From: a virus
Reading direction: 5' to 3' (one strand)
Length of the DNA: 64,000 nucleotides
Virus record (IMG/VR): IMGVR_UViG_3300025121_000776
Span: 122,856 to 186,855 of that record
In this document: positions 1 through 64,000 of the stretch, in pieces
Layout: every line of letters starts with the position of its first letter
Position numbering within the stretch: position 1 is the first letter of the stretch
Made by a program: the position numbers and the translations under genes
Notes under the pieces: generated by a model
Databases searched by the model: none
What the model saw: the letters and a program-made list of their open reading frames with translations, nothing else
Told to the model about the DNA's origin: nothing

Positions 1-1
1 A

Positions 2-1003
2 GCTATTGCTGATTTTCCCCCAAAAGAAATTAACATAAGTGGAGGAGACCCATTAACTCTTCCAGCTGACCTTCATATTGAAATTTTAAGGATTTTAAAA
101 CAGTCAGAAATAGTCTGCAAAATTATTGTTAATCCAAAATCCATTAAAAACCCATTATCTGCAGCTTTTGAAATTGTTAAAATGTATGATTGGGCTGGAA
201 TTTCTATTAATACCCAAAAAGAATTACAAATCTTTGAAGATATCGCAGAAACTAAAGAATATGAAAATTACACCGTCATAACAAATTTTAACATTCAAAA
301 TCTTTATCAATTTGAAGAAATTGAAGCGTTTGTTAAAAAATATGATAAAATGTGGACAATTCAATTTACAGTTTATCAAGACAAAGATAATCCACTTGCT
401 TTATACCATCCAGATAATCAAATTGCTTTTGAATTATTACAACAAAAGGTTAATACAAGTTCAGCAAAAATAGTTCTATCAGACAATATAAGAAATGATA
501 TGCCTTGCGGTGCTGGATTTAGCTCTGTAGGCATCACATATGATGGTTATGTTATTCCATGTTTAAGTATGAGAAGTTGGAGGGATATTCAAAATTTATG
601 TGAAAAAGAAATATATCAAAATATTTTAAAAACTCCTTTTGAGGAAATTTGGCAAACATCTTTTATTAATGAAAGATTTTGTAAATTTGAATGTTGCAAA
701 GACATATGTCTCAATAAAACTCTCGAAATAAAAAGTTTTGAAAGAAAAGTATTTGAGATAACTCCAAAGTCTGAAGAAGAAAAAAAAGATTGGGAAAAAA
801 ACATTAATGAATTTTTAAAAAAAGTTAAAAAGGAAAATCCTCCATTTGATGCAGGGCAAGTTGTTATGTATGGGGTTATTTCTCCAAGAAATTTTCCAGG
901 TGGTGGCGGAGTTGTTATGTATGGGGTCATTTCTCCAAGAAACTACCCTCCCGATGACGACAATGGCGGCGGAATTGTTTTAATGTATGGTGTATTTAGG
1001 TAA
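2..1003 (+). CDS. Radical SAM/SPASM protein with repetitive MYGV tail (5' partial)
   Basis: The frame is open from base 2, so the N-terminus with the CxxxCxxC cluster site lies outside the window. What remains has the radical SAM motif ISGGDP near the start and a SPASM-like cysteine region (CGAGFSS...VIPC, then C-x3-CC-x3-C) that would bind further Fe-S clusters. The last ~50 residues are odd: VVMYGVISPRN occurs twice, then a third shorter copy ending MYGVFR, separated by Gly- and Asp-rich linkers. SPASM enzymes often modify ribosomal peptides, and this tail resembles tandem core peptides fused to the enzyme; that is inference. A strong terminator follows. Confidence 0.8.
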   Translation, partial: AIADFPPKEINISGGDPLTLPADLHIEILRILKQSEIVCKIIVNPKSIKNPLSAAFEIVKMYDWAGISINTQKELQIFEDIAETKEYENYTVITNFNIQNLYQFEEIEAFVKKYDKMWTIQFTVYQDKDNPLALYHPDNQIAFELLQQKVNTSSAKIVLSDNIRNDMPCGAGFSSVGITYDGYVIPCLSMRSWRDIQNLCEKEIYQNILKTPFEEIWQTSFINERFCKFECCKDICLNKTLEIKSFERKVFEITPKSEEEKKDWEKNINEFLKKVKKENPPFDAGQVVMYGVISPRNFPGGGGVVMYGVISPRNYPPDDDNGGGIVLMYGVFR

Positions 1004-1033
1004 TCTCTTTTCTTAATTGTTATATTTGTTTCT

Positions 1034-1062
1034 AAAAAATCCTCCAGTTGGAGGATTTTTTC
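1034..1062 (+). terminator. Rho-independent terminator after radical SAM gene
   Basis: Perfect inverted repeat AATCCTCCA/TGGAGGATT with a tiny loop, preceded by A-run and followed by a T-run. Confidence 0.85.
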
Positions 1063-1090
1063 TCTATTTATTGTATATGCATATACTGCT

Positions 1091-1255
1091 ATGGAAAATA
1101 AAATAGATAGAAAAACATGTGAAAGTTACTTGCAAAACATTAGAAATGGAAATAATTTCTATAACAAAGAAACAATAGATGATATGATTAAGTGTTACAT
1201 TGAAACCGAGGAATATGAGAAATGTAATGAACTAATAAAGATAAAAGAAAAATAG
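1091..1255 (+). CDS. Small hypothetical protein (54 aa)
   Basis: ATG-started ORF rich in Lys, Glu and Asn with three Cys (MENKIDRKTCESYLQN...). It follows the terminator of the radical SAM gene and is followed after 2 nt by another short ORF, so the two may be co-transcribed. No family recognised. Confidence 0.5.
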   Translation: MENKIDRKTCESYLQNIRNGNNFYNKETIDDMIKCYIETEEYEKCNELIKIKEK

Positions 1256-1257
1256 CT

Positions 1258-1347
1258 ATGGAATATAAAAAAACTATTCGAAAATATATAAAAGAAGCTA
1301 TTGACGATTTACTGCCAGGTGAACTGACCCACTCACAACTTTATTGA
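1258..1347 (+). pseudogene. Gene truncated by element remnant (29 codons left)
   Basis: The start reads MEYKKTIRKYIKEAIDDLL, the same IRKxI(x)E-type segment found in several other proteins of this window, so this is probably a genuine N-terminus. The frame runs into the putative insertion-sequence end at about 1319 and stops at once, which suggests the rest of the gene was lost when that element inserted. Confidence 0.4.
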
Positions 1348-1540
1348 TGAATGGGCTTCTTTGACGTTTCTCAGACTCGTCTTATGACCGATGCCTCACC
1401 GCCTTTTTGTTTATCCTGCGAAGAATGTCCCTTATCCTCCACAGCAATGCTTTTTTGTTTTTTAGATTTTATAGCAAACAACAATTCGTTTGCCAACCAC
1501 AATATCTCAAAGAACTTTAAATTAAATATATTAAAATTTT
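1318..1540 (-). mobile_element. Possible IS200/IS605-type (TnpB) right-end remnant
   Basis: On the minus strand an open frame without a usable start ends ...KGGEASVIRRV at 1371, in the style of TnpB C-termini. It is followed by GAAGCCCATTCA, a 12-nt loop and TGAGTGGGTCAGTTCAC, an 8-bp hairpin with one G-T pair plus a conserved-looking tail as at the right end (omega-RNA 3' end) of such elements. Base composition is more GC-rich than its neighbours. No catalytic part of a transposase or TnpB is left. Identification is from memory of the family and is tentative. Confidence 0.35.
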
Positions 1541-1613
1541 ATAAAAATATAAACACTTTTGTGAAACTATTTTAAAATAATTTCGTGTATTTGTAAAAGT
1601 AATGGCAACTTAT

Positions 1614-1648
1614 CCAAGCCACACTTTGTGATGACTTGGTTTTTTTTG
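1614..1648 (+). terminator. Terminator-like hairpin
   Basis: CCAAG...CTTGG stem with imperfect inner pairing followed by a run of nine T. Confidence 0.55.
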
Positions 1649-1728
1649 CTGAAAATTTTATAAATGGAGAAATTCCACAGAAAATAAAAGATTTATTAAA
1701 TTTGTCTTAGAGCTATAACATTTTTTAG

Positions 1729-1740
1729 TTTTTTTCGTAT
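1729..1740 (+). promoter_or_regulatory. Class 2 promoter motif (T-run + CGTAT)
   Basis: TTTTTTTCGTAT immediately upstream of the first ATG of the CDF gene. The same motif, fuller as TCGTATAATATAG, occurs at 5348, 35543, 46185, 48038, 49523 and 49859. Because transcription would start at or after the first ATG (1741), the next in-frame ATG at 1774 is the likelier start. Confidence 0.5.
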
Positions 1741-1773
1741 ATGTTAAAAACATGTACAATTAAATCAAAAAAA

Positions 1774-2694
1774 ATGTCACAAGGAAATTCGCTAAAAGCT
1801 GTAGTTGTTGCATTATTTAGCAATGCATTTATCGCACTAATCAAATTTATAGTTGCATTTATAACTACCAGTGCCGCTATGATGGCTGAAGCGATTCACT
1901 CTACTGCAGATTGTATGAACCAAATATTTTTATTAATTGGGTCTAAGAGAACCAAAAAAGTAGCCAATGAGCAACATTCTTTCGGATATGGAAAAGAAGA
2001 ATATTTCTGGGGATTTATTGTTGCAACATTATTGTTCTTTGTTGGGGGTGGTTTTTCTATTTATGAAGGAATTCATAAGTTGTTTGTTCCAGAGCCAATT
2101 AAAAATGTTATGTTATCCTTTATCGTTTTAGGAATTGGAATAGTCTTAGAATTCAACTCGTTTAGAATTGCTTATAATCAATTTAAAATTAAAAATAATT
2201 CATCCTTTTACAAAGGACTCATTGAAGTGACCGATACAAATCTTTTGGTAATTTTACTTGAAGACTTTGCGGCATTACTTGGATTAATAGTTGTTTTAAT
2301 TACCACTATTTTAGCTTTTACAATAGCTCCTATATTTGATGCAATTGGTTCCATACTTGTGGGTGCAATTCTTATTTCAATCGCTTATATGCTCTCTAAT
2401 GAGCTCAGAAAATTAATTGTTGGAGAAAGCATTCCTAGAGAAATAAGAACTGATATAAAACACATCTGCTCACAGCATAATAAAATTGTTAAACATGTAA
2501 ATAAAATTCAAACAATGTTTATTGGCAGAGAAAAATTTGTTCTTCTTATATCTTTGGATGTTTATGATAATATTTTAGCATATGATGTAGAAAACATAAT
2601 TGAACACATAAAACTCGATATTATCAAAAAATATCCCAATGCTTCGGTTATTTATATTGAAGTAAAGGATATGATAAGAAATAATAAAATTTAA
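1774..2694 (+). CDS. Cation diffusion facilitator (CDF) family transporter
   Basis: Predicted inner-membrane exporter of divalent metal ions such as zinc, iron or manganese, by proton antiport in this family. The protein (306 aa from MSQGN) has several hydrophobic segments, the family metal-site motif AEAIHSTAD in the second helix, a GYGKEE(Y/F) loop, and a C-terminal hydrophilic domain of ferredoxin-like type. Length is normal for CDF proteins. I chose the second ATG because the promoter motif abuts the first. A transporter of this kind is unusual cargo for a phage; metal homeostasis of the host during infection is a possible role, by inference. Confidence 0.85.
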   Translation: MSQGNSLKAVVVALFSNAFIALIKFIVAFITTSAAMMAEAIHSTADCMNQIFLLIGSKRTKKVANEQHSFGYGKEEYFWGFIVATLLFFVGGGFSIYEGIHKLFVPEPIKNVMLSFIVLGIGIVLEFNSFRIAYNQFKIKNNSSFYKGLIEVTDTNLLVILLEDFAALLGLIVVLITTILAFTIAPIFDAIGSILVGAILISIAYMLSNELRKLIVGESIPREIRTDIKHICSQHNKIVKHVNKIQTMFIGREKFVLLISLDVYDNILAYDVENIIEHIKLDIIKKYPNASVIYIEVKDMIRNNKI

Positions 2695-2698
2695 TTGT

Positions 2699-2860
2699 AT
2701 GGGCTGGTACGGAAAAAATGACGATGATAATTATACTCCTCCTTTAAAACCAAAGGAAGATGAAAAATCACGCACACAACGATATCTTAACAAAGATGCC
2801 GAAGAAGAAAAAATTGAAGGTAATGACGATGTTAGATTAAAACCCGATTTTGATAAATAA
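2699..2860 (+). CDS. Small acidic hypothetical protein (53 aa)
   Basis: ATG ORF of charged residues (MGWYGKNDDDNYTPPLKP...), 4 nt after the CDF stop, ending 7 nt before the next start; likely one operon with 2868-4950. Probably disordered. No family recognised. Confidence 0.55.
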   Translation: MGWYGKNDDDNYTPPLKPKEDEKSRTQRYLNKDAEEEKIEGNDDVRLKPDFDK

Positions 2861-2867
2861 AAACATT

Positions 2868-3167
2868 ATGAAACCACAAGACGAAATTAACGAACTTCAA
2901 GAGAAAATTAATTCTCTTAAACACAAAGTTGAAAATTGTCAGCATGACTTTCCTAAACCTGTTTATGACCCCGAAACTGTAAGTGAAGGTTATGGTTCAG
3001 TGCAAGATGGAAAAGGTTCAGACCCCCATTGGAGTTTTGCTGGATATCATGACGTACAAAAACCTAGATGGAGTAGAAAATGCAATTTGTGTGGAAAAGT
3101 TGAATACACGAACTCACAAAAAACTGTTGCCATAGAAACAAAAACAGAGCCCGATTTTGGAAAATGA
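2868..3167 (+). CDS. Hypothetical protein with CxxC pair (99 aa)
   Basis: Starts at ATG 2868 (MKPQDEINELQEKINSLKHKV), giving an N-terminal coiled-coil heptad stretch, then a His/Trp-rich centre and a CNLCGK pair near the C-terminus that with an upstream Cys-His could bind zinc. Its stop overlaps the next ATG by 4 nt (ATGA), so translation is probably coupled. Confidence 0.65.
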   Translation: MKPQDEINELQEKINSLKHKVENCQHDFPKPVYDPETVSEGYGSVQDGKGSDPHWSFAGYHDVQKPRWSRKCNLCGKVEYTNSQKTVAIETKTEPDFGK

Positions 3168-3757
3168 CAAAAGGAGTTAGAGTCGAAAATAAAAAAACTT
3201 TAAGATTAATCAGTGATTTAAGGTCTCTAAATATTTCTTTTTCGAAAATTGCCGAAATTTTAAACAGACAAGAAATTAGAACTATTTATGGAAAAAAATT
3301 TGACGAATCTTTGACTTTTACAAAGTATAAACAAGCAATGAAAGAAGAAAGAGAAAACGAAGTAATTCCAACCAAATGTATTGAGTGTCAATATTATCGT
3401 GAAATGATGTTTACTCCCTGGTGCGCTCATTACCATTGGAACTGGAAGCCTACATCCAATCTTCTTATTGTTACAAAAGAGAATAGAAACGGACCGCTCC
3501 CAGAAAAATGTCCCTTTGTTTTGACCGAGAATAAAACATTGGTCTATTTCGATATTCCAGAAAATGGAACTTTTATTCACTTAGATGAATTTATTAAGGG
3601 GGTTCACAATGGCACATTTACCGATGAAAACTGCACAGCATTCAAGTCTACAAGACAAAGAATAACTCATATACCTATTTGTCCCTCAGACGTTTTAAAA
3701 AAAGTATATAATTTATCACCGAGCTGTGTGATTTGGTTCCCGAAACAATTAACCTAA
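3164..3757 (+). CDS. Hypothetical protein with recombinase-like HTH and Cys cluster (197 aa)
   Basis: The N-terminal ~60 residues (SFSKIAEILNRQEIRTIYGKKF) look like the helix-turn-helix seen in serine-recombinase tails, where a DNA-reading helix is followed by a short loop; no catalytic recombinase domain is present. The middle has CIECQYY, WCAHYHW and CPF, a possible metal site. Overlaps the upstream gene by 4 nt. Function unknown; a DNA-binding role is inference. Confidence 0.65.
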   Translation: MTKGVRVENKKTLRLISDLRSLNISFSKIAEILNRQEIRTIYGKKFDESLTFTKYKQAMKEERENEVIPTKCIECQYYREMMFTPWCAHYHWNWKPTSNLLIVTKENRNGPLPEKCPFVLTENKTLVYFDIPENGTFIHLDEFIKGVHNGTFTDENCTAFKSTRQRITHIPICPSDVLKKVYNLSPSCVIWFPKQLT

Positions 3758-3765
3758 AAATAATC

Positions 3766-4950
3766 ATGGAAGAAAAACAATTAATCGAAAAATTTAAAGT
3801 GGCAGGAATAGTTTCAATCAGAGACTTTCTTTTAGAAATGCAAGCAAAAGGCGAAAAAATAGCAAGAACAGAATCGGGAGACCCCTCATTCGATATCCCA
3901 GAAAATGTTAAAGTTGCAATCGAAAAAGCACTCAGAGAAAACAAAACTCACTACACCGCAGGTGCAGGAATAAATGAGCTTAGAGATGCCATCTACGAAA
4001 AAGTTAAATACGTTAATAAAATAAACATTAACTCAAGAAATAGTGTTATGGTTACTAATGGCGCTATGAATGCTTTATATACAATATTTCACGCTATAAA
4101 TAACAATGAAGGTGTTTCTATGTTAGTTCCTTCTCCTACTTGGACAGAAACCGCACAGAATATATCAGAAGTTGGGGGAACTCCAATATATTACAATTTT
4201 AATCCATTCTCAGATGCTCCCATAGATATTGATGAGTTAGAGGTTTTGTTTAAAATATACCCCAACATCAAAGCTATGGTGATTAATTCACCTCACAATC
4301 CTACTGGAAAAATTCTTGACCTTGCTATGATTCTTAAAGTCGTTGGTTTCTGCAAAGCACACGATATCTATTTAATATCAGATGAGGCTTATGAACATAT
4401 TATCTTTGATAATTTAAAGCATGTTAGTCCAGGACAATTAGACTATGATAAAATAATTTCCATTTTTTCATTCTCTAAATCCTATGCAATGTCTGGACTC
4501 AGATTGGGATGCGCCTGCACAAACGACCCAATAATCTTAAAAAGACTTTCTAAAATTATCCGTTGTACAATTAATGGGGTAAATTCTGTTACACAATGGG
4601 GGGGAGTATCTGCAATATTAGAAACTCCAAGTGAATACATTGAAAAGAATTTGGAAGAATATACAAAAAGAAGAGATGCAATCTATGAAGCTGCTTTAAA
4701 TAATAAATATCTTGAACCAGTTAAGCCAGAAGGGACTTTTTATCTATGGTGCAAAATCAAAAATGAATGGAAACCAGAAATCGTTGAAGATAGGGGTTGG
4801 CACATGATATTAAACCTTTTAAAGCTCGGTGCAGGAAGTGCTCCTGGTGAAGTGTTTGGTCCTGAAGGAAAAAATCATATTAGATTTTCCTTCTCATGTT
4901 CAATGGAAAATGTTTTGTTGGCTTCTGAATTACTGAATAAATTAGAATAA
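3766..4950 (+). CDS. PLP-dependent class I/II aminotransferase
   Basis: Fold-type I aminotransferase (394 aa, normal length), related to aspartate/aromatic aminotransferases; transfers an amino group to a 2-oxo acid using pyridoxal phosphate. Visible motifs: GDPSFDIP near the N-terminus, SPHNPTG (substrate carboxylate and PLP contacts), SDEAYEHI (Asp that binds the pyridine N), SFSKSYAMSGLRLG (Schiff-base Lys and phosphate-binding Arg), and a C-terminal RFSFS. The longer frame begins inside the upstream gene; ATG 3766 is preferred. Together with the aminomutase at 9416 it suggests amino-acid or compatible-solute metabolism carried by the element. Confidence 0.88.
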   Translation: MEEKQLIEKFKVAGIVSIRDFLLEMQAKGEKIARTESGDPSFDIPENVKVAIEKALRENKTHYTAGAGINELRDAIYEKVKYVNKININSRNSVMVTNGAMNALYTIFHAINNNEGVSMLVPSPTWTETAQNISEVGGTPIYYNFNPFSDAPIDIDELEVLFKIYPNIKAMVINSPHNPTGKILDLAMILKVVGFCKAHDIYLISDEAYEHIIFDNLKHVSPGQLDYDKIISIFSFSKSYAMSGLRLGCACTNDPIILKRLSKIIRCTINGVNSVTQWGGVSAILETPSEYIEKNLEEYTKRRDAIYEAALNNKYLEPVKPEGTFYLWCKIKNEWKPEIVEDRGWHMILNLLKLGAGSAPGEVFGPEGKNHIRFSFSCSMENVLLASELLNKLE

Positions 4951-4952
4951 GT

Positions 4953-5327
4953 ATGGAAAAAAATAAAGCTAAATTATTTTACGAGCAAAAACAAAAAGAA
5001 CACTTCGAAAAACATGGTGTTTACTTCGATACTAATTCGAAGATGGGAGAAATTATTCAAGAGTTTCATGAACAAGAAATTAAAGAATGTGACACCGTTT
5101 ATGAATTTTTGTACAATAGTTGTATCCACGAAAGTGCTGCAGCAACCATGAGTATTCACCGCACTCAAAAGGGCGCTGAGATGGCCATGGAATTTCACAA
5201 GAGCGAAGCAAAGAAAGAGTGGGATGAATATAATAAACAATGCAAAGAGGCTGGTTTATCCACATTTGAATTTAAATTTGGAACACATGAATGGTGGGGA
5301 GTTCGACCCATAAAAATTTTAGAATAG
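4953..5327 (+). CDS. Hypothetical protein (124 aa)
   Basis: Begins 2 nt after the aminotransferase stop, so same operon. Charged helical N-terminus, a central HESAAATMSIHRTQKGAEMA segment, and a C-terminus with Trp pair (HEWWGVRPI). No family recognised; soluble. Confidence 0.7.
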   Translation: MEKNKAKLFYEQKQKEHFEKHGVYFDTNSKMGEIIQEFHEQEIKECDTVYEFLYNSCIHESAAATMSIHRTQKGAEMAMEFHKSEAKKEWDEYNKQCKEAGLSTFEFKFGTHEWWGVRPIKILE

Positions 5328-5347
5328 AAACTTTTTTCATTTTTTCT

Positions 5348-5359
5348 CGTATAATATAG
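5348..5359 (+). promoter_or_regulatory. Class 2 promoter motif CGTATAATATAG
   Basis: Same 12-mer as at 48038 and 49859. At 5348 and 48038 it also shares an upstream GAAACTTTTT and a T-rich spacer, which supports a true bipartite promoter rather than chance. Confidence 0.6.
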
Positions 5360-5374
5360 AAAATATACAACAAT

Positions 5375-5707
5375 ATGAAAATTTTAGAATCTTTTAGAAA
5401 TGGCTTTAAAGTTATTCCCCCTATCGCCTTTTTATGGAATGGAATTCTGTTTATTGCATTAGCGGCTTCGGCATTTATCAATACTGAAATAACTTTTACT
5501 GCTTATGCAATAATGTCAATGTTTGCTATTCCATTTATGTTTGAAGTACTGGAAAATAAAAAGTTCGTTCACCTTTGGATGCTTATAACTTTAACATTTT
5601 GGATTGTGTTTATCTCAGTTTCACTTACTGTTCTATTTTTTTTAATAGGTGAAACAGCCTTCTCAAAATTTAATAAAAAATTTAATAAAAAATTCTCCAA
5701 ACAATGA
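5375..5707 (+). CDS. Small integral membrane protein (110 aa)
   Basis: About three to four hydrophobic segments (PPIAFLWNGILFIALAASAF, AYAIMSMFAIPFMF, LITLTFWIVFISVSLTVLFFL) and a basic C-terminus with a repeated KFNK unit. It has its own class 2 promoter and overlaps the next gene by 4 nt. Function unknown. Confidence 0.7.
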   Translation: MKILESFRNGFKVIPPIAFLWNGILFIALAASAFINTEITFTAYAIMSMFAIPFMFEVLENKKFVHLWMLITLTFWIVFISVSLTVLFFLIGETAFSKFNKKFNKKFSKQ

Positions 5708-6072
5708 AACTTGTAAAAGAACCAGACAAGAAATTGTTTGAATATGCCTTTAAAAAAGAACGAAAATATACTTTTATTAATTTTAGGGGAAAACGACAAA
5801 CATATCACTTAGGTCATGAAGAATTATTATCAAATGGAAAATGTCCTATTTGCGATGTTCATTTAGTTGTTTGGCATGGAACTATAGATTCTGATATATC
5901 TTGTCCATCTTGTAATAGAAAAATTGAAAAAACAAAAGAATATAAATCTCTAAGAGAAAGTCTTAAAAATTCATTTTTTAATAGAGAACAAGAATTAAAA
6001 AAACTCAAGAAAAATTTAGAACGTGATAAAGCTCTTCTTAAGTTTATTGAAAATAAAGTAAATTCGTTTTAA
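5704..6072 (+). CDS. Zinc-ribbon and coiled-coil protein (122 aa)
   Basis: Two CPxC knuckles (CPICDVHL and CPSCNRKI, 22 residues apart) form a four-cysteine zinc ribbon, followed by a Lys/Glu-rich helix of about 60 residues likely to be a coiled coil. Coupled to the membrane protein upstream by a 4-nt overlap. Role unknown. Confidence 0.7.
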   Translation: MKLVKEPDKKLFEYAFKKERKYTFINFRGKRQTYHLGHEELLSNGKCPICDVHLVVWHGTIDSDISCPSCNRKIEKTKEYKSLRESLKNSFFNREQELKKLKKNLERDKALLKFIENKVNSF

Positions 6073-6151
6073 CGATTGCGTGTAAAAACAGTGCGAAAAA
6101 TAGTTGATAAGTTAATTTGAAAACGAACATAAATTTTTAATATTTTACATT

Positions 6152-6496
6152 ATGAAAACACAAATAAAAAAAATTGCAAAATTAGAGGAAGAATATTTTG
6201 AATTGTACGAAAAGAAGTATGGCAAAGTAAAAATTGATAAAACTCAATATGAAAGACTAAATTTAAACGAAGGTGATTGGATATATTCCGATTATTTTAA
6301 AGAAGCCAATAAAGTAAAAAGAATACAGGGTGAATATATTGAGTTTTGCTTTGCAGAAAAGAATGGAATTAAAAGTGGCGTATTGAGTTTTGTTGAAAAC
6401 AAACAAGATACTGAAACACATAGATACGCAACGTTAAAGGAAATTGAAGCGAAATTAATAAAAGAAATTCAAAATATTAAAAATTTTCAACAATGA
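6152..6496 (+). CDS. Hypothetical protein (114 aa)
   Basis: Soluble charged protein (MKTQIKKIAKLEEEYFELYEKKYGKV...), helical ends around a beta-rich centre. Its stop overlaps the ATG of a 28-codon ORF. No family recognised. Confidence 0.65.
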   Translation: MKTQIKKIAKLEEEYFELYEKKYGKVKIDKTQYERLNLNEGDWIYSDYFKEANKVKRIQGEYIEFCFAEKNGIKSGVLSFVENKQDTETHRYATLKEIEAKLIKEIQNIKNFQQ

Positions 6497-6579
6497 ATTA
6501 TAATCGAAGCACTGAATTAGGCATGTTTTATAGCCAGTGTTATGCAGGCTTTAGCCCTTGCCGTTTTAATGATGCATAA
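6493..6579 (+). CDS. Very short ORF ending in an attC-like core (28 aa)
   Basis: ATG overlaps the preceding TGA by 4 nt; reads MNYNRSTELGMFYSQCYAGF... and its TAA lies inside GCATAAC, the first core of the hairpin site that follows. A second core-like GTTATGC lies inside it. Could be a remnant rather than a gene. Confidence 0.3.
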   Translation: MNYNRSTELGMFYSQCYAGFSPCRFNDA

Positions 6580-6692
6580 CGGGCACAGATAACAACAGTT
6601 TAAAACAAATTTAGATATGGAAAAAGAAACTAAAAAAATAGCAGAAAACATTGATAATGGCACTGAAAAATTATTGTTATCTGATGTTATCG
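6574..6692 (+). repeat. attC-like hairpin site P1
   Basis: Read on the + strand: core GCATAAC (6574-6580), 5 nt, arm CAGATAACAA, loop, arm TTGTTATCTG (perfect 10-bp complement, 6674-6683), 2 nt, core GTTATCG (6686-6692). Same 5/2 asymmetry and orientation relative to genes as the ten sites at 56.7-61.0 kb. The following ORF starts in the loop (6617) and reads out through the second core. Confidence 0.6.
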
Positions 6693-6784
6693 GTAGTAAT
6701 TGGAACACTACTGATTATGTAAATCAAAAGGTAAAAAATATCATGTGGAATACTGATAGAAAAATTAAGAATTATTACCGATAA
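6617..6784 (+). CDS. Small hypothetical protein starting inside hairpin site (55 aa)
   Basis: MEKETKKIAENIDNGTEKLLLSDVIGSNW...; the hairpin's right arm and second core encode LLLSDVIG. No family recognised. Ends about 100 nt before the kinase gene. Confidence 0.5.
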   Translation: MEKETKKIAENIDNGTEKLLLSDVIGSNWNTTDYVNQKVKNIMWNTDRKIKNYYR

Positions 6785-6891
6785 CTATTATATATCAGCA
6801 ATAATACCTATATTATAAAACATTCAGAGTCAACGCATAAGCATTGTGTTTTAAAGTGAATTTTTTCATTATATTTATTAAAAATTAGATA

Positions 6892-7593
6892 ATGAAAAAT
6901 AGAATTATATATGTTCTTATAGGTCCACCTGCCATCGGCAAATCCACCTGGATTAAAAACATGACAGACCCCGCAAATACCTTTGTTGTAAACAGAGATG
7001 AAATTGTAGAACAAGTGGCTGATTCTATTGGATTTACATACGATGATTTATATGTTTACCCACCAAATGATGCAGAGATAGGGAACATAGATGAAAAATA
7101 TGGGAAAGTTATAGCTTCACCAGAATATATATTTTGGAGCCCAACTGTTTTCGATAAAGTTTTACAGGCAAATAAAAGTATAAAAAACACCTTCTATCAA
7201 AAATTAGAAGATGCAAAAAACACAAATAAAAATGTTGTTATCGACCTTACTAATTTAAAAACAAATGAAAGATTAGATTGTCTCGATAGAGTCGGTCAGC
7301 CAGGAGATGTAAGAATTGCTGTTGTGTTTAAATTTATAAACAAAGAAAAAGTTATCAAAGCAGTAGCAAAAAAAAGAGCTGAAGCTACAAAAAGAATGGG
7401 TAAATCTAAAACTATTCCAGATTCAGCTTTTGATAGAATGATAAGCGGATACCAACCCCCAACTCCAGAAGAAAGATATGACAAAATAATTTATTCTGAT
7501 ACAATACCTCAACTTAAAAAATTAACTGGACTTAAAGAAGCAAAAAAAATTATCCGACAAATTATCAACGAAAAATTTAGTGAGCTATCATAG
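6892..7593 (+). CDS. P-loop kinase-like protein (polynucleotide/zeta-toxin kinase type)
   Basis: Walker A GPPAIGKST at residues 10-18, a following NRDE that fits the substrate-binding acid of AAA_33/polynucleotide-kinase-like enzymes, VVIDLTNL as the beta-strand with Walker B-like acid, and an Arg-rich lid (KKRAEATKRMGKS). 233 aa. The last 16 residues (AKKIIRQIINEKFSEL) match the recurrent IRxxIxEE segment, here C-terminal. Substrate unknown; could phosphorylate nucleic-acid ends or small molecules. It converges with and overlaps the cytochrome gene by 17 nt. Confidence 0.75.
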   Translation: MKNRIIYVLIGPPAIGKSTWIKNMTDPANTFVVNRDEIVEQVADSIGFTYDDLYVYPPNDAEIGNIDEKYGKVIASPEYIFWSPTVFDKVLQANKSIKNTFYQKLEDAKNTNKNVVIDLTNLKTNERLDCLDRVGQPGDVRIAVVFKFINKEKVIKAVAKKRAEATKRMGKSKTIPDSAFDRMISGYQPPTPEERYDKIIYSDTIPQLKKLTGLKEAKKIIRQIINEKFSELS

Positions 7594-8008
7594 CTTTGTA
7601 TTTGTCATAATCAAATCCTTTAAATTTTGGGCTTTCACTATTATGACATTTTATACAAACTTCTTTTGTCGGCATTATTAATCCACTTGCTTTACTTTTT
7701 ATTTTATCTTTCATAATAACTGAAGATTTATAAATGCTTCCAGGACCATGACAACTCTCACAAGAAACTCCTTCAGCTTTTATATTTGCTGCGGTTGAAT
7801 GACATTTTACACATTTTGGATTAATTTTTTCAGCTTCACTTAATATACTCATTGTTTTTGAGTGTTTGCTAGATTCCCATTTTGCAAATTGAGCCCCCTT
7901 AGCTGGCGAATTATGACACATTTTACATTTGGCAGCACCAACATATTCCTGGCCATAAAAAATCAAGGAAATCAAAGATAAAACAGCAATAAAAAATAAC
8001 TTTTTCAT
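7577..8008 (-). CDS. Exported multiheme cytochrome c (four CxxCH)
   Basis: Starts with a signal peptide (MKKLFFIAVLSLISLIFYGQ) and carries four heme c attachment motifs: CKMCH, CVKCH, CESCH and CIKCH, with extra His residues as possible axial ligands (SSKHSKT, SCHGPGS). This is the layout of tetraheme cytochrome c-554-like domains, shortened to 143 aa. It would act in the periplasm as an electron carrier after heme attachment by the host Ccm system. A cytochrome c gene is a rare passenger on a phage; base composition is like its neighbours. Confidence 0.85.
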   Translation of the reverse strand: MKKLFFIAVLSLISLIFYGQEYVGAAKCKMCHNSPAKGAQFAKWESSKHSKTMSILSEAEKINPKCVKCHSTAANIKAEGVSCESCHGPGSIYKSSVIMKDKIKSKASGLIMPTKEVCIKCHNSESPKFKGFDYDKYKAMIAH

Positions 8009-8055
8009 AAAAATATTTTTAGAGGTTTATATTATAAATCAAAAAATATGCCAAA

Positions 8056-8598
8056 CTATAATTTGTTAAAAAATTCCCTGTGAAAATCATCATAATCTTT
8101 ATCAGATAGTTTTACTATGGGATTTGCTTTTATTTCCAACGTCACATTTAAAGGGACATTTAATGTCTTTGCTGCAACATATCTATGGTGGCCATCTTCT
8201 AAGAAAAAATTATCTCCATCGAAACTTACATCAACTGGTTCTGATAAATTTATTTTCCTTGCCCAGTCAGTTTGTGGCATTCCCCTACGATAATACTCAT
8301 CTTGCTCAAATTTAGCCTGTGCCAAATCTTGTTTCCATTTTATTTTTAATTGATGTGGCATTAATTGTTTTACACTTTCTGGTGTAAAACCAAAGGCTGC
8401 CAAGTCAAGAGCATTATTGGAAAATCCACCGCCTCTTAAAAGTTCTTCTGAGCTATTAAATCTTTTAGCTTCATCAATCAGCATTTTCATGCCAATTAAT
8501 TTATTTCTTTCTAAATCTTCTGTGTTTGGAGTTATTTTTGATTTAACAACAATTCCAGAAAGTTCCTGTAGTCTTATTTTATATGATTCTGATAACAT
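8056..8598 (-). CDS. ParB/sulfiredoxin-like domain protein (180 aa)
   Basis: The C-terminal third has DGDNFFLEDGHHRYVAAKTLNVP, matching the ParB N-terminal nuclease-fold signature (DGHHRxxAA). N-terminal part helical, unknown. No DNA-binding HTH follows, so a partition role is unlikely; stand-alone domains of this kind are common in phages. Its start overlaps the stop of the gene upstream on the minus strand (TAATG). Confidence 0.7.
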   Translation of the reverse strand: MLSESYKIRLQELSGIVVKSKITPNTEDLERNKLIGMKMLIDEAKRFNSSEELLRGGGFSNNALDLAAFGFTPESVKQLMPHQLKIKWKQDLAQAKFEQDEYYRRGMPQTDWARKINLSEPVDVSFDGDNFFLEDGHHRYVAAKTLNVPLNVTLEIKANPIVKLSDKDYDDFHREFFNKL

Positions 8599-9299
8599 TA
8601 TTCAGCTCTCCCCAAAACTCTATCAATTGTTCTGTGTCCAGCATAATCTGGATGCGTGGAACCCCATCCTTGAGGTGTTACTTTAAGCCCCCGTTTTTCT
8701 TTTTCTAAAGGAGAAATCATATGTTGTTTCCATTTCTCTTGATTTACTTTTTCGGCTTCTGGAGATAATTTTCCGTGAGTAAAATCTTTAAGAGGAATCA
8801 TATTGTCATCACCATTTTCATCTTGAGTAAAAATTTTCCAGGAACCGTCAATGTTTAAGTTTGGTACTTTAGAATTTAATTCTTCAATTAAATCAAGAAA
8901 TTTTTTTTCATCTGGTAATCTCCAAAATGCAATCAATTTACTGTTAAGCCAAATTCTACCATTATACTTGGTTCCAGTCATAATATCGTTTCTTGCGGTT
9001 TCCCAGATAACCTCCTTTATGTTTAGGGAATCATAATTTATAACTCCATATTTATCTTCAATTTTTTTTGCCAGTACACCAATTCTACCTGATAATTGAT
9101 TATCTATAAGGTCCCAATGTGTTTCTCTTAATTTTCCAATGTATAATTTATCCATGTAATAGAAAAAAGGCATAGCATCTTCATCATAAGACATATACTC
9201 TTTCTCAGCAAAAGAAAATCCATCTCCCACTTCAAAAAGAAGATTTATACTCTCACGTATCAACTTTCTTATTATTTTTTCGTATTCTTGCACAAACAA
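8598..9299 (-). CDS. Hypothetical protein with IRKLIRE N-terminus, non-ATG start (233 aa)
   Basis: The frame opens with TTG at 9299 or GTG at 9293 (…VQEYEKIIRKLIRESINLL); the first ATG is 34 codons on and would remove the recurrent IRKxIxE segment, so a non-ATG start is likely. The rest is soluble, ending SRTHPDYAGHRTIDRVLGR-like (actual GSTHPDYAGHRTIDRVLG). Coupled with the ParB-like gene. Confidence 0.65.
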   Translation of the reverse strand: MFVQEYEKIIRKLIRESINLLFEVGDGFSFAEKEYMSYDEDAMPFFYYMDKLYIGKLRETHWDLIDNQLSGRIGVLAKKIEDKYGVINYDSLNIKEVIWETARNDIMTGTKYNGRIWLNSKLIAFWRLPDEKKFLDLIEELNSKVPNLNIDGSWKIFTQDENGDDNMIPLKDFTHGKLSPEAEKVNQEKWKQHMISPLEKEKRGLKVTPQGWGSTHPDYAGHRTIDRVLGRAE

Positions 9300-9415
9300 T
9301 TTTTCTTAATAAATATGCCAAAAAATTTGTTGAAAAAATATTTTCATTTTTTATAATCTTTCTTTGCTTTTTCGTAAAAAAGAATATATTTAATATTGAT
9401 AATTAAAACCCATAA

Positions 9416-10558
9416 ATGAACTCAGAGATTTCGGGAGACCCAGAGGTTGTCCCATTCGTAGGAAAAATAAATTTATTCAAAGAAAAGTATTTTTCCCAAG
9501 CTACAGATTTGGAATGGAATAACTGGAAATGGCAATTGCAACATGCAATCAAAACTACAGAAGAATTACAACATTTTATCAAACTTACAAAAGAAGAAAC
9601 AATCAAAACTGCTGGGCTTCCTCTTAAAATTACACCATATTATCTTAATTTGTTTTATAACAAAAAGCAAAATGACCCATTGAGAAAAACTATGGTGCCA
9701 ACTACTCATGAACTTATAGATAGTTTCGGAGAACAAATTGACCCTCTTGGAGAAAATCACGATTCCCCAATACCTGGATTGGTTCATAGATATCCAGATA
9801 GAGTTTTAATTCTTACCACAAATGTTTGCTCTGCCAATTGTAGATATTGCACCCGTTCTAGAATTATTGAAAACGATAATAGTGAGCACAAAAGTGTAAA
9901 TATCTATGCCATTATAAATTATATAAAGCAAAATAAACAAATTCGAGATGTTATTTTATCAGGGGGAGACCCACTTATAATGTCCGATGATAAACTTGAA
10001 TTCCTTTTAAAAGAACTTAGAAATATTGGGCATGTTGAAATGATTCGTATAGGTACTAAGGTACCCTTTGTTCTTCCTCAAAGAATTACAGATGACTTGG
10101 TGAATATGATAAAAAAGTATCACCCAGTGTTTATGAGCATTCACTCAACTCACCCCAACGAGATTACCCCAGAATCCAAAGCCGCCATCTTAAAATTGGC
10201 CGATGCAGGACTTGTATTGGGAAGTCAAACTGTTTTATTAAAGGAAATAAATGATAATACTGTAACTCTTAAAAATTTATTTCACGAACTTTTAAAACTT
10301 CGTGTCAGACCTCTATATTTATATCAATGCGACCCCATAAAAGGCTCAGCTCATTTTAAAACAAAAATTGATGACGGGCTTAATATTATAAAAGGGCTAA
10401 GAGGACATACCAGCAGCTACGCTATTCCGCAATTTGTTATTGATGCTCCTGGCGGGGGAGGGAAAATTCCGATTGTGCCAAATTCAGTTGTTTCGAAAGA
10501 TGAAAAATATATTTATCTTAAGAATTACGAAAACGAAGTATTTAAGTACCCACTATAA
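9416..10558 (+). CDS. Lysine 2,3-aminomutase family radical SAM enzyme
   Basis: 380 aa. Cluster motif CSANCRYC (C-x3-C-x2-C) at residues ~138-145, then TRSR; SGGDPL SAM-binding strand; KamA-type PLP/substrate signatures YQCDPIKGSAHF and the C-terminal APGGGGKIPIVPNSVV. In the family it moves the amino group of L-lysine (or glutamate) from C2 to C3 using PLP; relatives also modify elongation factor P. Substrate cannot be read from sequence. Beta-amino acids serve as osmolytes in some bacteria, so with the aminotransferase it may be an auxiliary metabolic gene. Confidence 0.88.
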   Translation: MNSEISGDPEVVPFVGKINLFKEKYFSQATDLEWNNWKWQLQHAIKTTEELQHFIKLTKEETIKTAGLPLKITPYYLNLFYNKKQNDPLRKTMVPTTHELIDSFGEQIDPLGENHDSPIPGLVHRYPDRVLILTTNVCSANCRYCTRSRIIENDNSEHKSVNIYAIINYIKQNKQIRDVILSGGDPLIMSDDKLEFLLKELRNIGHVEMIRIGTKVPFVLPQRITDDLVNMIKKYHPVFMSIHSTHPNEITPESKAAILKLADAGLVLGSQTVLLKEINDNTVTLKNLFHELLKLRVRPLYLYQCDPIKGSAHFKTKIDDGLNIIKGLRGHTSSYAIPQFVIDAPGGGGKIPIVPNSVVSKDEKYIYLKNYENEVFKYPL

Positions 10559-10562
10559 AAAA

Positions 10563-10991
10563 CTAGATTTCTATGCTCATAATGATAACTTCATTTTCAA
10601 ATGTAATGTGCTTGCCATTATACTTTAAAAGAATATTCATTAGCTCTTTATTAGATAGGTTATATTTTTCATTAAAATCTTTCCCATAAGTAGAATCATA
10701 ATCTTTTAGATAAGCAATAAAACTTTTTTGGTTTTTTTCGTCATCTGCATGTATACTTGAAACATATAAATTAAATTGTTCTAAATCTTTCCTTAATCTC
10801 TCAAGAAAATCATTCAATGCTAAATTATCTGTTTTTATAGTTTCACCTTTATTAAAGTTTTTATTAAGCAATAAGCCAAATTTCTCATTAAGAATAGAGA
10901 GTTTCTTTTTAATATTTTTTTTCTCTTCTTCTAACACGGTTATCCTTTGAAGTTTTTTTACCTCTTCTTTTATAAAATTTTTTAGATTCAT
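10563..10991 (-). CDS. Hypothetical protein, NFIKEEVKKL family (142 aa)
   Basis: N-terminus MNLKNFIKEEVKKLQRITVLEEEKKNIKKKL is parallel to that of the next gene upstream (MNIKEFINKEIIKLHKKTLLESEKNEIENQL), so the two are tandem paralogues over the first ~35 residues and diverge after. Coiled-coil N-terminus. 6 nt separate the genes. Confidence 0.7.
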   Translation of the reverse strand: MNLKNFIKEEVKKLQRITVLEEEKKNIKKKLSILNEKFGLLLNKNFNKGETIKTDNLALNDFLERLRKDLEQFNLYVSSIHADDEKNQKSFIAYLKDYDSTYGKDFNEKYNLSNKELMNILLKYNGKHITFENEVIIMSIEI

Positions 10992-10997
10992 TATATG

Positions 10998-11495
10998 TTA
11001 ATTATCATCTGTGTTAAAATCTGGCTCTGGCGCTTCACGCTCCTCCCATTGTACATTAGCAACACGTTCAAACCATTTACCAATAATATTAGTTAATTTT
11101 GTATGTAATTCTGGTGATGGGTCTCCTTCATCTCCTTTTTCTATAAGAGATTTTTCGAAATATTGTACAACTTCTTCACCAACTTCCAAACCACCCAATA
11201 TGTTTAATAAAGAATCAGAAGCATAAGAATCTCCATCGTTTCCAATAGCTTTTATATAAAAAGTTTCTAAAGTATCACCATCTTCCTCTATTTCAAAATC
11301 ATCAAATTTTGGATAGTCATTTTCAACTTGATTCCAAGGAGCACTTGGGTCTGCATCTGCACCTGCAGGATAATCATAATTATTATACTCCTTTAAAAGT
11401 TTTAACTGATTTTCAATTTCATTTTTTTCACTTTCTAACAAAGTTTTCTTGTGAAGTTTTATTATTTCTTTGTTGATAAATTCCTTTATATTCAT
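10998..11495 (-). CDS. Hypothetical acidic protein, NFIKEEVKKL family (165 aa)
   Basis: Shares its N-terminal ~35 residues with the downstream gene; the remainder is strongly acidic (DDFEIEEDGDTLETFY...EAPEPDFNTDD). The shared segment may be a sorting or assembly tag, by inference. First gene of a two-gene minus-strand operon. Confidence 0.7.
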   Translation of the reverse strand: MNIKEFINKEIIKLHKKTLLESEKNEIENQLKLLKEYNNYDYPAGADADPSAPWNQVENDYPKFDDFEIEEDGDTLETFYIKAIGNDGDSYASDSLLNILGGLEVGEEVVQYFEKSLIEKGDEGDPSPELHTKLTNIIGKWFERVANVQWEEREAPEPDFNTDDN

Positions 11496-11601
11496 ATTTT
11501 TATATTTTTAATAACTTAAGTCAGCGAATTCTTTTAAATTTATACAGAATTTCTAATAAATATCTAAAAATTTTTAAGTATTTATATGAAACGAAAATCG
11601 A

Positions 11602-12441
11602 ATGGACCCAACAGGAAAATTTATAGGATATCATTGCTCTGGTTCCGATATGGAGCCAACTGACTTTAAAGGCAGCACGGTTGGCTACGCCCCCTACTAC
11701 AATAATATTATCGTTAAATTACCAGAAGAACTTAAAATAAAAATTTATTCCGATATTGCCTATTTTAACCAATTAGCAGAAATTTCCGACTCCCCACAAA
11801 TAAATCTTAGAAATATTCCCAAAACTATGACATCTTCTTATGACGAAGATTTAATGAATGAATTAGGAGAAATTATAGACGATGTCATTGGGGGAATTAT
11901 TTTTGTTGACGAAAAAGAACCTAGAATAGAATTTGGAGCAGATTGCTATGAAGTTTTTATCAAAGGAAATAACTTCTTCTCAATTGATGATAAATTGAGC
12001 GGAGATATCCACCATTCAAAAATCTATGTATACTTCAAAGGAACACACCCAGTTCTAAAAAAAATCAAAGAACACTCTCTAGTGGCCGAAAATATAAGAA
12101 AATATATAAGAAAAGTTTTAAATGAAGAATTTAAAAAGAAGCTATTTAATTCTGAAGCAGACCGTGAACTATGGATTAAACTTAATGCTGAAAGACAAAT
12201 CGAATGGGAAAAAAATTTAACTTACTTTGACTCTGAATTACAAACACATAAACCCACATTGCAAGCATTAAACCCCAGAAGCATGGAAGAGGCATTAAGA
12301 ATATCAAGAAATCAATGTGAATATGATGAGAAAGAAGGTAAGCTTAGATATTCTTTAGAGGAATTACTCCTGCTTGACCAAAATGTTCTTGCAAAAATCG
12401 GCCAGAAAAGACATAAAGAAAAGAATGGATTAAAAAACTAG
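11602..12441 (+). CDS. Hypothetical protein (279 aa)
   Basis: N-terminus MDPTGKFIGYHCSGSDM with a following YAPYYNN loop faintly recalls ADP-ribosyltransferase-type 'YHxS' openings but no catalytic Glu motif could be assigned. Residues ~163-180 read AENIRKYIRKVLNEEF, the recurrent IRKxI segment, here internal. C-terminal half helical. Confidence 0.65.
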   Translation: MDPTGKFIGYHCSGSDMEPTDFKGSTVGYAPYYNNIIVKLPEELKIKIYSDIAYFNQLAEISDSPQINLRNIPKTMTSSYDEDLMNELGEIIDDVIGGIIFVDEKEPRIEFGADCYEVFIKGNNFFSIDDKLSGDIHHSKIYVYFKGTHPVLKKIKEHSLVAENIRKYIRKVLNEEFKKKLFNSEADRELWIKLNAERQIEWEKNLTYFDSELQTHKPTLQALNPRSMEEALRISRNQCEYDEKEGKLRYSLEELLLLDQNVLAKIGQKRHKEKNGLKN

Positions 12442-12463
12442 TCCCGCCAAAATAAAAGTCCAA

Positions 12464-12482
12464 AGACCAAAGGTCTATTTCA
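12464..12482 (+). terminator. Weak terminator hairpin
   Basis: AGACCaaaGGTCT followed by ATTT, downstream of the 11602 gene. Similar GACC/GGTC hairpins lie at 51777 and 52387. Confidence 0.4.
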
Positions 12483-12588
12483 CAAAAAACAAAGTGTGAT
12501 AATTTTACAACTTATTTCTATAATTATGTAAACCTTTCCATTCTTTTTATTATCATGTTTGTGCTATATAAATTAAAAAAATATAAGT

Positions 12589-12924
12589 ATGAAAAAAAAC
12601 ACAAGTGAAGTTCTATTAGAAAATCCTGCAGAAAAAGGAAAGACCAGTCCAGCTGAAAAAATTAGAGTACAACGAATTAGAGTACAACGAATTAGAAATT
12701 ATCGTGATTTTTTTGGCTCCCCTATTCTTTTAGATTTTTCTACTCCCAGTGAGAGTGTGAAAACAGCTGCAGTCAAAATTTTAGATGAATTAGAAGAAAA
12801 AGCAAGGTTTGAAAGAAAGATGTCAAATCCTTACTATTCTTTTGCAAACACAAAAAAACGAGCAAGCAATTTAATCAAAAAAATCAGAACACATCCAATA
12901 GTGAAGTATCTTGGATTTCGATGA
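12589..12924 (+). CDS. Basic hypothetical protein with RIRVQ repeat (111 aa)
   Basis: Residues ~24-35 contain IRVQRIRVQRIR, from a tandem 15-bp repeat at about 12660-12692. Otherwise helical, basic and unrecognised. Own transcription unit: a terminator follows at 12978. Confidence 0.6.
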   Translation: MKKNTSEVLLENPAEKGKTSPAEKIRVQRIRVQRIRNYRDFFGSPILLDFSTPSESVKTAAVKILDELEEKARFERKMSNPYYSFANTKKRASNLIKKIRTHPIVKYLGFR

Positions 12925-12977
12925 TAGAAATTGTTTTTAAACTTTTTTCCGTGGCGAAAATTGTTTAACGCTCAAAT

Positions 12978-13007
12978 AGAGGGAACATTCTGCTCCCTCT
13001 GTTTTTG
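12978..13007 (+). terminator. Terminator
   Basis: Stem AGAGGGA/TCCCTCT with 9-nt loop, then GTTTTTG. Confidence 0.75.
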
Positions 13008-13018
13008 TTTCATAAAAT

Positions 13019-13049
13019 TTGGTTAATATAAAAAATCTTTATACCTTTA
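13019..13049 (+). promoter_or_regulatory. Near-consensus Bacteroidota promoter
   Basis: TTG, 20 nt, TACCTTTA (consensus TAnnTTTG, last base differs), 17 nt before the ATG at 13066. Confidence 0.5.
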
Positions 13050-13065
13050 CACAAAATTTTTTATT

Positions 13066-13557
13066 ATGCCAGCAAGAGAAATATTCTTTACATTTGATAC
13101 AAATGTCAAAGTAAACAAAGAAATTTTAGCACAATTTCAAGATGACTTTGAAATATTTTATAATGACGATAATGATAACGTTGAAAAAGCCCTTAGAGAA
13201 TTTAACTGCACAGAATTTAATAAAGAATTCTTCCAGGAATTTATAAAAACATTGAAAGGTTTTAATTGCGTAAGCAACGAATTCACTAGAGGAGGTATTA
13301 ACGGAAAACAAAAAGTCGTTGTAGATTTTATCAATGAAGCTTTATTAGACGAAACATCAACTCCCTTAACCACTCTCGGTATCAAATACCTCTACGATGA
13401 GTGGAATTACGAAGGCTGTGGCTCAGACGACCATTACTATTATACCTACACCGATGTTAAGAAAATGACCAAGAAGTATGTTAAAGAATTTAAGGCCGCT
13501 GCAGATAAATTAAGGGGTATGGGAGTTAAAGTTTCTTTTTCTATTGATGAACAATAA
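13066..13557 (+). CDS. Hypothetical protein, paralogue of 14366 (163 aa)
   Basis: Shares with the 14366 product an N-terminal FTFDTNVKVNKEI strand and a C-terminal EW-NYEG...DHYYYTYTD block, so they belong to one family. Central part acidic. No function recognised. First gene of a co-directional group to 16025. Confidence 0.65.
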   Translation: MPAREIFFTFDTNVKVNKEILAQFQDDFEIFYNDDNDNVEKALREFNCTEFNKEFFQEFIKTLKGFNCVSNEFTRGGINGKQKVVVDFINEALLDETSTPLTTLGIKYLYDEWNYEGCGSDDHYYYTYTDVKKMTKKYVKEFKAAADKLRGMGVKVSFSIDEQ

Positions 13558-13568
13558 AATATAAATAT

Positions 13569-14363
13569 ATGCAAAAATTATCAGAATTTACAACATGGCT
13601 TAAGAACGAATACATATATTCTTCAGACGCAATAACGGGGATGGCTGAAGTATATGAAAAAGCCTATAGTTTAAGAGATTGCTATGAGTCAATTAAATGT
13701 GAAGAGAAAATAATAAATTCTTCTGAATGGAAAACATGGATGGAAGAAAGAGAAGCAGAATATAAAATACTTTCTGAAAAAAACAATACCCCCAGAATCA
13801 ACTCCAAATCATTTCTCAAACTTTTGCAAAATCACCCAAAGGGGAAAAAATATAAAATATATCAGCCAGACTCTCTCAAAGTTGCTTGTATATTAAATGA
13901 AGAAAAAGATTTTCTTTATTCAATAAATTGTGAAAATTTATTTTCTGAAAGATATGTAAAAATGAAATATTCATTCAATGCTGAAGGTGGGGCAAATTCT
14001 GGATACATGTTAAACAATAGTGATAGAAAAACAGATAAAAATGAAAAATACAAAAGCTTTTTTGATATTTTTTCAACATCAGATGTTGACCAAATATTTA
14101 ATGCCGTAGAATTGTTTGAAGAAGAGTATGTGGGACCAAGTACGGAAGCATATTTAAAATTTATAAAGGACGATTATATTGTTGAAAAACATTCTGATTG
14201 GGAAAAAAAATCTTTTAAAAGGCGATTTTACAATAATAAACACATGCTTCAAAAAGCTGAAAAATGGCTTACAGAAACTTATAAAGATAATCCAGACAAA
14301 ATACTGGAAGATTGCTTGGAACCAATGCTTAGAAAAATATATCTGAACTTAAAAAATAAATAA
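13569..14363 (+). CDS. Hypothetical protein (264 aa)
   Basis: Helical, Lys/Glu-rich soluble protein (MQKLSEFTTWLKNEYIYSSDAITGM...). Lies between two paralogous genes with gaps of 11 and 2 nt, so the three form one operon. Confidence 0.65.
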   Translation: MQKLSEFTTWLKNEYIYSSDAITGMAEVYEKAYSLRDCYESIKCEEKIINSSEWKTWMEEREAEYKILSEKNNTPRINSKSFLKLLQNHPKGKKYKIYQPDSLKVACILNEEKDFLYSINCENLFSERYVKMKYSFNAEGGANSGYMLNNSDRKTDKNEKYKSFFDIFSTSDVDQIFNAVELFEEEYVGPSTEAYLKFIKDDYIVEKHSDWEKKSFKRRFYNNKHMLQKAEKWLTETYKDNPDKILEDCLEPMLRKIYLNLKNK

Positions 14364-14365
14364 TT

Positions 14366-14812
14366 ATGCCAATATGTTATACCATGTTTACATTTAACAA
14401 TGAAATTGAAGTAAACGAAGAATTAGTAGAAAAAACAAAAAACCTGTTCGAAGAAGAAATTCTTGTTGAATATGAATACGAAGAAGTCTGTGTAGAGTTT
14501 TTACAAGAATATATTGCAGACCTTTCAATGTGCAAATCATGCAACCCTTATCCCTATAACGGAAGTAAAAGAGAATCGGCAATCGCAATGTTTCCCCATT
14601 GTCACGGAAATGATGAGTTGGGAAAAATCTTTGGCTTTAAAAAAATAAGCGATAAGTGGGAAAATGAAGGAGCTGAAGATTATTACTCTTACACATTTAT
14701 AGACAGAAAAACAGAAGAAGATAAACTTACAAAAGGATTAAAAAAAATAATTCAAGATTTAAGAAATCTTGGAAACTCAATAAGTATTGAAATTAACGGC
14801 CAAAAAATTTGA
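14366..14812 (+). CDS. Hypothetical protein, paralogue of 13066 (148 aa)
   Basis: FTFNNEIEVNEEL and WENEGAEDYYSYTFID align with the 13066 product; it differs by a Cys/His insert (SMCKSCNPYPYN, FPHCHGN) that could bind metal. Confidence 0.65.
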   Translation: MPICYTMFTFNNEIEVNEELVEKTKNLFEEEILVEYEYEEVCVEFLQEYIADLSMCKSCNPYPYNGSKRESAIAMFPHCHGNDELGKIFGFKKISDKWENEGAEDYYSYTFIDRKTEEDKLTKGLKKIIQDLRNLGNSISIEINGQKI

Positions 14813-14820
14813 AATTTATT

Positions 14821-15063
14821 ATGCATAAAGAAGACAGAATAAAAAATTATAATCCATACACCACAGAAAGTGCAAAGTTAGAAAAAAAATTATATGACAC
14901 TTTACTTGAGCTTACGTCATTTTCTTTTCATGATGCACTTATAGGTAAAAGTGCATTCGAAGAATATATTAAATATGTTGAAGATTGTATTGATATAAAA
15001 GAAATCCCAATCAAATATGGAGAATGGATTCACGAACAATCTTTTAAATATTACAAAGAATAA
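14821..15063 (+). CDS. Hypothetical protein (80 aa)
   Basis: ATG at 14821 (MHKEDRIKNYNPYT) preferred over an upstream TTG. Helical. No family recognised. Confidence 0.55.
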   Translation: MHKEDRIKNYNPYTTESAKLEKKLYDTLLELTSFSFHDALIGKSAFEEYIKYVEDCIDIKEIPIKYGEWIHEQSFKYYKE

Positions 15064-15084
15064 TTATTTTAAAAACCAACTAAT

Positions 15085-15267
15085 ATGCAAAAAGTATTCT
15101 CATTAAAACCATCAGACCTCAAAAGTGTTCACGAACTTCAATCAATTCTTGATGATGGATATAAAGTGATTTATGTCACCGCCAATCACATTGCAATCGC
15201 AGGAGGAGGAGATTCCGTAAACACCTATTCTATAGAAGGTCATATAGTTTATATCTTGCAACAATGA
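15085..15267 (+). CDS. Small hypothetical protein (60 aa)
   Basis: MQKVFSLKPSDLKSVHELQSILDDGYKVIYVTANHIAIAGGG...; a compact alpha-beta pattern. Overlaps the next gene by 4 nt (ATGA). Confidence 0.55.
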   Translation: MQKVFSLKPSDLKSVHELQSILDDGYKVIYVTANHIAIAGGGDSVNTYSIEGHIVYILQQ

Positions 15268-15536
15268 GCCACTATCGTCTAAAAACAAAATATAACTCTG
15301 AAGGAGCTTATGGCAGTACAGAAGAACATGTTCTTTTCGCTCACCATAATCTGTCATGTGATTATGTAACATTCTATGATGAGAACGGAACCTGCATCAT
15401 GAGCATTCCAGATACAATAGATAATAATCTCCTGGACGCAATTAATAAACTCTATGCCCCCTTTGAAAAAGATTCAAAAATAATTGAAGGAGTTGAAACA
15501 ATGACCAAAGAAGATAGAGAAAAATGTGGACTTTAA
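15264..15536 (+). CDS. Small hypothetical protein (90 aa)
   Basis: Translationally coupled to the 15085 gene. Beta-rich start, acidic C-terminus. Followed at once by a triplicated 19-bp repeat. Confidence 0.55.
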   Translation: MSHYRLKTKYNSEGAYGSTEEHVLFAHHNLSCDYVTFYDENGTCIMSIPDTIDNNLLDAINKLYAPFEKDSKIIEGVETMTKEDREKCGL

Positions 15537-15591
15537 TATAAAATATGAACCTAAATATAAAATATGAACCTAAATATAAAATATGAACCTA
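15535..15591 (+). repeat. Three tandem 19-bp copies containing a start codon
   Basis: Unit AATATAAAATATGAACCTA, three exact copies. 19 is not a multiple of 3, so the three ATGs (15545, 15564, 15583) lie in different frames; only the last opens the next gene. Confidence 0.9.
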
Positions 15592-15861
15592 TTACAAATT
15601 ATAATTCCATATAGTGGAGAAGGACCTGGAATAGAATTAAAGAGCTTCTTTATTTTTTCTTTTATCTTTTTTGCCATTTTTTATGCAATACGAATTTTTT
15701 CCTTCCTTATTAAGAAGAAGAAAAATAAATTATTATGTGGAGATACTTTTTTTAAGTATGTTATAGCAGATACCGATATAGTATCATTCTTTTTTGTTGT
15801 AATAACATCTTCCTGTATACTTTACTGGCTTATAGAACTTTTTAACACAATAATCAAATGA
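15583..15861 (+). CDS. Small membrane protein (92 aa)
   Basis: Two hydrophobic segments (SFFIFSFIFFAIFYAIRIF and IVSFFFVVITSSCILYWLI) separated by a KKKKNK loop. Start lies in the third copy of the 19-bp repeat. Overlaps the next gene's ATG by 4 nt. Confidence 0.6.
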   Translation: MNLLQIIIPYSGEGPGIELKSFFIFSFIFFAIFYAIRIFSFLIKKKKNKLLCGDTFFKYVIADTDIVSFFFVVITSSCILYWLIELFNTIIK

Positions 15862-16025
15862 TAACAATAATTTTTATAATCTTAATCTCATTAATAGCTG
15901 CACTAGTTATTGATAAATTCAAAAAACCAAAAAAAAGGGGATGGGCAAAATCAGATGGAAAAAATTATGTTCCAGCAAAAATTTGTAAACTTATCGCCAG
16001 AAGAAAAGGAATCATTCTTGTATAA
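15858..16025 (+). CDS. Small single-pass membrane protein (55 aa)
   Basis: MITIIFIILISLIAALVIDKF then a basic tail KKPKKRGWAK...ICKLIARRKG. Too short for many gene callers. Coupled to the membrane protein upstream. Confidence 0.5.
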   Translation: MITIIFIILISLIAALVIDKFKKPKKRGWAKSDGKNYVPAKICKLIARRKGIILV

Positions 16026-16110
16026 AGGTTGAAATTCTGGCAAAAAAAATTAGAAAAAATTTTTTGACTGATGCTGCTAAAGAAAAACTTAAATTAATTC
16101 TTATCCCTGT

Positions 16111-16347
16111 ATGAACGATATAACTCAATTAAAAGAATGTCCCCATTGTAAATTTAATCTAGACGATGGAGATATATACGAAGTTCTTAGGGGACACGAA
16201 TCTTATAAAAAATATTCTGATGAAGAAGTAAAACAATTCGCTGGACATTATGGATGGACAGAAACAAACAGAATACATGGCTCTAAGTTAATTGGAGTTG
16301 ACTTGAAATATATGTGCCCGAATTGCAATATGCCAGTAATGGCTTAA
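16111..16347 (+). CDS. Zinc-ribbon protein (78 aa)
   Basis: CPHC near residue 10 and CPNC near the C-terminus make a four-cysteine zinc site. Last + gene before the gene-poor G-rich stretch. Confidence 0.6.
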   Translation: MNDITQLKECPHCKFNLDDGDIYEVLRGHESYKKYSDEEVKQFAGHYGWTETNRIHGSKLIGVDLKYMCPNCNMPVMA

Positions 16348-16596
16348 ATTCTGATAAAAAAATGGGGGGAAAATTTTTTACCAAGCTGTTTTTAAACCAA
16401 ACGAAGAGTTATAACTAATTGATAGTCAATATATAAAGGTGGAAAACGTTGAAAATTTTGGGATAAAAAAATTGTGCATGGTTCGGGACGGGGGTCATTT
16501 AGGGGGTCTAAATAGTGCTTATTAAGGGTACGAAGGGGGCTAATTAGGGGGTCTATTTAAGCCCCAGCCCCACAGTAAACCCCTTATTTAAGCCCC
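16348..16596. other. Gene-poor stretch with G-runs
   Basis: No ORF. Six runs of 3-5 G on the + strand between about 16480 and 16550, with TTAGGGGGTCTA repeated twice; such runs could form a G-quadruplex. Followed by C-rich DNA (AAGCCCC repeated), so the strand could also fold on itself. Confidence 0.4.
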
Positions 16597-16821
16597 TTAT
16601 TTCTTAAGGAGTCTATTGGGTATATGGGGAGTGGTCGGGGGTTTGTTTTTTATATTTTCTAATATGTTTTTATATTCTAATAACAAACTGTCATAAAAAG
16701 GCTCATTAATTCCTTTCATTTTATTTAATAAGGTTGCTATTCCGCAGGTGGCGGGGGTTTCAGTACCATTTCTTAATCCTATAAATTTACCTCTTATCTT
16801 TTTTTCTAATATATCAAACAT
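16597..16821 (-). CDS. Possible small protein on the minus strand (74 a)
   Basis: ATG at 16821 gives MFDILEKKIRGKFIGLRNGTETPATCGIATLLNKMKGINEPFYD..., which reads like a real protein. The longer frame would run across the first promoter of the array and is unlikely. No promoter recognised. Confidence 0.4.
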   Translation of the reverse strand: MFDILEKKIRGKFIGLRNGTETPATCGIATLLNKMKGINEPFYDSLLLEYKNILENIKNKPPTTPHIPNRLLKK

Positions 16822-16935
16822 AATAAAGTTTTTATGGTTTATAAATGTATAAAGAATAAAAAGAATAAAAGGGGAAATTTTAGGTTTACCCCTTTTTTTA
16901 AAAAGTTTCTTTATATTCGCATAACCAATAAAAAA

Positions 16936-17502
16936 ATGTATATGCAAAATTCAGATTTATTCAACTTGATTAACAAATTCAACTTTAGTGGCGTTTCTTT
17001 TGTATCTTTAAAGAATTATCGTTCTGATAAAAGTGATAACACCGAAGTTGCCGATATTCTTATTAACGTAGGTATTTCTTACGAAAAATTAAAAGCTGAT
17101 GACCTTGAAGTTTTACAAGCTACAAAAAGAAGTATTGGCTCATTTGTTACTGAAAATTTTGGAATAGCAATACTTGAACAAGCTATTGATGAAAAAATAC
17201 AGTCAATTTTAAAACCAAACGAAAATCGTAGCAATGGGCAAAAAGACGCTTTTGTTATTCTTAACAATGGAATGAAATATTGCCCAAACACAGACAGTTT
17301 AATTATTAATGGTTCAGTTGTAAGAAAAACTGTAATTGTAAAAGGCGAATTTAAAGAAGTAAAAAGTAAACCTTTGACTTTAGCAAAAAAACACCTTGAC
17401 AAAGCACTTGACCTTAAACTTGCAAAATTAAGATATTACAAACTAAGCAACTTAGGTGCAATAAAAGTAAGCGGGGACACAATCGAAATAACAAAAAGAT
17501 AA
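16936..17502 (+). CDS. Hypothetical protein (188 aa), first gene of promoter array
   Basis: Start at ATG 16936 (or 16942, MQNSDLFNLINKF) because the longer frame crosses the promoter. The protein has an N-terminal alpha-helical part and a C-terminal half rich in Lys (KSKPLTLAKKHLDKALDLKLAKLRYYKL). A terminator at 17515 follows. No family recognised. Confidence 0.7.
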   Translation: MYMQNSDLFNLINKFNFSGVSFVSLKNYRSDKSDNTEVADILINVGISYEKLKADDLEVLQATKRSIGSFVTENFGIAILEQAIDEKIQSILKPNENRSNGQKDAFVILNNGMKYCPNTDSLIINGSVVRKTVIVKGEFKEVKSKPLTLAKKHLDKALDLKLAKLRYYKLSNLGAIKVSGDTIEITKR

Positions 17503-17514
17503 TAAAATAAAAAA

Positions 17515-17543
17515 GAAAAAGGGACTGAAAAGTTCCCTTTTTT
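17515..17543 (+). terminator. Terminator
   Basis: AAAGGGA...TCCCTTTTTT hairpin after the 16936 gene. Confidence 0.75.
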
Positions 17544-17665
17544 GTTTATATATTGCTTTATAATAAACGTTCCTATAATAATAAAAGGTTTCCCTATCTT
17601 AATTTTTAAATGCTTTAAAACGCTTTAAAACGAGTTTCCCCTTTTCTCTCCCTTTTTCTTTATAA

Positions 17666-17772
17666 CAACATTAGAAGTTAAACAATAAACAATAAACAAA
17701 TGAAGAGTATGAAGAAATTATAAAGAAATTTATTTAAAAATAAATTTCTCCCCCACTCAAAAGGTGGGGGCT
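17666..17772 (+). ncRNA. Candidate small RNA with two perfect hairpins
   Basis: A full array promoter (CCCC 17638, TTTATAA 17659) is followed by no gene, only a 7-codon ORF. The transcript would hold GAAATTTATT/AATAAATTTC (17725-17748, 10-bp stem, 4-nt loop) and CCCCCAC/GTGGGGG (17750-17770, 7-bp stem). The next promoter starts at 17809. Confidence 0.4.
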
Positions 17773-17864
17773 AACTGAATTTATAAACTTTCCCTATGAC
17801 ACAAGATTCCCCCTTTTTCTCAATCTTTTCTTTATATGTTTATAACCAATAAAAACATAAAACA

Positions 17865-18191
17865 ATGAATTATTTAAAAATTGTAATTAACGAAACGGCT
17901 TGTAACAGTCCAAAAGTATCAGACGATACTCATGTTTTTAATCAAATAGTTGAAAAGAAAAAAACCATTGAAGAAGTTGAGGAATTTCTAAAAGACCGTT
18001 ACGGCAAAGTAATAAGCAAAAAACACAGAGAAAAAAGAGGAGTTTTTGTTGATGATAAAAACGGACAAGCAAAAAGAGTGGGATTTCTTTTTTCTTTTTG
18101 GAACAAAGATTGGTCGCATAATTCAAAAAGTTGGTTTCAAACTGATTGGATTGAAATAATGAAAGTTGAAGAACAAGTAGTATTAATATAA
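17865..18191 (+). CDS. Hypothetical protein (108 aa)
   Basis: MNYLKIVINETACNSPKVSDD..., alpha-beta, with an aromatic C-terminal part (FSFWNKDWSHNSKSWFQTDW). Own array promoter; GGGGATTTTCCCC terminator after it. Confidence 0.7.
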   Translation: MNYLKIVINETACNSPKVSDDTHVFNQIVEKKKTIEEVEEFLKDRYGKVISKKHREKRGVFVDDKNGQAKRVGFLFSFWNKDWSHNSKSWFQTDWIEIMKVEEQVVLI

Positions 18192-18260
18192 AAAGATAAG
18201 GGGATTTTCCCCTTTTTTTTATTTTGTTTCTTTATATGTTTATAACTAAAATTAAAAGTC

Positions 18261-18500
18261 ATGAAAAAAGTAACAAAAACTTTAAAAGAAAGAGGCGACA
18301 TAAAACCCGCTACAACTTTAAAAAACGTCTTCAAGAAAGAAGCAATTGTAAGTGCTAATGACGCATTTGAATTGGGATTAGCTTTACAAAGCTTATTAGA
18401 CCACGAAACTGAGTTTTCAAACACAGGAGTTTCTGTAAGTAAAATAACAGAAGCAATTGATTTTGTTAAAAGTAATATTCAGCAAGATATTTTTGCATAG
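18261..18500 (+). CDS. Hypothetical protein (79 aa)
   Basis: Helical protein (MKKVTKTLKERGDIKPATTL...FELGLALQSLLDHE...). Single-gene unit with own promoter (18231). Confidence 0.65.
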   Translation: MKKVTKTLKERGDIKPATTLKNVFKKEAIVSANDAFELGLALQSLLDHETEFSNTGVSVSKITEAIDFVKSNIQQDIFA

Positions 18501-18536
18501 TTTCCCCTTTTTTTTCTTTAATTTCTTTATATTATT

Positions 18537-18668
18537 ATGATAATAACAATTTGGTTTACATTATTTAAACTTTTGAAAGAAAACAAAAGGCTTTTAAAAG
18601 AAGACAAAAAGATTGACAGTATTGCTGTTGAATTGATTAAAAAACACAAAGAAGTAGAAACTGTTTAA
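18537..18668 (+). CDS. Small hypothetical protein (43 aa)
   Basis: MIITIWFTLFKLLKENKRLLKEDKKIDSIAVELIKKHKEVETV; a hydrophobic start then a charged helix. Promoter TTTATAT at 18526, so the leader is only a few nucleotides. Confidence 0.5.
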   Translation: MIITIWFTLFKLLKENKRLLKEDKKIDSIAVELIKKHKEVETV

Positions 18669-18679
18669 AAGAAACAATT

Positions 18680-18784
18680 ATGCAGACGAAAATTAGAGGC
18701 AGTACAATTTTAAGTGCTTAAAGTAAAAAAGCAAAAGAAATTTTACAAAACAAATTTAAAAAATCTAATTATGCCGAAAAATAA
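18680..18784 (+). pseudogene. Small ORF interrupted by TAA
   Basis: MQTKIRGSTILSA, then TAA, then 20 further codons in the same frame (SKKAKEILQNKFKKSNYAEK) to a second TAA. Probably a decayed short gene. Confidence 0.35.
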
Positions 18785-18817
18785 AGGTTCGCCAAGATAA
18801 CAAAATATCTTTATATG

Positions 18818-18893
18818 TTTATAACCAATAAAGTCAAATACAAAATACAATTTAGACTTGAAAACCCCTCTCACAAAGGGGTTTTGCATTTCC
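18818..18893 (+). ncRNA. Candidate small RNA between promoter and terminator
   Basis: Promoter TTTATATGTTTATAACCAATAAA (18810-) but no C-run and no ORF. Downstream AAGTC...GACTT can pair, then AAAACCCCT/AGGGGTTTT with a 5-6-nt loop forms a terminator at about 18870-18895. Predicted transcript about 70 nt. Confidence 0.4.
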
Positions 18894-18945
18894 CCTTTTC
18901 TTTGTAAATTTCTTTATATGTTTATAACCAATAAAACAAATCAAA

Positions 18946-19263
18946 ATGGCAAAAGACAAATTATCAAAAGGACAAAGAAATTTTGTAAACAAATTTATTA
19001 ATTCTGATGGCAAACTTTCAGAAGAAAAAATGGTAAAAAGGAACAATCGTTTTTCTGGCGAAGAAGCCGAATTAAATGAAGTTGCTGCAGAATGTTTTGA
19101 CTTTGTAATGAAAGTTGAAGACGGTTTAAACAGAAGAAGTGAAGCTATTTTAAAAGCTATCCACCCCGACCTTAAACTTTCAAACGCAGTGCAAAAGTTT
19201 GATATGGCTCGTATGACTGTTTTAGCCTTTGATTCTGAAGCTTACATGACTTTATTAGATTAA
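18946..19263 (+). CDS. Hypothetical protein (105 aa)
   Basis: MAKDKLSKGQRNFVNKFINSDGKLSEEKMVKRN..., helical and basic at the start. Monocistronic with promoter at 18913 and GGGGA/TCCCC hairpin after the stop. Confidence 0.65.
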   Translation: MAKDKLSKGQRNFVNKFINSDGKLSEEKMVKRNNRFSGEEAELNEVAAECFDFVMKVEDGLNRRSEAILKAIHPDLKLSNAVQKFDMARMTVLAFDSEAYMTLLD

Positions 19264-19334
19264 AAGAAAGGGGAGTTTCCCCTTTTCTCTCCCTTTTTCT
19301 TTATATGTTTATATAACCAATAAAACCAAATCAA

Positions 19335-19631
19335 ATGCCAAATCAAGTAGCTCAAATAATCAGACAACAACTTTATGCAGGTGGACGTATTAAAGTTTTC
19401 ACTTGGGGTGCTAATGCTTGGAGGGCAGGAGAAAATTTTTTACATTTTAGAGTTACAGGGAAGTTATTTCGTGGGGTTGTTAGAATAACTTTAAACTCAA
19501 TGGATTTATACGATATAAAACTAATGAAAGTAAGCGGCGAAGTTGTAAAAGAAATAAATGGAATTTACAACGACCAACTTACTGATGTAATTGATAACGC
19601 AATTGAAAGAGTTCCCGAATATAAATTTTAA
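19335..19631 (+). CDS. Hypothetical protein (98 aa)
   Basis: MPNQVAQIIRQQLYAGGRIKVFTWGANAWRAGENFLHFRVTGK..., alpha-beta with a compact beta core. Resembles small orphan proteins of Bacteroidota mobile elements but no function is known to me. Confidence 0.7.
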   Translation: MPNQVAQIIRQQLYAGGRIKVFTWGANAWRAGENFLHFRVTGKLFRGVVRITLNSMDLYDIKLMKVSGEVVKEINGIYNDQLTDVIDNAIERVPEYKF

Positions 19632-19696
19632 AAACTGGGGGTTTCCCTTTTTTCTACAAATTTCTTTATATGTTTATAACCAAAAATTAAAAACCA

Positions 19697-19828
19697 ATGA
19701 TGATAATTTTATTCAGAGAAAGCAGAAGAGTATTAACTCTTAAAGAGTACAATGAAAGTCGCACAGTGTTAGGAGTTTTAAGCGGTAAAGAATACAGACG
19801 ACAAAGGCGTAAAGATAAAAGAAAATAG
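19697..19828 (+). CDS. Small basic protein (43 aa)
   Basis: MMIILFRESRRVLTLKEYNESRTVLGVLSGKEYRRQRRKDKRK. Own promoter (19665). Basic tail suggests nucleic-acid contact, by inference. Confidence 0.5.
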   Translation: MMIILFRESRRVLTLKEYNESRTVLGVLSGKEYRRQRRKDKRK

Positions 19829-19944
19829 TTTTTTCAATTGCATGTTTTCATTTTTTGATGTTAAAATTGGTTAAAGGGGAAAATGGACATTCCCCTTTTT
19901 CTTTTTTATTTCTTTATATGTTTATAACCAACAAACCAAAGATT

Positions 19945-20124
19945 ATGGCAAAGAAGAAAAAAAACAAAAAAGAAGTCTCCCTTGATGATTATATAAAAGC
20001 TAATCGTAGGGGTTCACGTGAAGCTGAATTAGAATTCGCAAATGGTTTCAGAGCCGTACACAAAACTCATAAAAGCAAAAAAACTTATGCAAGAAAAGGC
20101 AAACACAAAGAGGTTTTTGCATAG
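19945..20124 (+). CDS. Small basic protein (59 aa)
   Basis: ATG 19945, after the promoter (19913); the longer frame crosses the promoter. MAKKKKNKKEVSLDDYIKANRRGSREAELE..., very basic at both ends. Confidence 0.6.
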   Translation: MAKKKKNKKEVSLDDYIKANRRGSREAELEFANGFRAVHKTHKSKKTYARKGKHKEVFA

Positions 20125-20182
20125 AGGAAGTCTCCCCCTTTTCTCAGAATATTTCTTTATATGTTTATAAACCAATAAAATT

Positions 20183-20434
20183 ATGGAAAAATCATCCAAA
20201 AAAAGCGAAAACAAATGCACTAATACAACATTAGTTTCTGGACTTGTTACGGTTTTAAAAACACCCATAACAGAAAGGTATTGTAAAGTTGGCGACATAG
20301 CAACATTAGATATGAAAAATAAACAAATTAGATGTGGCGGTGCTTGGTTTAATTTTGATGAACGTTGGACTGTTCAATCTTGCAACTACAAATTGTTATT
20401 AGATACTTTTAAACAATCCCCTTTTTTCTTTTAA
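20183..20434 (+). CDS. Hypothetical protein whose 3' end is the next promoter's C/T-run (83 aa)
   Basis: Its last codons (QSPFFF) are encoded by the CCCCTTTTTTC tract of the next promoter, whose spacing (19 nt) is the least regular of the set. Protein otherwise beta-rich, ending with Cys-containing strands (IRCGGAWFNFDERW). Unknown function. Confidence 0.65.
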   Translation: MEKSSKKSENKCTNTTLVSGLVTVLKTPITERYCKVGDIATLDMKNKQIRCGGAWFNFDERWTVQSCNYKLLLDTFKQSPFFF

Positions 20435-20460
20435 AGTTTCTTTATATAATAAAAAATATT

Positions 20461-20808
20461 ATGGCAGGACATTTTCCACTTAGTAAAATTGATGAACCTC
20501 GAATATTTAGATTGGTCGATAAAATCAAAAATTTAATTATTTCAAATGGTTCAGTTATTAAAGACTTTGAAAAATTCAAAATTACAGTTGGAAAAAATTC
20601 TGTTTATGAAATAATGAAACTCTCAAAAGATTATGTTGAAAATCCTATAAAAGAATTTGCATTTAATGTTGGAAAATTTTCTCTTGAAAGTATTACTGAT
20701 GAACATCCTTCGCTTACAAAAAATATTAGTCTTGAATGTCATTTTCTAATAACTGAAAAAACAGTTATTAAAAAAATTATTATAAAAGATATATTTTGGG
20801 TAGCTTAA
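20461..20808 (+). CDS. Hypothetical protein (115 aa)
   Basis: MAGHFPLSKIDEPRIFRLVDKIKNLIISNG..., alpha-beta soluble protein. Promoter box at 20441. No family recognised. Confidence 0.65.
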   Translation: MAGHFPLSKIDEPRIFRLVDKIKNLIISNGSVIKDFEKFKITVGKNSVYEIMKLSKDYVENPIKEFAFNVGKFSLESITDEHPSLTKNISLECHFLITEKTVIKKIIIKDIFWVA

Positions 20809-20863
20809 TTCCCCTTTTCTCTATAAGTTTCTTTATATGTTTGTAACCAACAAATTAAAAATT

Positions 20864-21172
20864 ATGAAAATTATATTACAATATACTTGCGTTGCTTATT
20901 ATACCAATAATACTAAAAAGACTTTAATTTGTAAAGCTGACTTTGAAAATTTCAACTTATCATTAAACAACTTTAATGAAAAAGTTATTGATTGGAACAG
21001 ACAAGGACAAAACATGAAACAAATACAAAGCAAAGTAACTCCAATTTTGGGCTATGATTATTTCACAACTCCCGAACAACATATTGAAAATATGCGAATA
21101 ACTAAAACTAAACAATATCCAATTTCAACAGCACCTAAAATTACTTGCCCCAACTGTAATTTTAAATTTTAA
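20864..21172 (+). CDS. Hypothetical protein with C-terminal CPNC (102 aa)
   Basis: Start at 20864 after the promoter. MKIILQYTCVAYYTNNTKKT...; ends ITCPNCNFKF, a half zinc knuckle. Confidence 0.65.
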   Translation: MKIILQYTCVAYYTNNTKKTLICKADFENFNLSLNNFNEKVIDWNRQGQNMKQIQSKVTPILGYDYFTTPEQHIENMRITKTKQYPISTAPKITCPNCNFKF

Positions 21173-21227
21173 CAATATTCCCCCTTTTCTCCCCAGATTT
21201 CTTTATAAAAACAAAACAAAAAAGATT

Positions 21228-21407
21228 ATGACAATAGCAATTTACATAGTGATTTCAATAATATCTTTTTGTTTAGGATATTATTTCTGTAAAAAAAGAT
21301 ACAATGTAAAAGGACTTATTAGACTTGCAGATTGTCAAGCTGATTTTATTGCAGGGGATATAACAAGAGAAAGAGCTTTAGAAATAATAAATGAAATTGA
21401 AAAATAA
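21228..21407 (+). CDS. Single-pass membrane protein (59 aa)
   Basis: MTIAIYIVISIISFCLGYYF anchor followed by a charged helix. Promoter TTTATAA at 21202. Confidence 0.55.
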   Translation: MTIAIYIVISIISFCLGYYFCKKRYNVKGLIRLADCQADFIAGDITRERALEIINEIEK

Positions 21408-21515
21408 CATATTGACAGGAAAGATTTAGTTTATTGGTTTGAAGAAGGGGGCTTGATTCCCCCTTTTTCATTTTGTTTTCTTTATATTCATAATTCAATT
21501 AAATAAATAAAAGCG

Positions 21516-21815
21516 ATGGATGAAATTATAAAAGAAGCACTTATTAATTATTATAAAAATACTGATAATATTGATAAGTATGGGCAATTAAACATTTTCT
21601 ATATGCAAGCTTTTTATTTTATTAAGGATGAACTTTTGAGAAATAAAGTAATTGAGTTCATAAAAGAAGGAAAAAGTAAATTAGTAAAATTTCAAACTTA
21701 TGGTGGTAGATTTGGAGTTTATGAAGCAATTGCTATAATTGACAACAAACTTAATAGCGAGCTATCAATTGCTCTACGTTCAAATGAAACTTACAAAGAA
21801 AAAATGAGACATTGA
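21516..21815 (+). CDS. Hypothetical protein (99 aa)
   Basis: MDEIIKEALINYYKNTDNIDKYG..., helical. Own promoter (21481). Its stop precedes the next promoter's C-run directly. Confidence 0.65.
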   Translation: MDEIIKEALINYYKNTDNIDKYGQLNIFYMQAFYFIKDELLRNKVIEFIKEGKSKLVKFQTYGGRFGVYEAIAIIDNKLNSELSIALRSNETYKEKMRH

Positions 21816-21874
21816 TAAACTTCCCCTTTTCTTTACAAATTTCTTTATATGTTTATAAATCAAAAAAGCTTAAA

Positions 21875-22093
21875 ATGAAAACAATTATAATAAACTACAA
21901 AGATTTTGTTGAAAGCATGAATGACAACAAAAGAGTTGAGAAAGTTTTAACAGCTTTGCAGACTGCAAAAGTAGAGGAACAGAACCCAAACATGATTATT
22001 GTAAACTACTCAGACGAGGGCTACGCTTTGTTTAATGTTATAAAGATAGAAAACGAAATGAGATATGTACAGTCAAATGGAACGGCTGCATAA
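21875..22093 (+). CDS. Hypothetical protein (72 aa)
   Basis: Start at 21875 after promoter 21844. MKTIIINYKDFVESMNDNKRVEKVLTAL..., alpha-beta. Confidence 0.6.
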   Translation: MKTIIINYKDFVESMNDNKRVEKVLTALQTAKVEEQNPNMIIVNYSDEGYALFNVIKIENEMRYVQSNGTAA

Positions 22094-22154
22094 ACTCTCC
22101 CCCTTTTCTTTGGGGTTTTCTTTATATGTTTATAACCAATAAAAAACTAAAGTC

Positions 22155-22742
22155 ATGAATGAAGTATCAAATGAAAAATTTAAAATAGAATTTTATAGTT
22201 CAGAAGGTGACAGTCGTACATGGGATAACCTTACAAAAATGGTTTGTTGTCATGGCAAATACCGTTTAGGGGATAAGCATGATTATAATAGTAATGACTT
22301 TGATTCATGGGAAGATTTTAAAAAAGCTATTATTAAAAACGAAAAGGCTGTAATTATTAAACCGCTTTACATATACGACCATGGCGGTATAACTATTGCT
22401 ACTTCTCCATTTTCTTGCAGATGGGATAGTGGACAAGTTGGGTTTGTTTTTGTGACAAGAGAAACAATGTTAAAAGAATATGGTATTAAAAGAATAACCA
22501 AAAAGTATATTGAACAAGCAACCAAAGTATTAGGTGGTGAAGTTGAAACATACAAACAAGAAGTTGAAGGTGACGTTTGGGGTTTTAATTCTGAAAATCT
22601 TGAAACTGGCGAAACTGATAGTTGCGGAGGATTTTATGGAAGTGATTTTTGGGCAAATGGAATGACAGACCATATAAATGATGAAATAATTGAAGGTTTA
22701 AGAAGTGAATTAGAAGCTGAATTTGGAAAAGAGAAAAAATAA
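22155..22742 (+). CDS. Conserved mobile-element protein (195 aa)
   Basis: Contains IYDHGGITIATSPFSCRWDSGQVGFVFVT followed by a lysine-rich helix and an acidic tail, a block I recognise from uncharacterised proteins of phages and plasmids in Firmicutes and Bacteroidota. Function unknown. Monocistronic, promoter 22121. Confidence 0.7.
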   Translation: MNEVSNEKFKIEFYSSEGDSRTWDNLTKMVCCHGKYRLGDKHDYNSNDFDSWEDFKKAIIKNEKAVIIKPLYIYDHGGITIATSPFSCRWDSGQVGFVFVTRETMLKEYGIKRITKKYIEQATKVLGGEVETYKQEVEGDVWGFNSENLETGETDSCGGFYGSDFWANGMTDHINDEIIEGLRSELEAEFGKEKK

Positions 22743-22811
22743 AGGAGGGGGAATTCCCCCTTTTCTCAGAATATTTCTTTATATAAACATAACCAATAAA
22801 AAACCAAAGTT

Positions 22812-23132
22812 ATGAATATAGTAATAGTTGATAATTTTAAAACCGATGTAATGTTCAGAAAAGATATTACAAAAGATTTCAAAGGTACAATATTTGCAGT
22901 ATTTCCTCACGAAGTTGATAATTACAGAGGGGATATTATGACCTATCAACACGTAGGACAGCATAGTTCTGGGGATTATCAAGTTTGTTTACAACAATCA
23001 AAACCAGCAACCGTAGAAGAAAGTGCAGACTTAAAACGTGAAATGGAAGGCTTAGGATATGATTTAAACATAGTTCGCAGACAGAATCGAGATAAATACT
23101 TAAAAGAGTACAAAAGGGTTAATAAGGCTTAA
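22812..23132 (+). CDS. Conserved phage-type protein (106 aa)
   Basis: FRKDITKDFKGTIFAVFPHEVDN...TYQHVGQHSSGDY is typical of small conserved proteins of unknown function in phages and conjugative elements. Often found near the preceding gene's family. Promoter 22778. Confidence 0.7.
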   Translation: MNIVIVDNFKTDVMFRKDITKDFKGTIFAVFPHEVDNYRGDIMTYQHVGQHSSGDYQVCLQQSKPATVEESADLKREMEGLGYDLNIVRRQNRDKYLKEYKRVNKA

Positions 23133-23204
23133 AAAGAGCTGAGGGGAATTTTCCCCTTTTTTTGATTTATTTCTTTATATAATTATAATCAACAAATAAA
23201 AATT

Positions 23205-23537
23205 ATGGCTTATTATATTACAATTTACAAACAAAAAAAATGTGGTGATAAGTTTAAAGTTAAAGCAAACGTAAAATTTGTGAAACAAGTTGTTCGTAAC
23301 CCCTTTAGTGAATACGGAAGGATTGCAACTGAAAACTTTATGAAACTATTTTCAGCAAGTCTTAATGAACCTGTGAAACTTTCAAAAAAGACGATTGAAA
23401 AAGCAATTGAAAATTACTCAAAACAAGCAAGTGATTTTAGGTGCTATAATTCAAAGTTTTTACCAATACTAAAAACAAGCAGTATTTTCAATTTTCTTAA
23501 TCGAATAAAATACGATTATTACATTGTGGGAAATTAA
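23205..23537 (+). CDS. Hypothetical protein (110 aa)
   Basis: MAYYITIYKQKKCGDKFKVKANVKF..., basic alpha-beta protein, promoter 23174, terminator-like CCCC/T-run after it. Confidence 0.65.
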   Translation: MAYYITIYKQKKCGDKFKVKANVKFVKQVVRNPFSEYGRIATENFMKLFSASLNEPVKLSKKTIEKAIENYSKQASDFRCYNSKFLPILKTSSIFNFLNRIKYDYYIVGN

Positions 23538-23584
23538 TTTCCCCTTTTTTTGATTTATTTCTTTATATAATAAAATAAGAAGCC

Positions 23585-23884
23585 ATGATAAAAGTAACAG
23601 CTACAGGAACACAAGAGTTTGAGATGATTAATGCAAAACTTGATAAACTTCCTTTTTTAATTCGTGAACAGATTGAGAGTGCTGAGAAAGCCCCTACGCA
23701 TGACGGAATTATTTGTAAGCTTAAAAGTTCTAAAATTAATGACCAAAACATTTGTCTACCAAAATCAGGCGTCCAACAAATTCTTGAAAGTGATAGAATA
23801 ATAACAATCATAATTGATAATTATGCCTTTATTTTTAAAATTCAAAGATTTGAACAAAATATTTCTTTTATGTTTAATCAATAA
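23585..23884 (+). CDS. Hypothetical protein, source of an inverted copy (99 aa)
   Basis: MIKVTATGTQEFEMINAKLDKLPFLIREQIESAEKAPTHDG.... Bases 23603-23710 recur as a reverse complement at 25078-25174 with 11 bases deleted. Function unknown. Confidence 0.7.
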   Translation: MIKVTATGTQEFEMINAKLDKLPFLIREQIESAEKAPTHDGIICKLKSSKINDQNICLPKSGVQQILESDRIITIIIDNYAFIFKIQRFEQNISFMFNQ

Positions 23885-23936
23885 TTCTCCCCCTTTTTCT
23901 TTTTGGTTTCTTTATATGTTTATAAAACCAATAACC

Positions 23937-24272
23937 ATGAAAAATAATATCAAAAAAAACAGAATACTTTTTATTGAGGGTGCAAAGAAAATAATTGCAA
24001 ATTTGGGTGCAAAAATTATAAGTTTACCTACTTTTGCATGTGAAAATACAAAGTACTTATTAAAGACAAAAACAAATGTTTTAAACATTATTCTATATGA
24101 GGAAAATCATCAAGAATTTCTTTATTCAGTATTTTGCAGATTTGAAACCCCTTGCAAAGAAGCAAACAATCAACATTCGGGAAAGCATAATTTTCATCTT
24201 GCAAGTAAACTCCCTATACCCGAAATATTAAAAGAATTAGAAAATCACTTAAAAAATGCAATTGAAGTTTAA
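23937..24272 (+). CDS. Hypothetical protein, GAKI family (111 aa)
   Basis: Start at 23937 after promoter 23911. Residues ~23-32 LGAKIISLPTF align with MGAKIFSLPST of the 37281 product, so they may be related. Two Cys in the second half. Confidence 0.6.
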   Translation: MKNNIKKNRILFIEGAKKIIANLGAKIISLPTFACENTKYLLKTKTNVLNIILYEENHQEFLYSVFCRFETPCKEANNQHSGKHNFHLASKLPIPEILKELENHLKNAIEV

Positions 24273-24329
24273 GGGGAACTCTCCCCCTTTTTCTTTTTAT
24301 TTTCTTTATATAAATAAAAATAAACGAAT

Positions 24330-24962
24330 ATGAGAAACATTTTTAATACCATAGTAACAACCAAAAGACACAGAGAAATTGGTTATTGTGAATCTTCAGA
24401 TTTTGGCAAAATTGAACTTATTGCTTTAGAATCAAGTGAAAAGGAATTAATTGTTTCCTTTAATGATTATAAAGATAAAAAAGAGTTTATTGCTTTTGAA
24501 GGTCATGCTTACGCAAAAGTAAATAAAAGCTCTTATTTTGGTGGAATGTCAAGAGAAGAAGAAGGAAGTTGGGCGAAAAAGCAAGGCAAGTTTTCAGAAA
24601 GAACTGCAATCAAATTACTTTTAGAATTAAGGAAACGATTTGAAAACACGTTTTCAAATGTTAGTTCTGCAAAATATATTCTAATTGATAGAACTCTTTA
24701 TGTTCAATATTGTAAACTCAAAGACCTTGCAATTACAGTTTGCGGAAACATGTTGTTTGCTCATTGGATAAGCATTAATATTGAATGTCATGAAGGTAAA
24801 GAAAATATAAAGCTTAATAAAAGCAATTTTGAAAAGATTGTTAAAGCACAATATGAAAGATGGAAACAGGGCAACCCCAAAACCAAAAGTATTGATGGTC
24901 ATACTCACAGTTGTTTCTCAAAACCAACTAATGTAAAATGGGGTGAAAAGTTTGTTGCTTAA
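24330..24962 (+). CDS. Hypothetical protein (210 aa)
   Basis: MRNIFNTIVTTKRHREIGYCESSDFGKIELIALE..., beta-rich first half, helical second half. Promoter 24305. No family recognised. Confidence 0.65.
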   Translation: MRNIFNTIVTTKRHREIGYCESSDFGKIELIALESSEKELIVSFNDYKDKKEFIAFEGHAYAKVNKSSYFGGMSREEEGSWAKKQGKFSERTAIKLLLELRKRFENTFSNVSSAKYILIDRTLYVQYCKLKDLAITVCGNMLFAHWISINIECHEGKENIKLNKSNFEKIVKAQYERWKQGNPKTKSIDGHTHSCFSKPTNVKWGEKFVA

Positions 24963-25022
24963 TTTTCCCCTTTTCTCCCTACTTTTCTTTATATCTTCAT
25001 AACCAATAAATTTAAAAAGCCA

Positions 25023-25358
25023 TGAAAACAATAAACAAAATTATTACCAAAGTTGATACAAGTCGAGGTGCACCAATAATTCCGTCATGCGTAGGGGCTT
25101 TCTCAGCACTCTCAATCTGTTCACGAATTTTTATCAAGTTTTGCATTAATCATCTCAAACTCTTGTGTTCCTGTGGGCAGGAGTAATGTTGGAACTGAGA
25201 AAGACGCAAAAGGCAAAAGAATTTTTGATTGTGCTGTACCAATGAGTTCAGACGGTGCATACGATTCTAAAGGAGCATATTTTGGAATTGGAAGACAATT
25301 AAGGGTTAAATATACAAAAGATTTAACTTTTATAAAGTTTTATAGAAGGGGAGAATAA
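25023..25358 (+). pseudogene. Gene disrupted by an inverted 97-bp copy of a neighbour
   Basis: The start reads MKTINKIITKVDTSRGAP; the foreign 97 bp (25078-25174) follow and lead to a stop at 25182. After the insert the original frame resumes as GRSNVGTEKDAKGKRIFDCAVPMSS...SKGAYFGIG...FYRRGE. Removing the insert rejoins ...GAPMGRSNV..., a pattern I know from small conserved mobile-element proteins (APMGR...GAYWGxG). Promoter 24988 is intact. Confidence 0.75.
25078..25174 (-). repeat. Inverted duplicate of 23603-23710
   Basis: Reverse complement of the 5' part of the 23585 gene, identical over both flanks but lacking 11 nt from a CTTCCTTTTTT stretch. No target duplication is seen; the joins are clean within codon ATG of the host gene. 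Confidence 0.9.
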
Positions 25359-25416
25359 TTCCCCTTTTTTTAAAACTTTTTCTTTATATCTTTATAACCA
25401 ATAAAAATCTAAAACC

Positions 25417-25614
25417 ATGAGTACAGAATGGAAATTTGTAATAATATTAGGGTTCATAATAACCATTTTGTGTATAGTTTTCGGAGGTTTTCAAGGTATT
25501 ATTGACGCTGTAAAAGATATAATTGCTTTTGTAATGTTTTGGGGGTTTATTGCTCTTATTATTGCAGGTCTTTACTTTTTACTAAAAAGATTTGAAAAAA
25601 ACAAAAAAGAATAA
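25417..25614 (+). CDS. Two-pass membrane protein (65 aa)
   Basis: Hydrophobic segments FVIILGFIITILCIVFGGF and IIAFVMFWGFIALIIAGLYFLL, then a KRFEKNKKE tail. Followed after 3 nt by the next gene, so part of an operon to 26014. Confidence 0.65.
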   Translation: MSTEWKFVIILGFIITILCIVFGGFQGIIDAVKDIIAFVMFWGFIALIIAGLYFLLKRFEKNKKE

Positions 25615-25617
25615 TTA

Positions 25618-25872
25618 ATGTATAATTGCTATAACGAAGCTGTTATTTATCTTAGAGATAAATTAGGCACAAAAGAAGTTCATCATGGTTTTGTTACAAA
25701 AGAAGTAAAACAACATAGAATTGATAAAACTTATAAAGATGAAAAGATTAAGCCAAATTCAGATGAAGCCATAATTGACTGTTTATTAAAACAATATTAT
25801 TTTGGGATTGACGCAAAGAAAGAATTGTTTTATAAATTACAAAGCTTGGGTGTAAAAACTTTAATAAATTAA
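25618..25872 (+). CDS. Hypothetical protein (84 aa)
   Basis: MYNCYNEAVIYLRDKLGTKEVHHGFV..., helical; no promoter of its own, read from 25383. Confidence 0.6.
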   Translation: MYNCYNEAVIYLRDKLGTKEVHHGFVTKEVKQHRIDKTYKDEKIKPNSDEAIIDCLLKQYYFGIDAKKELFYKLQSLGVKTLIN

Positions 25873-25882
25873 AAATAACATT

Positions 25883-26014
25883 ATGGAAATGTATAACTTA
25901 GAACGTGAAAGGTTTGAAACTCCCGAAGAAAGAAAAATAAGACTTGGACTTGTAAAGCACAAACAAACTTGTGAAAAAAACCGAAGAAAAAGAAAAGCAA
26001 AGAGAAAAAAATAA
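25883..26014 (+). CDS. Small basic protein (43 aa)
   Basis: MEMYNLERERFETPEERKIRLGLVKHKQTCEKNRRKRKAKRKK. Third gene of the 25417 operon; the basic tail suggests nucleic-acid binding, by inference. Confidence 0.5.
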   Translation: MEMYNLERERFETPEERKIRLGLVKHKQTCEKNRRKRKAKRKK

Positions 26015-26073
26015 TTCCCCCTTTTTTTCTCAAATTTCTTTATATGTTTATATAACCAATAAAAACAAAAAAA

Positions 26074-26502
26074 ATGGAACACAAAATAAAAAAACCAAAA
26101 GGAACTTTTTATTCTGATTATGTAATTGAAAACGGAAAGTGTTATGCAATTTTTGAAACTGTTGATAACAGGGTGCATAAAACACTTGTTTGCAATACTA
26201 AAAAGAAAAATTCAGATTGGAGGACTTTTAAAATAAAAGAAACAAAAAAATTGTTAAAAATAAATCTTTTTGACAGAGAAAAACTTAAGTTAGAATCAAA
26301 TCAGTATATTCCTTATGAAGGAAAACGGTTGCCAAGTGGAATGCCAGCGTGTGCAACATATTACTACTTTGTAAATTCAGAGGGTAAAACAGTTGATAAA
26401 GTAACTTTAAAACCTTACAAAGGCAAACAAATGAACCGTTATGCTATGAAGTCGAAAACAGAAGCAAAAGCATATTTAGAAGTTATAAACAAGGGGGTTT
26501 AA
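26074..26502 (+). CDS. Hypothetical protein (142 aa)
   Basis: MEHKIKKPKGTFYSDYVIENGKCYAIFETVDNRVHK..., beta-rich, basic. Promoter 26039; AAGGGGGTTTAACTCTCCCCC terminator shape after the stop. Confidence 0.65.
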   Translation: MEHKIKKPKGTFYSDYVIENGKCYAIFETVDNRVHKTLVCNTKKKNSDWRTFKIKETKKLLKINLFDREKLKLESNQYIPYEGKRLPSGMPACATYYYFVNSEGKTVDKVTLKPYKGKQMNRYAMKSKTEAKAYLEVINKGV

Positions 26503-26558
26503 CTCTCCCCCTTTTTTATTTTTGTTTCTTTATATAATTGTAACCAAAAAATAAAATT

Positions 26559-26759
26559 ATGGCAAATACAAAAAAATGGGATAAACATTTACAACCTATC
26601 ATTGATGATTTTAATGAGGGTGGCAATGAAGCTTTAGATGGCGATGATGTTGATTTCTTGGTTAAAATCATTAAACTTAAACTTAATTTTATGCAAGGCA
26701 ATTTAACACAAAAGGAATACGACACAAAACTTGCTCGTTTAAAATGGAAATACAGTTAA
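26559..26759 (+). CDS. Hypothetical protein (66 aa)
   Basis: MANTKKWDKHLQPIIDDFNEGGNEALDGDDVDFLVKIIKLKLNFMQGNLTQKEYD..., helical; the second half has the look of a short helical hairpin. Promoter 26529. Confidence 0.6.
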   Translation: MANTKKWDKHLQPIIDDFNEGGNEALDGDDVDFLVKIIKLKLNFMQGNLTQKEYDTKLARLKWKYS

Positions 26760-26827
26760 ATAAGGGGGTTTCCCCTTTTTTAAAACTTTTTCTTTATATG
26801 TTTATAACCAATAAAAACAAATGTCTT

Positions 26828-27088
26828 ATGAATTTCAATAACAAACATTTTAAAACTCGCACTCTTAAAGTAGAAGTTGGGGACAATACAAGAACTTACA
26901 CAATTGCAGACGAAAGTTTGTTGCAAGAAATTAATAGTGTAACCACTTCAGAAGCTCAATTAAAAGGAACAAATATTGATGAACAAATTTATTTTTATGT
27001 TGATAAAGGACAATTAGAGCTTCCAGCAAAAGAAATTTGCGAAAAGCATTTAGACGTTCCAATGAAATTTGTTGAAGAAATATTTTAA
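26828..27088 (+). CDS. Hypothetical protein (86 aa)
   Basis: ATG 26828; an earlier ATG at 26821 opens only a 6-codon frame. MNFNNKHFKTRTLKVEVGDNTRTYTIADESLLQEI..., beta-rich. Co-transcribed with 27104. Confidence 0.6.
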   Translation: MNFNNKHFKTRTLKVEVGDNTRTYTIADESLLQEINSVTTSEAQLKGTNIDEQIYFYVDKGQLELPAKEICEKHLDVPMKFVEEIF

Positions 27089-27103
27089 ACTATTATAAAA
27101 ACC

Positions 27104-27403
27104 ATGAAAAAATTCAGTATAAGACTAAAAGAAATGTATGCAGAAGCAGAGGCAAGACTTTCTACTCTTATTGATGAAAATGGAACTGAAAGTAAACATT
27201 CCAGCAATAAAAGTCTTAAAATCAAAAAAGATGATTTAAAATATAATTTATCGGGAGGTCGTTATTTAACTGAAATTAAAAAAGTAAGTAAATTCACTGA
27301 CGAAATTGAATTAGTTGATAATGGCGGATATACTTATAATTGTTCAGTGATGGATTCTGACAATTTCTTCGAGGTAGTTGATTATTTATTTGAAACTTAT
27401 TAA
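27104..27403 (+). CDS. Hypothetical protein (99 aa)
   Basis: MKKFSIRLKEMYAEAEARLSTLIDENGTESK..., helix then small beta domain (IELVDNGGYTYNCSVMDSDNFFEVVDYLF). Second gene of the 26828 unit. Confidence 0.65.
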   Translation: MKKFSIRLKEMYAEAEARLSTLIDENGTESKHSSNKSLKIKKDDLKYNLSGGRYLTEIKKVSKFTDEIELVDNGGYTYNCSVMDSDNFFEVVDYLFETY

Positions 27404-27436
27404 CTCACCCCTTTTTTTTTAAAAGTTCTTTATATA

Positions 27437-27600
27437 ACCAGGTATTGGAGACAAAATCAGAACCAAACGGAGTTTTCCTGGTAAAGTTTAATTATAGACT
27501 GGATGTAAAAAAAGGTATAATAAAAATATTTAAAGATTCGGTTTTTTCATGGTTTATATTGGTTAATAAAGGGGAGCTGGTTACTCCCCTTCTTCTTTCT
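27437..27600 (+). ncRNA. Candidate structured RNA or non-ATG short gene
   Basis: Promoter CCCC...TTTATAT (27429) and terminator GGGGAG...CTCCCC (27571-27589) bracket ~150 nt without an ATG ORF. The 5' end can form ACCAGG/CCTGGT (27437-27482). A TTG-started frame (27445) reads SEPNGVFLVKFNYRLDVKKGIIKIFK, which looks protein-like, so a non-ATG gene is the alternative. Confidence 0.35.
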
Positions 27601-27647
27601 CCCCCTTTTCTCCCCAGATTTCTTTATATGTTTATAAACAAAAAATC

Positions 27648-27914
27648 ATGCAACCATTACAAACAAGTCAAGAAATTGTAAGCACTTTTAGTCAATTGTC
27701 AAAAAGAGAAACCAAAGATGCTTTTATATTTCATTTAATTGGTAGTCCTGTAACATTCAGATATGTTAAAAAAGATTTTACTTTACAAACTATTACTTTT
27801 GGGCAAATAGTATGTAAACAAACTGTTTGCAAACCTTTAAGCTTTCAAGACTTTTTGCTTGTGGCACATGAAACATTTAATATAGTTATAAAAAGAAATT
27901 TTGGCGATAACTAA
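27648..27914 (+). CDS. Hypothetical protein (88 aa)
   Basis: MQPLQTSQEIVSTFSQLSKRETKDAFIFHLIGSPVTFRYVKKDF..., alpha-beta. Ends 2 nt before the next start; same unit. Confidence 0.6.
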   Translation: MQPLQTSQEIVSTFSQLSKRETKDAFIFHLIGSPVTFRYVKKDFTLQTITFGQIVCKQTVCKPLSFQDFLLVAHETFNIVIKRNFGDN

Positions 27915-27916
27915 CA

Positions 27917-28303
27917 ATGAGCAAAATAAAAGATAAATATAATAAAAACAAAAACGCAAAGGTCGGGGAAACTTGCACCTGCCCAAGTTGCAACACTTCT
28001 TTTGTAAAAGAAAGTTATCAGCAAGTTTTCTGTAAAAGCAAAGGGGGTACAATTTGCAAAGATAAATACTGGAATACCGTAACACCAAGTAAAAGAAATA
28101 ATACAACAAGAATAAGCCCAGCCAATAAAGCTTTTAAAGAAAGTGATAGGGGTAAAGAGATTATAAACCAAAAATTGTGGGGTATGAGTGCCCCAAATAT
28201 AGTTGGTGGTTCGGGGGTAATTTCGGGTATAACAAGTGAAGGCTATAGAATAATGGACGGCACAGCTTACGATGAATTTGATGACGCAATTTATGATGTT
28301 TAA
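27917..28303 (+). CDS. Zinc-finger protein (128 aa)
   Basis: CTCPSCNTSFVKESYQQVFCKSKGGTICKDKYWN contains four to six Cys spaced as a zinc finger; the remainder is Gly-rich and acidic (WGMSAPNIVGGSGVISGITSEGYRIMDG). I know this arrangement from Bacteroides mobile elements; function unknown. Confidence 0.7.
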   Translation: MSKIKDKYNKNKNAKVGETCTCPSCNTSFVKESYQQVFCKSKGGTICKDKYWNTVTPSKRNNTTRISPANKAFKESDRGKEIINQKLWGMSAPNIVGGSGVISGITSEGYRIMDGTAYDEFDDAIYDV

Positions 28304-28356
28304 TTCTCCCCCTTTTTTTTATTCAGTTTCTTTATACAATAAAAAAACAAAACAAC

Positions 28357-28596
28357 ATGAAAAAGTTTTTTAAAAATTTACTTGCCAATTTACTTGATTG
28401 GCAGTTTATCCCCAAAGTAGGGGACAAAGTAAAAGTTGCGGTTGGATTTTGCTCTTATGAAAATGAAGGGATTGTATCAAGTGTGTATAAAGATAAACAA
28501 GGGGGCTATTGTTGGATTGACCAATTTAGCCCTAAAGGGAAATATATAAGAAGTTTTACTGCTTCATTTAGCTATTGTGTGTTTAAGTTTCTTTAA
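28357..28596 (+). CDS. SH3-like small protein (79 aa)
   Basis: VGDKVKVAVGFCSYENEGIVSSVYKDKQGGYCWIDQF resembles the KOW/SH3-like barrel also seen at 35006. Promoter 28331. Confidence 0.6.
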   Translation: MKKFFKNLLANLLDWQFIPKVGDKVKVAVGFCSYENEGIVSSVYKDKQGGYCWIDQFSPKGKYIRSFTASFSYCVFKFL

Positions 28597-28653
28597 TTCC
28601 CCCTTTTTTCTCAAACTTTCTTTATATATTCATAATCAAAAAAACAATTTAAT

Positions 28654-29088
28654 ATGATAATAACAATTGATACACATTATTGTTCAAGAGAAGAACTACA
28701 AGAACTGAAAGATTACTTAAGTAATAACTCTTGGGACTTCAAAACAAATGAAGTAAAAGAAGAAAAAGAAGTACTTCATGTATTGGGCGAAAATTCAATT
28801 AATGGAATTAAAATAAAAGAAAGAATTTTTCAAGAAGAATTATTTGAGTACAAAATAATTGACAGAAAAGAGTTTATTGATGAATTGATTCGTTGGATTG
28901 GAGAAGCAAAAAGTACTGATAAAGTTCTAATGAAGCAAGATTTGGAATTGCTTATGAATACAACTGATGACTTTATGTTTAGCTCTATTTCAACTAATGA
29001 GTATGTAGGAAAAGAAGATTCCAATTTTGATGAATTATGTGAGGAATTATTAAAGTTAAATAAAGAGACAAAAAAGGGGAAAAAATAA
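28654..29088 (+). CDS. Hypothetical protein (144 aa)
   Basis: MIITIDTHYCSREELQELKDYLSNNSWDFKTNEVKEEKEVLHVLG..., ferredoxin-like alpha-beta pattern followed by an acidic helical part. Promoter 28621. Confidence 0.65.
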   Translation: MIITIDTHYCSREELQELKDYLSNNSWDFKTNEVKEEKEVLHVLGENSINGIKIKERIFQEELFEYKIIDRKEFIDELIRWIGEAKSTDKVLMKQDLELLMNTTDDFMFSSISTNEYVGKEDSNFDELCEELLKLNKETKKGKK

Positions 29089-29166
29089 TTCCCCCCCTTT
29101 TTCTCAGCTTTTTCTTTATATGTTTATAACCAGAATAAGTTTTTTTCGTATAAAAAAATAAATGCT

Positions 29167-30075
29167 ATGACAAAAAAAAATCCTTTAGATGATTTTTATA
29201 AACTCAATTCATTAATTTCTCCAAACGGAATAAATGGATTTATGGGCGGTTTATTTGCTCATATGGAAAAAAGCGAAAGACGGCAAAGAAATGCTTTTGC
29301 AGGTATTACGTCCAATGAAGAAGGACTTTTTGGGGTTGAAGGTAAAATTCCTTTTGAATATGTTAATATTGAATTTAAAAACAAAATATACGAATGCCTT
29401 TTAAATTGCAATAAAACTCACGAATTTGATGTTTATGACAAGGATTGTAATTTACTTTTCCAAGCTGATAAATTTGATAACTTAAAAGAGGGAATGTTCG
29501 CTGTAAGAATTGGCGAAAGAAAAAATAATGATTATGATTATGCTATTTACAACGGCTCAAAAAGAGTTTCTGACTTTAATTTTAGAGTTGGGGGTTTAAG
29601 CTCTGGATTTGAAGGGCAATTTTGCGAAATATTATACAGACATCCAACACAAGAAAAATATTTATCTACACACGTTGTAATAAACAAAGAGGGCGAAATT
29701 ATACTTAAAGCTGAGGGAAGTTATTCAGATTATATTTCTATTCACAAAAACATTGCTTTTAATGGCAAAAAGGTTTTTAACCTTTTGACAAGAGAATTAA
29801 TTTGTGAACAAACATACAGTTCAGATTCAACCATTAAAATAAAAGATGAAGTTTTTGTAAAAGTAGGCGATAACGCTGTTTACAAAATAAATAAATATTC
29901 TGGCGAATTTGAAATTTTCGGTACTCTCCCCGAACCTAAGAAAGAAGTTGTTTATACTCCACCAGTTCCAAAAGAAAAAGTGGTTGTTCTCCCCAAACAA
30001 CAAAGAAATGAAATTTGTCGTTGTGGGAGCAATAAGAAAGTTAAACATTGTAATTGCAAAAATAATGGAGGATAA
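29167..30075 (+). CDS. Protein with C-terminal SEC-C zinc motif (302 aa)
   Basis: The last 25 residues, RNEICRCGSNKKVKHCNCKNN, match the SEC-C zinc-binding motif (CxCGSxKKxKxC) known from SecA and many uncharacterised proteins, where it mediates protein contacts. The rest (MTKKNPLDDFYKLNSLISPNGINGFMGG...) is beta-rich and resembles WG-repeat-like protein. Two promoter motifs precede it: array type at 29115 and class 2 at 29147. Overlaps the next gene by 11 nt. Confidence 0.75.
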   Translation: MTKKNPLDDFYKLNSLISPNGINGFMGGLFAHMEKSERRQRNAFAGITSNEEGLFGVEGKIPFEYVNIEFKNKIYECLLNCNKTHEFDVYDKDCNLLFQADKFDNLKEGMFAVRIGERKNNDYDYAIYNGSKRVSDFNFRVGGLSSGFEGQFCEILYRHPTQEKYLSTHVVINKEGEIILKAEGSYSDYISIHKNIAFNGKKVFNLLTRELICEQTYSSDSTIKIKDEVFVKVGDNAVYKINKYSGEFEIFGTLPEPKKEVVYTPPVPKEKVVVLPKQQRNEICRCGSNKKVKHCNCKNNGG

Positions 30076-30664
30076 CAATATACAAAACAACGAAGTCTCC
30101 CCCGAAAAGAAAAAAGGAATGACCATTGGGATTATTGGAGATGGTGGACTTATTGGAGCTAAGCACGCTTTAGCTATGGCTCAAAAAGATATTGGCACTC
30201 TTGTTAAAACTGAAATTCCCGAAATAGTATCTAAACTTGCTTTAAAAATGGCAGACAAAGGTGTCATTATCATTGTTGGAGCAACCGATACTGAACCTTC
30301 TTATAAAATTGAAAATGGCGTTGCAAGTGTTTTTGATGGCAAAGTTGTTACAGATTCAGAGGGCAAAAGAATTGTTTTAGATGATTCCAAATATGATAAA
30401 CAATTGCCTTTAAGTCTTTTTGAAAGAGACTCTCCCTCATTAGTTTCAAAAGCTGAGCTTTTAAATGAAATGATTCCCTCGATGGAAATGTTTGATGGCA
30501 CACCAAATAAATTAAGTTTAATAAGAAATCTTAAGCTCTCCCCCGAACAAATAGATTACTTTATGTTTGCACCACCTCAAAGGTTGGAGGGGGAAAAACA
30601 TGATGATTATAAAAGACGACAAATGTTAAATAAATTATTAATTAAATATAGGGGTTTATATTAA
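30065..30664 (+). CDS. Hypothetical protein (199 aa)
   Basis: ATG 30065 inside the end of the SEC-C gene. MTIGIIGDGGLIGAKHALAMAQKDIGTLVKTEIPEIVSKLALK... has a Gly-rich beginning with a Rossmann-like look, but no family can be named. C-terminus charged. Confidence 0.65.
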   Translation: MEDNNIQNNEVSPEKKKGMTIGIIGDGGLIGAKHALAMAQKDIGTLVKTEIPEIVSKLALKMADKGVIIIVGATDTEPSYKIENGVASVFDGKVVTDSEGKRIVLDDSKYDKQLPLSLFERDSPSLVSKAELLNEMIPSMEMFDGTPNKLSLIRNLKLSPEQIDYFMFAPPQRLEGEKHDDYKRRQMLNKLLIKYRGLY

Positions 30665-30699
30665 TTCCCCCCTTTTTAAAAAAGTTTCTTTATATAAAC

Positions 30700-31008
30700 A
30701 TGAAAGAATTTTTAAGAAAATGGATTGAAGCTCAACTTGTAACTTTTAAAGGATGTGAACATCTTTTTTTAAAAACTATAGAGAAAGCTAATTACGGAAA
30801 ATTTGCAAGTAAAGACTTTACGATAAAAACACGAATTACTTTGCAAAACAAAGACCATGATTTAATTAGGTTTATTGTTCCGTGTTTTTATACACTTACT
30901 GAAATTAAAAATGCTTTAAAAAATGGATACGAACTGTATTGGGATTTTAAAGGCAGAAATTCAGTAAGCAATTCTGAAATAACATTAAAGAAAATAAAAA
31001 CTAAGTAA
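30700..31008 (+). CDS. Hypothetical protein with almost no leader (102 aa)
   Basis: MKEFLRKWIEAQLVTFKGCEHLFLK.... Promoter box TTTATAT (30689-30695) ends 4 nt before the ATG, so the mRNA would be leaderless or nearly so, unless transcription starts further upstream than assumed. Confidence 0.65.
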   Translation: MKEFLRKWIEAQLVTFKGCEHLFLKTIEKANYGKFASKDFTIKTRITLQNKDHDLIRFIVPCFYTLTEIKNALKNGYELYWDFKGRNSVSNSEITLKKIKTK

Positions 31009-31051
31009 TTCCCCCTTTTTAAATATAATTTCTTTATATAAACAAAAAGCC

Positions 31052-31336
31052 ATGAAAGCAATAGTAAAAGTCAAAAAAGGAAGTGTATATAGCAATTTCA
31101 ATGGATTAACTTTTGAAGTTGAAGAAATTAATTCCACTTTTGTTCGTTTAGATATTAATGGAATTTCTACTGATTTTTTATATACCGAAGTAATTATGTA
31201 GATTATTCAAAAAGAATATCAAAAAGCTTTTGATAATTATAATTTCAATGGAGATAGTACTGTTATTAGACTACAAACTTATGCTACAAAAAACACTATT
31301 TTTTTAGACAAACCTGAATATAATTGTCCTGCATAA
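31052..31336 (+). pseudogene. Small gene split by in-frame TAG
   Basis: MKAIVKVKKGSVYSNFNGLTF...TDFLYTEVIM, TAG at 31199, then 45 further sense codons (IIQKEYQKAFDNYNFNG...PEYNCPA) to TAA. Either a nonsense mutation, a read-through, or two genes of which the second lacks a normal start. Confidence 0.5.
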
Positions 31337-31389
31337 TTCCCCCTTTTTCTCATAAATTTCTTTATATCAATGAATCAAAAATTACAATT

Positions 31390-31686
31390 ATGCAAATTAT
31401 AACAAGAGATGAAGACGGAGTAATTATTATGACATGTTCAACTGAAATGGCAAAAGTCCTTTTTTTATCCAGAGTAAGAAAATCAGTAACCCAATTCGTT
31501 AATAACAACAAAGAGGTTAAAGCAGTTTTTTCAAAAACTTTTACCTTTAACGACTTAGCAACTTTTTCAAAAGATTCCCGCTTGATAAATATTTTAGCAA
31601 TGAATTATATTTTTGGATTTACAGCTGTAAGTGTAAAAGAAAACATAGGTGGATTTGATAGCCAAACAAATTTGCTTAATAGCTGA
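31390..31686 (+). CDS. Hypothetical protein (98 aa)
   Basis: ATG 31390 after promoter 31361. MQIITRDEDGVIIMTCSTEMAKVLFLSRVRKSV..., helical. No family recognised. Confidence 0.6.
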   Translation: MQIITRDEDGVIIMTCSTEMAKVLFLSRVRKSVTQFVNNNKEVKAVFSKTFTFNDLATFSKDSRLINILAMNYIFGFTAVSVKENIGGFDSQTNLLNS

Positions 31687-31740
31687 TTTCCCCTTTTCTC
31701 AAAAAGTTTCTTTATATTAATATAACCAAAAACAAAGGCA

Positions 31741-32646
31741 ATGTCAAAAGTATTCCCAAATTCGATAATTAAATATGATGAATTACCCACAATAAACGGG
31801 GAATTAATTGAATCTATTTTCGCTTATAAATGGAAAGAAAACTATTATAAAGCAGGAGATTGTCCAACAGGAGAAAAACCAGACTTTTTTCTTTGTCAAT
31901 CATATTTTAGATGTCACACCCCCCATTATAGCAGAAGAGTAAGAACATTACCCGAAGTTTTTCAAAAACTTCTGTTAAACGCAGATGGAACTTATAAAGG
32001 TCGTTATTTATCATATAGGACAAGATGTTCGGGAAATGGGGGATTTGTTGATGAATCTATATCTTTAAATGGCGATGGTAAACATGTCGCTTATTACAGA
32101 GGAAGTAATGATGAAATGGGAATACTGGAAAAATCAGAAATAGCACAATTAATGATTTTTACTCTTAACAAAAAGTACAAATGCGAAGAAGTCGGAGATT
32201 ATGAATTTACTCCAAATCCCTGTACGCATTTAAGAAATGAAGGTGGTTTGTTTTATCCTGATGTAGCTTGTAGTGGGTGGCGTTGGATGCATGGAATGCC
32301 CTATGTTTCCAATAATTATCCAAAAAGAGAAAACATAAGAGTTTTTAATGAATACTTAAATGCTCACATGTACTTGCAAAAAGTTAATTCTGTTGAAGTG
32401 GGGGACGAAGATTTATTAACTGTTGACTTCCCTTTTCAAGACGATAAAAGAGGAGATTTATTTTGTAATCCATCACGTTGGAATGATACAAGAAATAACG
32501 AATTAATTCGTTATAAAATATTACACAAAAAACGTGAAAAAAATGTTTTTGAAGTTGGTGCTTGCTATAATGGTGAAGTGCAATTTAAAAAAGAAATGTA
32601 TGGAGATTCATTTTATAAAATAGTAAGCATTATTTTCATAGACTAA
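31741..32646 (+). CDS. Hypothetical protein (301 aa)
   Basis: MSKVFPNSIIKYDELPTINGELIESIFAYKWKENYYKAGDC... with many Cys/His/Trp (FFLCQSYFRCHTPHYSRR, CSGWRWMHGMPY). One of the larger genes of the array; unknown. Confidence 0.65.
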   Translation: MSKVFPNSIIKYDELPTINGELIESIFAYKWKENYYKAGDCPTGEKPDFFLCQSYFRCHTPHYSRRVRTLPEVFQKLLLNADGTYKGRYLSYRTRCSGNGGFVDESISLNGDGKHVAYYRGSNDEMGILEKSEIAQLMIFTLNKKYKCEEVGDYEFTPNPCTHLRNEGGLFYPDVACSGWRWMHGMPYVSNNYPKRENIRVFNEYLNAHMYLQKVNSVEVGDEDLLTVDFPFQDDKRGDLFCNPSRWNDTRNNELIRYKILHKKREKNVFEVGACYNGEVQFKKEMYGDSFYKIVSIIFID

Positions 32647-32708
32647 ACTCTCCCCCTTTTTTCTTTCAGTTTCTTTATATGTTTATAAATCAATAAAATT
32701 TTTCAATT

Positions 32709-33161
32709 ATGGGCGGATTCACTCAAATAAAGCTAAAAGATGTTTCTATTCAGAACATCGAAAAACAAAATGCAATTTTGGATATTCACAAAGTACCAAA
32801 AAAATATCGTTTTAAATCTTTAGAAACAGTACAAATAATCGAGTATGAATATTTTAAAAGAGGGCTTGGTACTTTTCATGAAAGTCAATTCCCCAAAGAC
32901 AAAATAAAATCTTTAGCAGATTTTAAAAAGTATTGGAATCCAAAAGCAATAGGAGAAATATTTTGTGCTTATTCTGGAACATTGCAATTTGATTGTTATT
33001 TTGGCAGAACTTCAAAAAGTGCTATGCGAAAAATTGGCAAATACCTTGCTGAAAATATTAATGAAATAAGAGAAGTTGACGGTTCATTTTCAACCTTTTT
33101 AGAAAGAGGAACAACAAAAGCAGAAGTAAAAATAATTACAGAAAGCGGTTTGAAAATTTAA
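32709..33161 (+). CDS. Hypothetical protein (150 aa)
   Basis: MGGFTQIKLKDVSIQNIEKQNAILDIHKVPKKYRF..., alpha-beta. Promoter 32674; strong GGGGGATTTTCCCCC terminator afterwards. Confidence 0.65.
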   Translation: MGGFTQIKLKDVSIQNIEKQNAILDIHKVPKKYRFKSLETVQIIEYEYFKRGLGTFHESQFPKDKIKSLADFKKYWNPKAIGEIFCAYSGTLQFDCYFGRTSKSAMRKIGKYLAENINEIREVDGSFSTFLERGTTKAEVKIITESGLKI

Positions 33162-33226
33162 CAAGGGGGATTTTCCCCCTTTTTTATTTCCTTTTCTTTA
33201 TATCAATATAACCAAAAACTTATAAT

Positions 33227-34096
33227 ATGAGCTATACTCTCTTTTATGACAAACAATTCATCAAAGTAAAAAAAGATGAAAAAACAGTATTTGTACCAAT
33301 GATTTATGGCGGTTCAAACAATTGCTATGAAGTTGGTAAAGGTGGCAGAAGTGGCAGACGTGAAAGAGATTGGTTTGTTTTAAAGTTTATTCTTAATGGT
33401 AAAATTGCAGGTACACTCGAAGAAATGTTAGAAAAAGCAGAGGCTGAAAAAGTAGAACTAATTGAAAGAAATAAAGATGATGACAACAAATATTCAGATG
33501 ACCGCTTTGGTTGGTTTTCTTCTCTTTCTTTGGGTGGTGGGTGCAAAGTCACTTTTGGACAATATAAAGGTGTTTTTATAACAGGGTGCAAAAAAGCTCT
33601 TACAGTAGAAGAATTAAAAGAGTTTGGCGTAGGTGTTTATATTTCAACATATCTTTACGAAGATAGCAAAAAAGAAGCTCTTAAGCAAGCAGGAAAAGAA
33701 ATGAAATATGTTGAAATTAACTCTTCAGATGAACTTTTAACAAAATTTGAAGAAACAGAAAAATACTATGAGGGCACAGGGGTTTCTGTTTACTTAAAAA
33801 TTGATGCCTTTGAACATCAAATGAAAAGAATACGTAAAGCAAAATTCCCCACAACAAAAAAAGTAAAACAACTTGTTGAAGTTGATAAATACTTTGTAAT
33901 TAGAGTTGAACATTGTGGATATTTTCATAGTGCAATGAGAAATGGTTTTAGACACACTCCCTATTCAGATTCGGCAAAAGGTTTTATTACAGAAAAAGAA
34001 GCTGAGAAGTATTTAAAGAAATTTAAACAAAGAAATTCAAGAATAGCAAGTATTGAACTTGTGAATGAAAAAAATCGAATATTAACTTTGGTTTAA
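33227..34096 (+). CDS. Conserved Bacteroidota mobile-element protein (289 aa)
   Basis: Begins MSYTLFYDKQFIKVKKDEKTVFVPMIYGGSNNCYEVGKGGRSGRRERDW, a block I have seen in uncharacterised proteins of Bacteroidota phages and conjugative elements. Second half basic. Function unknown. Confidence 0.7.
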   Translation: MSYTLFYDKQFIKVKKDEKTVFVPMIYGGSNNCYEVGKGGRSGRRERDWFVLKFILNGKIAGTLEEMLEKAEAEKVELIERNKDDDNKYSDDRFGWFSSLSLGGGCKVTFGQYKGVFITGCKKALTVEELKEFGVGVYISTYLYEDSKKEALKQAGKEMKYVEINSSDELLTKFEETEKYYEGTGVSVYLKIDAFEHQMKRIRKAKFPTTKKVKQLVEVDKYFVIRVEHCGYFHSAMRNGFRHTPYSDSAKGFITEKEAEKYLKKFKQRNSRIASIELVNEKNRILTLV

Positions 34097-34163
34097 AGGG
34101 GACAACTCTCCCCCTTTTTTAATTCCTTTTCTTTATAGTTACATAACCAAAAAAACAAATAAA

Positions 34164-34931
34164 ATGAATTTACTAAAATTAGGCACAGGAAACGCAAAGT
34201 TAAAAAATGATATTGCTATAGTGGACCTCCCAGCTGGTTTTACGTGTCCTTATTCTAAAGACTGCGGGGATAAGGTGGACCCAGTGACTGGCAAATTAAT
34301 TAAAAATCCAAAAGCAAAATTTCGTTGTTTCGCTGCAACCAGTGAGCTAATTTCCGCAGCTGCAAGACGTAAAAGGTGGCACAATTTTAATCTAATTAAA
34401 GAATGCAAAAGCTCAAAAGAAATTGCAGATTTAATTATAAATTCACTTAATGCAAACAAATTCACAAAAGCAGCTCCAAAGGTTCGCATTCATTCAAGCG
34501 GTGACTTTTTTAATCAGAAATATTTTAATGCTTGGTTGCTTGTTGCAAATGCAATGCCCGAAAAAACGTTTTATGCTTATACAAAGAGTTTAAAATTTTG
34601 GGTTGCACAATTGAATAATATACCCGCAAACTTTCATCTTATCGCTTCTAAAGGGGGTAAAAATGATAGTTTAATCGAAAAACACAATCTTAAAAACGTA
34701 GAAATAGTTTTTTCACTTAATGAAGCAATTGAAAAGGGCTTAGAAATTGACCACGATGATAGTCATTGCTATAATAAAGATGTAAAAAAGTTTGCCCTAC
34801 TTTTACATGGGACCCAGCCAAAAAACAGCTTAGCCTCCGTAGCCATTCAAAAATTAAGAAAAGAAGGAATTATGGGATACCAGAGGGGCGTTGTCGGTGC
34901 TGGTAGAATTGAAAAAACAAAAGCAGCATAA
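34164..34931 (+). CDS. GP88 family protein (255 aa)
   Basis: Matches the GP88 family known from mycobacteriophages and plasmids: LPAGFTCPYSKDCGDKVDP, KFRCFAATSE, RIHSSGDFFNQKYFNAWLLVANAMPEKTFYAYTKSL, FHLIASKGGKND, and Cys at CYNKD. The spaced cysteines suggest a metal cluster. Its biochemical role is not established. Promoter 34132. Confidence 0.82.
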   Translation: MNLLKLGTGNAKLKNDIAIVDLPAGFTCPYSKDCGDKVDPVTGKLIKNPKAKFRCFAATSELISAAARRKRWHNFNLIKECKSSKEIADLIINSLNANKFTKAAPKVRIHSSGDFFNQKYFNAWLLVANAMPEKTFYAYTKSLKFWVAQLNNIPANFHLIASKGGKNDSLIEKHNLKNVEIVFSLNEAIEKGLEIDHDDSHCYNKDVKKFALLLHGTQPKNSLASVAIQKLRKEGIMGYQRGVVGAGRIEKTKAA

Positions 34932-35005
34932 AAATGAGTTGGGGGGATGAGGAAACTCTCCCCCTTTTTAAATAAAGTTTCTTTATATAAACAAACAATA
35001 AAATT

Positions 35006-35239
35006 ATGAATAATAGACTTAAAATCGGTGACGTTGTAAATTGGAAAGGCTCTTGGGGTACTGAACCCGAAGCAAAGGCTAAAGTTGAAAACATTGAAAT
35101 CTGTGCTCAAAACAGCAAAGATGGAAAAGAAGTAAAATCAGTTGCATGGGATACAATTACCAACGATAAAAGACGAGTAATTGTCACTCTTGATAATGGT
35201 CATTGGGCTTATGGAAATCAAATTTCTCCTATTAAATAA
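35006..35239 (+). CDS. SH3-like small protein (77 aa)
   Basis: LKIGDVVNWKGSWGTEPEAKAKVENIEICAQ... and VIVTLDNGHWAYGNQISPI fit an SH3-like beta barrel. Forms a two-gene unit with 35248. Confidence 0.6.
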   Translation: MNNRLKIGDVVNWKGSWGTEPEAKAKVENIEICAQNSKDGKEVKSVAWDTITNDKRRVIVTLDNGHWAYGNQISPIK

Positions 35240-35247
35240 AAACAATT

Positions 35248-35469
35248 ATGAAAAAATCATTCAGAAAATTCAAAGAAGGAACAGAAGTGAAAACTACAGT
35301 TTTTATGTCAACCGAAGATATTGGAGGAGATGAAAATATTGAAGTTAGTACAACTGGAATTGTATTTGCTGAACCAAGTGACAGCGAAGAATTGGTTGGA
35401 GTAAATATTAACGGCTCACTTAATTATCTTCCCCAATTTGTTTTAGAGGTTTCCTCAGAAGAAAAATAA
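35248..35469 (+). CDS. SH3-like small acidic protein (73 aa)
   Basis: FKEGTEVKTTVFMSTEDIGGDENIEVSTTGIVFAEPSDSEELVGVNI..., similar barrel pattern to its neighbour. 8 nt after 35239. Confidence 0.6.
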   Translation: MKKSFRKFKEGTEVKTTVFMSTEDIGGDENIEVSTTGIVFAEPSDSEELVGVNINGSLNYLPQFVLEVSSEEK

Positions 35470-35579
35470 ACAGAAAGAGAAACTCTCCCCCTTTTTTATA
35501 AAAGTTTCTTTATATAATTATAAAACTTCTTAAACAAAAATTCGTATAACATAGTATTAATCTTTAAATTTAAAAACTT

Positions 35580-36191
35580 ATGAAAAAATTAATTCTTTAT
35601 ATTTGTTTAATGATGATTTCGTTAAATATACTTTCACAAACTGATTCAATAATTTTTGCATCTATAACAGGAAATTATTCAATTAAGTGTAAGATAATTA
35701 GAGTGGGAAGTGATAGAATATATTATAAATATTATAATAATTCTGATACTTTAAAATATGGTATTGTAAAAAGTGGAACGGCATTTTTAAACACTATAAC
35801 TGAATATAAAAGTGATAATATTTGGCATATAGGAGCATTTATTGAAAAAGAACAAAATACAATAATTGTAAACAATATTTTATCAGATAATGCAAAATAT
35901 AATATTAAAACCGATACACTTCAAAGTATAATGCTAATAACATCTAAACTTGAAAATAAGTTGCAATGTATTCAATATAATCTTTTAAAATGCAATCAAA
36001 CATATACCACAGGTGTTGAATGTATAATAGTTGGAATATTATTTAACGTAATTGGAGGCATAGCTATGGTTTATGATGAATTGACGCCAGCTTATACATT
36101 AATGGGGACGGGTGGTATTTTAACAGTTATTGGGGGAATTACAATAATAAGTAGTCACAAATATATTGGAGAAGCAGGAAGTTGTAAGTAA
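35580..36191 (+). CDS. Exported or membrane protein with signal peptide (203 aa)
   Basis: MKKLILYICLMMISLNILSQ is a signal peptide; a beta-rich middle follows, then a Gly-rich hydrophobic hairpin (CIIVGILFNVIGGIAMVYDE...LMGTGGILTVIGGITII) as in small outer-surface or glycine-zipper proteins. Both an array promoter (35509) and class 2 motif (35543) lie upstream. Confidence 0.65.
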   Translation: MKKLILYICLMMISLNILSQTDSIIFASITGNYSIKCKIIRVGSDRIYYKYYNNSDTLKYGIVKSGTAFLNTITEYKSDNIWHIGAFIEKEQNTIIVNNILSDNAKYNIKTDTLQSIMLITSKLENKLQCIQYNLLKCNQTYTTGVECIIVGILFNVIGGIAMVYDELTPAYTLMGTGGILTVIGGITIISSHKYIGEAGSCK

Positions 36192-36343
36192 ATGGTAATC
36201 TATCCCCCAGTCAAAACTAAGAGGACTGCAGAATGAAGTTATTATTCAAATAGCTTGTTTTTTAGAGGGTAGTTGGGAAGGATAACTCTCCCCCTTTTCT
36301 TCTTAAGTTTCTTTATATAATCAAATAATAAATAATCAATATC

Positions 36344-36562
36344 ATGAAAAAATTAACATTCCAATTACAAGACTTAGACGGCGAAAGTATGGGATTACTT
36401 CAAACCGAAATGAGTTCCAGCATTATTCAAAAAGAGTGGACAGCCTACATTAATTCCGAAACCGATGATATGGGAATTGAAGAATTTATTACTCAAATGA
36501 AAGCTAAATATCCTAAGTTCATATTTAAACGTTTTTTTATTGACAAAGAGATTAGTGCATAA
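36344..36562 (+). CDS. Hypothetical protein (72 aa)
   Basis: MKKLTFQLQDLDGESMGLLQTEMSSSIIQKEWTAYINSETDDMGIEEFI..., alpha-beta. Promoter 36312. Confidence 0.6.
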   Translation: MKKLTFQLQDLDGESMGLLQTEMSSSIIQKEWTAYINSETDDMGIEEFITQMKAKYPKFIFKRFFIDKEISA

Positions 36563-36656
36563 ACAAACTTCTCCCCCAACTTCTCCCCAGCCAAAACTGT
36601 ATTAAAATATATAGATTTGGCGGGGTTTGTTTGTTGTAACTATCTAAATATCAATG

Positions 36657-36731
36657 TACTACGGAGGGGATTCGAACCCCCACTAACTTCGGTGAAAGCG
36701 AAGTGGCTTATTCCAATTTGCCAACCGTAGT
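36657..36731 (-). tRNA. tRNA-Glu (UUC)
   Basis: Cloverleaf: acceptor ACTACGG/CCGTAGT (7 bp), D arm GGC...GCC, anticodon stem CTTCG/CGAAG with loop CTTTCAC (anticodon TTC), T arm GGGGG-TTCGAAT-CCCCT. CCA is not encoded. GAA is a frequent Glu codon here, so it may support translation of the element. Confidence 0.92.
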
Positions 36732-36749
36732 ATGTAAAATGCAAAAAGG

Positions 36750-36775
36750 TGAGATACTTTTGTATCCCACCTCTT
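36750..36775 (-). terminator. Hairpin between the two tRNAs
   Basis: GGTGGGATAC/GTATCTCACC on the minus strand with a 4-nt loop, followed by TTTTTGC. Confidence 0.5.
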
Positions 36776-36910
36776 GGTTTAGCTCCGAATTAATTTTTAC
36801 ATAATCTTAGCAGGGACACAATTTCTCATGAACTCCTCGCTTTCCTCGATGTTAAAATTAACTCTCATTTCTTTTTATCTTTTTTTTGTAGTCGTAACTA
36901 CTTGATTTGT

Positions 36911-36984
36911 AGCGGGGGTGAGACTCGAACTCACGTTGTTCGGATTATGAGACCGAGCTGGAACCACCTCCAGACGACCCCGCA
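36911..36984 (-). tRNA. tRNA with CAU anticodon (Met or Ile)
   Basis: Six acceptor pairs GCGGGG/CCCCGC, D stem CTGG/CCAG, anticodon loop CTCATAA (CAT), T arm GTGAG-TTCGAGT-CTCAC. Two extra bases lie between acceptor and D stem and the first pair is T-T, so it is slightly irregular. CAT could be Met or, if modified, Ile. Confidence 0.75.
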
Positions 36985-37280
36985 ATATATTTTAAATAGT
37001 CAAATTTTTTTAAAAATCAAAAAACAGGGTAAAATTTTTAAAAGTTTGGTCTGGAAATTCTAAATTTTCGATGTAACTCTTAATGTCGCCACTGTTATTT
37101 TCTAACTTATACGCAAACTTATGACAAAAGTTTCAAAAAACCAAATGTTTTTTAATTTATTTTTATTTTACCTTTGTAATTGTTTAACTGTGACCCGATT
37201 CTTGATTTGCGAACTGCAAATCCCCCTTTTTCTTTCCAGTTTCTTTATATGTTTATATTAACCAATTAAATTTTATAATC
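36985..37280. other. Gene-free stretch between tRNA and next gene
   Basis: AT-rich leader region; a TACCTTTG (37170-37177 region) resembles the Bacteroidota -7 box but no good -33 TTG was found. The array promoter at 37244 lies at its end. Confidence 0.4.
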
Positions 37281-37631
37281 ATGGGAGCAAAAATTTTTAG
37301 TTTACCAAGTACTTTAAAAGTGCCAGAATATGATTTTAAAAATCCTGCACAATACCAAAAAGACGAAACAAAGTTTTTCGAAGATTTAAAAGCATTGCTT
37401 CTTAAACGAAAGAACGAAGAGGGCGTTGGAGAAATTATCAAATTTCAAGTTGCTGATAGTTATGCAGTTTACGCAGTAGCTTCAATGAAGCCTTTGGAAT
37501 TAATACATATTCCTATTATGGATGCTTGGGAATTTGAATACGCCCACCGTCTTACTGCAAAAGATGTAAAAGAAAAAATCAAAATTCAAAAAGCTTTAGA
37601 TAAATTGTTTACAAAAAAGGAGGAAAAATAA
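37281..37631 (+). CDS. Hypothetical protein, GAKI family (116 aa)
   Basis: MGAKIFSLPSTLKVPEYDFKNPAQYQKDETKFFEDLKALLLKRK..., partly similar to the 23937 product. Promoter 37244. Confidence 0.65.
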   Translation: MGAKIFSLPSTLKVPEYDFKNPAQYQKDETKFFEDLKALLLKRKNEEGVGEIIKFQVADSYAVYAVASMKPLELIHIPIMDAWEFEYAHRLTAKDVKEKIKIQKALDKLFTKKEEK

Positions 37632-37675
37632 TTCCCCCTTTTTTCACAAAGTTTCTTTATATAAACAAAAACATT

Positions 37676-37870
37676 ATGAAAGTAGCAAAATTAGTAACAG
37701 TATCATTGACAACAAGAGTTGTCGTAGAAGATAACGCAGATGATGAAACAATCATGGAAACTGCAAAGCCTCAGTTGGTGGATAAAATAATGAATGAATC
37801 TTTGGAAAATGTTGAAGTTATTATTGATGATACCACATTCCCATATGGCTCTTTTGAAGAAGAAAAATAA
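37676..37870 (+). CDS. Small acidic protein (64 aa)
   Basis: MKVAKLVTVSLTTRVVVEDNADDETIMETAKPQLVDKI..., one beta-alpha-beta unit. Two-gene unit with 37892; promoter 37656. Confidence 0.6.
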   Translation: MKVAKLVTVSLTTRVVVEDNADDETIMETAKPQLVDKIMNESLENVEVIIDDTTFPYGSFEEEK

Positions 37871-37891
37871 CCAACCTTAAATTTTATAATC

Positions 37892-38098
37892 ATGAAAAAC
37901 TCAGAAAAGAACCTGTTAGTAATTCAAAATTTCATTTTACACATTACGCACAGTTCAATTCCTTCAGATGGAATTGATGAAAACTTTAAGAAACAAATTA
38001 CGTTTACACCAGAAGAATTATATCAAATGGCTGATGAATATATTGAAGAAGACCACGTTGATGGTAAAGAAAATCCCGATGATGATAAAGAAGAATAA
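37892..38098 (+). CDS. Small acidic protein (68 aa)
   Basis: MKNSEKNLLVIQNFILHITHSSIPSDGIDENFKK... with an acidic tail (EEDHVDGKENPDDDKEE). Second gene of the 37676 unit. Confidence 0.6.
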   Translation: MKNSEKNLLVIQNFILHITHSSIPSDGIDENFKKQITFTPEELYQMADEYIEEDHVDGKENPDDDKEE

Positions 38099-38158
38099 AT
38101 TTCCCCCCTTTTTTAAAATAATTTCTTTATAAATTCGTAACCAAAAAACAATTTTATT

Positions 38159-38722
38159 ATGGCAGAAGAAAAATTAAAAAAATTAGCCCTAAAAATTACA
38201 TTAAAAAATGTAAAACAAGGCTTTGGACATGACCTCGCAGGTTTATACTGTGACGTTTTCATGGATGGTAAAAAAGTTTGTTATCTTAATGACGATGGAT
38301 GGGGAGGGGAAGTAGAAATCGCTTACGCATCCGATGATGCCCAAAAGAAATTTGAAAAATTTCTCGTTGATAACAAAGTAGCACAGCTTATGTTTGATGA
38401 TGGATGGGGATTTATGAAGTCAGTTGATAAAATTGATTTGCATACACAAGCAGAAAGTATTATTAATTTAGCTGTAAATGTTATTGAGCAAAATAAATTC
38501 CAAAAGAAAATTGAAAAAGAATGCTTAACAGGGATTGTGTTTGGAACTGATACAAGTTATAGAACAATTACTTATAAACTTCCCCTCAAAGCTATTATAA
38601 AAATTTATAAAACAAAGGGGATAGACGTAATTCAAAATGCTTATGATAGAGCGAAATCTGAACTTAAAGCAGGGGAAAGAATTTTTAATACAAACCTCGA
38701 AGAACTAGATATTAAATTATAA
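38159..38722 (+). CDS. Hypothetical protein (187 aa)
   Basis: KITLKNVKQGFGHDLAGLYCDVFMDGKKVCYLNDDGWGGEVEIAY...FDDGWGFM; two DDGWG motifs. I have seen the opening in uncharacterised mobile-element proteins. Promoter 38126. Confidence 0.65.
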   Translation: MAEEKLKKLALKITLKNVKQGFGHDLAGLYCDVFMDGKKVCYLNDDGWGGEVEIAYASDDAQKKFEKFLVDNKVAQLMFDDGWGFMKSVDKIDLHTQAESIINLAVNVIEQNKFQKKIEKECLTGIVFGTDTSYRTITYKLPLKAIIKIYKTKGIDVIQNAYDRAKSELKAGERIFNTNLEELDIKL

Positions 38723-38786
38723 AAAGGGGAACTCTCCCCCTTTTTTTATAAAGTTTCTTTATATAATAAATTAAAAACTTAAAATT

Positions 38787-39638
38787 ATGGGACAAAGACA
38801 TCAAATTTACATTCGTATAGTAAATCCTTTAAAGAACAAAAAACTTTCTGGTGAAATTGGAAATGAGAAAGACAAAAAAGAGGCTGAGCTTTATTTTGGT
38901 AAAGGCAAGTTTTCTATTATTCCTTTTCATCACCAGTGGTTGTATGGTACAACAGCTGTAGGAATGCTTGTAAAAATTTTAAAAGAGGCAAAAAGAGCCA
39001 AAGGAGACAACCACCCTTTCTCTCCAGAGCTTTCTGAAGTTCCTTATTCAGAAGAACGTAATAAACTAAGGGGATTTGGGTTAATAGAGCTTATTCAAGC
39101 TATGCTTTCTATTACAGATTTAGAAGTGTCTTTAATTGGTGGGCGTTTTAAATTAGAACACTTGACTTATATTGGTGATGAGCATTTTGATTATGAGAAA
39201 GAAAAAGTAGATACCCGAATGGTAAATCATCAACATTATTGTAATATGGGCGATAATAATGACGGTGTTATGATTGTTGACATTCCTTCAATGAAATACT
39301 GCTTCATGAATATTGATAAACAGGAAAAAAGAAAAGATGGTAGAGGTCGTTCAAATAAGTTGCCTCAACTTAAACCTGTAAGTGCTATGGATTATCAATT
39401 GGCTTACTATCCTGTGGTTGAAAAAGAATTATCAAAATTCTACCTTGAACAAAATAAAACTCCCCAAATTCTAAAAGAACATGCTTCAATGGCAAAACGT
39501 CTTGAAAAGATTGTAGGTAAATTTGATGTACTCTCCCTTGCAGAGGTTCAAGCAATTTTTCCTCGAACTTACAAGGCTTTTGAAAAAGAAAAAACAGAAG
39601 CAAATGCAAAAAAATTAGTAACTGGAATTAAAAAATAA
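38787..39638 (+). CDS. MGQRHQIY family protein (283 aa)
   Basis: Begins MGQRHQIYIRIVNP and has FHHQWLYGTTAVGMLVKIL, a signature of an uncharacterised family in Bacteroidota and phages. C-terminal helical part. Followed by ParB; separate promoters. Function unknown. Confidence 0.7.
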   Translation: MGQRHQIYIRIVNPLKNKKLSGEIGNEKDKKEAELYFGKGKFSIIPFHHQWLYGTTAVGMLVKILKEAKRAKGDNHPFSPELSEVPYSEERNKLRGFGLIELIQAMLSITDLEVSLIGGRFKLEHLTYIGDEHFDYEKEKVDTRMVNHQHYCNMGDNNDGVMIVDIPSMKYCFMNIDKQEKRKDGRGRSNKLPQLKPVSAMDYQLAYYPVVEKELSKFYLEQNKTPQILKEHASMAKRLEKIVGKFDVLSLAEVQAIFPRTYKAFEKEKTEANAKKLVTGIKK

Positions 39639-39710
39639 AGATAGGGGGAACTCTCCCCCTTTTTTTATATATTTTTCTTTATATGTTTAAATAATTAAAA
39701 CTTCATAAAA

Positions 39711-40529
39711 ATGGAAAAAATTAAAGCAGAACGACTAAAAAGAGCGGGGGAAGTAAACCTTGTACCCTTTGACCAAATTTTTATTAATGATTCAATAAAT
39801 AATGGTAGAATTGAATTTGGTGATATTGAAGAGTTGGCTATTAGCATAAGAGAAATTGGCCTTAAAATTCCTATCTTGGTTAAAAAAGTAAGAAACGAAG
39901 AAAGATATGCTGTAATGCAAGGTAAAAGAAGATTTAAAGCAATTTCACTACTTGTTTCACAGGAAGTAGATTTCCCTTTTGTTAAATGTATCGCCGCCCC
40001 AGTAACATATTCTCTTGAAAACAATTTGTTTGACCAAATTGTTATGAATGACGGAAAGCCTTATACTAATCTAGAACAAGGGATTGTATTTGCTCAATTG
40101 GTTGACAGAGGTTATTCTGTAACAGACATTTCTACAAAGACAGGAAAAAGTCAAACTCATATAACAAATTGCATTGAAATTTCAAGCTTGCCAAAAAAAG
40201 TAAGAGACCTTATTGTTGCTGGTTCAGTATCTGGTCTTACTGCAGTCGAACTTTCAAAAGTTGTTGATAATGAAGATGAACTTGTTGTTCAATTGGAAAA
40301 AGCGGTTGAAACAGCTCCTGTTGCCTCTGATGGAAAAAAGAAAAAGGTTACAAAGAAAAACATCAAACAACTTGCAAATGTATCTACTTTAAAGAAGCTG
40401 GAAGAAGTTAAAAAAATTATTGCAGAAGCTGAGGGAGTTGATGTAAATCTGGTAGCATTCTTTAATAAATTGGTTTCTCGACTTAAAGCAGGAGGAACAG
40501 TAGAAAATTTGGTAGAATTATTTAAATAG
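39711..40529 (+). CDS. ParB-like protein (272 aa)
   Basis: N-terminal ParB domain: VPFDQIFINDSINNGR, DIEELAISIREIGLKIPILVKK, YAVMQGKRRFKAISLL. Then an HTH region (TNLEQGIVFAQLVDRGYSVTDISTKTGKSQTHITNCIEISSLP). Next gene is a PAPS-reductase-like protein, a pairing known from IbrB/IbrA-type regulators and phages. It could be a DNA-binding partner or partition protein; no ParA is visible. Confidence 0.82.
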   Translation: MEKIKAERLKRAGEVNLVPFDQIFINDSINNGRIEFGDIEELAISIREIGLKIPILVKKVRNEERYAVMQGKRRFKAISLLVSQEVDFPFVKCIAAPVTYSLENNLFDQIVMNDGKPYTNLEQGIVFAQLVDRGYSVTDISTKTGKSQTHITNCIEISSLPKKVRDLIVAGSVSGLTAVELSKVVDNEDELVVQLEKAVETAPVASDGKKKKVTKKNIKQLANVSTLKKLEEVKKIIAEAEGVDVNLVAFFNKLVSRLKAGGTVENLVELFK

Positions 40530-40588
40530 AAAAAAAAAGGGGAACTCTCCCCCTTTTTTAAACTTTTTCTTTATAAATAAAAAAGACA

Positions 40589-41575
40589 ATGGAAAATTTA
40601 AACCTGAATTCATATGACCACATCATTGTGGCTTTCTCTGGGGGAAAAGATTCCGTTGCATCTTTTTTATATCTGTTAGACCATGGGGTTCCAAAAGATA
40701 AAATAGAGCTATGGCACCACTGTGTTGACGGCAAAGAGGGTTCTACTATGATGGACTGGGCTTGTACTGAAGATTATTGCAGAAAATTTGCACAGGCCTT
40801 TGGCGTAAAGATTTTCTTCTCTTGGAAAGAAGGGGGCTTTGAGCGGGAGATGCTCCGTCAGAATCAAAGAACAGCCCCAAATCATTTCGAATATTTAAAT
40901 GATGACAATATCATTGAATGCGGAGTTTCTGGAGGAGTGAATGGCCAAGAAAGCACAAGAAGAAAATTTCCTCAAGTCTCCCCAGATTTAAGAGTGAGAT
41001 GGTGCTCAGCTTATTTAAAAATTGATGTTTGTACAGCTGCAATTACGAACCAGTCCAGATTCATTGGAAAAAGAACACTGGTGGTGACAGGTGAAAGAGC
41101 TCAAGAAAGTAAAGCCCGCTCCAAATATAAAATATTCGAACCAGACAGAGCCGATAATAGAAACGGCAAAAGAATACAGCGCTTAGTTGACCACCTGCGT
41201 CCAGTGCACCAGTTCCTGGAACAGGATGTTTGGGATATGCTTAAAAAACATCTAGTTAATCCACATCCAGCATATAGATTGGGATGGGGACGCCTTTCCT
41301 GCATAGCATGCATTTTTGGTTCTAATAATCAATGGGCTTCTTTAAATAAATTGAATCCGCTGCAGGCTGAAAAAATTTCGAACTATGAAAATGAATTCGG
41401 CGTCACAATTAAAAGAAAACAAACAGTTCATGAATCTATAGCAAAAGGTACCCCTTATAAAATGGATTCTGAAACAATGAAACAAGGACTCTCTCTTGAG
41501 TACTATCAATCTATCATTGTTGATGAATGGACTCTCCCCAGTGGAGCTTTCGCTGAAAGTGATGGTCCTGTTTAA
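40589..41575 (+). CDS. PAPS reductase/adenine nucleotide alpha-hydrolase family protein (328 aa)
   Basis: PP-loop VAFSGGKDSVASFLYLLDHG at the start binds the nucleotide phosphates. Cys/His-rich segments WHHCVDGKEG, WACTEDYC and RLSCIACIFGS suggest a metal cluster. Close in type to IbrA and DndC-like proteins; could act in sulfur transfer or nucleotide/DNA modification. Codon use is a little less AT-rich than in its neighbours. Own promoter (40570). Confidence 0.8.
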   Translation: MENLNLNSYDHIIVAFSGGKDSVASFLYLLDHGVPKDKIELWHHCVDGKEGSTMMDWACTEDYCRKFAQAFGVKIFFSWKEGGFEREMLRQNQRTAPNHFEYLNDDNIIECGVSGGVNGQESTRRKFPQVSPDLRVRWCSAYLKIDVCTAAITNQSRFIGKRTLVVTGERAQESKARSKYKIFEPDRADNRNGKRIQRLVDHLRPVHQFLEQDVWDMLKKHLVNPHPAYRLGWGRLSCIACIFGSNNQWASLNKLNPLQAEKISNYENEFGVTIKRKQTVHESIAKGTPYKMDSETMKQGLSLEYYQSIIVDEWTLPSGAFAESDGPV

Positions 41576-41605
41576 AAGTTGTTCATAAAAATTTCTTTTA
41601 TATAG

Positions 41606-41635
41606 TTGTTAATTCAAAAATTATATTTACATTTG
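41606..41635 (+). promoter_or_regulatory. Consensus Bacteroidota promoter
   Basis: TTG (41606), exactly 19 nt, TACATTTG (41628-41635), 28 nt before the ATG at 41664. This gene lacks the array promoter, so host RNA polymerase probably reads it. Confidence 0.75.
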
Positions 41636-41663
41636 CCCACTAAAAACTTTTAAATATAAAAAT

Positions 41664-42461
41664 ATGAGTTACAAATTCACTGGATTTTTTAAATTAAACA
41701 AAAGGTTGGATGAAGCAACCTTTCTCTTTCTTAAAGACTTATCTTCTACACGTAGAATGTCAAGAAATGTGGACGCCGCATTTGGTGTCGAGGGGGAATT
41801 TTATGTTCATGGAAATGAATATGATTCTAATATAATTGATAGGAACAGCTCCCCAAAGACTCAACCTGGATTGCACTGTGACTGGGTTCCTACAAAAGAT
41901 TATACTGGAATTGAGTGGAATGGAACAGAAAAAACATATCAACCTGTTGAGTGGATTGAATATATCATAAGTAGAGTTCTCTCCCCAAGAGGCTATGTTC
42001 TTGATGGTGAAGTTGAATATTGGAATACTAATTATCATAATGACAGTAGCTATATAGAAATTTGTGATAACGTTGTTAATGGGAAAAGACTTATAACAGA
42101 TTATTCAATTAATAAACTTCTCCCCATTAGAGGAACATTTCTCCCCAAGTCGAAAAGTCTCCCTCGAATTAATAGAGTATCTACATCCAGGGGTGGAGCT
42201 TCAGTGGTAACAAAAACCCGCAAGCAAACTGTAAAAGAACAAAGAGAAGAACAAGAAAGAAAACTTCTTGCTCAAATACAATTACTCGAAGACCAGTTAA
42301 AAGAAAAAGATAAAGAAATTAAAAGAGTAGCTGCTGTGGCAGAATTTCCAAGAAAAAAACTTACTGTACAGGAAATTATGCTAGAGAAATTGAGAGGTGA
42401 TGCACAATTTGGGGGAACTCTGGATGACTTTAAAAAATTCTTAAAGAATCTATTGGATTAA
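41664..42461 (+). CDS. Conserved phage-type protein with coiled coil (265 aa)
   Basis: MSYKFTGFFKLNKRLDEATFLFLKDLSSTRRMSRNV...YEIE-like; blocks GVEGEFYVHG, GLHCDWVPTKDYTGIEWNGTEKTYQPVEWIEYII are typical of an uncharacterised phage family. Residues ~190-230 form a Gln/Glu/Lys coiled coil. Read from a host-type promoter. Confidence 0.7.
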   Translation: MSYKFTGFFKLNKRLDEATFLFLKDLSSTRRMSRNVDAAFGVEGEFYVHGNEYDSNIIDRNSSPKTQPGLHCDWVPTKDYTGIEWNGTEKTYQPVEWIEYIISRVLSPRGYVLDGEVEYWNTNYHNDSSYIEICDNVVNGKRLITDYSINKLLPIRGTFLPKSKSLPRINRVSTSRGGASVVTKTRKQTVKEQREEQERKLLAQIQLLEDQLKEKDKEIKRVAAVAEFPRKKLTVQEIMLEKLRGDAQFGGTLDDFKKFLKNLLD

Positions 42462-42526
42462 GCTTGGGAAATTTCCCCCTTTTTTCTGAAAGTTTCTTTA
42501 TAAGAATAGAACAAAATAAAAACAAA

Positions 42527-43147
42527 ATGGGAAAAATATTAAGTAAAAGTGCAACAACCGATTTAGAATTGGTTAAAGTAATTAAAACTGCAAAAGAAAG
42601 AGACGTAGAAAGAGCTTTTAATGAATTGTTTAAGAAATACCATGACTCAATGTTGTTTCATTTTAGAGGATTCATTAACGATGAAGAAGTAGCACAAGAA
42701 CTAGTTAATGAGGCTTTTGTAAAAGTAAGCAAAAAAATTTCCACATACCGCCCAGAAGATGGTGTATTCAGCACTTGGTTGTTTAAAATGACTAAGAACC
42801 TTTTCATTGACAGATTAAGAAAAAAGAGAGAAGAAGCAATTTCTCTTTCTGATTTAGCTATCTCTGACGGTGAAAATAATTTAATTGAGTACGACCTAAA
42901 AAGTGATGACAATACTCCAGAAGCAGAAATGCTTTTAGATGAAAGAAATGAAATGATTGGAAGAATCATTAATTCAATGAATAGACCTGTTCTTAAAAAG
43001 GTTATTAAATTGAGATATTTCGAGGGAATGTCATATGAAGAAATTACTAATGAAACTGGACTTCCAGAAGGAACTGTAAAAGCTTTTCTTTTTAGAGCAA
43101 GACAAGAACTTAAAAAGAAATTTAAACAAGCAAACATTAGATTATAA
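42527..43147 (+). CDS. ECF-type RNA polymerase sigma factor (206 aa)
   Basis: Sigma-70 family with region 2 (AFNELFKKYHDSMLFHF, DEEVAQELVNEAFVKVSKKI, GVFSTWLFKMTKNLFIDRLRKKR) and region 4 (LKKVIKLRYFEGMSYEEITNETGLPEGTVKAFLFRARQELKK). No regions 1 or 3, hence ECF group. ATG 42527 is chosen since the longer frame crosses its promoter. It carries the array promoter itself (17-nt spacing), so it may direct the array and its own gene; this is inference. Confidence 0.85.
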   Translation: MGKILSKSATTDLELVKVIKTAKERDVERAFNELFKKYHDSMLFHFRGFINDEEVAQELVNEAFVKVSKKISTYRPEDGVFSTWLFKMTKNLFIDRLRKKREEAISLSDLAISDGENNLIEYDLKSDDNTPEAEMLLDERNEMIGRIINSMNRPVLKKVIKLRYFEGMSYEEITNETGLPEGTVKAFLFRARQELKKKFKQANIRL

Positions 43148-43166
43148 TATCCTTGATATATGTTAG

Positions 43167-43200
43167 AAAATTTCCTATATTTATTTATAGGAAATTTTTT
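43167..43200 (+). terminator. Terminator after sigma factor
   Basis: Perfect 12-bp stem AAAATTTCCTAT/ATAGGAAATTTT, 8-nt loop, then T-run. Confidence 0.88.
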
Positions 43201-43211
43201 ATTTAATACAT

Positions 43212-43694
43212 ATGATAAATTTAACACCACAACAAAAAAAAGAGTATTTACTACAGAAATATGTAAAACGTGAATACAAGGTAGAAGACATTGACGCTTG
43301 TAAAAAATATGTTGTTTACTTTAATCCTTCCATCGAGAAGGTAAAAGAGTGGCAAATGATTTGTGTAACTTCTTCATTAGAAGAAGCTAGAAAAGAAATT
43401 GCATGGAAACTTCACAGTACTAAGTTTAATGATATGGATATTGTTTTAGACCACGATAAAAATTTCTCTACGTATCGTAATGAATTATTGAACGTTAACG
43501 AGCAAGGTTTGGTCTATGAGCCAACAGATAAAGATATTACTCATGATTATAATTCTTCTGGGAATATGTTACAAGTAATTGCAAATTCAGCTCCTCCAGC
43601 CAATAACAATGCGTATCGTGGATTAGCTTACTATACAAATTTTTCCATAGATTATAAGGGTTTTTACAAAATTGAAGAGATATTTGAAATATAA
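43212..43694 (+). CDS. Hypothetical protein (160 aa)
   Basis: MINLTPQQKKEYLLQKYVKREYKVEDIDACKKYVVYFNPSIEKVKEWQMICVTSSLEEARKEI..., alpha-beta. No array promoter; lies between the sigma-factor terminator and an RHH gene 4 nt downstream. Confidence 0.65.
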   Translation: MINLTPQQKKEYLLQKYVKREYKVEDIDACKKYVVYFNPSIEKVKEWQMICVTSSLEEARKEIAWKLHSTKFNDMDIVLDHDKNFSTYRNELLNVNEQGLVYEPTDKDITHDYNSSGNMLQVIANSAPPANNNAYRGLAYYTNFSIDYKGFYKIEEIFEI

Positions 43695-43698
43695 AATT

Positions 43699-43839
43699 AT
43701 GAAAGAAAAAAAAGAATACGACAAAATAACTATTACACTTCCACCAAGAATATTAAAAAAACTTGAGGAAGGTAATTATAATAGGTCTAAGCTTATAGAT
43801 GATTTGCTAACAAAATATTTCAAGGAAAACGAAAAATAA
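43699..43839 (+). CDS. Ribbon-helix-helix protein (46 aa)
   Basis: KITITLPPRILKKLEEGNYNRSKLIDDLLTKYF: beta strand then two helices, as in CopG/Arc DNA-binding proteins. Very close to residues 6-38 of the 51797 product, so the two derive from one gene. Confidence 0.75.
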   Translation: MKEKKEYDKITITLPPRILKKLEEGNYNRSKLIDDLLTKYFKENEK

Positions 43840-43902
43840 TTGCCACACTGGTCATGTTTTTATTTTTTTTCTCATATTTATAATAAACACAAATTATAAA
43901 TT

Positions 43903-44061
43903 ATGGGACGTAAAAAATTAACACCAGAAGAAAAGAGAGATAATCTCTCTATTTCCATTTCCAAACAGAATAATAAAAAATTCGAGGAACTTGGGATTAA
44001 AAACAAGTCAAAATTAATTGAATGGCTTTTGGATAATCATTTTGACAAATTTAAAGAATAA
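43903..44061 (+). CDS. Ribbon-helix-helix protein, MGRKK type (52 aa)
   Basis: MGRKKLTPEEKRDNLSISISKQNNKKFEELGIKNKSKLIEWLLDNHFD; parallels the 51533 gene. Directly abuts the endonuclease start, so it may regulate it. Confidence 0.75.
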   Translation: MGRKKLTPEEKRDNLSISISKQNNKKFEELGIKNKSKLIEWLLDNHFDKFKE

Positions 44062-45597
44062 ATGATTGTGAAAAAAATGACAACAGATGAATTTAAAAAT
44101 AAAGCAATTTTAATTCATGGAGATAAATACGATTATTCTAAAACAACTTATTTAAACGAAAGAACAAAATTAACTATTTCTTGTAAAAAACATGGAAATT
44201 TTTCTCAATTACCCAAGGGGCATTTAAGAGGATTTGGATGTCCAATTTGTTCTAATGTAGTAACAACTACGCAAGGTTTTATAGAACATTCAAATGAAAT
44301 CCACTCAAATAAATATGGATACTCAAAAACCGTTTTTATAGACTCAAGAACTAATGTAATTATAATTTGCAAAGAACATGGTGATTTTGTTCAAAAACCA
44401 AGAGTACACCTTTCTGGGTGTGGTTGTCAAAAGTGCGGAATTAATAAATCTGAAAGTATTCGTAAAAAAGCAATAGAAAAAAGAAAAATTACATTTGATA
44501 AATTTATTAATAGAGCTAATGATAAACACAATAATAAATATAAATATTATACAACTGATATTAAAAATATAAATCAGAAAATAAAAATAAACTGTTCTAT
44601 TCATGGAGACTTTAATCAAAAAATTAATGACCATCTCAATAATGGTTCTGGTTGTCCTAAGTGTTATAATGAAAGAAGAGGTAATTCTACAAGGAAAACA
44701 AATAGCCAATTCATAAAAGAAGCAAAAAAAGTTCATAAAAATAAATATAATTATGAAAAAACAATTTACCAAAGTGCTCATAAAAAAATAATAATAGTTT
44801 GTCCAATTCATGGTTTATTTTTTCAAACACCATCTAGACATTTACGAGGAGATGGATGCCCAAAATGCTGTTTTAAAAATGTTTCTTCTGAGCAATTTAT
44901 AAACAAAGCAAATAAAGTACACAAAAACAAATATAATTATTCTTTAGTAAATTATACTAATAATATTAATAAAGTAATAATAATTTGTCCTATTCATGGA
45001 GAATTTAAACAATCTCCAGCAGCTCATTTAAATAATCAAGGATGTGCTAAATGTGGTAAACAAAAAGGTATTGACAAAAAAAGAATTACATTTAATTCTT
45101 TTAAAATTCGTGGAACAAAAATTCACAATAATAAATATACCTATACTGAAAAATATATAAACTCACACAAAGATAAAGTAGAAATAAATTGTCCAATACA
45201 TGGTAATTTCGTGCAAAATGTAATGTCTCACCTACAAGGAGCTGGATGTCCATTTTGTAAGGCGTCAAAAGGAGAATTAAAAATTAAAGAATATTTTGAT
45301 AAAAATAAAATCAATTTTATTAAACAAAAAACATTTCAAAATTGCAAAAACATTAAAGTGCTCCCATTTGATTTTTATTTGCCAGACTATAATGTATGTA
45401 TAGAGTTTGATGGTATTCAACATTTTAAAATTATTGACTGTTGGGGCGGAGAAAAGAATTTATTAGAAACAAAAAATAGAGATTCCATTAAAACAGAATA
45501 CTGCAAACAAAATAATATTCCCCTACTTCGAATTAAGTATAATGAAAAGATAGAAGAAAAATTAGAGAACTTTTTAAAAGAACATAAAGTAATATAA
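44062..45597 (+). CDS. Homing-type endonuclease with six Cys-His repeats (511 aa)
   Basis: Six repeats of about 65 residues, each F...A...H-x-NKYxY...I-x-C-x2-HG-x-F-x-Q...HL...GCPxC, a zinc-ribbon series that would read DNA. The C-terminus (GELKIKEYFDKNKINFIKQ...LPFDFYLPDYNVCIEFDGIQHF...NKD-like...LLRIKYNE) is a PD-(D/E)xK/VSR-like nuclease domain. Such enzymes are typical free-standing homing endonucleases of phages. Confidence 0.8.
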   Translation: MIVKKMTTDEFKNKAILIHGDKYDYSKTTYLNERTKLTISCKKHGNFSQLPKGHLRGFGCPICSNVVTTTQGFIEHSNEIHSNKYGYSKTVFIDSRTNVIIICKEHGDFVQKPRVHLSGCGCQKCGINKSESIRKKAIEKRKITFDKFINRANDKHNNKYKYYTTDIKNINQKIKINCSIHGDFNQKINDHLNNGSGCPKCYNERRGNSTRKTNSQFIKEAKKVHKNKYNYEKTIYQSAHKKIIIVCPIHGLFFQTPSRHLRGDGCPKCCFKNVSSEQFINKANKVHKNKYNYSLVNYTNNINKVIIICPIHGEFKQSPAAHLNNQGCAKCGKQKGIDKKRITFNSFKIRGTKIHNNKYTYTEKYINSHKDKVEINCPIHGNFVQNVMSHLQGAGCPFCKASKGELKIKEYFDKNKINFIKQKTFQNCKNIKVLPFDFYLPDYNVCIEFDGIQHFKIIDCWGGEKNLLETKNRDSIKTEYCKQNNIPLLRIKYNEKIEEKLENFLKEHKVI

Positions 45598-45670
45598 GAA
45601 CCAAGGGGAAAAATTAAATTCCCCCTTTTTTTTTAAAGTTTCTTTATATGTTTAAATAAAGGATAAAAAC

Positions 45671-46156
45671 ATGGAACCTATAAAAATTTCAAAACGTGCA
45701 AGAATAGCAATCATCATTATTGCCTCTTTGCTTTTTTTCATAATGCTTGAATCTTGTACCAAGGAGCCATCAGCTCACGTGGACATAACCAGATTCCAAC
45801 AATCAAGTTATCCACATACGGGATACATTGATACATTAGGGGTGTTTCATGATTTTTATACAGATTCTTTAAATAATCCCCATAGTACCACAGTTAACAT
45901 TGGGGGGATTACATATCCAATTATTTCTCAGCCAGAATTTGGATTAATTGATTTACATTTTGAAATTTATAACAATGGATATTATACCATTGATGATTAT
46001 AAAATATTATTTACCGCTCTATTAGAAGATGGAACTTATGTTGAAGAAGAATATTGGGGCACCAACTTAAATGAAGTGGGTCATGGAGAAATGGATATTG
46101 AGACAGGGGGAAAGAGAGCCGTAGAAGTTGTAGTAACAAATTTAGATTTATATTAA
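45671..46156 (+). CDS. Predicted lipoprotein (161 aa)
   Basis: Basic N-terminus, hydrophobic stretch IAIIIIASLLFFIMLESC with a lipobox-like Cys, then a soluble beta-rich domain with immunoglobulin-like spacing (GLIDLHFEIYNNGYYTIDDYKILF). Promoter 45643. Envelope-located, function unknown. Confidence 0.65.
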   Translation: MEPIKISKRARIAIIIIASLLFFIMLESCTKEPSAHVDITRFQQSSYPHTGYIDTLGVFHDFYTDSLNNPHSTTVNIGGITYPIISQPEFGLIDLHFEIYNNGYYTIDDYKILFTALLEDGTYVEEEYWGTNLNEVGHGEMDIETGGKRAVEVVVTNLDLY

Positions 46157-46196
46157 TATTTTGAAACAAATATAAAAAGAAATTCGTATAAGAAAG

Positions 46197-46202
46197 AGGA
46201 GG
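46197..46202 (+). promoter_or_regulatory. Perfect Shine-Dalgarno AGGAGG
   Basis: AGGAGG 7 nt before ATG 46210. Almost no other gene of the window has one, and Bacteroidota rarely use them. Confidence 0.7.
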
Positions 46203-46209
46203 TGATGTT

Positions 46210-47118
46210 ATGAAGAGTACAAATTATAATAAAGTAAAAAAAGTAAACGTTTCCACAATAAAAACTGGAAATGCGAACTTTGATGATTTTTTAAGTAGCG
46301 GAGGGGGATTCGTTGTTGGAAGCGCTATTTTTCTTACAGGTACAGCAGGTGCAGGAAAAACCACCCTTTCAGTTGTTCTTCAGAAAATGCTCGCCAAATA
46401 TAAATCATCTTTATATTCAAGAGAAATGAGTTCGGCCAGTGTTATTGCACAAGTAAATAAAAGATATCCTGTTAAACATAATAATGCATTTATTGCTGAT
46501 GGGGATGATTGTAAACATATTGACGACTATATAAAAGAACTTGATGAAATTAAGCCAGCTGTTGTAATTATTGATTCATTACAAGTAATTGCTATGGTTG
46601 ATTGTGGAGATACCCCCAAAGAAGAATTTATGTTTAATGTAATTCAAAAATTAAGAAATTGGGCAGATAAAAATCACGCCGTCCTTATTGTAATCGGTCA
46701 CGTTAATAAAGATGGAAGTTTTGAGGGAAAAAATACAATTGAACATATGTTTGATGCACATCTGAGAATGATTTATGATGAGAAAGCTGATTCAAGAACA
46801 TTATCATGGACAAAAAATAGAAAAGGTCCATCAAGCAAAAAATTGTTTTATGAATTTGGCGATGGAGTTATGAATTTCTACACCCCACAGCAACATGAAA
46901 AAATAAAGAATAAAAAAGGATTTGAAGATTTTCTTACTTCAGCTGTGGTAGACTTCTTAAAGTCGTTGGATAAAACCGCTCCAAACTATAAAAAGTTTAA
47001 AACTGAAATATCGTCTTTGTGTGATGATATATTTGCAATGAATATATCCATTATCCAGAAGATTTCAAAGTATATCGCTTCTGTAAATGAAACTGCTGAA
47101 AAATATAATTTAAAATAA
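46210..47118 (+). CDS. RadA/RecA-like P-loop ATPase (302 aa)
   Basis: TGNANFDDFLSSGGGFVVGSAIFLTGTAGAGKTTLS is the RadA/KaiC-type start with Walker A GTAGAGKTT; VVIIDSLQV is Walker B; VLIVIGHVNKDG is the sensor strand, as in RadA (Sms). The zinc finger and Lon-like domain of RadA are missing and a helical tail replaces them. Likely ssDNA recombination or replication ATPase. Class 2 motif at 46185 is the probable promoter. Confidence 0.8.
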   Translation: MKSTNYNKVKKVNVSTIKTGNANFDDFLSSGGGFVVGSAIFLTGTAGAGKTTLSVVLQKMLAKYKSSLYSREMSSASVIAQVNKRYPVKHNNAFIADGDDCKHIDDYIKELDEIKPAVVIIDSLQVIAMVDCGDTPKEEFMFNVIQKLRNWADKNHAVLIVIGHVNKDGSFEGKNTIEHMFDAHLRMIYDEKADSRTLSWTKNRKGPSSKKLFYEFGDGVMNFYTPQQHEKIKNKKGFEDFLTSAVVDFLKSLDKTAPNYKKFKTEISSLCDDIFAMNISIIQKISKYIASVNETAEKYNLK

Positions 47119-47137
47119 TTATGACAAAAGAGGCCAA

Positions 47138-47166
47138 GGGGGAATTTTAATTCTCCTTTTTTTTTC
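47138..47166 (+). terminator. Terminator after RadA-like gene
   Basis: GGGGGAATT/AATTCTCC hairpin and nine T. Confidence 0.8.
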
Positions 47167-47199
47167 ATATTTACTGATAAATTAACCCCCAGTAAAAAT

Positions 47200-47433
47200 A
47201 TGAATGCAAAAGAAACCTTTAAAGAAATGTTGAGTCTTTGTTATGAAGAAGAAGATTTTATAGAATTACATAAAGAACTTGTATCGCTGGCAGCATCAAC
47301 AAAAAAAAGTAGAGACTATGAAAAAGGTATGGAAGACGTTCTTACAACAATCCCCCTCTTCTCAGATGGATTTCCTTCAGATGTTTTTTCAACCATTGAA
47401 AATTTATACCAGGAATTTATTGAAAATGAATAA
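47200..47433 (+). CDS. Small acidic helical protein (77 aa)
   Basis: MNAKETFKEMLSLCYEEEDFIELHKELVSLAAS..., helical. No recognised domain. Confidence 0.6.
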   Translation: MNAKETFKEMLSLCYEEEDFIELHKELVSLAASTKKSRDYEKGMEDVLTTIPLFSDGFPSDVFSTIENLYQEFIENE

Positions 47434-47450
47434 AAAAATTTGTACATTTG
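47420..47450 (+). promoter_or_regulatory. Bacteroidota promoter at leaderless start
   Basis: TTG (47420), 20 nt, TACATTTG (47443-47450). Transcription would begin at or within a few bases of the ATG at 47455, giving a leaderless mRNA. Confidence 0.55.
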
Positions 47451-47454
47451 TAGT

Positions 47455-48012
47455 ATGAAAAAAATTGGTTTTAGTTTTATCTCACAATTAATCTTTGGGC
47501 TTGCAGGAGCTGGCCTTATGATTGGGGGTGCTATTATGTCTGTAGCATCTTTTTTAACTTCAGAAATATCCTTGTTTCATGGCGTAGTTCTTATCTCATT
47601 GGGAATTATCATACTCTGTTGTGTTAAATTATATTTTACTTTTCTCGAAACAATAAATATAGCCGCAGATGGTATTGAAAAAATAACAAATGCTACAGAA
47701 AATTATAAAAGCAATAACGGTAGAATCTATCGCCCCCAAGATTATTTTGCAACACCAGATGTACATCATATCACCATTGATGAAAATACACCCCCAGATG
47801 AAATACAAAAAATAAAAGAAAATTTCCCAGATATTGCAGATAGCATTGACAATTTAGTCGGATTGGCAAAAAACATAAAACAAACAGAAAGCCCCCCACT
47901 TTATATAAAAATGATGTCTATGTCCCAACTTGAAAAAGAATTAAAAGAAGCTGTTGCCGCAGAAAATTACGAAAGAGCTACAGCTATAAGAAATGAAATA
48001 AAAAGCAGGTAA
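47455..48012 (+). CDS. Membrane protein with C-terminal UVR-like motif (185 aa)
   Basis: ATG 47455 (MKKIGFSFISQ) preferred over an upstream TTG that lies in the promoter. Two hydrophobic segments in the first 65 residues, a hydrophilic middle, and at the C-terminus LEKELKEAVAAENYERATAIRNEIK, the UVR motif of UvrB/UvrC and ClpC-type proteins. Confidence 0.7.
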   Translation: MKKIGFSFISQLIFGLAGAGLMIGGAIMSVASFLTSEISLFHGVVLISLGIIILCCVKLYFTFLETINIAADGIEKITNATENYKSNNGRIYRPQDYFATPDVHHITIDENTPPDEIQKIKENFPDIADSIDNLVGLAKNIKQTESPPLYIKMMSMSQLEKELKEAVAAENYERATAIRNEIKSR

Positions 48013-48037
48013 AATTGAAACTTTTTGTTTTTTATTT

Positions 48038-48049
48038 CGTATAATATAG
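48038..48049 (+). promoter_or_regulatory. Class 2 promoter motif for sRNA candidate
   Basis: CGTATAATATAG, with GAAACTTTTT upstream as at 5348. The downstream transcript has no gene before the terminator. Confidence 0.6.
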
Positions 48050-48051
48050 CC

Positions 48052-48148
48052 TCATACACTCATTTTAATTAAAGTGCTCTTAAATGCTTGGCTTTAATTA
48101 AAATATACAGAAATTCCCCAGAATGAAAGTTTTGGGGGATTTTACCCC
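48052..48148 (+). ncRNA. Candidate small RNA with 13-bp stem
   Basis: ATTTTAATTAAAG (48062-48074) pairs perfectly with CTTTAATTAAAAT (48092-48104), loop 17 nt. A terminator AATTCCCCA...TTGGGGGATTTT follows at 48112-48144. No ORF between the class 2 promoter and this terminator. Confidence 0.5.
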
Positions 48149-48188
48149 TTTTTTAAAAAAGTTTCTTTATATGTTTAAATAAAAAAAT

Positions 48189-48692
48189 ATGGAAGATATA
48201 ATCGTATTGTCAAAAGGTGAGTCTATAAAATTTCTGGATTATACAATAAAGAACAGCCTTAATAATGATGGTTTGGTTCTTTTTAAAGATTCTAAAGATG
48301 GAGGTAAACTTCATGAATGTCACTTGGGAAATTATGGAATAGGAACTCAAGAAAATATTGACTTTTGCAAAAAAGATGCCATTCTACATTTTATGATTGC
48401 AAGGCCAGATGTTTTTGCTGAGACATTGGTTCGCAAAATGAGAAAATTAAACAGCGGTTCAATGCATGAATTCTATGCTCTCAAAGAAGCTTGTTTTAAA
48501 GAAAGCATTGAGCTTCCCAAAGAAATTACAGCAAGCAATGATATGAATGCAATGATTTTATTTAAAGGCCAATCCCTCGCTGAAGAGCCTAAAAAAGAAG
48601 TGGTTTTATTTTCAGAAGATTATATAAAACAACTTGAACATAATTTTAATATTCTCGTAGATAATCTTAAAAAATTAAATAAAAATGAATAA
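48189..48692 (+). CDS. Hypothetical protein (167 aa)
   Basis: MEDIIVLSKGESIKFLDYTIKNSLNNDGLVLFKDSKDGGK..., alpha-beta, coiled C-terminus. Last + gene with an array promoter (48166). Overlaps the next gene by 8 nt. Confidence 0.65.
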   Translation: MEDIIVLSKGESIKFLDYTIKNSLNNDGLVLFKDSKDGGKLHECHLGNYGIGTQENIDFCKKDAILHFMIARPDVFAETLVRKMRKLNSGSMHEFYALKEACFKESIELPKEITASNDMNAMILFKGQSLAEEPKKEVVLFSEDYIKQLEHNFNILVDNLKKLNKNE

Positions 48693-48993
48693 GAAAAAAT
48701 TGTATCTTATCTTAACCTACACCTTTGCAGCTATCGGAATAATCTTGGTGATTATTTCTGATATTATTTCAAATCACACCCTATTCTTAATAGCCACTGG
48801 ATTTATAGCTTTTGAGTATTTCTTCTTTGCAGCAATGCTCTGGCAAATTGAAAAGCAACTCTATGAATGTATAGAATGTGGAACAAAATACCAATTACAT
48901 GAATTGATAATGTCTGATAATGGTTGGGACTACACATACAGTTGTAAAAACTGTGGAGATATTATGGAAAGTAATGGTAAGTATTATTGGTAA
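48685..48993 (+). CDS. Membrane protein with zinc ribbon (102 aa)
   Basis: Two transmembrane segments (LILTYTFAAIGIILVIISDII and LFLIATGFIAFEYFFFAAML) then CIECGTKYQ...SCKNCGD, a four-Cys ribbon on the cytoplasmic side. Confidence 0.7.
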   Translation: MNKKKLYLILTYTFAAIGIILVIISDIISNHTLFLIATGFIAFEYFFFAAMLWQIEKQLYECIECGTKYQLHELIMSDNGWDYTYSCKNCGDIMESNGKYYW

Positions 48994-48994
48994 A

Positions 48995-49477
48995 ATGAAG
49001 CAGGTCTCCAGAAAAACTAGAAATGGGGGAACCATCATTTCAGATTTTATCGCAGAGGATACCTCTCCCCATATAAAATCCCTGGGAGCTGCCATCCTTC
49101 TCCGTGAAGAATTGCGCCTCCAGGACGTAGATTTCCTTGCAGATGGGGGCTTAGCTATGTGGTTAGAGTTTCGTGAAATTTATCTTAAGAAAGTTCTGGC
49201 CAAAGAAGGAGATTTGGTCTGTGTCTATTGCGGAAAACCCCACCTGGAAATTGGGGGAAGAACCCCCGCAGAACTACAACTTAATAATAAGAATAAAAAT
49301 CTGGCCACCATTGACCATATTATTCCGCTATCAAGCGAGGGGGAAAAATATAATGAAGATAACCTCTGTGTCGCCTGTAAGAAATGTAATGGAAAAAAAG
49401 GAGCCAAATCTGTAACCGCTTTTATAGCCCCCAAAACTAAAGCAAAATATAGAATTCCCGTATATGCTTTTGTATAA
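48995..49477 (+). CDS. HNH endonuclease (160 aa)
   Basis: Zinc-binding CVYCGKP, catalytic TIDHIIPLSSEGEKYNEDNLCVACKKCNGKKG: the HNH core with its second CxxC. ATG 48995 (MKQVSRKTRNGG) follows the upstream stop by 1 nt. Typical of phage homing or packaging-associated nucleases; no packaging genes are near. Confidence 0.82.
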   Translation: MKQVSRKTRNGGTIISDFIAEDTSPHIKSLGAAILLREELRLQDVDFLADGGLAMWLEFREIYLKKVLAKEGDLVCVYCGKPHLEIGGRTPAELQLNNKNKNLATIDHIIPLSSEGEKYNEDNLCVACKKCNGKKGAKSVTAFIAPKTKAKYRIPVYAFV

Positions 49478-49574
49478 TTTAAAATATTTTATCTTAAAGT
49501 TGTAACCTTTTTAAATTTATTGCGTATAACTAAGAGAAAAGGTATTTAGCCATAAATACTGTTTTTATTTTATT

Positions 49575-49616
49575 AAGAAGCTCCAAGACTTGTCCCCCTG
49601 GAGCTTCTTCGTTTTT
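49575..49616 (+). terminator. Strong terminator
   Basis: 11-bp stem AAGAAGCTCCA/TGGAGCTTCTT with CGTTTTT after it. Confidence 0.85.
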
Positions 49617-49787
49617 GTGGCTCACTTATAGTTAATATATGAGCCAGAAACAAACAAACCTTGAGCTTATAACTAATATATTATCTATTTTCGTACACCT
49701 CTCCCCAAATCCCCCTGTGACTTTTTAAAATTTCAGTATTTGTTTTTTGTATAGATAAACGAATGTTTTTCGATTATCTGTACTTTT

Positions 49788-49816
49788 ATATAAAGAAACT
49801 TCTTGAAAAAAGGGGG
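49788..49816 (-). promoter_or_regulatory. Array-type promoter on the minus strand
   Basis: Minus strand: CCCCC (49816-49812), 17 nt ending TTTC, TTTATAT (49794-49788). Same spacing as the + copies, no minus gene follows for several hundred bases; a hairpin AGATA..CGA/TTCG..ATCT lies just downstream. Confidence 0.65.
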
Positions 49817-49870
49817 ATATTTTCAGTAACAAAAAAAGTAACTTCTCCCCAAAATTTACGTATAATATAG

Positions 49871-50056
49871 TTTAAGGGGAATTCCCCACAAACTTATTTT
49901 AAAAAATATTTTATAACATTAAACAAAAGTAATTATGAGATGGTAATTAAAGATTAAGTTTTTCATCAGCGAAAGCAGGCTCCCCCTGGATGAAGAAATT
50001 CTTTTGGTGGGGGCTTATCTGCATTCGTAATTATTGGGGGTGAAAAACCCCCCAGC
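49871..50056 (+). ncRNA. Candidate structured RNA in convergent region
   Basis: After the class 2 motif CGTATAATATAG (49859) comes a gene-free stretch with TTCATC/GATGAA (49962-49994), CCCCC/GGGGG (49982-50013) and GGGGGT/ACCCCC (50036-50053). Confidence 0.3.
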
Positions 50057-50763
50057 TAAACTATAACTTTTTTTATATAAAAAGTGACTAGTTTTTGAAA
50101 GGCAAGTTACGCCCCAGAAACTTTATATAAAATAGTATTAAAAATATATAATTTTAGAAAGGTTTTTGTAACCCCCTGGGATTACATCTGAGTAGAGTTA
50201 GAATGGGGGGAAAACTTATGCCCCACATCTTACCACCAGAAAATATTTATTTAATACTTTTGAATTTAAAAATACGTGTGCCACTGAAAAAATGTAATAG
50301 AAAATATAATAAGTTGTCTAAAATTTAAAAAAATAGGGGGTGAATAGGATGGAGACTGAGGGGCACACAAAATTCAAACCCTCCCGATTCGAAAAAATAA
50401 CCTTCATAGAAAAGCCATTTATTTCTAACTTTACATTTATCCCCCTCGCTAAAAATCAGTTAGTTGCATTTTTAAAAGACGAAAAAGTGGGACATTGTGG
50501 GATAAAGTAGGAGACTTTTTCATGCTCAAAAACGGGTAACTCTCCCCCCAATTAAATACGCAATATCTCCCCAGAAATACACCCTCATTTGCACCCCAAT
50601 TACTCCCTCAATTACTCCCTCATTTTTTGTAACAATTAAGGTATAAATAAATTTCATATTTTGTCGCATAAATCGCAAACATCTGCGACAGAAATTTTAC
50701 ACTTCTCCCTGAAAGTCTGCGGGATTAAATAGGATAGTTTAGCGGAGGGGGTCTGGCGGATTT

Positions 50764-51531
50764 TTATACATGGAAACTCTCCCCACAATCATACAATTTT
50801 AAAAGTGGTAATTCTCCCTTATTCCAATCTACTTTATCTCTTTTGACTACTTGGTTAATATAACTATCTAAAGGCTGTAGATTGGTGTAGTGATTCAGCC
50901 GTATAATATCTTCTAGTGTTTTGGCTGAAGCCATTGGAATTATATGGTCAATTTGCCAATGAATTTTTGGAGTTCCTGTATATGTTCCATGATTATTCCA
51001 ATTCATCCATTCTTCAAATTGATTTTCTATATACAGTTTAAATTCTTCAAAAGTACAACCAAGTATATTTTCTGTTCTCCCATTTTTTTTGTATCCCCTG
51101 TTTTTAAGTACCTGATATATTATACCTCTTATTTTATGTGTAATTTTATATAAGGGGTCAGATTTAAATTTTTGATTGCGTTTAAAATTCCTATCACTTT
51201 TATTTATTGGATGATTTATTCGATATTGTCTACTACATTCTTTTAATTTTTCTTTATTTTGCTCATTCCATTTTTTAGAACTTTTGTTTTCTTTTTCTTT
51301 ATTTTTTAAATACTCTTCTCTACGTTTTTCTTTATTGTATACAGGTTTATGTTTTTTTTGATATTCCTTTAACTTTTCTATATTATTTTCTCTCCACTTT
51401 TTCTTTTGCTCTTTATATTCGCCACTTCTACAATCTTTACAAATATATTGAAGTCCGTCTTTGTTTTTTTTATTTTTACCAAATTTTACAAGTGGTTTTG
51501 GAGTTTTACATTTACTACATATTTTTCCCAT
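50764..51531 (-). CDS. HNH homing endonuclease (255 aa)
   Basis: N-terminal zinc ribbon (CSKCKTPKPLVKFGKN...YICKDC) and a long basic coiled region; then LYIENQFEEWMNWNNHGTYTGTPKIHWQIDHIIPMASAKTLEDIIRLNHYTNLQPLD, the HNH signature of phage homing enzymes. Sits 1 nt downstream of an RHH gene. Confidence 0.82.
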   Translation of the reverse strand: MGKICSKCKTPKPLVKFGKNKKNKDGLQYICKDCRSGEYKEQKKKWRENNIEKLKEYQKKHKPVYNKEKRREEYLKNKEKENKSSKKWNEQNKEKLKECSRQYRINHPINKSDRNFKRNQKFKSDPLYKITHKIRGIIYQVLKNRGYKKNGRTENILGCTFEEFKLYIENQFEEWMNWNNHGTYTGTPKIHWQIDHIIPMASAKTLEDIIRLNHYTNLQPLDSYINQVVKRDKVDWNKGELPLLKLYDCGESFHV

Positions 51532-51532
51532 T

Positions 51533-51697
51533 TCAAACTCCTTTCTTATTAAGTTCGAAATGTTCCTTTAGGAGCCACTCAATAAGTTTAGACTTATTGG
51601 ATATACCAAACTCTTCAAAGTAATTGTAATTGGTCTTAGAGATTGTAATAGACAGTCTGTCTTTCTTTTTTTCTTGTACAACTTTCTTTCTTCCCAT
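51533..51697 (-). CDS. Ribbon-helix-helix protein, MGRKK type (54 aa)
   Basis: MGRKKVVQEKKKDRLSITISKTNYNYFEEFGISNKSKLIEWLLKEHFE, clearly related to the 43903 product, and in both places directly precedes an endonuclease. Likely repressor of that gene, by inference. Missed by length-limited callers. Confidence 0.7.
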   Translation of the reverse strand: MGRKKVVQEKKKDRLSITISKTNYNYFEEFGISNKSKLIEWLLKEHFELNKKGV

Positions 51698-51796
51698 AGC
51701 TTTATGATTTTTATGTTTATCATAAATAGGAAGAAAAAAATAAAAATCATATCAACATGAAAAATATATTTATATAGACCTTCGGTCTTGGGCTTT

Positions 51797-52066
51797 TTAT
51801 TCTTCTGGGGACTTTTCTTCTTTATGTAAAGAAGTGGGAGAATCTGAAATTAATCTCTTTGCAGTTTTTGATAAGATTTCATAATCTTTCCCTTCCATAG
51901 GAGTTCCCCCAAATGGACATGTGGAAACACTTTGAATTTTTACTTGTGGTGCAAAGTATTTTGTCAAGAGGTCATCAATTAACTTTGACTTGTTATAATG
52001 GCCATCCTCCAGTTTTTGTAAAATTTCTGGAGAAAGCGAGATTGTTATTGATTCCTGGGGTTCCAT
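51797..52066 (-). CDS. Ribbon-helix-helix protein (89 aa)
   Basis: SITISLSPEILQKLEDGHYNKSKLIDDLLTKYF equals the 43699 product in its DNA-binding part, then adds a C-terminal tail with a CPFGGTPMEGKDY motif. Second gene of an operon with 52068; probably binds the inverted repeat at 52309. Confidence 0.75.
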   Translation of the reverse strand: MEPQESITISLSPEILQKLEDGHYNKSKLIDDLLTKYFAPQVKIQSVSTCPFGGTPMEGKDYEILSKTAKRLISDSPTSLHKEEKSPEE

Positions 52067-52067
52067 T

Positions 52068-52292
52068 TTAACGCTCTATTCTGGAATTAATAATTTCTGA
52101 AGCATATTTTTTTTCATATTCAGAAAATTCTTTGTGGACTAAAACTTTGTTTTTCAATTCATTTAATTGAGTAATACGCAAACTCACAGGTGTATCATTA
52201 ATATACTTATCTAAGTCAGCCCCAAAACCTTCAATTAAACTAAACTGATTTTGATATCCTAAAATTTTGTCTATTATGTAATCTGTATCCAT
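52068..52292 (-). CDS. Hypothetical protein paired with RHH gene (74 aa)
   Basis: ATG 52292 (MDTDYIIDKILGYQNQF) or an in-frame ATG at 52316; the outer TTG is inside the promoter. Acidic helical protein, 1 nt before the RHH gene. The pair has the size and order of a toxin-antitoxin or repressor operon, but no toxin fold is recognisable. Confidence 0.6.
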   Translation of the reverse strand: MDTDYIIDKILGYQNQFSLIEGFGADLDKYINDTPVSLRITQLNELKNKVLVHKEFSEYEKKYASEIINSRIER

Positions 52293-52308
52293 AATTTGAT
52301 TTTTATAA

Positions 52309-52326
52309 AATTGCATTAGTGCAATT
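52309..52326 (-). promoter_or_regulatory. Candidate operator palindrome
   Basis: AATTGCA-TTAG-TGCAATT, perfect 7-bp inverted repeat directly downstream of the -7 box of the RHH operon. Confidence 0.55.
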
Positions 52327-52331
52327 CTATG

Positions 52332-52362
52332 CAAAATTACAAAAAAGTTTCATTAAAAGCAA
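52332..52362 (-). promoter_or_regulatory. Consensus Bacteroidota promoter of RHH operon
   Basis: Minus strand TTG, 20 nt, TAATTTTG. Nearly the same 40 bp recurs at 63465. Confidence 0.75.
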
Positions 52363-52434
52363 GAAATTTTTAATATATTTTCTTAGAGACCTTCGGTCTT
52401 TGGCCTTTTTATTTCTATAGTGGAACAATTATTT

Positions 52435-52662
52435 TTAAGCCGACTCTATCAACCTTAATAATGACGAAGTTTCAATATCGTAATAAATATGATGTGTTGC
52501 TCCATATGAACCACCAGAGCCATAATAAGCCATCCAGCGAGGGCTATCGTCATTATCTCTACTATAGAACAGTTCAAGTGGACTTTTGCCATGTTGCTTT
52601 GTAAAATAGTCCCATGCTTTTCTTGCATTACCTCTCAATGGTCTTTCAGTGTATACTTTCAT
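52435..52662 (-). CDS. Hypothetical protein (75 aa)
   Basis: MKVYTERPLRGNARKAWDYFTKQHGKSPLELFYSRDNDDSPRWMAYYGSGG..., basic start, aromatic centre. A class 2 CGTAT motif (minus, 52691-52695) lies upstream. Confidence 0.6.
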   Translation of the reverse strand: MKVYTERPLRGNARKAWDYFTKQHGKSPLELFYSRDNDDSPRWMAYYGSGGSYGATHHIYYDIETSSLLRLIESA

Positions 52663-52742
52663 ATATCAACAACTGCTTATTTTAATTATTATACGAAACT
52701 TTCCCCATATAAGTTTCATTTCTCTATGGGGGATTTTGGCTA

Positions 52743-52955
52743 TTATAATCCTAATATTTTTTTAATTATTTCATTAGTTGCCTCCAATAAATCTTCTAAT
52801 GGTTTTATTTGAGCTTCATCGTGGCATTTTAAAATTTCCTGTGCAACTCTTTGTCGATATCCCATGTGTTGATATAAACCTGGCATTGTTCTGTTCGCAT
52901 CAAACCCCGCAGCTATACGTAGGTTGTTTAATTTTTCTTCCATTGATTGTTCCAT
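52743..52955 (-). CDS. Hypothetical helical protein (70 aa)
   Basis: MEQSMEEKLNNLRIAAGFDANRTMPGLYQHMGYRQRVAQEIL..., helical. No family recognised. Confidence 0.6.
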   Translation of the reverse strand: MEQSMEEKLNNLRIAAGFDANRTMPGLYQHMGYRQRVAQEILKCHDEAQIKPLEDLLEATNEIIKKILGL

Positions 52956-52970
52956 GTTGTTTATTTTTAA

Positions 52971-53138
52971 TTACAATGCTATAAATGACCTCCAGGTAAT
53001 ATTGGGATATTGTTTTTCAAACGTTGCAATTGCTAATTCGTTATTTTTTTCAGAAACTTCTACAATTTGAAATTGCATTTTTCCAAACTTATCTTTGTAG
53101 AAGAATTTATATTGTACAGTTAACATTTTTTTCATCAT
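52971..53138 (-). CDS. Small hypothetical protein (55 aa)
   Basis: MMKKMLTVQYKFFYKDKFGKMQFQIVEVSEKNNELAIATFEKQYP..., one alpha-beta unit. Double ATG start. Confidence 0.5.
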   Translation of the reverse strand: MMKKMLTVQYKFFYKDKFGKMQFQIVEVSEKNNELAIATFEKQYPNITWRSFIAL

Positions 53139-53208
53139 TACTGGAGTAATTTAAATTGAGTTATACAAATCATCTTGTTTTCCATATGTATGACATAACT
53201 TCATTAGA

Positions 53209-54225
53209 TTAATCGTATTCGTTAAAGTTCTCTCCTATTAAGGCAAAAATTGCATCATCACTTAAACCATCTAAAAAATGAAAATCAGTATTCTCTGTAA
53301 GTTTATTTTTTGTTAAATGATTTACAACGCCCTTAGCATCTTTAAATAATTCATCTGCATTCTTTCTAAATTGATTTGCCCAGAATTGAAAAAACTTTTC
53401 TGGGTTGGTAGAATAATGGACGTTGTCTTCTTCAAGGTTTTTTTTAATTATTTCTTGAGTTAATAATTGATTGAAATATTTTACAAACTGTTTCTTTTCG
53501 TCTATGGAAATTGAAGATAAATCGTTTAAGACAAATTTATACATTCTTTGAAAATCTTTAAATGGAGCCATCTCTCCAAGTTTAATAATCATTTCATCTT
53601 TTGACAATCCTTTTAGCTTTCTGGACTCTATGTGTAGCATGTGAATCCTTGCGTTTCTCTCCTCTGGCAAATTAAGGTAAAACACATCCATAAATTCCTT
53701 TAGTAAAGGATTGCTGTTTATAAACCCTGGATAACTTAATTTCAACCTTCTATATACGGAATTTAAAATTTTTGTTTTACTCTTTTTATTCAATCTTATG
53801 GCAGCATCAAAAACATGGTGTAATTCATGGGCAAAAACATCCTGTATTTGTTCTGATAAATCTATTTTAAAGTCCCAATTATATATTTTTATATCTATGC
53901 TAGAATCATATTTAATTACATTATCAACTGTTTTCTGAAATACTTTGCCTGTGAATGCCCCAGAAACATAGTTTTCTTTATACTCTTTGTTATGCTTATA
54001 ATTATATACACATACAGCCAATTCGTTTATTAAAATATTGTTTGATAAATCGAAATTATAAGCGGCATTGCAAAACCAGTTTACTTTTTGTGCGTCATTA
54101 ACAAACTCATCTATGTTGGTTTTTATTTTATTCATAAAAAATTTAGATAAATTTTTGGAAATTTCTTCTATTTCTATTACAGCGTGAACCTCTTCATGTA
54201 TTATTTTTCTAATTTTATCTTTCAT
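53209..54225 (-). CDS. HExxH protein, putative metallopeptidase (338 aa)
   Basis: DVFAHELHHVFDA is the zinc-metallopeptidase HExxH motif (residues ~150); downstream NLPEERNARIHMLHIESRK supplies a Glu in the right range for a third ligand. N-terminus MKDKIRKIIHEEVHAVI is the recurrent IRKxIxEE segment. Lytic, processing or host-directed protease are all possible. Confidence 0.65.
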   Translation of the reverse strand: MKDKIRKIIHEEVHAVIEIEEISKNLSKFFMNKIKTNIDEFVNDAQKVNWFCNAAYNFDLSNNILINELAVCVYNYKHNKEYKENYVSGAFTGKVFQKTVDNVIKYDSSIDIKIYNWDFKIDLSEQIQDVFAHELHHVFDAAIRLNKKSKTKILNSVYRRLKLSYPGFINSNPLLKEFMDVFYLNLPEERNARIHMLHIESRKLKGLSKDEMIIKLGEMAPFKDFQRMYKFVLNDLSSISIDEKKQFVKYFNQLLTQEIIKKNLEEDNVHYSTNPEKFFQFWANQFRKNADELFKDAKGVVNHLTKNKLTENTDFHFLDGLSDDAIFALIGENFNEYD

Positions 54226-54346
54226 TTTAAATTTATTTTTATTTATAAAAACGAAAAAAACGCTTTTTAAACCGTTCTTATTTTTCAGTGTCTAATCCTT
54301 GTGTGGTCATATAATTGTTTTTTTTGTTATTGTTTGGAATTATATC

Positions 54347-54685
54347 TTATTTTAATTGATTATATAATGATTTTTCTACTCCTTCTTTTCCATGCAATTT
54401 CACAGCATTATCCATTGTTAGTTTAAATAGTGTTTCTCTATTTTTAAAAGAATCTCTCAAATGGGATGACTGTGTTATAAGGGCAATTAATATTCCTTGC
54501 GGAAGAGATTTATTCGTTGCTGTTAAAAATATTTGGTCACAACATTCTATATTTTCTTGACTTGGAACATCTAATAAATCCCACATCATTTCAATTGTTT
54601 TAGAAATTGATGTATATTTTTTCCCTTCGCCAATCAAATGTTCTATTTCTAAAAAAAAATCTTCTGCAAATGATTGATTATTCAT
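54347..54685 (-). CDS. Hypothetical helical protein (112 aa)
   Basis: Start at 54685 (MNNQSFAEDFFLEIEHLIGEG); the longer frame runs through the promoter at 54706. Helical with CC pair. Unknown. Confidence 0.65.
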   Translation of the reverse strand: MNNQSFAEDFFLEIEHLIGEGKKYTSISKTIEMMWDLLDVPSQENIECCDQIFLTATNKSLPQGILIALITQSSHLRDSFKNRETLFKLTMDNAVKLHGKEGVEKSLYNQLK

Positions 54686-54705
54686 ATAATTGTTTTTATT
54701 ATATG

Positions 54706-54735
54706 CAAAGGTATAAAAAGTTTTGATAAAAACAA
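54706..54735 (-). promoter_or_regulatory. Consensus Bacteroidota promoter
   Basis: Minus strand TTG, 19 nt, TACCTTTG (54713-54706). It fixes the start of the 54347 gene at 54685. Confidence 0.75.
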
Positions 54736-54772
54736 AAATCCCCACAGCTTTTATTTATTGTGGGGATTTTCT
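54736..54772. terminator. Bidirectional terminator, repeated at 56338
   Basis: AATCCCCACA/TGTGGGGATT stem with loop GCTTTTATTTAT. A near copy (same loop) lies at 56338-56368. Confidence 0.8.
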
Positions 54773-54797
54773 TATACTAATAATGATACTATAATTA

Positions 54798-56207
54798 TTA
54801 TTTTTCAAACCATTTATAATTGTCAACTACTTCTATTATCCAATCACCATTACCTTCAAGTTCTTTGGCCTTAACTTCATCAGTAGTTACAACAGTTTCC
54901 CCAACTAACCCAGGTTTAGGAGTACACACAAAAGTTTTTGAGTTGACATTTTCTAATTCAGCAATACATTTATCAAGATATTCTTGGCCAGAGGGATTTA
55001 ATCCTGTTTTCAATTTTCTAAGTTTCTCTGATAAAGTAAGTTTATTAAGATTATCGATAATTATATAATCTGGAAATTCTTCGGTTGAGTTGTTTAGTTC
55101 AGTAATACATTTGTCAAGATAATCTTGATTTGCGGCTGGTCTGCCAGATTTCAATTGCTCAAATATTTCAGATAAATTAAATTTTGAAGGTGAATTCATT
55201 ATTTCTCTGTATCTTTCAGCTCTTTGTTGCCCAATGGATTTTTTGCTTGGAAATTTACCAATCTGTGTTAAATAATTGCCAGATAATTTAAAATCATTTG
55301 CTTGGCTCCATTCAGTAGTAACAATAATTTTTCCATCTGTACCAGTACTTGTTAAAACATAACATTCATCAGCTTCTAATGGGCGCAATGTTCCTTCATC
55401 ACAAACAGGTTCTAGTTCTTGGAACTCACACCATCTTCCGTGTCCTTTGGGAATTTTTGGGAAATTACATACAATAACATCATGAATTTTATCAGTAAAC
55501 CATATCATATAACTATTAGTTGGTTTATTGAAGGCTATTACTTTTCCCTCTTTATTTAAAGCTGGTGGATAATCTCCTCCTATACATTTCACCATTGAAT
55601 CGGTTTCGAACACCTGTTCAATTTGGCAAAAGTCTTCAACGCAAACACTATCTATATCGTATACTGTAGTATAATCGACATCCATTTCAGCATTTGGGTC
55701 TGACGGGCTTGATACTGGGACATGCAAATCGTACCTAACCTTGCTTTTTGTAAATTTAACTGCTTTAACAAGGCAATGCTCAATTTTATTCCCATTAAAG
55801 AAATTTAAATTTACCATTTCATCAATTGCATATCTGGAAGGATAAAGCGTATGAAGCTTTTTTGGAATTCCGCCCATATAATTGGTACATGACCAATTGA
55901 GAGTGTTATCTAATTTAGAATCTTCAACAACTTCTTCGTTGTAAATTGCAAATCTAATATGCCCTTCAAAGAGGCTTGTTTTGGAAATATACAAATGAGT
56001 AAATTTTCCATACGTATCTTCAAGTTTTTTAAATCCTTCGAGAGAAATGATGCTTAAATCTAAACTTCTGTAAGGAGAATTTTCTTTGGTAATTCTACCT
56101 TCTTTGTCAATAGAAACAGGACACCAGTTTACATACTCTACTTTAACTCCGTTTTCTACAAATTTTTGAATTTGTTCTTCAATTTGTTTTTTTATTGGTT
56201 TTTTCAT
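54798..56207 (-). CDS. Large hypothetical protein (469 aa)
   Basis: ATG 56207 (MKKPIKKQIEEQIQKF) preferred over the TTG at 56234. N-terminal ~350 residues beta-rich with conserved-looking Cys/Trp; C-terminal two copies of a helical unit ending YLDKCI(T/A)EL(N/E)N. No family recognised. Own host-type promoter at 56290. Confidence 0.65.
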   Translation of the reverse strand: MKKPIKKQIEEQIQKFVENGVKVEYVNWCPVSIDKEGRITKENSPYRSLDLSIISLEGFKKLEDTYGKFTHLYISKTSLFEGHIRFAIYNEEVVEDSKLDNTLNWSCTNYMGGIPKKLHTLYPSRYAIDEMVNLNFFNGNKIEHCLVKAVKFTKSKVRYDLHVPVSSPSDPNAEMDVDYTTVYDIDSVCVEDFCQIEQVFETDSMVKCIGGDYPPALNKEGKVIAFNKPTNSYMIWFTDKIHDVIVCNFPKIPKGHGRWCEFQELEPVCDEGTLRPLEADECYVLTSTGTDGKIIVTTEWSQANDFKLSGNYLTQIGKFPSKKSIGQQRAERYREIMNSPSKFNLSEIFEQLKSGRPAANQDYLDKCITELNNSTEEFPDYIIIDNLNKLTLSEKLRKLKTGLNPSGQEYLDKCIAELENVNSKTFVCTPKPGLVGETVVTTDEVKAKELEGNGDWIIEVVDNYKWFEK

Positions 56208-56289
56208 GCTGTTCTTTGGCTGCCTATACGCCAAAAGGTTTTAGTTAATGGTTTGTTTTTGTCAGTTGCCTTTACACTAACAGGTAAAG

Positions 56290-56320
56290 CAAAGATATAA
56301 AATAATTCTGAGAAAGTCAA
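56290..56320 (-). promoter_or_regulatory. Consensus Bacteroidota promoter
   Basis: Minus strand TTG, 20 nt, TATCTTTG (56297-56290). Confidence 0.7.
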
Positions 56321-56337
56321 GTTTTTAGCAAAAATAA

Positions 56338-56370
56338 AAATCCCACAGCTTTTATTTATTGTGGGGATGA
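56338..56370. terminator. Hairpin, near copy of 54736
   Basis: ATCCCACA...TGTGGGGAT with the same GCTTTTATTTAT loop. Confidence 0.65.
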
Positions 56371-56430
56371 ATCATGTTCCAAGGCAGAGCCTTTTGTATT
56401 AAATTCACTTTAGAGTTAGCAGTAATAATT

Positions 56431-56613
56431 TTATCTTGCCGCCACACCTGAGTTTTTAACAATAGGGTTTTCAACAAAATCTTTTATGTTATCACCCAAA
56501 CACATAAGTTGTACTGCCATTAAATCACCATCAATGTTTTCGTTTGAAATTGCTATGATTTTTTCACACACTTTTTTTAAGTTGTCAAAATTTTCTGTTG
56601 TAAATGTTTTCAT
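56431..56613 (-). CDS. Small hypothetical protein (60 aa)
   Basis: ATG 56613 (MKTFTTENFDNLKKVCEKIIAISNENIDG...). Follows hairpin site S1. Helical; unknown. Confidence 0.6.
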   Translation of the reverse strand: MKTFTTENFDNLKKVCEKIIAISNENIDGDLMAVQLMCLGDNIKDFVENPIVKNSGVAAR

Positions 56614-56673
56614 TTTATTTATGTTTTTTATATTTACGAGTATCCCACGCTCAAAAAGGATAAATTTACATAC

Positions 56674-56727
56674 TGCTAATAAAGTGTAAAAAACATTAAA
56701 ACGATTTTTTACACCCAACCGTTAAAA
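56674..56727 (-). repeat. attC-like hairpin site S1
   Basis: + strand view: GCTAAT core, 3 nt, arm GTGTAAAAAA, loop CATTAAAACGA, arm TTTTTTACAC (perfect 10 bp), 6 nt CCAACC, core GTTAAAA. Loop is identical to that of S5. Confidence 0.55.
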
Positions 56728-56756
56728 ATGTTTTCATATTGACCTTTGGCTTTTTT

Positions 56757-56963
56757 TTAACTAAATAATGCATTTACTCCCAAAAACATTAAACAACATA
56801 AAAATATTAAACAGGCAATTGCCAGCCAGCAGATTATTCCATATAAGCTTGACATTAATTGTTCTATCCAGTCTTCATCAAATGTGTTTAAAACTGAATT
56901 TCCCATGAAGTAAGCTCCTCCAAAAAATACTATAATTGCTAGTGTAGTAAAAAATGTTATCAT
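56757..56963 (-). CDS. Two-pass membrane protein (68 aa)
   Basis: MITFFTTLAIIVFFGGAYF and YGIICWLAIACLIFLCCLMFLGV are membrane segments. Coupled to the gene upstream by ATGA overlap. Confidence 0.6.
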   Translation of the reverse strand: MITFFTTLAIIVFFGGAYFMGNSVLNTFDEDWIEQLMSSLYGIICWLAIACLIFLCCLMFLGVNALFS

Positions 56964-57184
56964 AATTTTTGGTTTTTGTTTAATTTTAAATCATTTATCA
57001 AATCAGGAAGCCCTTCTTGTGAGATAAAATCTAAACGACTTTTTAGTTGAGCAACCTCTTTTTTTATGTTTATTTCTTTTTCGCAACAAACGCATTTCAT
57101 TGGGATAACCTTAATTGTAGTTGAAGTTGGTTTGCTCCTATGTTTGAAACTTTTGTGAATTTTTTTAGTTATTTTCATCTTCAT
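56960..57184 (-). CDS. Small Cys-pair protein (74 aa)
   Basis: MKMKITKKIHKSFKHRSKPTSTTIKVIPMKCVCCEKEINIKKEVAQLKSRL...; basic tail, CxCC, then a coiled helix. Confidence 0.6.
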   Translation of the reverse strand: MKMKITKKIHKSFKHRSKPTSTTIKVIPMKCVCCEKEINIKKEVAQLKSRLDFISQEGLPDLINDLKLNKNQKL

Positions 57185-57192
57185 TTTATTGG

Positions 57193-57270
57193 TTATACGA
57201 AATTCTCGCCCAAATGTTTTAAATAGTTCAATTTTTGTTCACAAATTCCGTAGCAATTGGTCTTTTTCAT
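57193..57270 (-). CDS. Very short ORF (25 aa)
   Basis: MKKTNCYGICEQKLNYLKHLGENFV; its stop region CGTATAACCAATAAA doubles as promoter/leader of the next gene and equals the leader used in the + array. Confidence 0.35.
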   Translation of the reverse strand: MKKTNCYGICEQKLNYLKHLGENFV

Positions 57271-57549
57271 GATAAAACTATTTAATTATCAATTGTTTAA
57301 AAACACTTGTTGATATATAGGAGTTATGTGCCATTTTGCTGTCATTCAAGCCCTTTAACAACTCCACATGCACCCGTGCATATGTAATTTCGGGCTTTCA
57401 TTCCTTAAACGCAAAACGTGCCCCTCGCTCAAAAATCCCAACACACCACATAACATGGGCTTATGGCTATATTGTCTGTGTTTCATCTTTAGTTTCATTG
57501 GTTAATAATAAAAAAGAAAAGCCAACCCTCGTCAGCTTTTCAAGCTGTT
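57271..57549. other. Gene-free hairpin-rich stretch
   Basis: Bounded on + by GTTATGTG (57324) and CACATAAC (57447-57454). Inside, AAGCCC/GGGCTT and GCAC/GTGC arms and several imperfect stems; more GC-rich than its neighbours. No ORF. It has the place of a cassette without a gene. Confidence 0.4.
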
Positions 57550-58025
57550 TTATTTTACTTCTGACCATATATTCATGGCTACATAAGGAGTTCCTCTGTA
57601 TAATACAGTTATAAACTCTGATTTATCCCATGTGCTAACACAACTGAAATATTCTAACATATATGGCTCTGATATTATTTCTACTATTTCACCAGTTTTT
57701 CCGCTAAATCCTGCTAAATTTGATTTTTCGCCTGTTAAAAGATTTTTTTGTTGTGAGTTATCGCATAATATAACTTTTTTCCCAATTATACTATTTCTTC
57801 TATCTCCATATTTAGGCACAAAACATTGAGGAAATAATACTTCTAATACTTTTTTAGCTTCCGTAGAAGATTCTGATGCTAAAATTACTTTTTCTCTTAA
57901 AACTTCTAATTTTTCCATTTTTTTAGTTTTTAATTTATTTTTAAAAATCCACCTTATTTTTCTTTTTTTACTCAGTTTTTCAATCAATATTTCGTTAATA
58001 CAGCCATAAGCCCCGTTCGTTAGCC
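57448..58025 (-). repeat. attC-like site S2 enclosing a whole gene
   Basis: + view: core ACATAAC, 2 nt, 17-nt arm 57457-57473 (GGGCTTATGGCT...), ~520-nt loop, complementary arm 57997-58013 (16 of 17 match, the other a wobble), 5 nt CGTTC, core GTTAGCC. The loop carries the 57550 gene. Confidence 0.6.
57550..57918 (-). CDS. Hypothetical protein inside site S2 (122 aa)
   Basis: ATG 57918 (MEKLEVLREKVILASESSTEAKKVLEVLFPQCFVPKYGDRRN...). An open frame continues upstream across the site but lacks ATG. Alpha-beta; TGxxG segments (SGKTGEIVEI). Unknown. Confidence 0.6.
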   Translation of the reverse strand: MEKLEVLREKVILASESSTEAKKVLEVLFPQCFVPKYGDRRNSIIGKKVILCDNSQQKNLLTGEKSNLAGFSGKTGEIVEIISEPYMLEYFSCVSTWDKSEFITVLYRGTPYVAMNIWSEVK

Positions 58026-58229
58026 ACAATTAAAAGAGATTGCAGCTTCCATTCTATTGTATAAGTCTTCGCTAATCACAGGGTCATCCCAAGCACCAGC
58101 AGTAATGCTAAAAATCTCTTTTAACAGTTCGCTGTGCTGGCTAACAACAGATAAACGCAACTTTAATTTTTCGTTTTCTGCTTTTAATTTAGCTATTTCG
58201 TCTTGTAATTCTTCTTCGTATCCAAACAT
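58020..58229 (-). CDS. Coiled-coil protein starting inside S3 (69 aa)
   Basis: MFGYEEELQDEIAKLKAENEKLKLRL is a clear coiled coil; the following VVSQHSELL crosses the right arm and core of S3. Its TAA stop lies in the S2 core GGCTAAC. Confidence 0.55.
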   Translation of the reverse strand: MFGYEEELQDEIAKLKAENEKLKLRLSVVSQHSELLKEIFSITAGAWDDPVISEDLYNRMEAAISFNCG

Positions 58230-58278
58230 AATTTTGTTATTTAAAAATTAAAACTTCGTTTATCTGCAACCGTTATAC
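58139..58278 (-). repeat. attC-like hairpin site S3
   Basis: + view: GGCTAAC, AA, CAGATAAACG (58148-58157), ~99-nt loop, CGTTTATCTG (58257-58266, perfect 10 bp), CAACC, GTTATAC. Confidence 0.65.
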
Positions 58279-58283
58279 ACAAT

Positions 58284-58505
58284 TTAATTTTTAGGAAGTT
58301 TGTATTCAACAATCATCCCACCATTTTCAGTGTGTGTTACTTTGGTTTCTATATCAGGATGGTGTGGGCATTGAAGTGGTTCTTCCAATCCACGTTCTTG
58401 TTTTTTGTGCCATCTAATAGATTCTGCTCGTGCATCATCAATTGTTGAATACAAACCGTGTTTAACAAGCGATTTTGCGTAATTTTCTACTTTTTCGTTA
58501 TTCAT
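58284..58505 (-). CDS. Small hypothetical protein (73 aa)
   Basis: MNNEKVENYAKSLVKHGLYSTIDDARAESIRWHKKQERGLEEPLQCPHHPDIE...; the start resembles a short helical fold, with CPHH as possible metal site. Cassette gene between S4 and S3. Confidence 0.6.
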   Translation of the reverse strand: MNNEKVENYAKSLVKHGLYSTIDDARAESIRWHKKQERGLEEPLQCPHHPDIETKVTHTENGGMIVEYKLPKN

Positions 58506-58538
58506 ATATTTTGTGTTTTAAATTAAAAATTAAACTGT

Positions 58539-58624
58539 GTATAACAGCAAATATAAGAAATAAATTTTAAATTATCTAATTTTTTATAGGTAAAATTTAC
58601 TTCTCATATTTGCAAACGTTATAA
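58539..58624 (-). repeat. attC-like hairpin site S4
   Basis: + view: GTATAAC, AG, 22-nt arm from 58548 (CAAATATAAG...), 21-nt loop, 22-nt arm to 58613 (20 of 22 pair), CAAAC, GTTATAA. Confidence 0.7.
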
Positions 58625-58639
58625 GTAATAAAACAAAAA

Positions 58640-58801
58640 TTATGATTGTTTATTTTCTTCTCTTTTCAATTCATCAGAAATCATAGTATTGATACATTCA
58701 CCAATCCATTTAATATTATCATCACCTATTTGCACTCTGTTTTTCAAATCATTTAAGATTTCTTCTTTTCTTTTTTCTAATTCTTGTTTTGTTGTTTTCA
58801 T
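58640..58801 (-). CDS. Small hypothetical protein (53 aa)
   Basis: MKTTKQELEKRKEEILNDLKNRVQIGDDNIKWIGECINTMISDEL...; helical. Cassette gene between S5 and S4; shorter than usual ORF cut-offs. Confidence 0.55.
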   Translation of the reverse strand: MKTTKQELEKRKEEILNDLKNRVQIGDDNIKWIGECINTMISDELKREENKQS

Positions 58802-58842
58802 AATTTCATTTATTTAATTTGTATAATTTTTGTTTTACATAC

Positions 58843-58896
58843 TTATAACAACAAATAAAACACATTAAAACGATGTTTTATTTGCAGCCGTTAGGC
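58843..58896 (-). repeat. attC-like hairpin site S5 (best example)
   Basis: + view: TTATAAC, AA, CAAATAAAACA, loop CATTAAAACGA, TGTTTTATTTG (perfect 11 bp), CAGCC, GTTAGGC. 54 bp in all. Confidence 0.75.
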
Positions 58897-58906
58897 ATAA
58901 TAAAAA

Positions 58907-59083
58907 TTATTGCCCACGCACAATTTTACGCTCATCTATTTCAGCAAAATCAGTTTCCGTATAACATGACCTGCCAATAAACCATTTTTTGTTTTCATAT
59001 TCTGCAACTGTCCATTTTCCTGGTTCTTTTGCCCATGTTATTGCAAATGTTTTTACCCAATAAAATCCGTTTTTCCTTTTCAT
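58907..59083 (-). CDS. Small hypothetical protein (58 aa)
   Basis: MKRKNGFYWVKTFAITWAKEPGKWTVAEYENKKWFIGRSCYTETDFAEIDERKIVRGQ; a pattern common in small phage proteins (WVxxxxxWxxAxYxxxxWxxxG). Cassette gene between S6 and S5. Confidence 0.65.
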   Translation of the reverse strand: MKRKNGFYWVKTFAITWAKEPGKWTVAEYENKKWFIGRSCYTETDFAEIDERKIVRGQ

Positions 59084-59102
59084 AAAAATAATTTTTACAG
59101 AT

Positions 59103-59220
59103 GCCTAACATGCAATATAAAACATACCTGTCGTGCATCTTTGATTAATACTATGTTTATTAATATCGTCATTCTAATTTAGTTCTGTGTTGGCACGTTT
59201 CATACACGCAACCGTTATAA
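59103..59220 (-). repeat. attC-like hairpin site S6
   Basis: + view: GCCTAAC, AT, arm 59112-59128, ~63-nt loop, arm 59192-59208 (11 of 17 exact, 4 wobble), CAACC, GTTATAA. Shares its last core with S7. Confidence 0.55.
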
Positions 59221-59292
59221 CCAATACCACATACCGAAAGCAATCACCATAATTACAATGATTACAATGATACATATCGCCAACCGTTAGCT
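59215..59292 (-). repeat. attC-like hairpin site S7
   Basis: + view: TTATAAC (overlapping the GTTATAA of S6 by six bases), CA, imperfect arms, CAACC, GTTAGCT. Confidence 0.5.
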
Positions 59293-59339
59293 GCAATTTA
59301 ATTTTAATTTGCCACCGCTCTTTGAATTTTTCAAACCCA

Positions 59340-59753
59340 TTAGAATTTTTTACCTCCATATTTAAATCCTCTTGTTTCATTGTATGCCATTTTTAATTTA
59401 ATATGGTTTTCAATATCAATATTTAATTTACCACATAAATCAAGCAATCTAATTATTGAATCAGCGATTTCATCTTCAAAAGAGTCTTTTATTTTTTCTT
59501 CGAATAACAATTTAAATTTAATATTATCTTTTTCACAACAAGGTATATCAGAATTGACATAATATAAAGTTTCATTTAAAACAGGTGTCAAATCAGCATA
59601 CTTATCTTTCCTAAATGCCTCAAATGCCTCTGATATTTCAGAATGAATTAACGCAATCCTTAAAGGTACATCATTATTGTCAAATCCAGCACTTACAACA
59701 AATTTATTAAATTGTTTACTTAATAAATTCAAACCTTTTACATTGTATTCCAT
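59340..59753 (-). CDS. MazG-like nucleotide pyrophosphohydrolase (137 aa)
   Basis: IALIHSEISEAFEAFRKDKYADL carries the ExxE metal site of the MazG/all-alpha NTP-PPase fold, and SFEDEIADSIIRLLDLCGKLNIDIENHIKLKMAYNETRGFKYGGKKF the second EExxD helix and family C-terminus. Hydrolyses noncanonical or excess NTPs (or ppGpp) in relatives; frequent in phages. Confidence 0.85.
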   Translation of the reverse strand: MEYNVKGLNLLSKQFNKFVVSAGFDNNDVPLRIALIHSEISEAFEAFRKDKYADLTPVLNETLYYVNSDIPCCEKDNIKFKLLFEEKIKDSFEDEIADSIIRLLDLCGKLNIDIENHIKLKMAYNETRGFKYGGKKF

Positions 59754-59764
59754 TTTTTATATTG

Positions 59765-59965
59765 TTAAATTAATACTAAAAATCCACCTAAATTAAACAG
59801 ACCCCACGCACAACCCAACGCACTAATCACACCACAAACCACAGCAATACTACCAAATAATTTATATCGGTTTATCGTTTTATTATCTTTACAAACAACT
59901 CCACACACACGCATTTCTGGTGGTCTAATTATCACTTTACTTTTATCAATTATTGGTTCAATCAT
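59765..59965 (-). CDS. Membrane protein starting right after S8 core (66 aa)
   Basis: ATG 59965 (MIEPIIDKSKVIIRPPEMRVCG) lies 2 nt past the GTTATAA core. An open frame continues into S8 from a TTG but would be encoded by the hairpin. C-terminal hydrophobic hairpin (FGSIAVVCGVISALGCAWGLFNLGGFLVLI). 11 nt before the MazG-like gene. Confidence 0.6.
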   Translation of the reverse strand: MIEPIIDKSKVIIRPPEMRVCGVVCKDNKTINRYKLFGSIAVVCGVISALGCAWGLFNLGGFLVLI

Positions 59966-59967
59966 AT

Positions 59968-60061
59968 TTATAACATCGTGTATATTCAAGTTTGCATCAG
60001 CATTTGTGCATAATTCAAAGTTCCCATAAGCAAACCTGAAATATGCAAGCAACTGTTATTA
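59968..60061 (-). repeat. attC-like hairpin site S8
   Basis: + view: TTATAAC, AT, CGTGTATATTCAAG, ~58-nt loop, CTGAAATATGCAAG (imperfect complement), CAACT, GTTATTA. Confidence 0.5.
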
Positions 60062-60295
60062 AACAATTATTTTGAAAGTTCTTTTATATTTATTGAATTC
60101 AGGTTCATTGCCAAATTTTTCTTCCATTAAATTATTCAATCTAACTGGATTCACGTCATACGTAATTGGTATTAAATTCCATAATTTAGAACATCGTTCT
60201 CTTGTCTGTGTCAATGTTAGTTTATTCTCTTCTAATTCTTTAATGAGAATTGTTTGTTCAATTTCGTATTTTTCTAAATTTGTTTCTGTTTTCAT
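60059..60295 (-). CDS. Hypothetical helical protein (78 aa)
   Basis: MKTETNLEKYEIEQTILIKELEENKLTLTQTRERCSKLWNLIPITYDVNPVRLNNLMEEKFG...; coiled N-terminus. Cassette gene between S9 and S8. Confidence 0.6.
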   Translation of the reverse strand: MKTETNLEKYEIEQTILIKELEENKLTLTQTRERCSKLWNLIPITYDVNPVRLNNLMEEKFGNEPEFNKYKRTFKIIV

Positions 60296-60316
60296 ATTTG
60301 TACTTTTTTAACTAAA

Positions 60317-60386
60317 CCATAATAACAAATATATAACAAAAAAATTGAAATAAAAAAATTTCATAATATATTTGTAACCGTTAGCA
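60317..60386 (-). repeat. attC-like hairpin site S9
   Basis: + view: CCATAAT, AA, CAAATATAT, 31-nt loop, ATATATTTG (perfect 9 bp), TAACC, GTTAGCA. The upstream gene's stop (TGC TAA) is in the core. Confidence 0.65.
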
Positions 60387-60650
60387 ATCAGTTATTGGTT
60401 TTGCTTTTATATTACAGGTTTCATCTAAACAGTGCATTCCCTTAAAATTACAAGAGTCTTGCACTCTGTAAGGACACCCAGCAACCGACACCCCAACGCT
60501 TGGAATTGCTATCGCTACAGGTATAGCAAATAAATTTACTAAGTCCCATCGTAATTTTCCGCATATTTCCCCTGTTAATTTTATGTAATCAAGATTGTCG
60601 TTATCAATTTTTACATCACTTAATAATAAGTGTACTTCTTGTTCTGTCAT
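60381..60650 (-). CDS. Cys-rich hypothetical protein (89 aa)
   Basis: ATG 60650. Hydrophobic centre (LFAIPVAIAIPSVGVSVAG) then CPYRVQDSCNFKGMHCLDETCNIKAKPITDC with five Cys. Unknown. Confidence 0.6.
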   Translation of the reverse strand: MTEQEVHLLLSDVKIDNDNLDYIKLTGEICGKLRWDLVNLFAIPVAIAIPSVGVSVAGCPYRVQDSCNFKGMHCLDETCNIKAKPITDC

Positions 60651-60695
60651 ATTTATCAATTTATTAGTTATTAATCCGTAAAATTCTGCGGCTCG

Positions 60696-60965
60696 TTAGC
60701 GTTCAGTTTGCTTGAAGTCGCTAATATTATCACCATGTCCACATGTACAGCAAATAACCTGTATATCTTTCGTTTTACACTTAGGGCAAACCACAACGCT
60801 AACATCGTGTATAGGTAATAATTTTAAAAAAAGTTCTTCCAATTCAGTAGCAACGCTCGGCGCATCTGCTGCATCGCATTCAACGTCTTTTCTTGGTATC
60901 TTACTTACCACTTTATATATTTGTTCCCAAACCTCGCTTCTTTGCATTTTGTTACTTTGTTCCAT
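60696..60965 (-). CDS. Zinc-ribbon protein starting inside S10 (89 aa)
   Basis: Helical N-terminal half; VVVCPKCKTKDIQVICCTCGHGDNI is a four-Cys zinc ribbon. The start codon is in the loop of S10 and the frame runs out through its GTTAGCG core (minus strand). Stop TAA in CGCTAAC. Confidence 0.6.
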   Translation of the reverse strand: MEQSNKMQRSEVWEQIYKVVSKIPRKDVECDAADAPSVATELEELFLKLLPIHDVSVVVCPKCKTKDIQVICCTCGHGDNISDFKQTER

Positions 60966-61026
60966 TTTATTTAGTTTATCTGTTAATACTTTTTAAAATT
61001 ACATACTATACACAAGTCCATTATAT
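60797..61026 (-). repeat. attC-like site S10 with long loop
   Basis: + view: CGCTAAC, AT, CGTGTATAGGTAAT..., loop, ...AATTTTAAAATTAC-type arm ending CTATACACA, AGTCC, ATTATAT (degenerate core). GTGTATAG pairs perfectly and GTAAT/TTTTAAAAA continue after a 3-nt bulge. Confidence 0.5.
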
Positions 61027-61031
61027 GTAAT

Positions 61032-61250
61032 TTAATTATCCTCCGATTTAACTCTACTACTTATTCCAATATTGTGTCCCGCAATTGGATTCCAACCTAT
61101 TTTAGAATATGAGCCATCGTCTATTTCAACAGTTGCCAAGCCTGTTTCATTATCATATTCTATTACTTTACCTACTACTGTTTCTTTTACATTCACATTT
61201 TTACCAACTAAATTTAGCAAATTCTTTTCTAATTGTACTGTCATTTTCAT
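61032..61250 (-). CDS. Small beta-barrel-like protein (72 aa)
   Basis: MKMTVQLEKNLLNLVGKNVNVKETVVGKVIEYDNETGLATVEIDDGSYSKIGWN...; SH3-like. Shares its 5' leader and first six codons with the 62329 gene. Confidence 0.65.
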   Translation of the reverse strand: MKMTVQLEKNLLNLVGKNVNVKETVVGKVIEYDNETGLATVEIDDGSYSKIGWNPIAGHNIGISSRVKSEDN

Positions 61251-61275
61251 ATTCTAAATTTTAAGGTTTTTTATT

Positions 61276-61497
61276 TCAAATTAATTTGTTTGGTCTTTTT
61301 AATGTAATTTCATTAATAATATTTTTATCAGTTACTTCAATTAACTTATCAAATTCAACATAATCAAAATATGTTGAACCTTTTTCGTGTTCGCAGAAAA
61401 AACAACCGCTACTTGTCCCAAATGTATTCCACTCGTGATAATAATCACCATCACACTTTACAACTAATTTATTCTCAAATTTTCCTATTATTTCCAT
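61276..61497 (-). CDS. Hypothetical protein (73 aa)
   Basis: MEIIGKFENKLVVKCDGDYYHEWNTFGTSSGCFFCEHEKGSTYFDYV...; three Cys and His, possible metal site. Own host-type promoter (61530). Confidence 0.65.
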   Translation of the reverse strand: MEIIGKFENKLVVKCDGDYYHEWNTFGTSSGCFFCEHEKGSTYFDYVEFDKLIEVTDKNIINEITLKRPNKLI

Positions 61498-61529
61498 ATC
61501 AATATTTTTTAGTTTATAATTATTTTATA

Positions 61530-61560
61530 CAAAGATACTAATTTAATTCGATATAATCAA
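61530..61560 (-). promoter_or_regulatory. Consensus Bacteroidota promoter
   Basis: Minus strand TTG, 20 nt, TATCTTTG (61537-61530). Confidence 0.75.
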
Positions 61561-61656
61561 TATTCACAACGCTATTTTTAAAAACTTTTTGCTAGTGTTC
61601 CAATTAAGCACTTGTGTAAGCAATAGTTGTATTTGCAACCGTTATGTTTAATTAGA

Positions 61657-61893
61657 TTATTGTTTTGAATTTTTTATTTCTAAACCGTTTTCTTTAAGAA
61701 TTTTTATAACTTCATACCAATCATATTCCATTGGTGGTGTAAAATTACAATCTATACTTAATTTTCCCACATCAGACATTTTCCCACTTTTTTGTCTTGG
61801 TTCGCAAACAAAAATTTCACCTTCATAATAAAGTTTCAAGTGTGGAAAAATTCTTTCCAAACGTTCTACTAAAATTCTTAATTCACTATCCAT
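61657..61893 (-). CDS. Hypothetical protein (78 aa)
   Basis: MDSELRILVERLERIFPHLKLYYEGEIFVCEPRQKSGKMSDVGKLSIDCNF...; alpha-beta. A half-site CAACC-GTTATGT follows its stop, without a visible partner arm. Confidence 0.6.
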   Translation of the reverse strand: MDSELRILVERLERIFPHLKLYYEGEIFVCEPRQKSGKMSDVGKLSIDCNFTPPMEYDWYEVIKILKENGLEIKNSKQ

Positions 61894-61954
61894 ATATTTT
61901 TATTTTTATTTGTAGAACAATAATTTAACTAAAACGACAATATATTTGCAACCG

Positions 61955-62248
61955 TTAGTACTCATTTAAAGAGCGGATGTACTCGTCTAATTTCTTTTCC
62001 TCTTCAATGTGCTTAGGTATTGCCAACGAAGCACATTTTCCACAGATATAGTAATCTACTTCACAACCACACTCATCATTTGTATATCCTGCCGCATAAC
62101 TACCTTGCTGCGGGTTATCACAACAGTCACAAGTATCATCAAATTCGCACCTCACATAATATTTCTCAATTTCTTCCTGAGTAAATAAAACGGGTGCTAA
62201 CACAGTATTAGCATTATTGCTTGTGGGTTTTTGTACTTTATTTTTCAT
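61955..62248 (-). CDS. Cys-rich protein (97 aa)
   Basis: CEFDDTCDCCDNPQQGSYAAGYTNDECGCEVDYYICGKC has eight or more Cys suited to zinc binding. Stop TAA overlaps a CTAAC core; half-site only. Confidence 0.65.
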   Translation of the reverse strand: MKNKVQKPTSNNANTVLAPVLFTQEEIEKYYVRCEFDDTCDCCDNPQQGSYAAGYTNDECGCEVDYYICGKCASLAIPKHIEEEKKLDEYIRSLNEY

Positions 62249-62328
62249 ATTAAAATTTGTGTTAAGTTAAACTTTTCTGTTTCAAATTAAAGGCAACAAA
62301 TGCCAATACTTCACCGTTATATTTAATT

Positions 62329-62628
62329 TTAAGAATGTTTTGGTTTTTCATCAGTTAAATACTGAAATTTTTCATTTCCAAATCTATCTTTAATCATAAC
62401 TTTTCCATCAACATCTATCTCGCCAAAGGTTAATTTATTGTTGTAATAAGTTGATGTATATATTTTTTTATCTTCATCATTTCCGTGACGACATTCTACA
62501 CGACTTGTCCCATCATCCCACAATAAAATTCCAATGGTATATGAACAATTTGGAAATCGTTGTAGAATATCATTTTTAACTAAGTCTATTTGTTTCTGTA
62601 TTTTTTTCATTTGTACTGTCATTTTCAT
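62329..62628 (-). CDS. Hypothetical protein with shared leader (99 aa)
   Basis: MKMTVQMKKIQKQIDLVKNDILQRFPNCSYTIGILLWDDGTSRVECRHG...; alpha-beta. Leader and codons 1-6 equal those of the 61032 gene. Confidence 0.65.
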   Translation of the reverse strand: MKMTVQMKKIQKQIDLVKNDILQRFPNCSYTIGILLWDDGTSRVECRHGNDEDKKIYTSTYYNNKLTFGEIDVDGKVMIKDRFGNEKFQYLTDEKPKHS

Positions 62629-62648
62629 ATTCTAAATTTTAAGGTTTT
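62611..62648 (-). repeat. Duplicated leader plus first codons (copy at 61233-61270)
   Basis: 38 identical bases, then near-identical for ~15 more, covering the leader and MKMTVQ codons of two otherwise unrelated genes. Confidence 0.85.
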
Positions 62649-62703
62649 GTTTCAAATTAATTTCTTTTAACGTAATTAAATGTGTTCGTTGGGTGCAATT
62701 GAA

Positions 62704-63447
62704 CTACCACCATAATGACATAAAAATTTTTGGAAATTTGTCTAATCCTTCACTCAATTGCTTTTTTTCTTCTTTGGTAAAGATGCAACTGCCGTTATCT
62801 CTTGCAGCTAATTCCATTGCTTTTAAAAAGCAATCTATATCATTTACCAATTCTTCATCACGTTTTAAAAAATCATTCGCAATTTCTTGATACCTCTTTA
62901 ATCTTGGGATAATAAAATTTGCCATAGTATCTCTCAATGACCATGTTTCGCTATCATCAAAACCTCTTTCCAGTCTCTGCTTTTTAAAATCAACTTCCCT
63001 TTTATCGTCTTTGTCAGTAAGGGAAAAGCAAATGTTTGGAATGCCCAAATGCTTATAATCACATTCATTACATTCAACACCATTCCAATGTAATGGGCAA
63101 TGCTGTGGTTTTTCAAAGTCGCAAACCAGATTTGTAACATCACCTAAATTTGCATTGTCAGTGGTTTCAATTGTAGGTTCTTCCAAACCCCCTACGTTAT
63201 CTGCTATCATCATAGCAAAATTGCATACATCTGCGCACTCTAATGCAATTTCTTTCGGGCTTAATCTTTGTAATATCGCATCATATAATTCATCAGCTTC
63301 TTCAAGCATTCTCTTACGTAGCCATTCCACACTGCAATTATCCCATTTTCGTCCTATGCCATCTGCATTCATCACTTTACAATCCTTGTGTTTGTTTTTA
63401 TCTAATTTATATTGCATTAATTTTGCAATATTTACTATTTGTTCCAT
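62704..63447 (-). CDS. MazG-like domain fused to phage domain (247 aa)
   Basis: Start at 63447 (MEQIVNIAKLMQYKL) because the promoter -7 box lies at 63465-63472, inside the longer frame. N-terminal half VEWLRKRMLEEADELYDAI...IALECADVCNFAMMIADNVGG has the ExxE/ExxD metal pattern of MazG-like hydrolases. C-terminal half FDDSETWSLRDTMANFIIPRLKRYQEI... is a frequent uncharacterised phage domain. A Cys/His insert (CPLHWNGVECNEC) lies between. Confidence 0.8.
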   Translation of the reverse strand: MEQIVNIAKLMQYKLDKNKHKDCKVMNADGIGRKWDNCSVEWLRKRMLEEADELYDAILQRLSPKEIALECADVCNFAMMIADNVGGLEEPTIETTDNANLGDVTNLVCDFEKPQHCPLHWNGVECNECDYKHLGIPNICFSLTDKDDKREVDFKKQRLERGFDDSETWSLRDTMANFIIPRLKRYQEIANDFLKRDEELVNDIDCFLKAMELAARDNGSCIFTKEEKKQLSEGLDKFPKIFMSLWW

Positions 63448-63464
63448 AATGGTTAATTTATATG

Positions 63465-63495
63465 CAAAATTATAAAAAAATTTCATTAAAAGCAA
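63465..63495 (-). promoter_or_regulatory. Consensus Bacteroidota promoter
   Basis: Minus strand TTG, 20 nt, TAATTTTG; ~40 bp nearly identical to the promoter at 52332. Confidence 0.75.
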
Positions 63496-63512
63496 GAAAT
63501 TCTCACAAATAC

Positions 63513-63543
63513 TTGATTAATTAAAAAATTATAAATATCTTTG
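63513..63543 (+). promoter_or_regulatory. Consensus Bacteroidota promoter
   Basis: TTG (63513), 20 nt, TATCTTTG (63536-63543), 20 nt before ATG 63564. Divergent from the 63465 promoter. Confidence 0.7.
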
Positions 63544-63563
63544 CGCATTAAATACATAAAATT

Positions 63564-63758
63564 ATGGTTCTGAGTAAAAAACACGGTTTAAATATTTCTG
63601 ATGATGCTAAATTATTAAAACTTGCATCTGAATCTTTTAGTGATGGTGATTTTATATGTCCAGAGTGTGGAGAAACGATATTTGAATATATATCTGACAC
63701 ACATGTTGAATGTGATACGTGTGGGCATGTGTTATTAAATACGTATAAAAATTTTTAA
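63564..63758 (+). CDS. Zinc-ribbon protein (64 aa)
   Basis: FICPECGETIFEYISDTHVECDTCGHVLL is a complete four-Cys zinc ribbon after a helical N-terminus. Only + gene in the last 14 kb; terminator follows. Confidence 0.7.
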   Translation: MVLSKKHGLNISDDAKLLKLASESFSDGDFICPECGETIFEYISDTHVECDTCGHVLLNTYKNF

Positions 63759-63767
63759 ATTAATTGG

Positions 63768-63790
63768 CTTCGCCTTTGGCCTTTTTTATA
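63768..63790 (+). terminator. Terminator
   Basis: GGC-TTC-GCC/GGCC type hairpin followed by TTTTTT after the 63564 gene. Confidence 0.6.
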
Positions 63791-63798
63791 GAAAGTAT

Positions 63799-64000
63799 TT
63801 AATTTTTATTAGGTTTCCAATTTTTTATAATATTTGTAAAATATTTACTATCTTCACTATTAACAAAATTATACATTCCATTATTTGTCATTAAACCATC
63901 TTCTACAAGTTCATTTGCTAAATCTATTTTTTTAAGATGTTCTTTTTTTGTCAATCCTTCGTGACGTGATTTGGCGCACATTTCTGCAAATTTTTCTATT
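63799..64000 (-). CDS. Hypothetical protein (5' partial)
   Basis: Frame is open to the window edge. IEKFAEMCAKSRHEGLTKKEHLKKIDLANELVEDGLMTNNGMYNF...; helical. An ATG at 63981 is possible but the frame extends beyond it. Confidence 0.55.
   Translation of the reverse strand, partial: IEKFAEMCAKSRHEGLTKKEHLKKIDLANELVEDGLMTNNGMYNFVNSEDSKYFTNIIKNWKPNKN

Follow-up and report, generated by a model that had tools for sequence, protein, structure and literature searches.

A 33-kb array of bipartite promoter-like motifs enclosing an ECF-type sigma factor gene in a phage of probable Bacteroidota hosts

The window analyzed here, a stretch of 64,000 nucleotides to which all positions refer, belongs to the 186,855-bp record of a 187-kb phage whose hosts are probably Bacteroidota bacteria. 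It contains 52 near-identical copies of the motif TTCCCC(C)TTTT-n7-TTTCTTTATAT, 50 on the plus strand and 2 on the minus strand, with a short A-rich leader 3′ of the −10-like element. A weight-matrix scan of the whole record returned these 52 sites with scores of 27–47 bits, compared with 17.8 bits for the next-best site and a maximum of 10.5 bits in the reversed-genome control. The literal pattern matched 49 times in the phage; the reversed pattern, used as a control, gave 0 matches. All of the sites fall between 16,848 and 49,816 (∼33 kb), and none was found elsewhere in the record. A sequence-only reading had recognized the array, which is real, but placed it at 16,889–48,172 (31 kb). This is slightly too narrow, since minus-strand copies lie at both edges, the left one (16,848–16,874) divergent from a plus-strand copy at 16,889 and the right one (49,789–49,816) with no ORF behind it. 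Searches of IMG/VR gave 0 matches to the full consensus and 14 single matches to a looser pattern, roughly half of which represent a single near-identical sequence. The looser pattern gave 49 single matches in 85,000 genomes, and neither collection yielded an array.

The distance from the end of the C-run to TTTATA is 17 nt in 44 of the 52 copies (the first count had been 42), 18 nt in five, 16 nt in two, and 19 nt in one. Plus-strand copies with the 17-nt spacer lie at 16,889–16,915, 17,809–17,836, 18,892–18,918, 19,645–19,670, 20,134–20,161, 20,811–20,837, 22,099–22,126, 23,541–23,567, 24,967–24,993, 27,601–27,628, 31,339–31,366, 31,690–31,716, 35,487–35,514, 36,290–36,317, 37,222–37,249, and 37,634–37,661. 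The same spacing is found at 17,638–17,664, where no ORF of at least 30 aa follows, at 27,408–27,434, the weakest site of the set (27 bits), and in the last plus-strand copy (48,145–48,171); further examples are given below with the hairpins. Spacers of 18 nt occur at 18,504–18,531 and 28,308–28,336, and also at three hairpin sites, and the 19-nt spacer at 20,418–20,446. One of the two 16-nt spacers belongs to the copy at 30,667–30,694, in which an ATG lies a few nucleotides 3′ of TTTATAT, perhaps giving a leaderless transcript. An archaeal TATA box, suggested by TTTATAT, was dropped as a candidate because one ATG lies so close behind this element and because both the sigma factor and the host-type promoters are of bacterial kind. 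In five to six pairs of sites, the two members have the same 10-nt variable spacer, which suggests that the junctions themselves have been copied.

The motif lies within 95 nt of 42 of the 61 plus-strand ORFs. TTTATA begins ∼30 nt 5′ of the ATG, the median offset from TTC is 33, and no Shine-Dalgarno core is present in the motif. Among the 19 ORFs without a close motif, three are mis-called starts situated 5′ of a motif, eight, one of them a homing endonuclease, begin 0–21 nt after another ORF and are likely operon partners, and two, at 41,664 and 47,455, carry a host-type promoter; the remainder lie mostly toward the right end of the array. Thus, the ∼50 copies proposed earlier are indeed present, but in place of the accompanying description of single-gene units, one motif per transcription unit fits better than one per gene. 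An origin of the units by gene duplication was rejected, as the 65 proteins include no true paralogs. The two matches, just 21–22 residues long, apparently arose where an ORF had been called across a copy of the motif.

An ECF-type sigma factor gene (42,527–43,147, plus strand) is located inside the array, and a copy of the motif with the 17-nt spacer stands before it (42,475–42,502). The sequence-only reading, a bipartite phage promoter, can thereby be extended to include a sigma gene. The product, of 206 aa, contains sigma region 2 (PF04542, Sigma70_r2, 1.6e-14, residues 34–101) and region 4 with its HTH (PF08281, Sigma70_r4_2, 6e-12, residues 155–195), and has a PHROG sigma factor match of 7.5e-27. 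It resembles AlgU/RpoE-type structures at 8e-21 by sequence and 7e-7 by fold, and the fold of region 4 matches 2h27 (sigma-E region 4 on −35 DNA) with an rmsd of 2.9. In keeping with an ECF sigma factor of this length, regions 1.1 and 3 are absent and the linker is short; residues 101–137, between the two helical domains, are of low confidence (model from a shallow alignment, pLDDT 65). The −35 sequence of sigma-E is GGAACTT, from which the C-run element differs, a point against its recognition by this factor. The 206-aa product is the one Sigma70_r2 protein in the phage, and the β′-type RNA polymerase family PF00623 was not found in the record, which may be a fragment. A phage sigma factor without a polymerase of its own, together with a promoter unlike the host consensus, is the arrangement of the 7-11 and SPO1 type of regulon.

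Indeed, neither part of the motif resembles the host promoter (TTTG or TTG at −33, TAnnTTTG at −7), as had been noted from the start: the C-run occupies the place of TTG, and the G of TAnnTTTG is A in 47/53. Host-type sequences are found at two other positions on the plus strand. TTG-N19-TACATTTG at 41,606–41,635 lies 29 nt before gene X (41,664–42,461, 265 aa), just upstream of the sigma gene, and TTG-N20-TACATTTG at 47,420–47,450 precedes a 185-aa gene (47,455–48,012) that has no phage motif. Queried as a possible anti-sigma factor, gene X gave only a weak PHROG match of unknown function and a poor structure model.

To find relatives, an alignment of two helicase sequences was used; a single sigma or structural protein as the query found none. 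Microcystis phage MaAM05, which has sigE, was set aside, as its gene content looks like bacterial DNA. A 372-kb relative encodes a sigma ortholog (52% identical, E 1e-67) that sits inside an array of its own, with 57 sites confined to 33 kb. The motif has diverged to CCC(A/T)C-TTT...TTTGC-TTTATATA and again lies 5′ of the sigma gene. The gene X ortholog occupies the same place and is preceded by a host-type TTG-N20-TAACTTTG, so that in both phages the sequence is that of a sigma gene served first by a host-type promoter. The spacing in the relative is exactly 17 nt at 57/57 sites. That this spacing holds although both elements have changed supports the proposal, already made from the constant spacing in the first phage, that the two elements are contact points for one transcription complex, which is the best reading of the fixed distance. 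A search of 16 other related records, which are fragments, revealed no sigma gene, and the relative's form of the motif was absent from all six of these that were scanned. The co-divergence of sigma factor and motif rests on one comparison, since the two co-occur in only two phages.

The C-run pairs with an upstream G-run in 28/52 sites, compared with 10.8 expected, and stop codons end 2–20 nt 5′ of the C-run. With the 17-nt spacer, hairpin sites include 19,279–19,305, 19,892–19,918, 21,459–21,486, 22,756–22,783, 23,153–23,179, 24,283–24,310, 26,507–26,534, 26,772–26,798, 29,091–29,120, 33,175–33,202, 34,110–34,137, 34,960–34,987, 38,736–38,763, and 45,621–45,648; other hairpin sites have spacers of 18 nt (18,209–18,236, 25,361–25,388, 39,655–39,683) or 16 nt (40,549–40,575). 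Some arm pairs of the relative have changed in concert (GTGGGA/TCCCAC, GAGGGA/TCCCTC), although overall pairing there is just 25/56, compared with 14.7 expected. These features would suit an intrinsic terminator, with a G-run/C-run hairpin before a T-tract and no role in initiation, and the hairpins probably do function as terminators. However, a G/C hairpin would then be expected in every copy, and 24/52 sites have none and nevertheless retain the C-run, the T-run, and the spacing, among them 21,180–21,207, 21,823–21,849, 23,889–23,916, 26,017–26,044, 28,599–28,626, 31,011–31,038, 32,652–32,679, and 38,103–38,131, all with 17-nt spacers. The C-run is also kept in the divergent pair, although no gene that would need terminating lies upstream there, and TTTCTTTATAT at a fixed 17 nt is needless for a terminator. 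As only about half of the C-runs form a 3′ hairpin arm, the motif must be more than a terminator, and the concern raised in the sequence-only reading that it is nothing else is hardly credible at the level of sequence.

A third promoter class consists of the single element TATTTATA, found before structural and replication genes. It ends 10–29 nt 5′ of the ATG at 23/180 genes, compared with 1 for its reverse complement, and no second element was found accompanying it. Its placement is conserved in the 372-kb relative, it is also enriched in contig L032 of a relative, and it has TTTATA in common with the C-run class. It is conceivable that this class is the target of the ECF sigma factor and that something else recognizes the C-run promoters. 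We consider this improbable: a single element would be unexpected for a sigma factor with an intact region 4, both phages have their sigma gene inside the C-run array, and the enrichment in L032 stands against a sigma gene that was not found in most of the related records (fragments).

Somewhat less improbable, though still unlikely, is an arrangement like the middle promoters of T4, in which the host primary sigma factor with a MotA-like activator on the C-run, or the host holoenzyme alone, reads the array while the phage sigma factor serves later genes. The C-run sits where an activator box would, T4-like promoter classes are present (host-type, bipartite, and single-element), a sigma gene driven from a middle promoter would carry the motif too, and gene X, with its host-type promoter beside the sigma gene, is a possible activator. 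The replacement of G by A, however, means that the host TAnnTTTG is not in the motif, and no MotA or AsiA family is among the PHROG/Pfam matches listed. Furthermore, region 4 is retained in the phage sigma factor, predicting a bipartite target.

The array is therefore most probably, to judge from its sequence, the regulon of the phage ECF sigma factor, with one promoter per transcription unit, read by the host core polymerase carrying this factor. Each promoter would consist of a −35-like CCCC(C)TTTT, 17 nt, and a −10-like TTTCTTTATAT. The order of expression suggested by the layout is that the host holoenzyme would first fire at 41,606–41,635 and transcribe gene X and, by read-through, the sigma gene. 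The sigma factor would then capture the host core polymerase and activate ∼50 promoters over 33 kb, its own among them as positive feedback, so that a set of genes, most of them small and unrelated, would be turned on. Roughly half of the junctions would have a C-run/T-run that doubles as the 3′ terminator arm and U-tract of the preceding gene, in which case ∼45 nt would end one transcript and start the next. We tentatively suggest, as a possibility somewhat short of even, that every gene junction works as one compact punctuation module: the stretch read as a −35 element by the dedicated phage sigma factor would at the same time be the terminator arm for the preceding gene, and any small gene set between two modules would be a self-contained, orthogonally controlled unit. 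If so, accessory genes could be gained or lost like cassettes while the sigma factor and its 50-odd promoters change together.

A regulon of this kind would account for the simultaneous activation of a large block of small genes that probably serve in host takeover. The sigma factor and its candidate promoters form a testable pair in a phylum for which there are few descriptions of phage transcription. Its two diverged versions together supply more than 100 natural promoter sequences, from which it can be learned how a sigma factor and its full promoter set change together. An orthogonal expression system for Bacteroidota is a possible use.

In Bacillus phage SPO1, the early-made sigma factor gp28 redirects the host polymerase to middle genes, which have bipartite promoters; a comparable switch is proposed here, in another host phylum and with another promoter sequence. 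To our knowledge, a one-promoter-per-unit array of this kind is not known for SPO1. The ECF-like sigma factors of Crassvirales (e.g., cr1_1; ∼33% identity), probably also phages of Bacteroidota, are the closest phage homologs of the sigma factor; unlike here, no comparable motif was seen by eye before the genes of the crAss-like phage cr1_1, and Crassvirales promoters were not described in the literature found. SPO1 gp28 is described as a middle sigma factor in a table of PMC3594737. Phage 7-11 likewise combines a phage sigma factor with the host core polymerase and a bipartite phage-specific promoter, GTAAtg-(16)-aCTA for gp47, and its early genes use host-type promoters (PMC8948821). Whereas 7-11 has eight promoters, placed before late gene clusters, the motif here occurs in 52–57 copies within a single small-gene block, and structural genes are not preceded by it. 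The phiEco32 sigma factor gp36 has no region 4 homology and recognizes a single element, tAATGTAtA, in six copies (PMC8948821), whereas the promoter here is bipartite and the sigma factor has region 4. Both phage and host-type promoters lie upstream of the sigma gene here, as phage sigma genes can have both in phiEco32 (PMC4331800). Group 2 jumbo phages also lack an RNA polymerase of their own and encode sigma factors and a UvsW-type helicase, but their sigma factors are described as single-HTH or RpoD-like rather than ECF with a promoter array (PMC7824862). The Start-Associated Sequences of cluster K mycobacteriophages resemble this motif in being short, conserved, and placed ahead of numerous non-structural genes from different families but not of structural genes. 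They differ in their position 3–7 bp from the start codon, their Shine-Dalgarno core, and their proposed role in translation (PMC3203893), whereas TTTATA lies farther away and the motif has no such core. Bipartite promoters served by phage sigma factors are thus already known from SPO1 and 7-11; what is new is the scale and layout of the array and the overlap of a terminator arm with a −35 element.

The motif TTCCCC(C)TTTT-n7-TTTCTTTATAT is present in 52 copies, 50 on the plus strand and 2 on the minus strand, all inside one 33-kb block of the window. The 52 sites have weight-matrix scores of 27–47 bits, compared with 17.8 for the next best match and a maximum of 10.5 in the reversed genome. 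Each edge of the block is marked by a minus-strand copy, and the one at the left edge forms a divergent pair with the first plus-strand copy, the two facing apart. The spacer between the C-run and TTTATA, described as fixed at 17 nt in the sequence-only reading, has this length at 44 of 52 sites and is 16–19 nt at the others. The motif had also been placed before nearly every gene. With start codons called mechanically, a copy lies within 95 nt of 42 of the 61 plus-strand ORFs in the block; those without a copy are mostly operon partners or mis-called starts, and two are genes with a host-type promoter. Within the array (36,656–36,984, minus strand) are a tRNA-Glu and another, weaker match to a tRNA. 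At 18,805–18,900, TCTTTATATGTTTATAACCAATAAAG occurs without a C-run and is followed ∼40 nt on by a strong terminator hairpin with no ORF, possibly a small RNA or the remnant of a unit that has decayed.

The C-run pairs with an upstream G-run at 28 of 52 sites (10.8 expected with the upstream sequence shuffled), indicating that many of the junctions probably also terminate the preceding gene. The other 24 sites have no such hairpin, yet the C-run, T-run, and spacing are all kept, and at the divergent pair there is no gene to terminate. Both observations argue that the C-run belongs to the initiation signal, and the proposal of a promoter is supported over that of a terminator only.

The sole Sigma70_r2 protein found in the record is encoded inside the array (42,527–43,147), and a copy of the motif at 42,475 precedes its gene. 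Regions 2 and 4 are both present, and the protein matches AlgU (8e-21) and E. coli sigma-E by sequence and AlgU/E. coli sigma-E by fold (7e-7). The beta' polymerase family was looked for in the phage and not found. Directly upstream of the sigma gene, a 265-aa gene (gene X; 41,664–42,461, plus strand) lacks the phage motif and has a host-type TTG-N19-TACATTTG 29 nt upstream of its ATG, which could allow host polymerase to make the first sigma by readthrough of gene X. An HNH homing endonuclease is encoded shortly downstream of the sigma gene (44,062–45,597); its homolog in the relative, a 372-kb virus record, is likewise near sigma.

Host-type promoters (TTG-N18-21-TAnnTTTG) precede a number of genes, with 58 matches versus 29 for the reversed pattern. 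Because of these promoters and because the best phage homologs of the sigma factor come from Crassvirales, we infer a host within the Bacteroidota. The gene content suggests a phage with a contractile tail: it includes baseplate wedge proteins, an SbcCD-like fusion, and a UvsW-type helicase. The 1158-aa protein at 4043–7519 of L014, another locus of the record, combines a calcineurin-like phosphoesterase with an SMC/SbcC-like ATPase and is apparently an SbcD-SbcC fusion. The phage record (IMG/VR; 186,855 bp, listed as linear; the window is positions 122,856–186,855) is possibly a fragment, since the nearest relative found is 372 kb; the relative's record may be one too.

The relative (372,283 bp; helicase locus 78% identical) holds one of 18 loci recovered when an alignment of two helicase sequences served as the query. 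It encodes orthologs of the sigma factor (52% identical, E 1e-67) and of gene X, the latter with a host-type promoter. Its 57 sites have the form T-CCC(A/T)C-TTT...ATTTGC-TTTATATA, and the last C and TTTATA are 17 nt apart in 57 of 57. A scan of its whole record gave 56 matches, all in 316,981–349,748, and 0 for the reversed pattern; the left edge of the array is again a divergent pair. Homologs of 22 of the 67 ORFs in the window's block were present in the searched part of the relative, suggesting turnover of many genes with the promoter system retained. Between these two phages, on which the sigma and motif comparison rests, the TTTC next to the −10 element is replaced by TTTGC and, across the sites, A or T stands in place of the fourth C, with the spacing and the core TTTATA unchanged, as would be expected if a single protein reads them all. 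Some hairpin arms in the relative track the changed sequence (GTGGGA/TCCCAC and GAGGGA/TCCCTC), but the excess of pairing there is modest (25 of 56 sites versus 14.7 expected). In both arrays, ATAACC occurs at a fixed offset behind TTTATA and is perhaps the start of the transcript; AACC lies 13 nt behind the TTTATA start at 17 of 52 sites in the window and 15 of 57 in the relative. An apparent tRNA 3′ end abuts the relative's motif copy at 340,720.

What looks like a late promoter class with a single element, TATTTATA, ends 10–29 nt upstream of the ATG in 23 of 180 structural and replication genes (reverse complement, 1); in the relative's tail it ends 10–19 nt before the ATG in 9 cases versus 0. 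This class underlies a rival reading in which the sigma factor acts on it; the intact region 4 and the location of the sigma gene favor the bipartite array. A MotA- or gp55-like protein could exist in the phage beyond the best 25 families, the extent of several of the family lists in alignment mode. The single-element class, in the form aTATTTATA(A/T)AAAA a second phage promoter-like class, is found before structural and replication genes in positions 1–139,600 of the phage record (loci L011–L017 and window 1–16,700) and is conserved in the relative. Near the right end of the window (56,700–62,000, minus strand), ∼9 copies of a TAACGGTTGC-like sequence, mostly directly after stop codons of small ORFs, look like either integron-type cassettes in an array or a dispersed Bacteroidota repeat.

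On sequence evidence, the array probably consists of promoters read by the phage sigma factor. Promoters of SPO1 gp28 are bipartite in form. Both this protein (PMC3594737) and 7-11 gp47, which acts at bipartite promoters (PMC8948821), are phage sigma factors that steer host polymerase, and phiEco32 gp36 recognizes a single-element promoter (PMC8948821). Crassvirales genomes have annotated ECF-type sigma factors; a description of their promoters was not found in the literature searched. Promoters of phage sigma factors are typically well conserved and low in copy number (PMC4331800), in contrast to the 52 and 57 copies here, arranged one per transcription unit within a block of small genes. Phage sigma factors with bipartite promoters are already known; the scale, the layout, and the partial fusion with terminators are new.

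Follow-up and report, generated by a model that had tools for sequence, protein, structure and literature searches.

The hairpin site S2 very probably opens, as its first cassette, an integron-like array carried by a phage, and its attC appears to be built inside-out, with the hairpin tip on the side of the R boxes and the gene between the L boxes; this reading includes the steps of integration set out below. S2 lies in the window, a stretch of 64,000 nucleotides forming the end (122,856–186,855) of a 186,855-bp IMG/VR phage contig, in which 57.3–62.3 kb is taken up by a cassette array, i.e. small minus-strand genes between attC-like sites. It is placed first in that array, next to what is left of a recombinase, because its start abuts an attI-like site beside an integrase remnant. 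Cassettes of this “inside-out” kind, with the gene enclosed by the hairpin and not placed next to it, form a recurring class that seems not to have been described before, and S2 is one of them. The cores and arms, the attI-like site, the integrase remnant, the exact boundaries in related phages, the recurrence of the class and the fold of the circular form derive from the sequence itself, and the features of the window on which they bear are as follows.

57193–57270, minus: 5′ integrase remnant MKKTNCYGICEQKLNYLKHLGENFV, followed by a stop (25 codons), from local alignment
57289–57329, plus: attI-like site TCAATTGTTTAAAAACACTTGTTGATATATAGGA|GTTATGT, from motif and BLAST
57323–57454, plus: outer arc of S2, a noncoding hairpin tip closed by the R boxes GTTATGTG/CACATAAC, from its fold
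57324–58019, attC orientation plus, gene on minus: S2 cassette, first of the array, cut G|TT...G|TT, from the R″/57323 pairing and the boundary shared with phage L034
57448–57454, plus: R″ core ACATAAC of S2, read from the sequence
57457–57473, plus: L″ arm GGGCTTATGGCTATATT of S2, 2 nt from R″
57508–57540, minus: terminator-like hairpin and T-run (AAAAGC...GCTTTT) just downstream of the S2 gene, predicted, read from the sequence
57550–57918, minus: S2 cargo gene encoding 122 aa, without a family assignment in database searches
57997–58013, plus: L′ arm AATACAGCCATAAGCCC of S2, then a 5-nt spacer, CGTTC
58019–58025, plus: R′ core GTTAGCC, which closes S2 and opens the next cassette
58020–58272, plus: second cassette (S3), 130-nt attC, ORF 58020–58229 on minus, with a copy in L034
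58273–58618, plus: third cassette, ORF 58284–58505 on minus, 76-nt attC (fold z −6.4)
58619–58890, plus: fourth cassette, small ORF on minus, compact attC of 44 nt whose loop is the common CATTAAAACG
58891–62316, plus: remainder of the array, with further cores, weaker or degenerate attC sites and small minus-strand genes

The two arms of S2 pair over 16 of 17 positions and can fold into a hairpin, with spacers of 2 and 5 nt separating them from R″ and R′ cores that carry AAC and GTT, respectively, and they enclose the minus-strand ORF of 122 aa, all of which bears out the preliminary description. Their score of 14.5 compares with a best value of 7.5 when the right arm was kept fixed and the left 1.5 kb was resampled 1000 times with preservation of dinucleotides. 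The single mismatch, an A on the left and a C on the right at arm position 13, recurs at the identical place in many attC sites of the S2 type, e.g. in GGTGTATATGTA[A]TTTTTT / AAAAAA[C]TACATATACACC, and the 2/5 combination of spacers is the commonest one among such sites. The arrangement is not that of an attC lying beside a gene and ending in an apical loop on the L side, as the S2 gene sits between L″ and L′ with the tip on the R side, and neither does the gene run along the top strand of the attC, being on the minus strand.

The R″ core ACATAAC can pair with its reverse complement, GTTATGT, which stands at 57323, the attI junction, and the cassette therefore spans 57324–58019, so that the unit starting at 57448, as had been proposed before, has to be extended on its left. 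The added tip (132 nt from core to core) differs from the common CATTAAAACG tip, and folded alone as single-stranded DNA it beats its shuffles only modestly (z −2.3, with 4 of 200 equally good). The junction of the circular form, in the order L′ – R′ – tip – R″ – L″, folds into one attC-like hairpin with a z of −5.2 that none of 200 shuffles reached. On this modelled fold, the S2 circle would hold a compact attC, and the form seen in the array would be the same attC split by a gene-carrying loop.

At the right end, the 58019 core is independently shown as a cassette boundary by its alignment with L034, a different phage of other base composition, which has only 58019–58285 in common with the window (98.5%); the ends of the shared segment are the cores GTTAGCC (58019) and GTTATAC (58272). 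Among cassettes common to different contigs, 6 of 10 alignments start at the preceding GTT and end 3–4 nt into the next GTTA, one of them running over 960 nt at 99.9%. The unit is therefore G|TT ... attC G|TT, with the attC at its right end and in plus orientation; the opposite orientation of the array, with the crossover at YAAC cores, is ruled out by these shared ends together with the position of the attI. Mobile units ending at the G|TT of consecutive R′ cores were found for the second cassette of the window and L034, for other ordinary cassettes and for the pair L197/L221. The attC of the third cassette is homologous to 8420–8495 of L011. L034 itself holds a short run of cassettes at about 850–1630 (reverse strand) without an attI-like site, and the left flank of this run, CGGGTATAAACAA|GTTAGCC, is a candidate for a secondary site of insertion.

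The 57 loci surveyed gave 300 distinct core-linked cassettes, 281 of them with an ORF; the longest ORF lies on the strand opposite to the attC orientation in 269 and agrees with that orientation in 12, a bias that sets the phage arrays apart from classical integrons and places the attC, therefore, upstream of its own gene. Forms intermediate between the ordinary and the inside-out arrangement also exist: 84 of 126 cassettes with an attC of 100–160 nt have an ORF that begins in, or extends into, the attC. Within the window, the ORFs 58020–58229 and 61955–62248 begin in the loop of their own attC and exit through L″ and R″, the recombination site thus encoding part of the protein, and many cassettes with an attC of about 120 nt are built likewise. 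The lengths of the attC sites (loci L061–L106 and L107–L190) are discrete, at about 44, 75, 84 and 110–124 nt; in the 44-nt class the loop CATTAAAACG is near-invariant, and the stems vary with their complementarity kept.

The same loop connects the ordinary sites to the inside-out ones, capping the 44-nt attC from the L side and, in the inside-out cassettes, sitting at the R side (GTTATGGCACATTAAAACGATGCCATAAC). The tip GTTANNNCACATTAAAACGATGNNNTAAC was located at 33 distinct sites, and for 28 of them a pair of matching distant arms was recognised at a score of at least 9.5, the maximum in a control with the left arm reversed being 6.5. An ORF, always on the minus strand, is enclosed by 26 of these 28 pairs, with loops of about 200–1280 nt and genes of 45–302 aa, and the circular forms of two such cassettes fold with z values of −9.2 (L068) and −6.3 (L201). 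Tips of other kinds, as in S2, are present in L143 (774-nt attC, 181-aa gene) and L146 (248 nt, 69 aa). A tRNA had been suspected in the inside-out cassette of L131; ARAGORN found none there.

Members of the class recur in different phages. The inside-out cassette of L197 and L221 is shared over 251 nt, from tip core to R′ core, at 93.6% in different surroundings, and that of L205 and L224 is likewise shared, at 85%. The earlier proposal of mobile units bounded by two cores accordingly stands for the class, whose ends fall at GTT cores in different phages, with the amendment that the unit also takes in the tip (57323–57454 in S2). In L201, L219, L229, L230 and L231, which like the other comparison contigs are mostly metagenomic fragments, the same two ends (about 100–140 nt on the left and 65–120 nt on the right, mostly 90–98% identical) surround different genes, so that a constant attC frame can carry different genes. 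The cargoes of L201 and L230 are related glycosyltransferases of the TAGT family (PF20691), and those of the remaining three are a DNA methylase (PF01555), a Mom-type DNA modification protein (PF25680) and one unknown. Judged from these alignments, the frame suggests an exchange of DNA-modification (anti-restriction) genes among phages.

The start of the S2 cassette coincides with an attI-like site. Its consensus, TTTATATATAATA|GTTA, is located upstream of the recombinase start, and the first cassette begins there; the pattern was found at 76 of 78 loci, a few of them doubtful. Most of 76 integrase-bearing loci have the form (T)TTATATATAATA|GTTA, typically 54–76 nt upstream of the start codon of the integrase, and in the window the site is 53 nt from the ATG of the remnant. 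The window region matches the attI of L145, L147, L133, L131 and L129 with BLAST E values of 4e-7 to 2e-5. An attI adjoining a divergent integrase gene is thus represented in the window by an attI and a remnant, the latter aligning with the intact integrases of L087 and L089 (MNKTNYYEICNQKLKYLNY...) at a BLOSUM62 local score of 64, as against 43 for the best of 500 shuffled peptides. No match to PF00589 was obtained anywhere in the whole 186,855-bp contig.

An intact tyrosine recombinase (266–286 aa), one at the array, is present in 6 of 22 sampled array-bearing records, mostly clearly at the left end of the array and divergent from it. A profile scan with the alignment of these six proteins yielded at least 239 IMG/VR stretches with the recombinase, as well as four clear Bacteroidota MAG contigs at 51–59% identity. 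The catalytic residues R, K, H, R, H and Y are conserved, as in XerA/XerC-like recombinases (NF040815, PDB 4a8e), which are the best family match; the XerA-type model gives about 174–195 bits, below its NCBIfam cut-off of 220, and the phage enzymes differ from this family in adjoining attI-like sites and attC arrays and not dif. The integron integrase model TIGR02249 gives about 151–158 bits (cut-off 265). The phage recombinase has 33 residues where IntI4 (2a3v) has 81, and the IntI-specific region, about 48 residues between the boxes, is therefore missing from it; an IntI integrase with that region was not found, the window holding a 5′ remnant only.

The gene enclosed by S2 has no relative in PHROG, Pfam, IMG/VR, GTDB genomes or phage records, and a single-sequence structure model of the 122-aa protein, with a mean pLDDT of 34, is too poor for use. 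The motif GGTGGATTTTTA upstream of the gene was considered as a promoter family and set aside, there being only 2 exact copies in the genome, one of them inside another ORF. Searches of IMG/VR with the arm patterns returned chance matches only, lacking partner arms, and the DNA of S2 has no relative among plasmids and phage records except for a 34-nt match in the attC of the neighbouring cassette. No relatives were found for the gene on the left flank (54798–56207). An empty S2 site, or a second copy of the unit elsewhere, had been put forward as the check on its mobility; the searched collections contained neither. Since its arms and gene have no relative there, mobility would be ascribed to S2 itself through its class.

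S2 could in principle have arisen in other ways. The preliminary description had considered a cassette inserted into the loop of an attC, and in this case a degenerate cassette would have had an ordinary attC of 74 nt, whose loop took up a further cassette or gene, perhaps between the two copies of GTTAATA (57501 and 57994), the only candidate flanking repeat. The removal of the stretch between these repeats would indeed give a site of about 74 nt, near the common 75–76 nt class, and the different genes within the one frame of L201 and its four relatives would agree with such an origin, so that the idea retains its value for the class, where the same ends hold different genes. For S2 in its nested form, however, it is unlikely: 69% of shuffles would have a 7-mer common to both flanks by chance alone, there is no further attC pair inside the S2 loop, the gene in L068 has its stop directly against the arm, and the hairpin tip is on the other side, where an ordinary attC has no need of one.

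Quite improbable is a chimeric origin, in which two neighbouring attC sites of one sequence family would each have lost their inner half, so that one arm from each now stands on either side of the gene. Arm families such as ATGATAAACAA do recur within an array and yield false long pairs in the scan, but the S2 arm family was not found elsewhere in the sampled arrays or in IMG/VR, two matching deletions would be required, and the paired tip, the match between R″ and the attI core and the recurrence of the arrangement would be left unexplained. Finally, the AT-richness of the region and the separate terminator-like hairpin after the gene could be taken to mean that S2 is no recombination site at all, with a terminator pair or a chance palindrome surrounding an ordinary phage gene. 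This is hardly credible given the margin of the arm score over its shuffles and the linkage of R″ to the 57323 core, and it is contradicted by the exact cassette boundary at 58019 and by the attI-like site with its integrase remnant.

In the preferred model of an inside-out cassette, the free S2 circle would fold into the compact attC described above, and the phage tyrosine recombinase would open the circle by a cut at G|TT in R′ and insert it at attI. As the R′ cut adjoins the tip, the resulting linear order would be tip–R″–L″–gene–L′–R′, which is the order seen in the array. We infer that the recombinase acts on the inside-out and other array sites; because it lacks the IntI-specific region, its use of the folded bottom strand is assumed by analogy with classical integrons. 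For the latter, it has been reported that long hairpin loops cut recombination by up to 4 logs under replicative conditions, with no such penalty when the site is delivered single-stranded (PMC8946536). By analogy, a loop of more than 500 nt would be a far greater obstacle to excision from the array than to integration, and easy entry with rare exit would be expected of inside-out cassettes. The integrase in the window is a remnant, so the S2 cassette can now move only with an integrase supplied in trans. As to how a frame might be refilled, homologous recombination across the shared ends would be the simplest idea.

The phage arrays share with classical, IntI-based integrons the R″/L″/L′/R′ boxes with AAC and GTT cores, the cutting of cassettes at G|TT, the attI beside a divergent tyrosine recombinase gene and the arrays of single-gene cassettes. 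They differ, besides gene orientation and the recombinase, in that the spacers of their attC sites are usually 2/5, the A·C mismatch replaces clear extrahelical bases and some sites enclose a gene. According to the accessible text of Qi et al. 2023 (PMC9892861), attC clusters without an integrase (CALINs) occur in virulent phages, IntI1 recombined 5 of 6 phage attC sites tested, and 3 complete integrons and one In0, all from temperate phages, were found in addition to 17 CALINs. In contrast to the CALINs as described in that text, which makes no mention of the inside-out form, intact integrases of another type adjoin the arrays here in many large phage contigs, and inside-out cassettes are present. 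No report of such cassettes or of this type of phage recombinase was found in the literature searched, most subscription journals and preprints lying outside its scope. A related array is also known from the huge phage LR756500.1 (462 kb), where homologous cassettes and attC sites follow one another in a different order; this phage differs from the window in that no integrase was found in it and S2 is absent.

A wider reading, which we regard as possible but hold with less than even confidence, is that phages of Bacteroidota-type hosts carry a separate integron lineage with a Xer-like integrase, in which inside-out cassettes would serve as one-way, refillable capture frames, their compact attC being present in the circle alone, and cargoes including DNA-modification and anti-restriction genes would be swapped within constant attC frames. 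To our knowledge, integron biology has yet to settle how new genes gain an attC and turn into cassettes. Constant frames with exchanged genes, if true, would be a route for new cassettes, and the formation of cassettes becomes open to direct test in that one pair of attC ends surrounds the two related glycosyltransferases, the methylase, the Mom-type modifier and the unknown gene. The inside-out topology predicts unequal rates of integration and excision from a simple change in the polarity of the hairpin. It also points to a widespread system by which phages exchange small genes, including some with an anti-restriction role, and which standard integron searches would probably miss because its integrase falls below the IntI model and its attC sites can be hundreds of bases long.

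Outside the main array, and far from it, the window contains an isolated core-linked attC at 6580–6785 (minus), 109 nt long, with the arms CAGATAACAATAATTT / AAACTGTTGTTATCTG and the cores CGATAAC and GTTATGC, which is possibly a cassette at a secondary site. A gene for a MazG-like pyrophosphatase (59340–59753, minus) lies in or near the array, and related DNA is present in the huge phages LR756500 and LR756501 and in Cellulophaga phage phi14:2.
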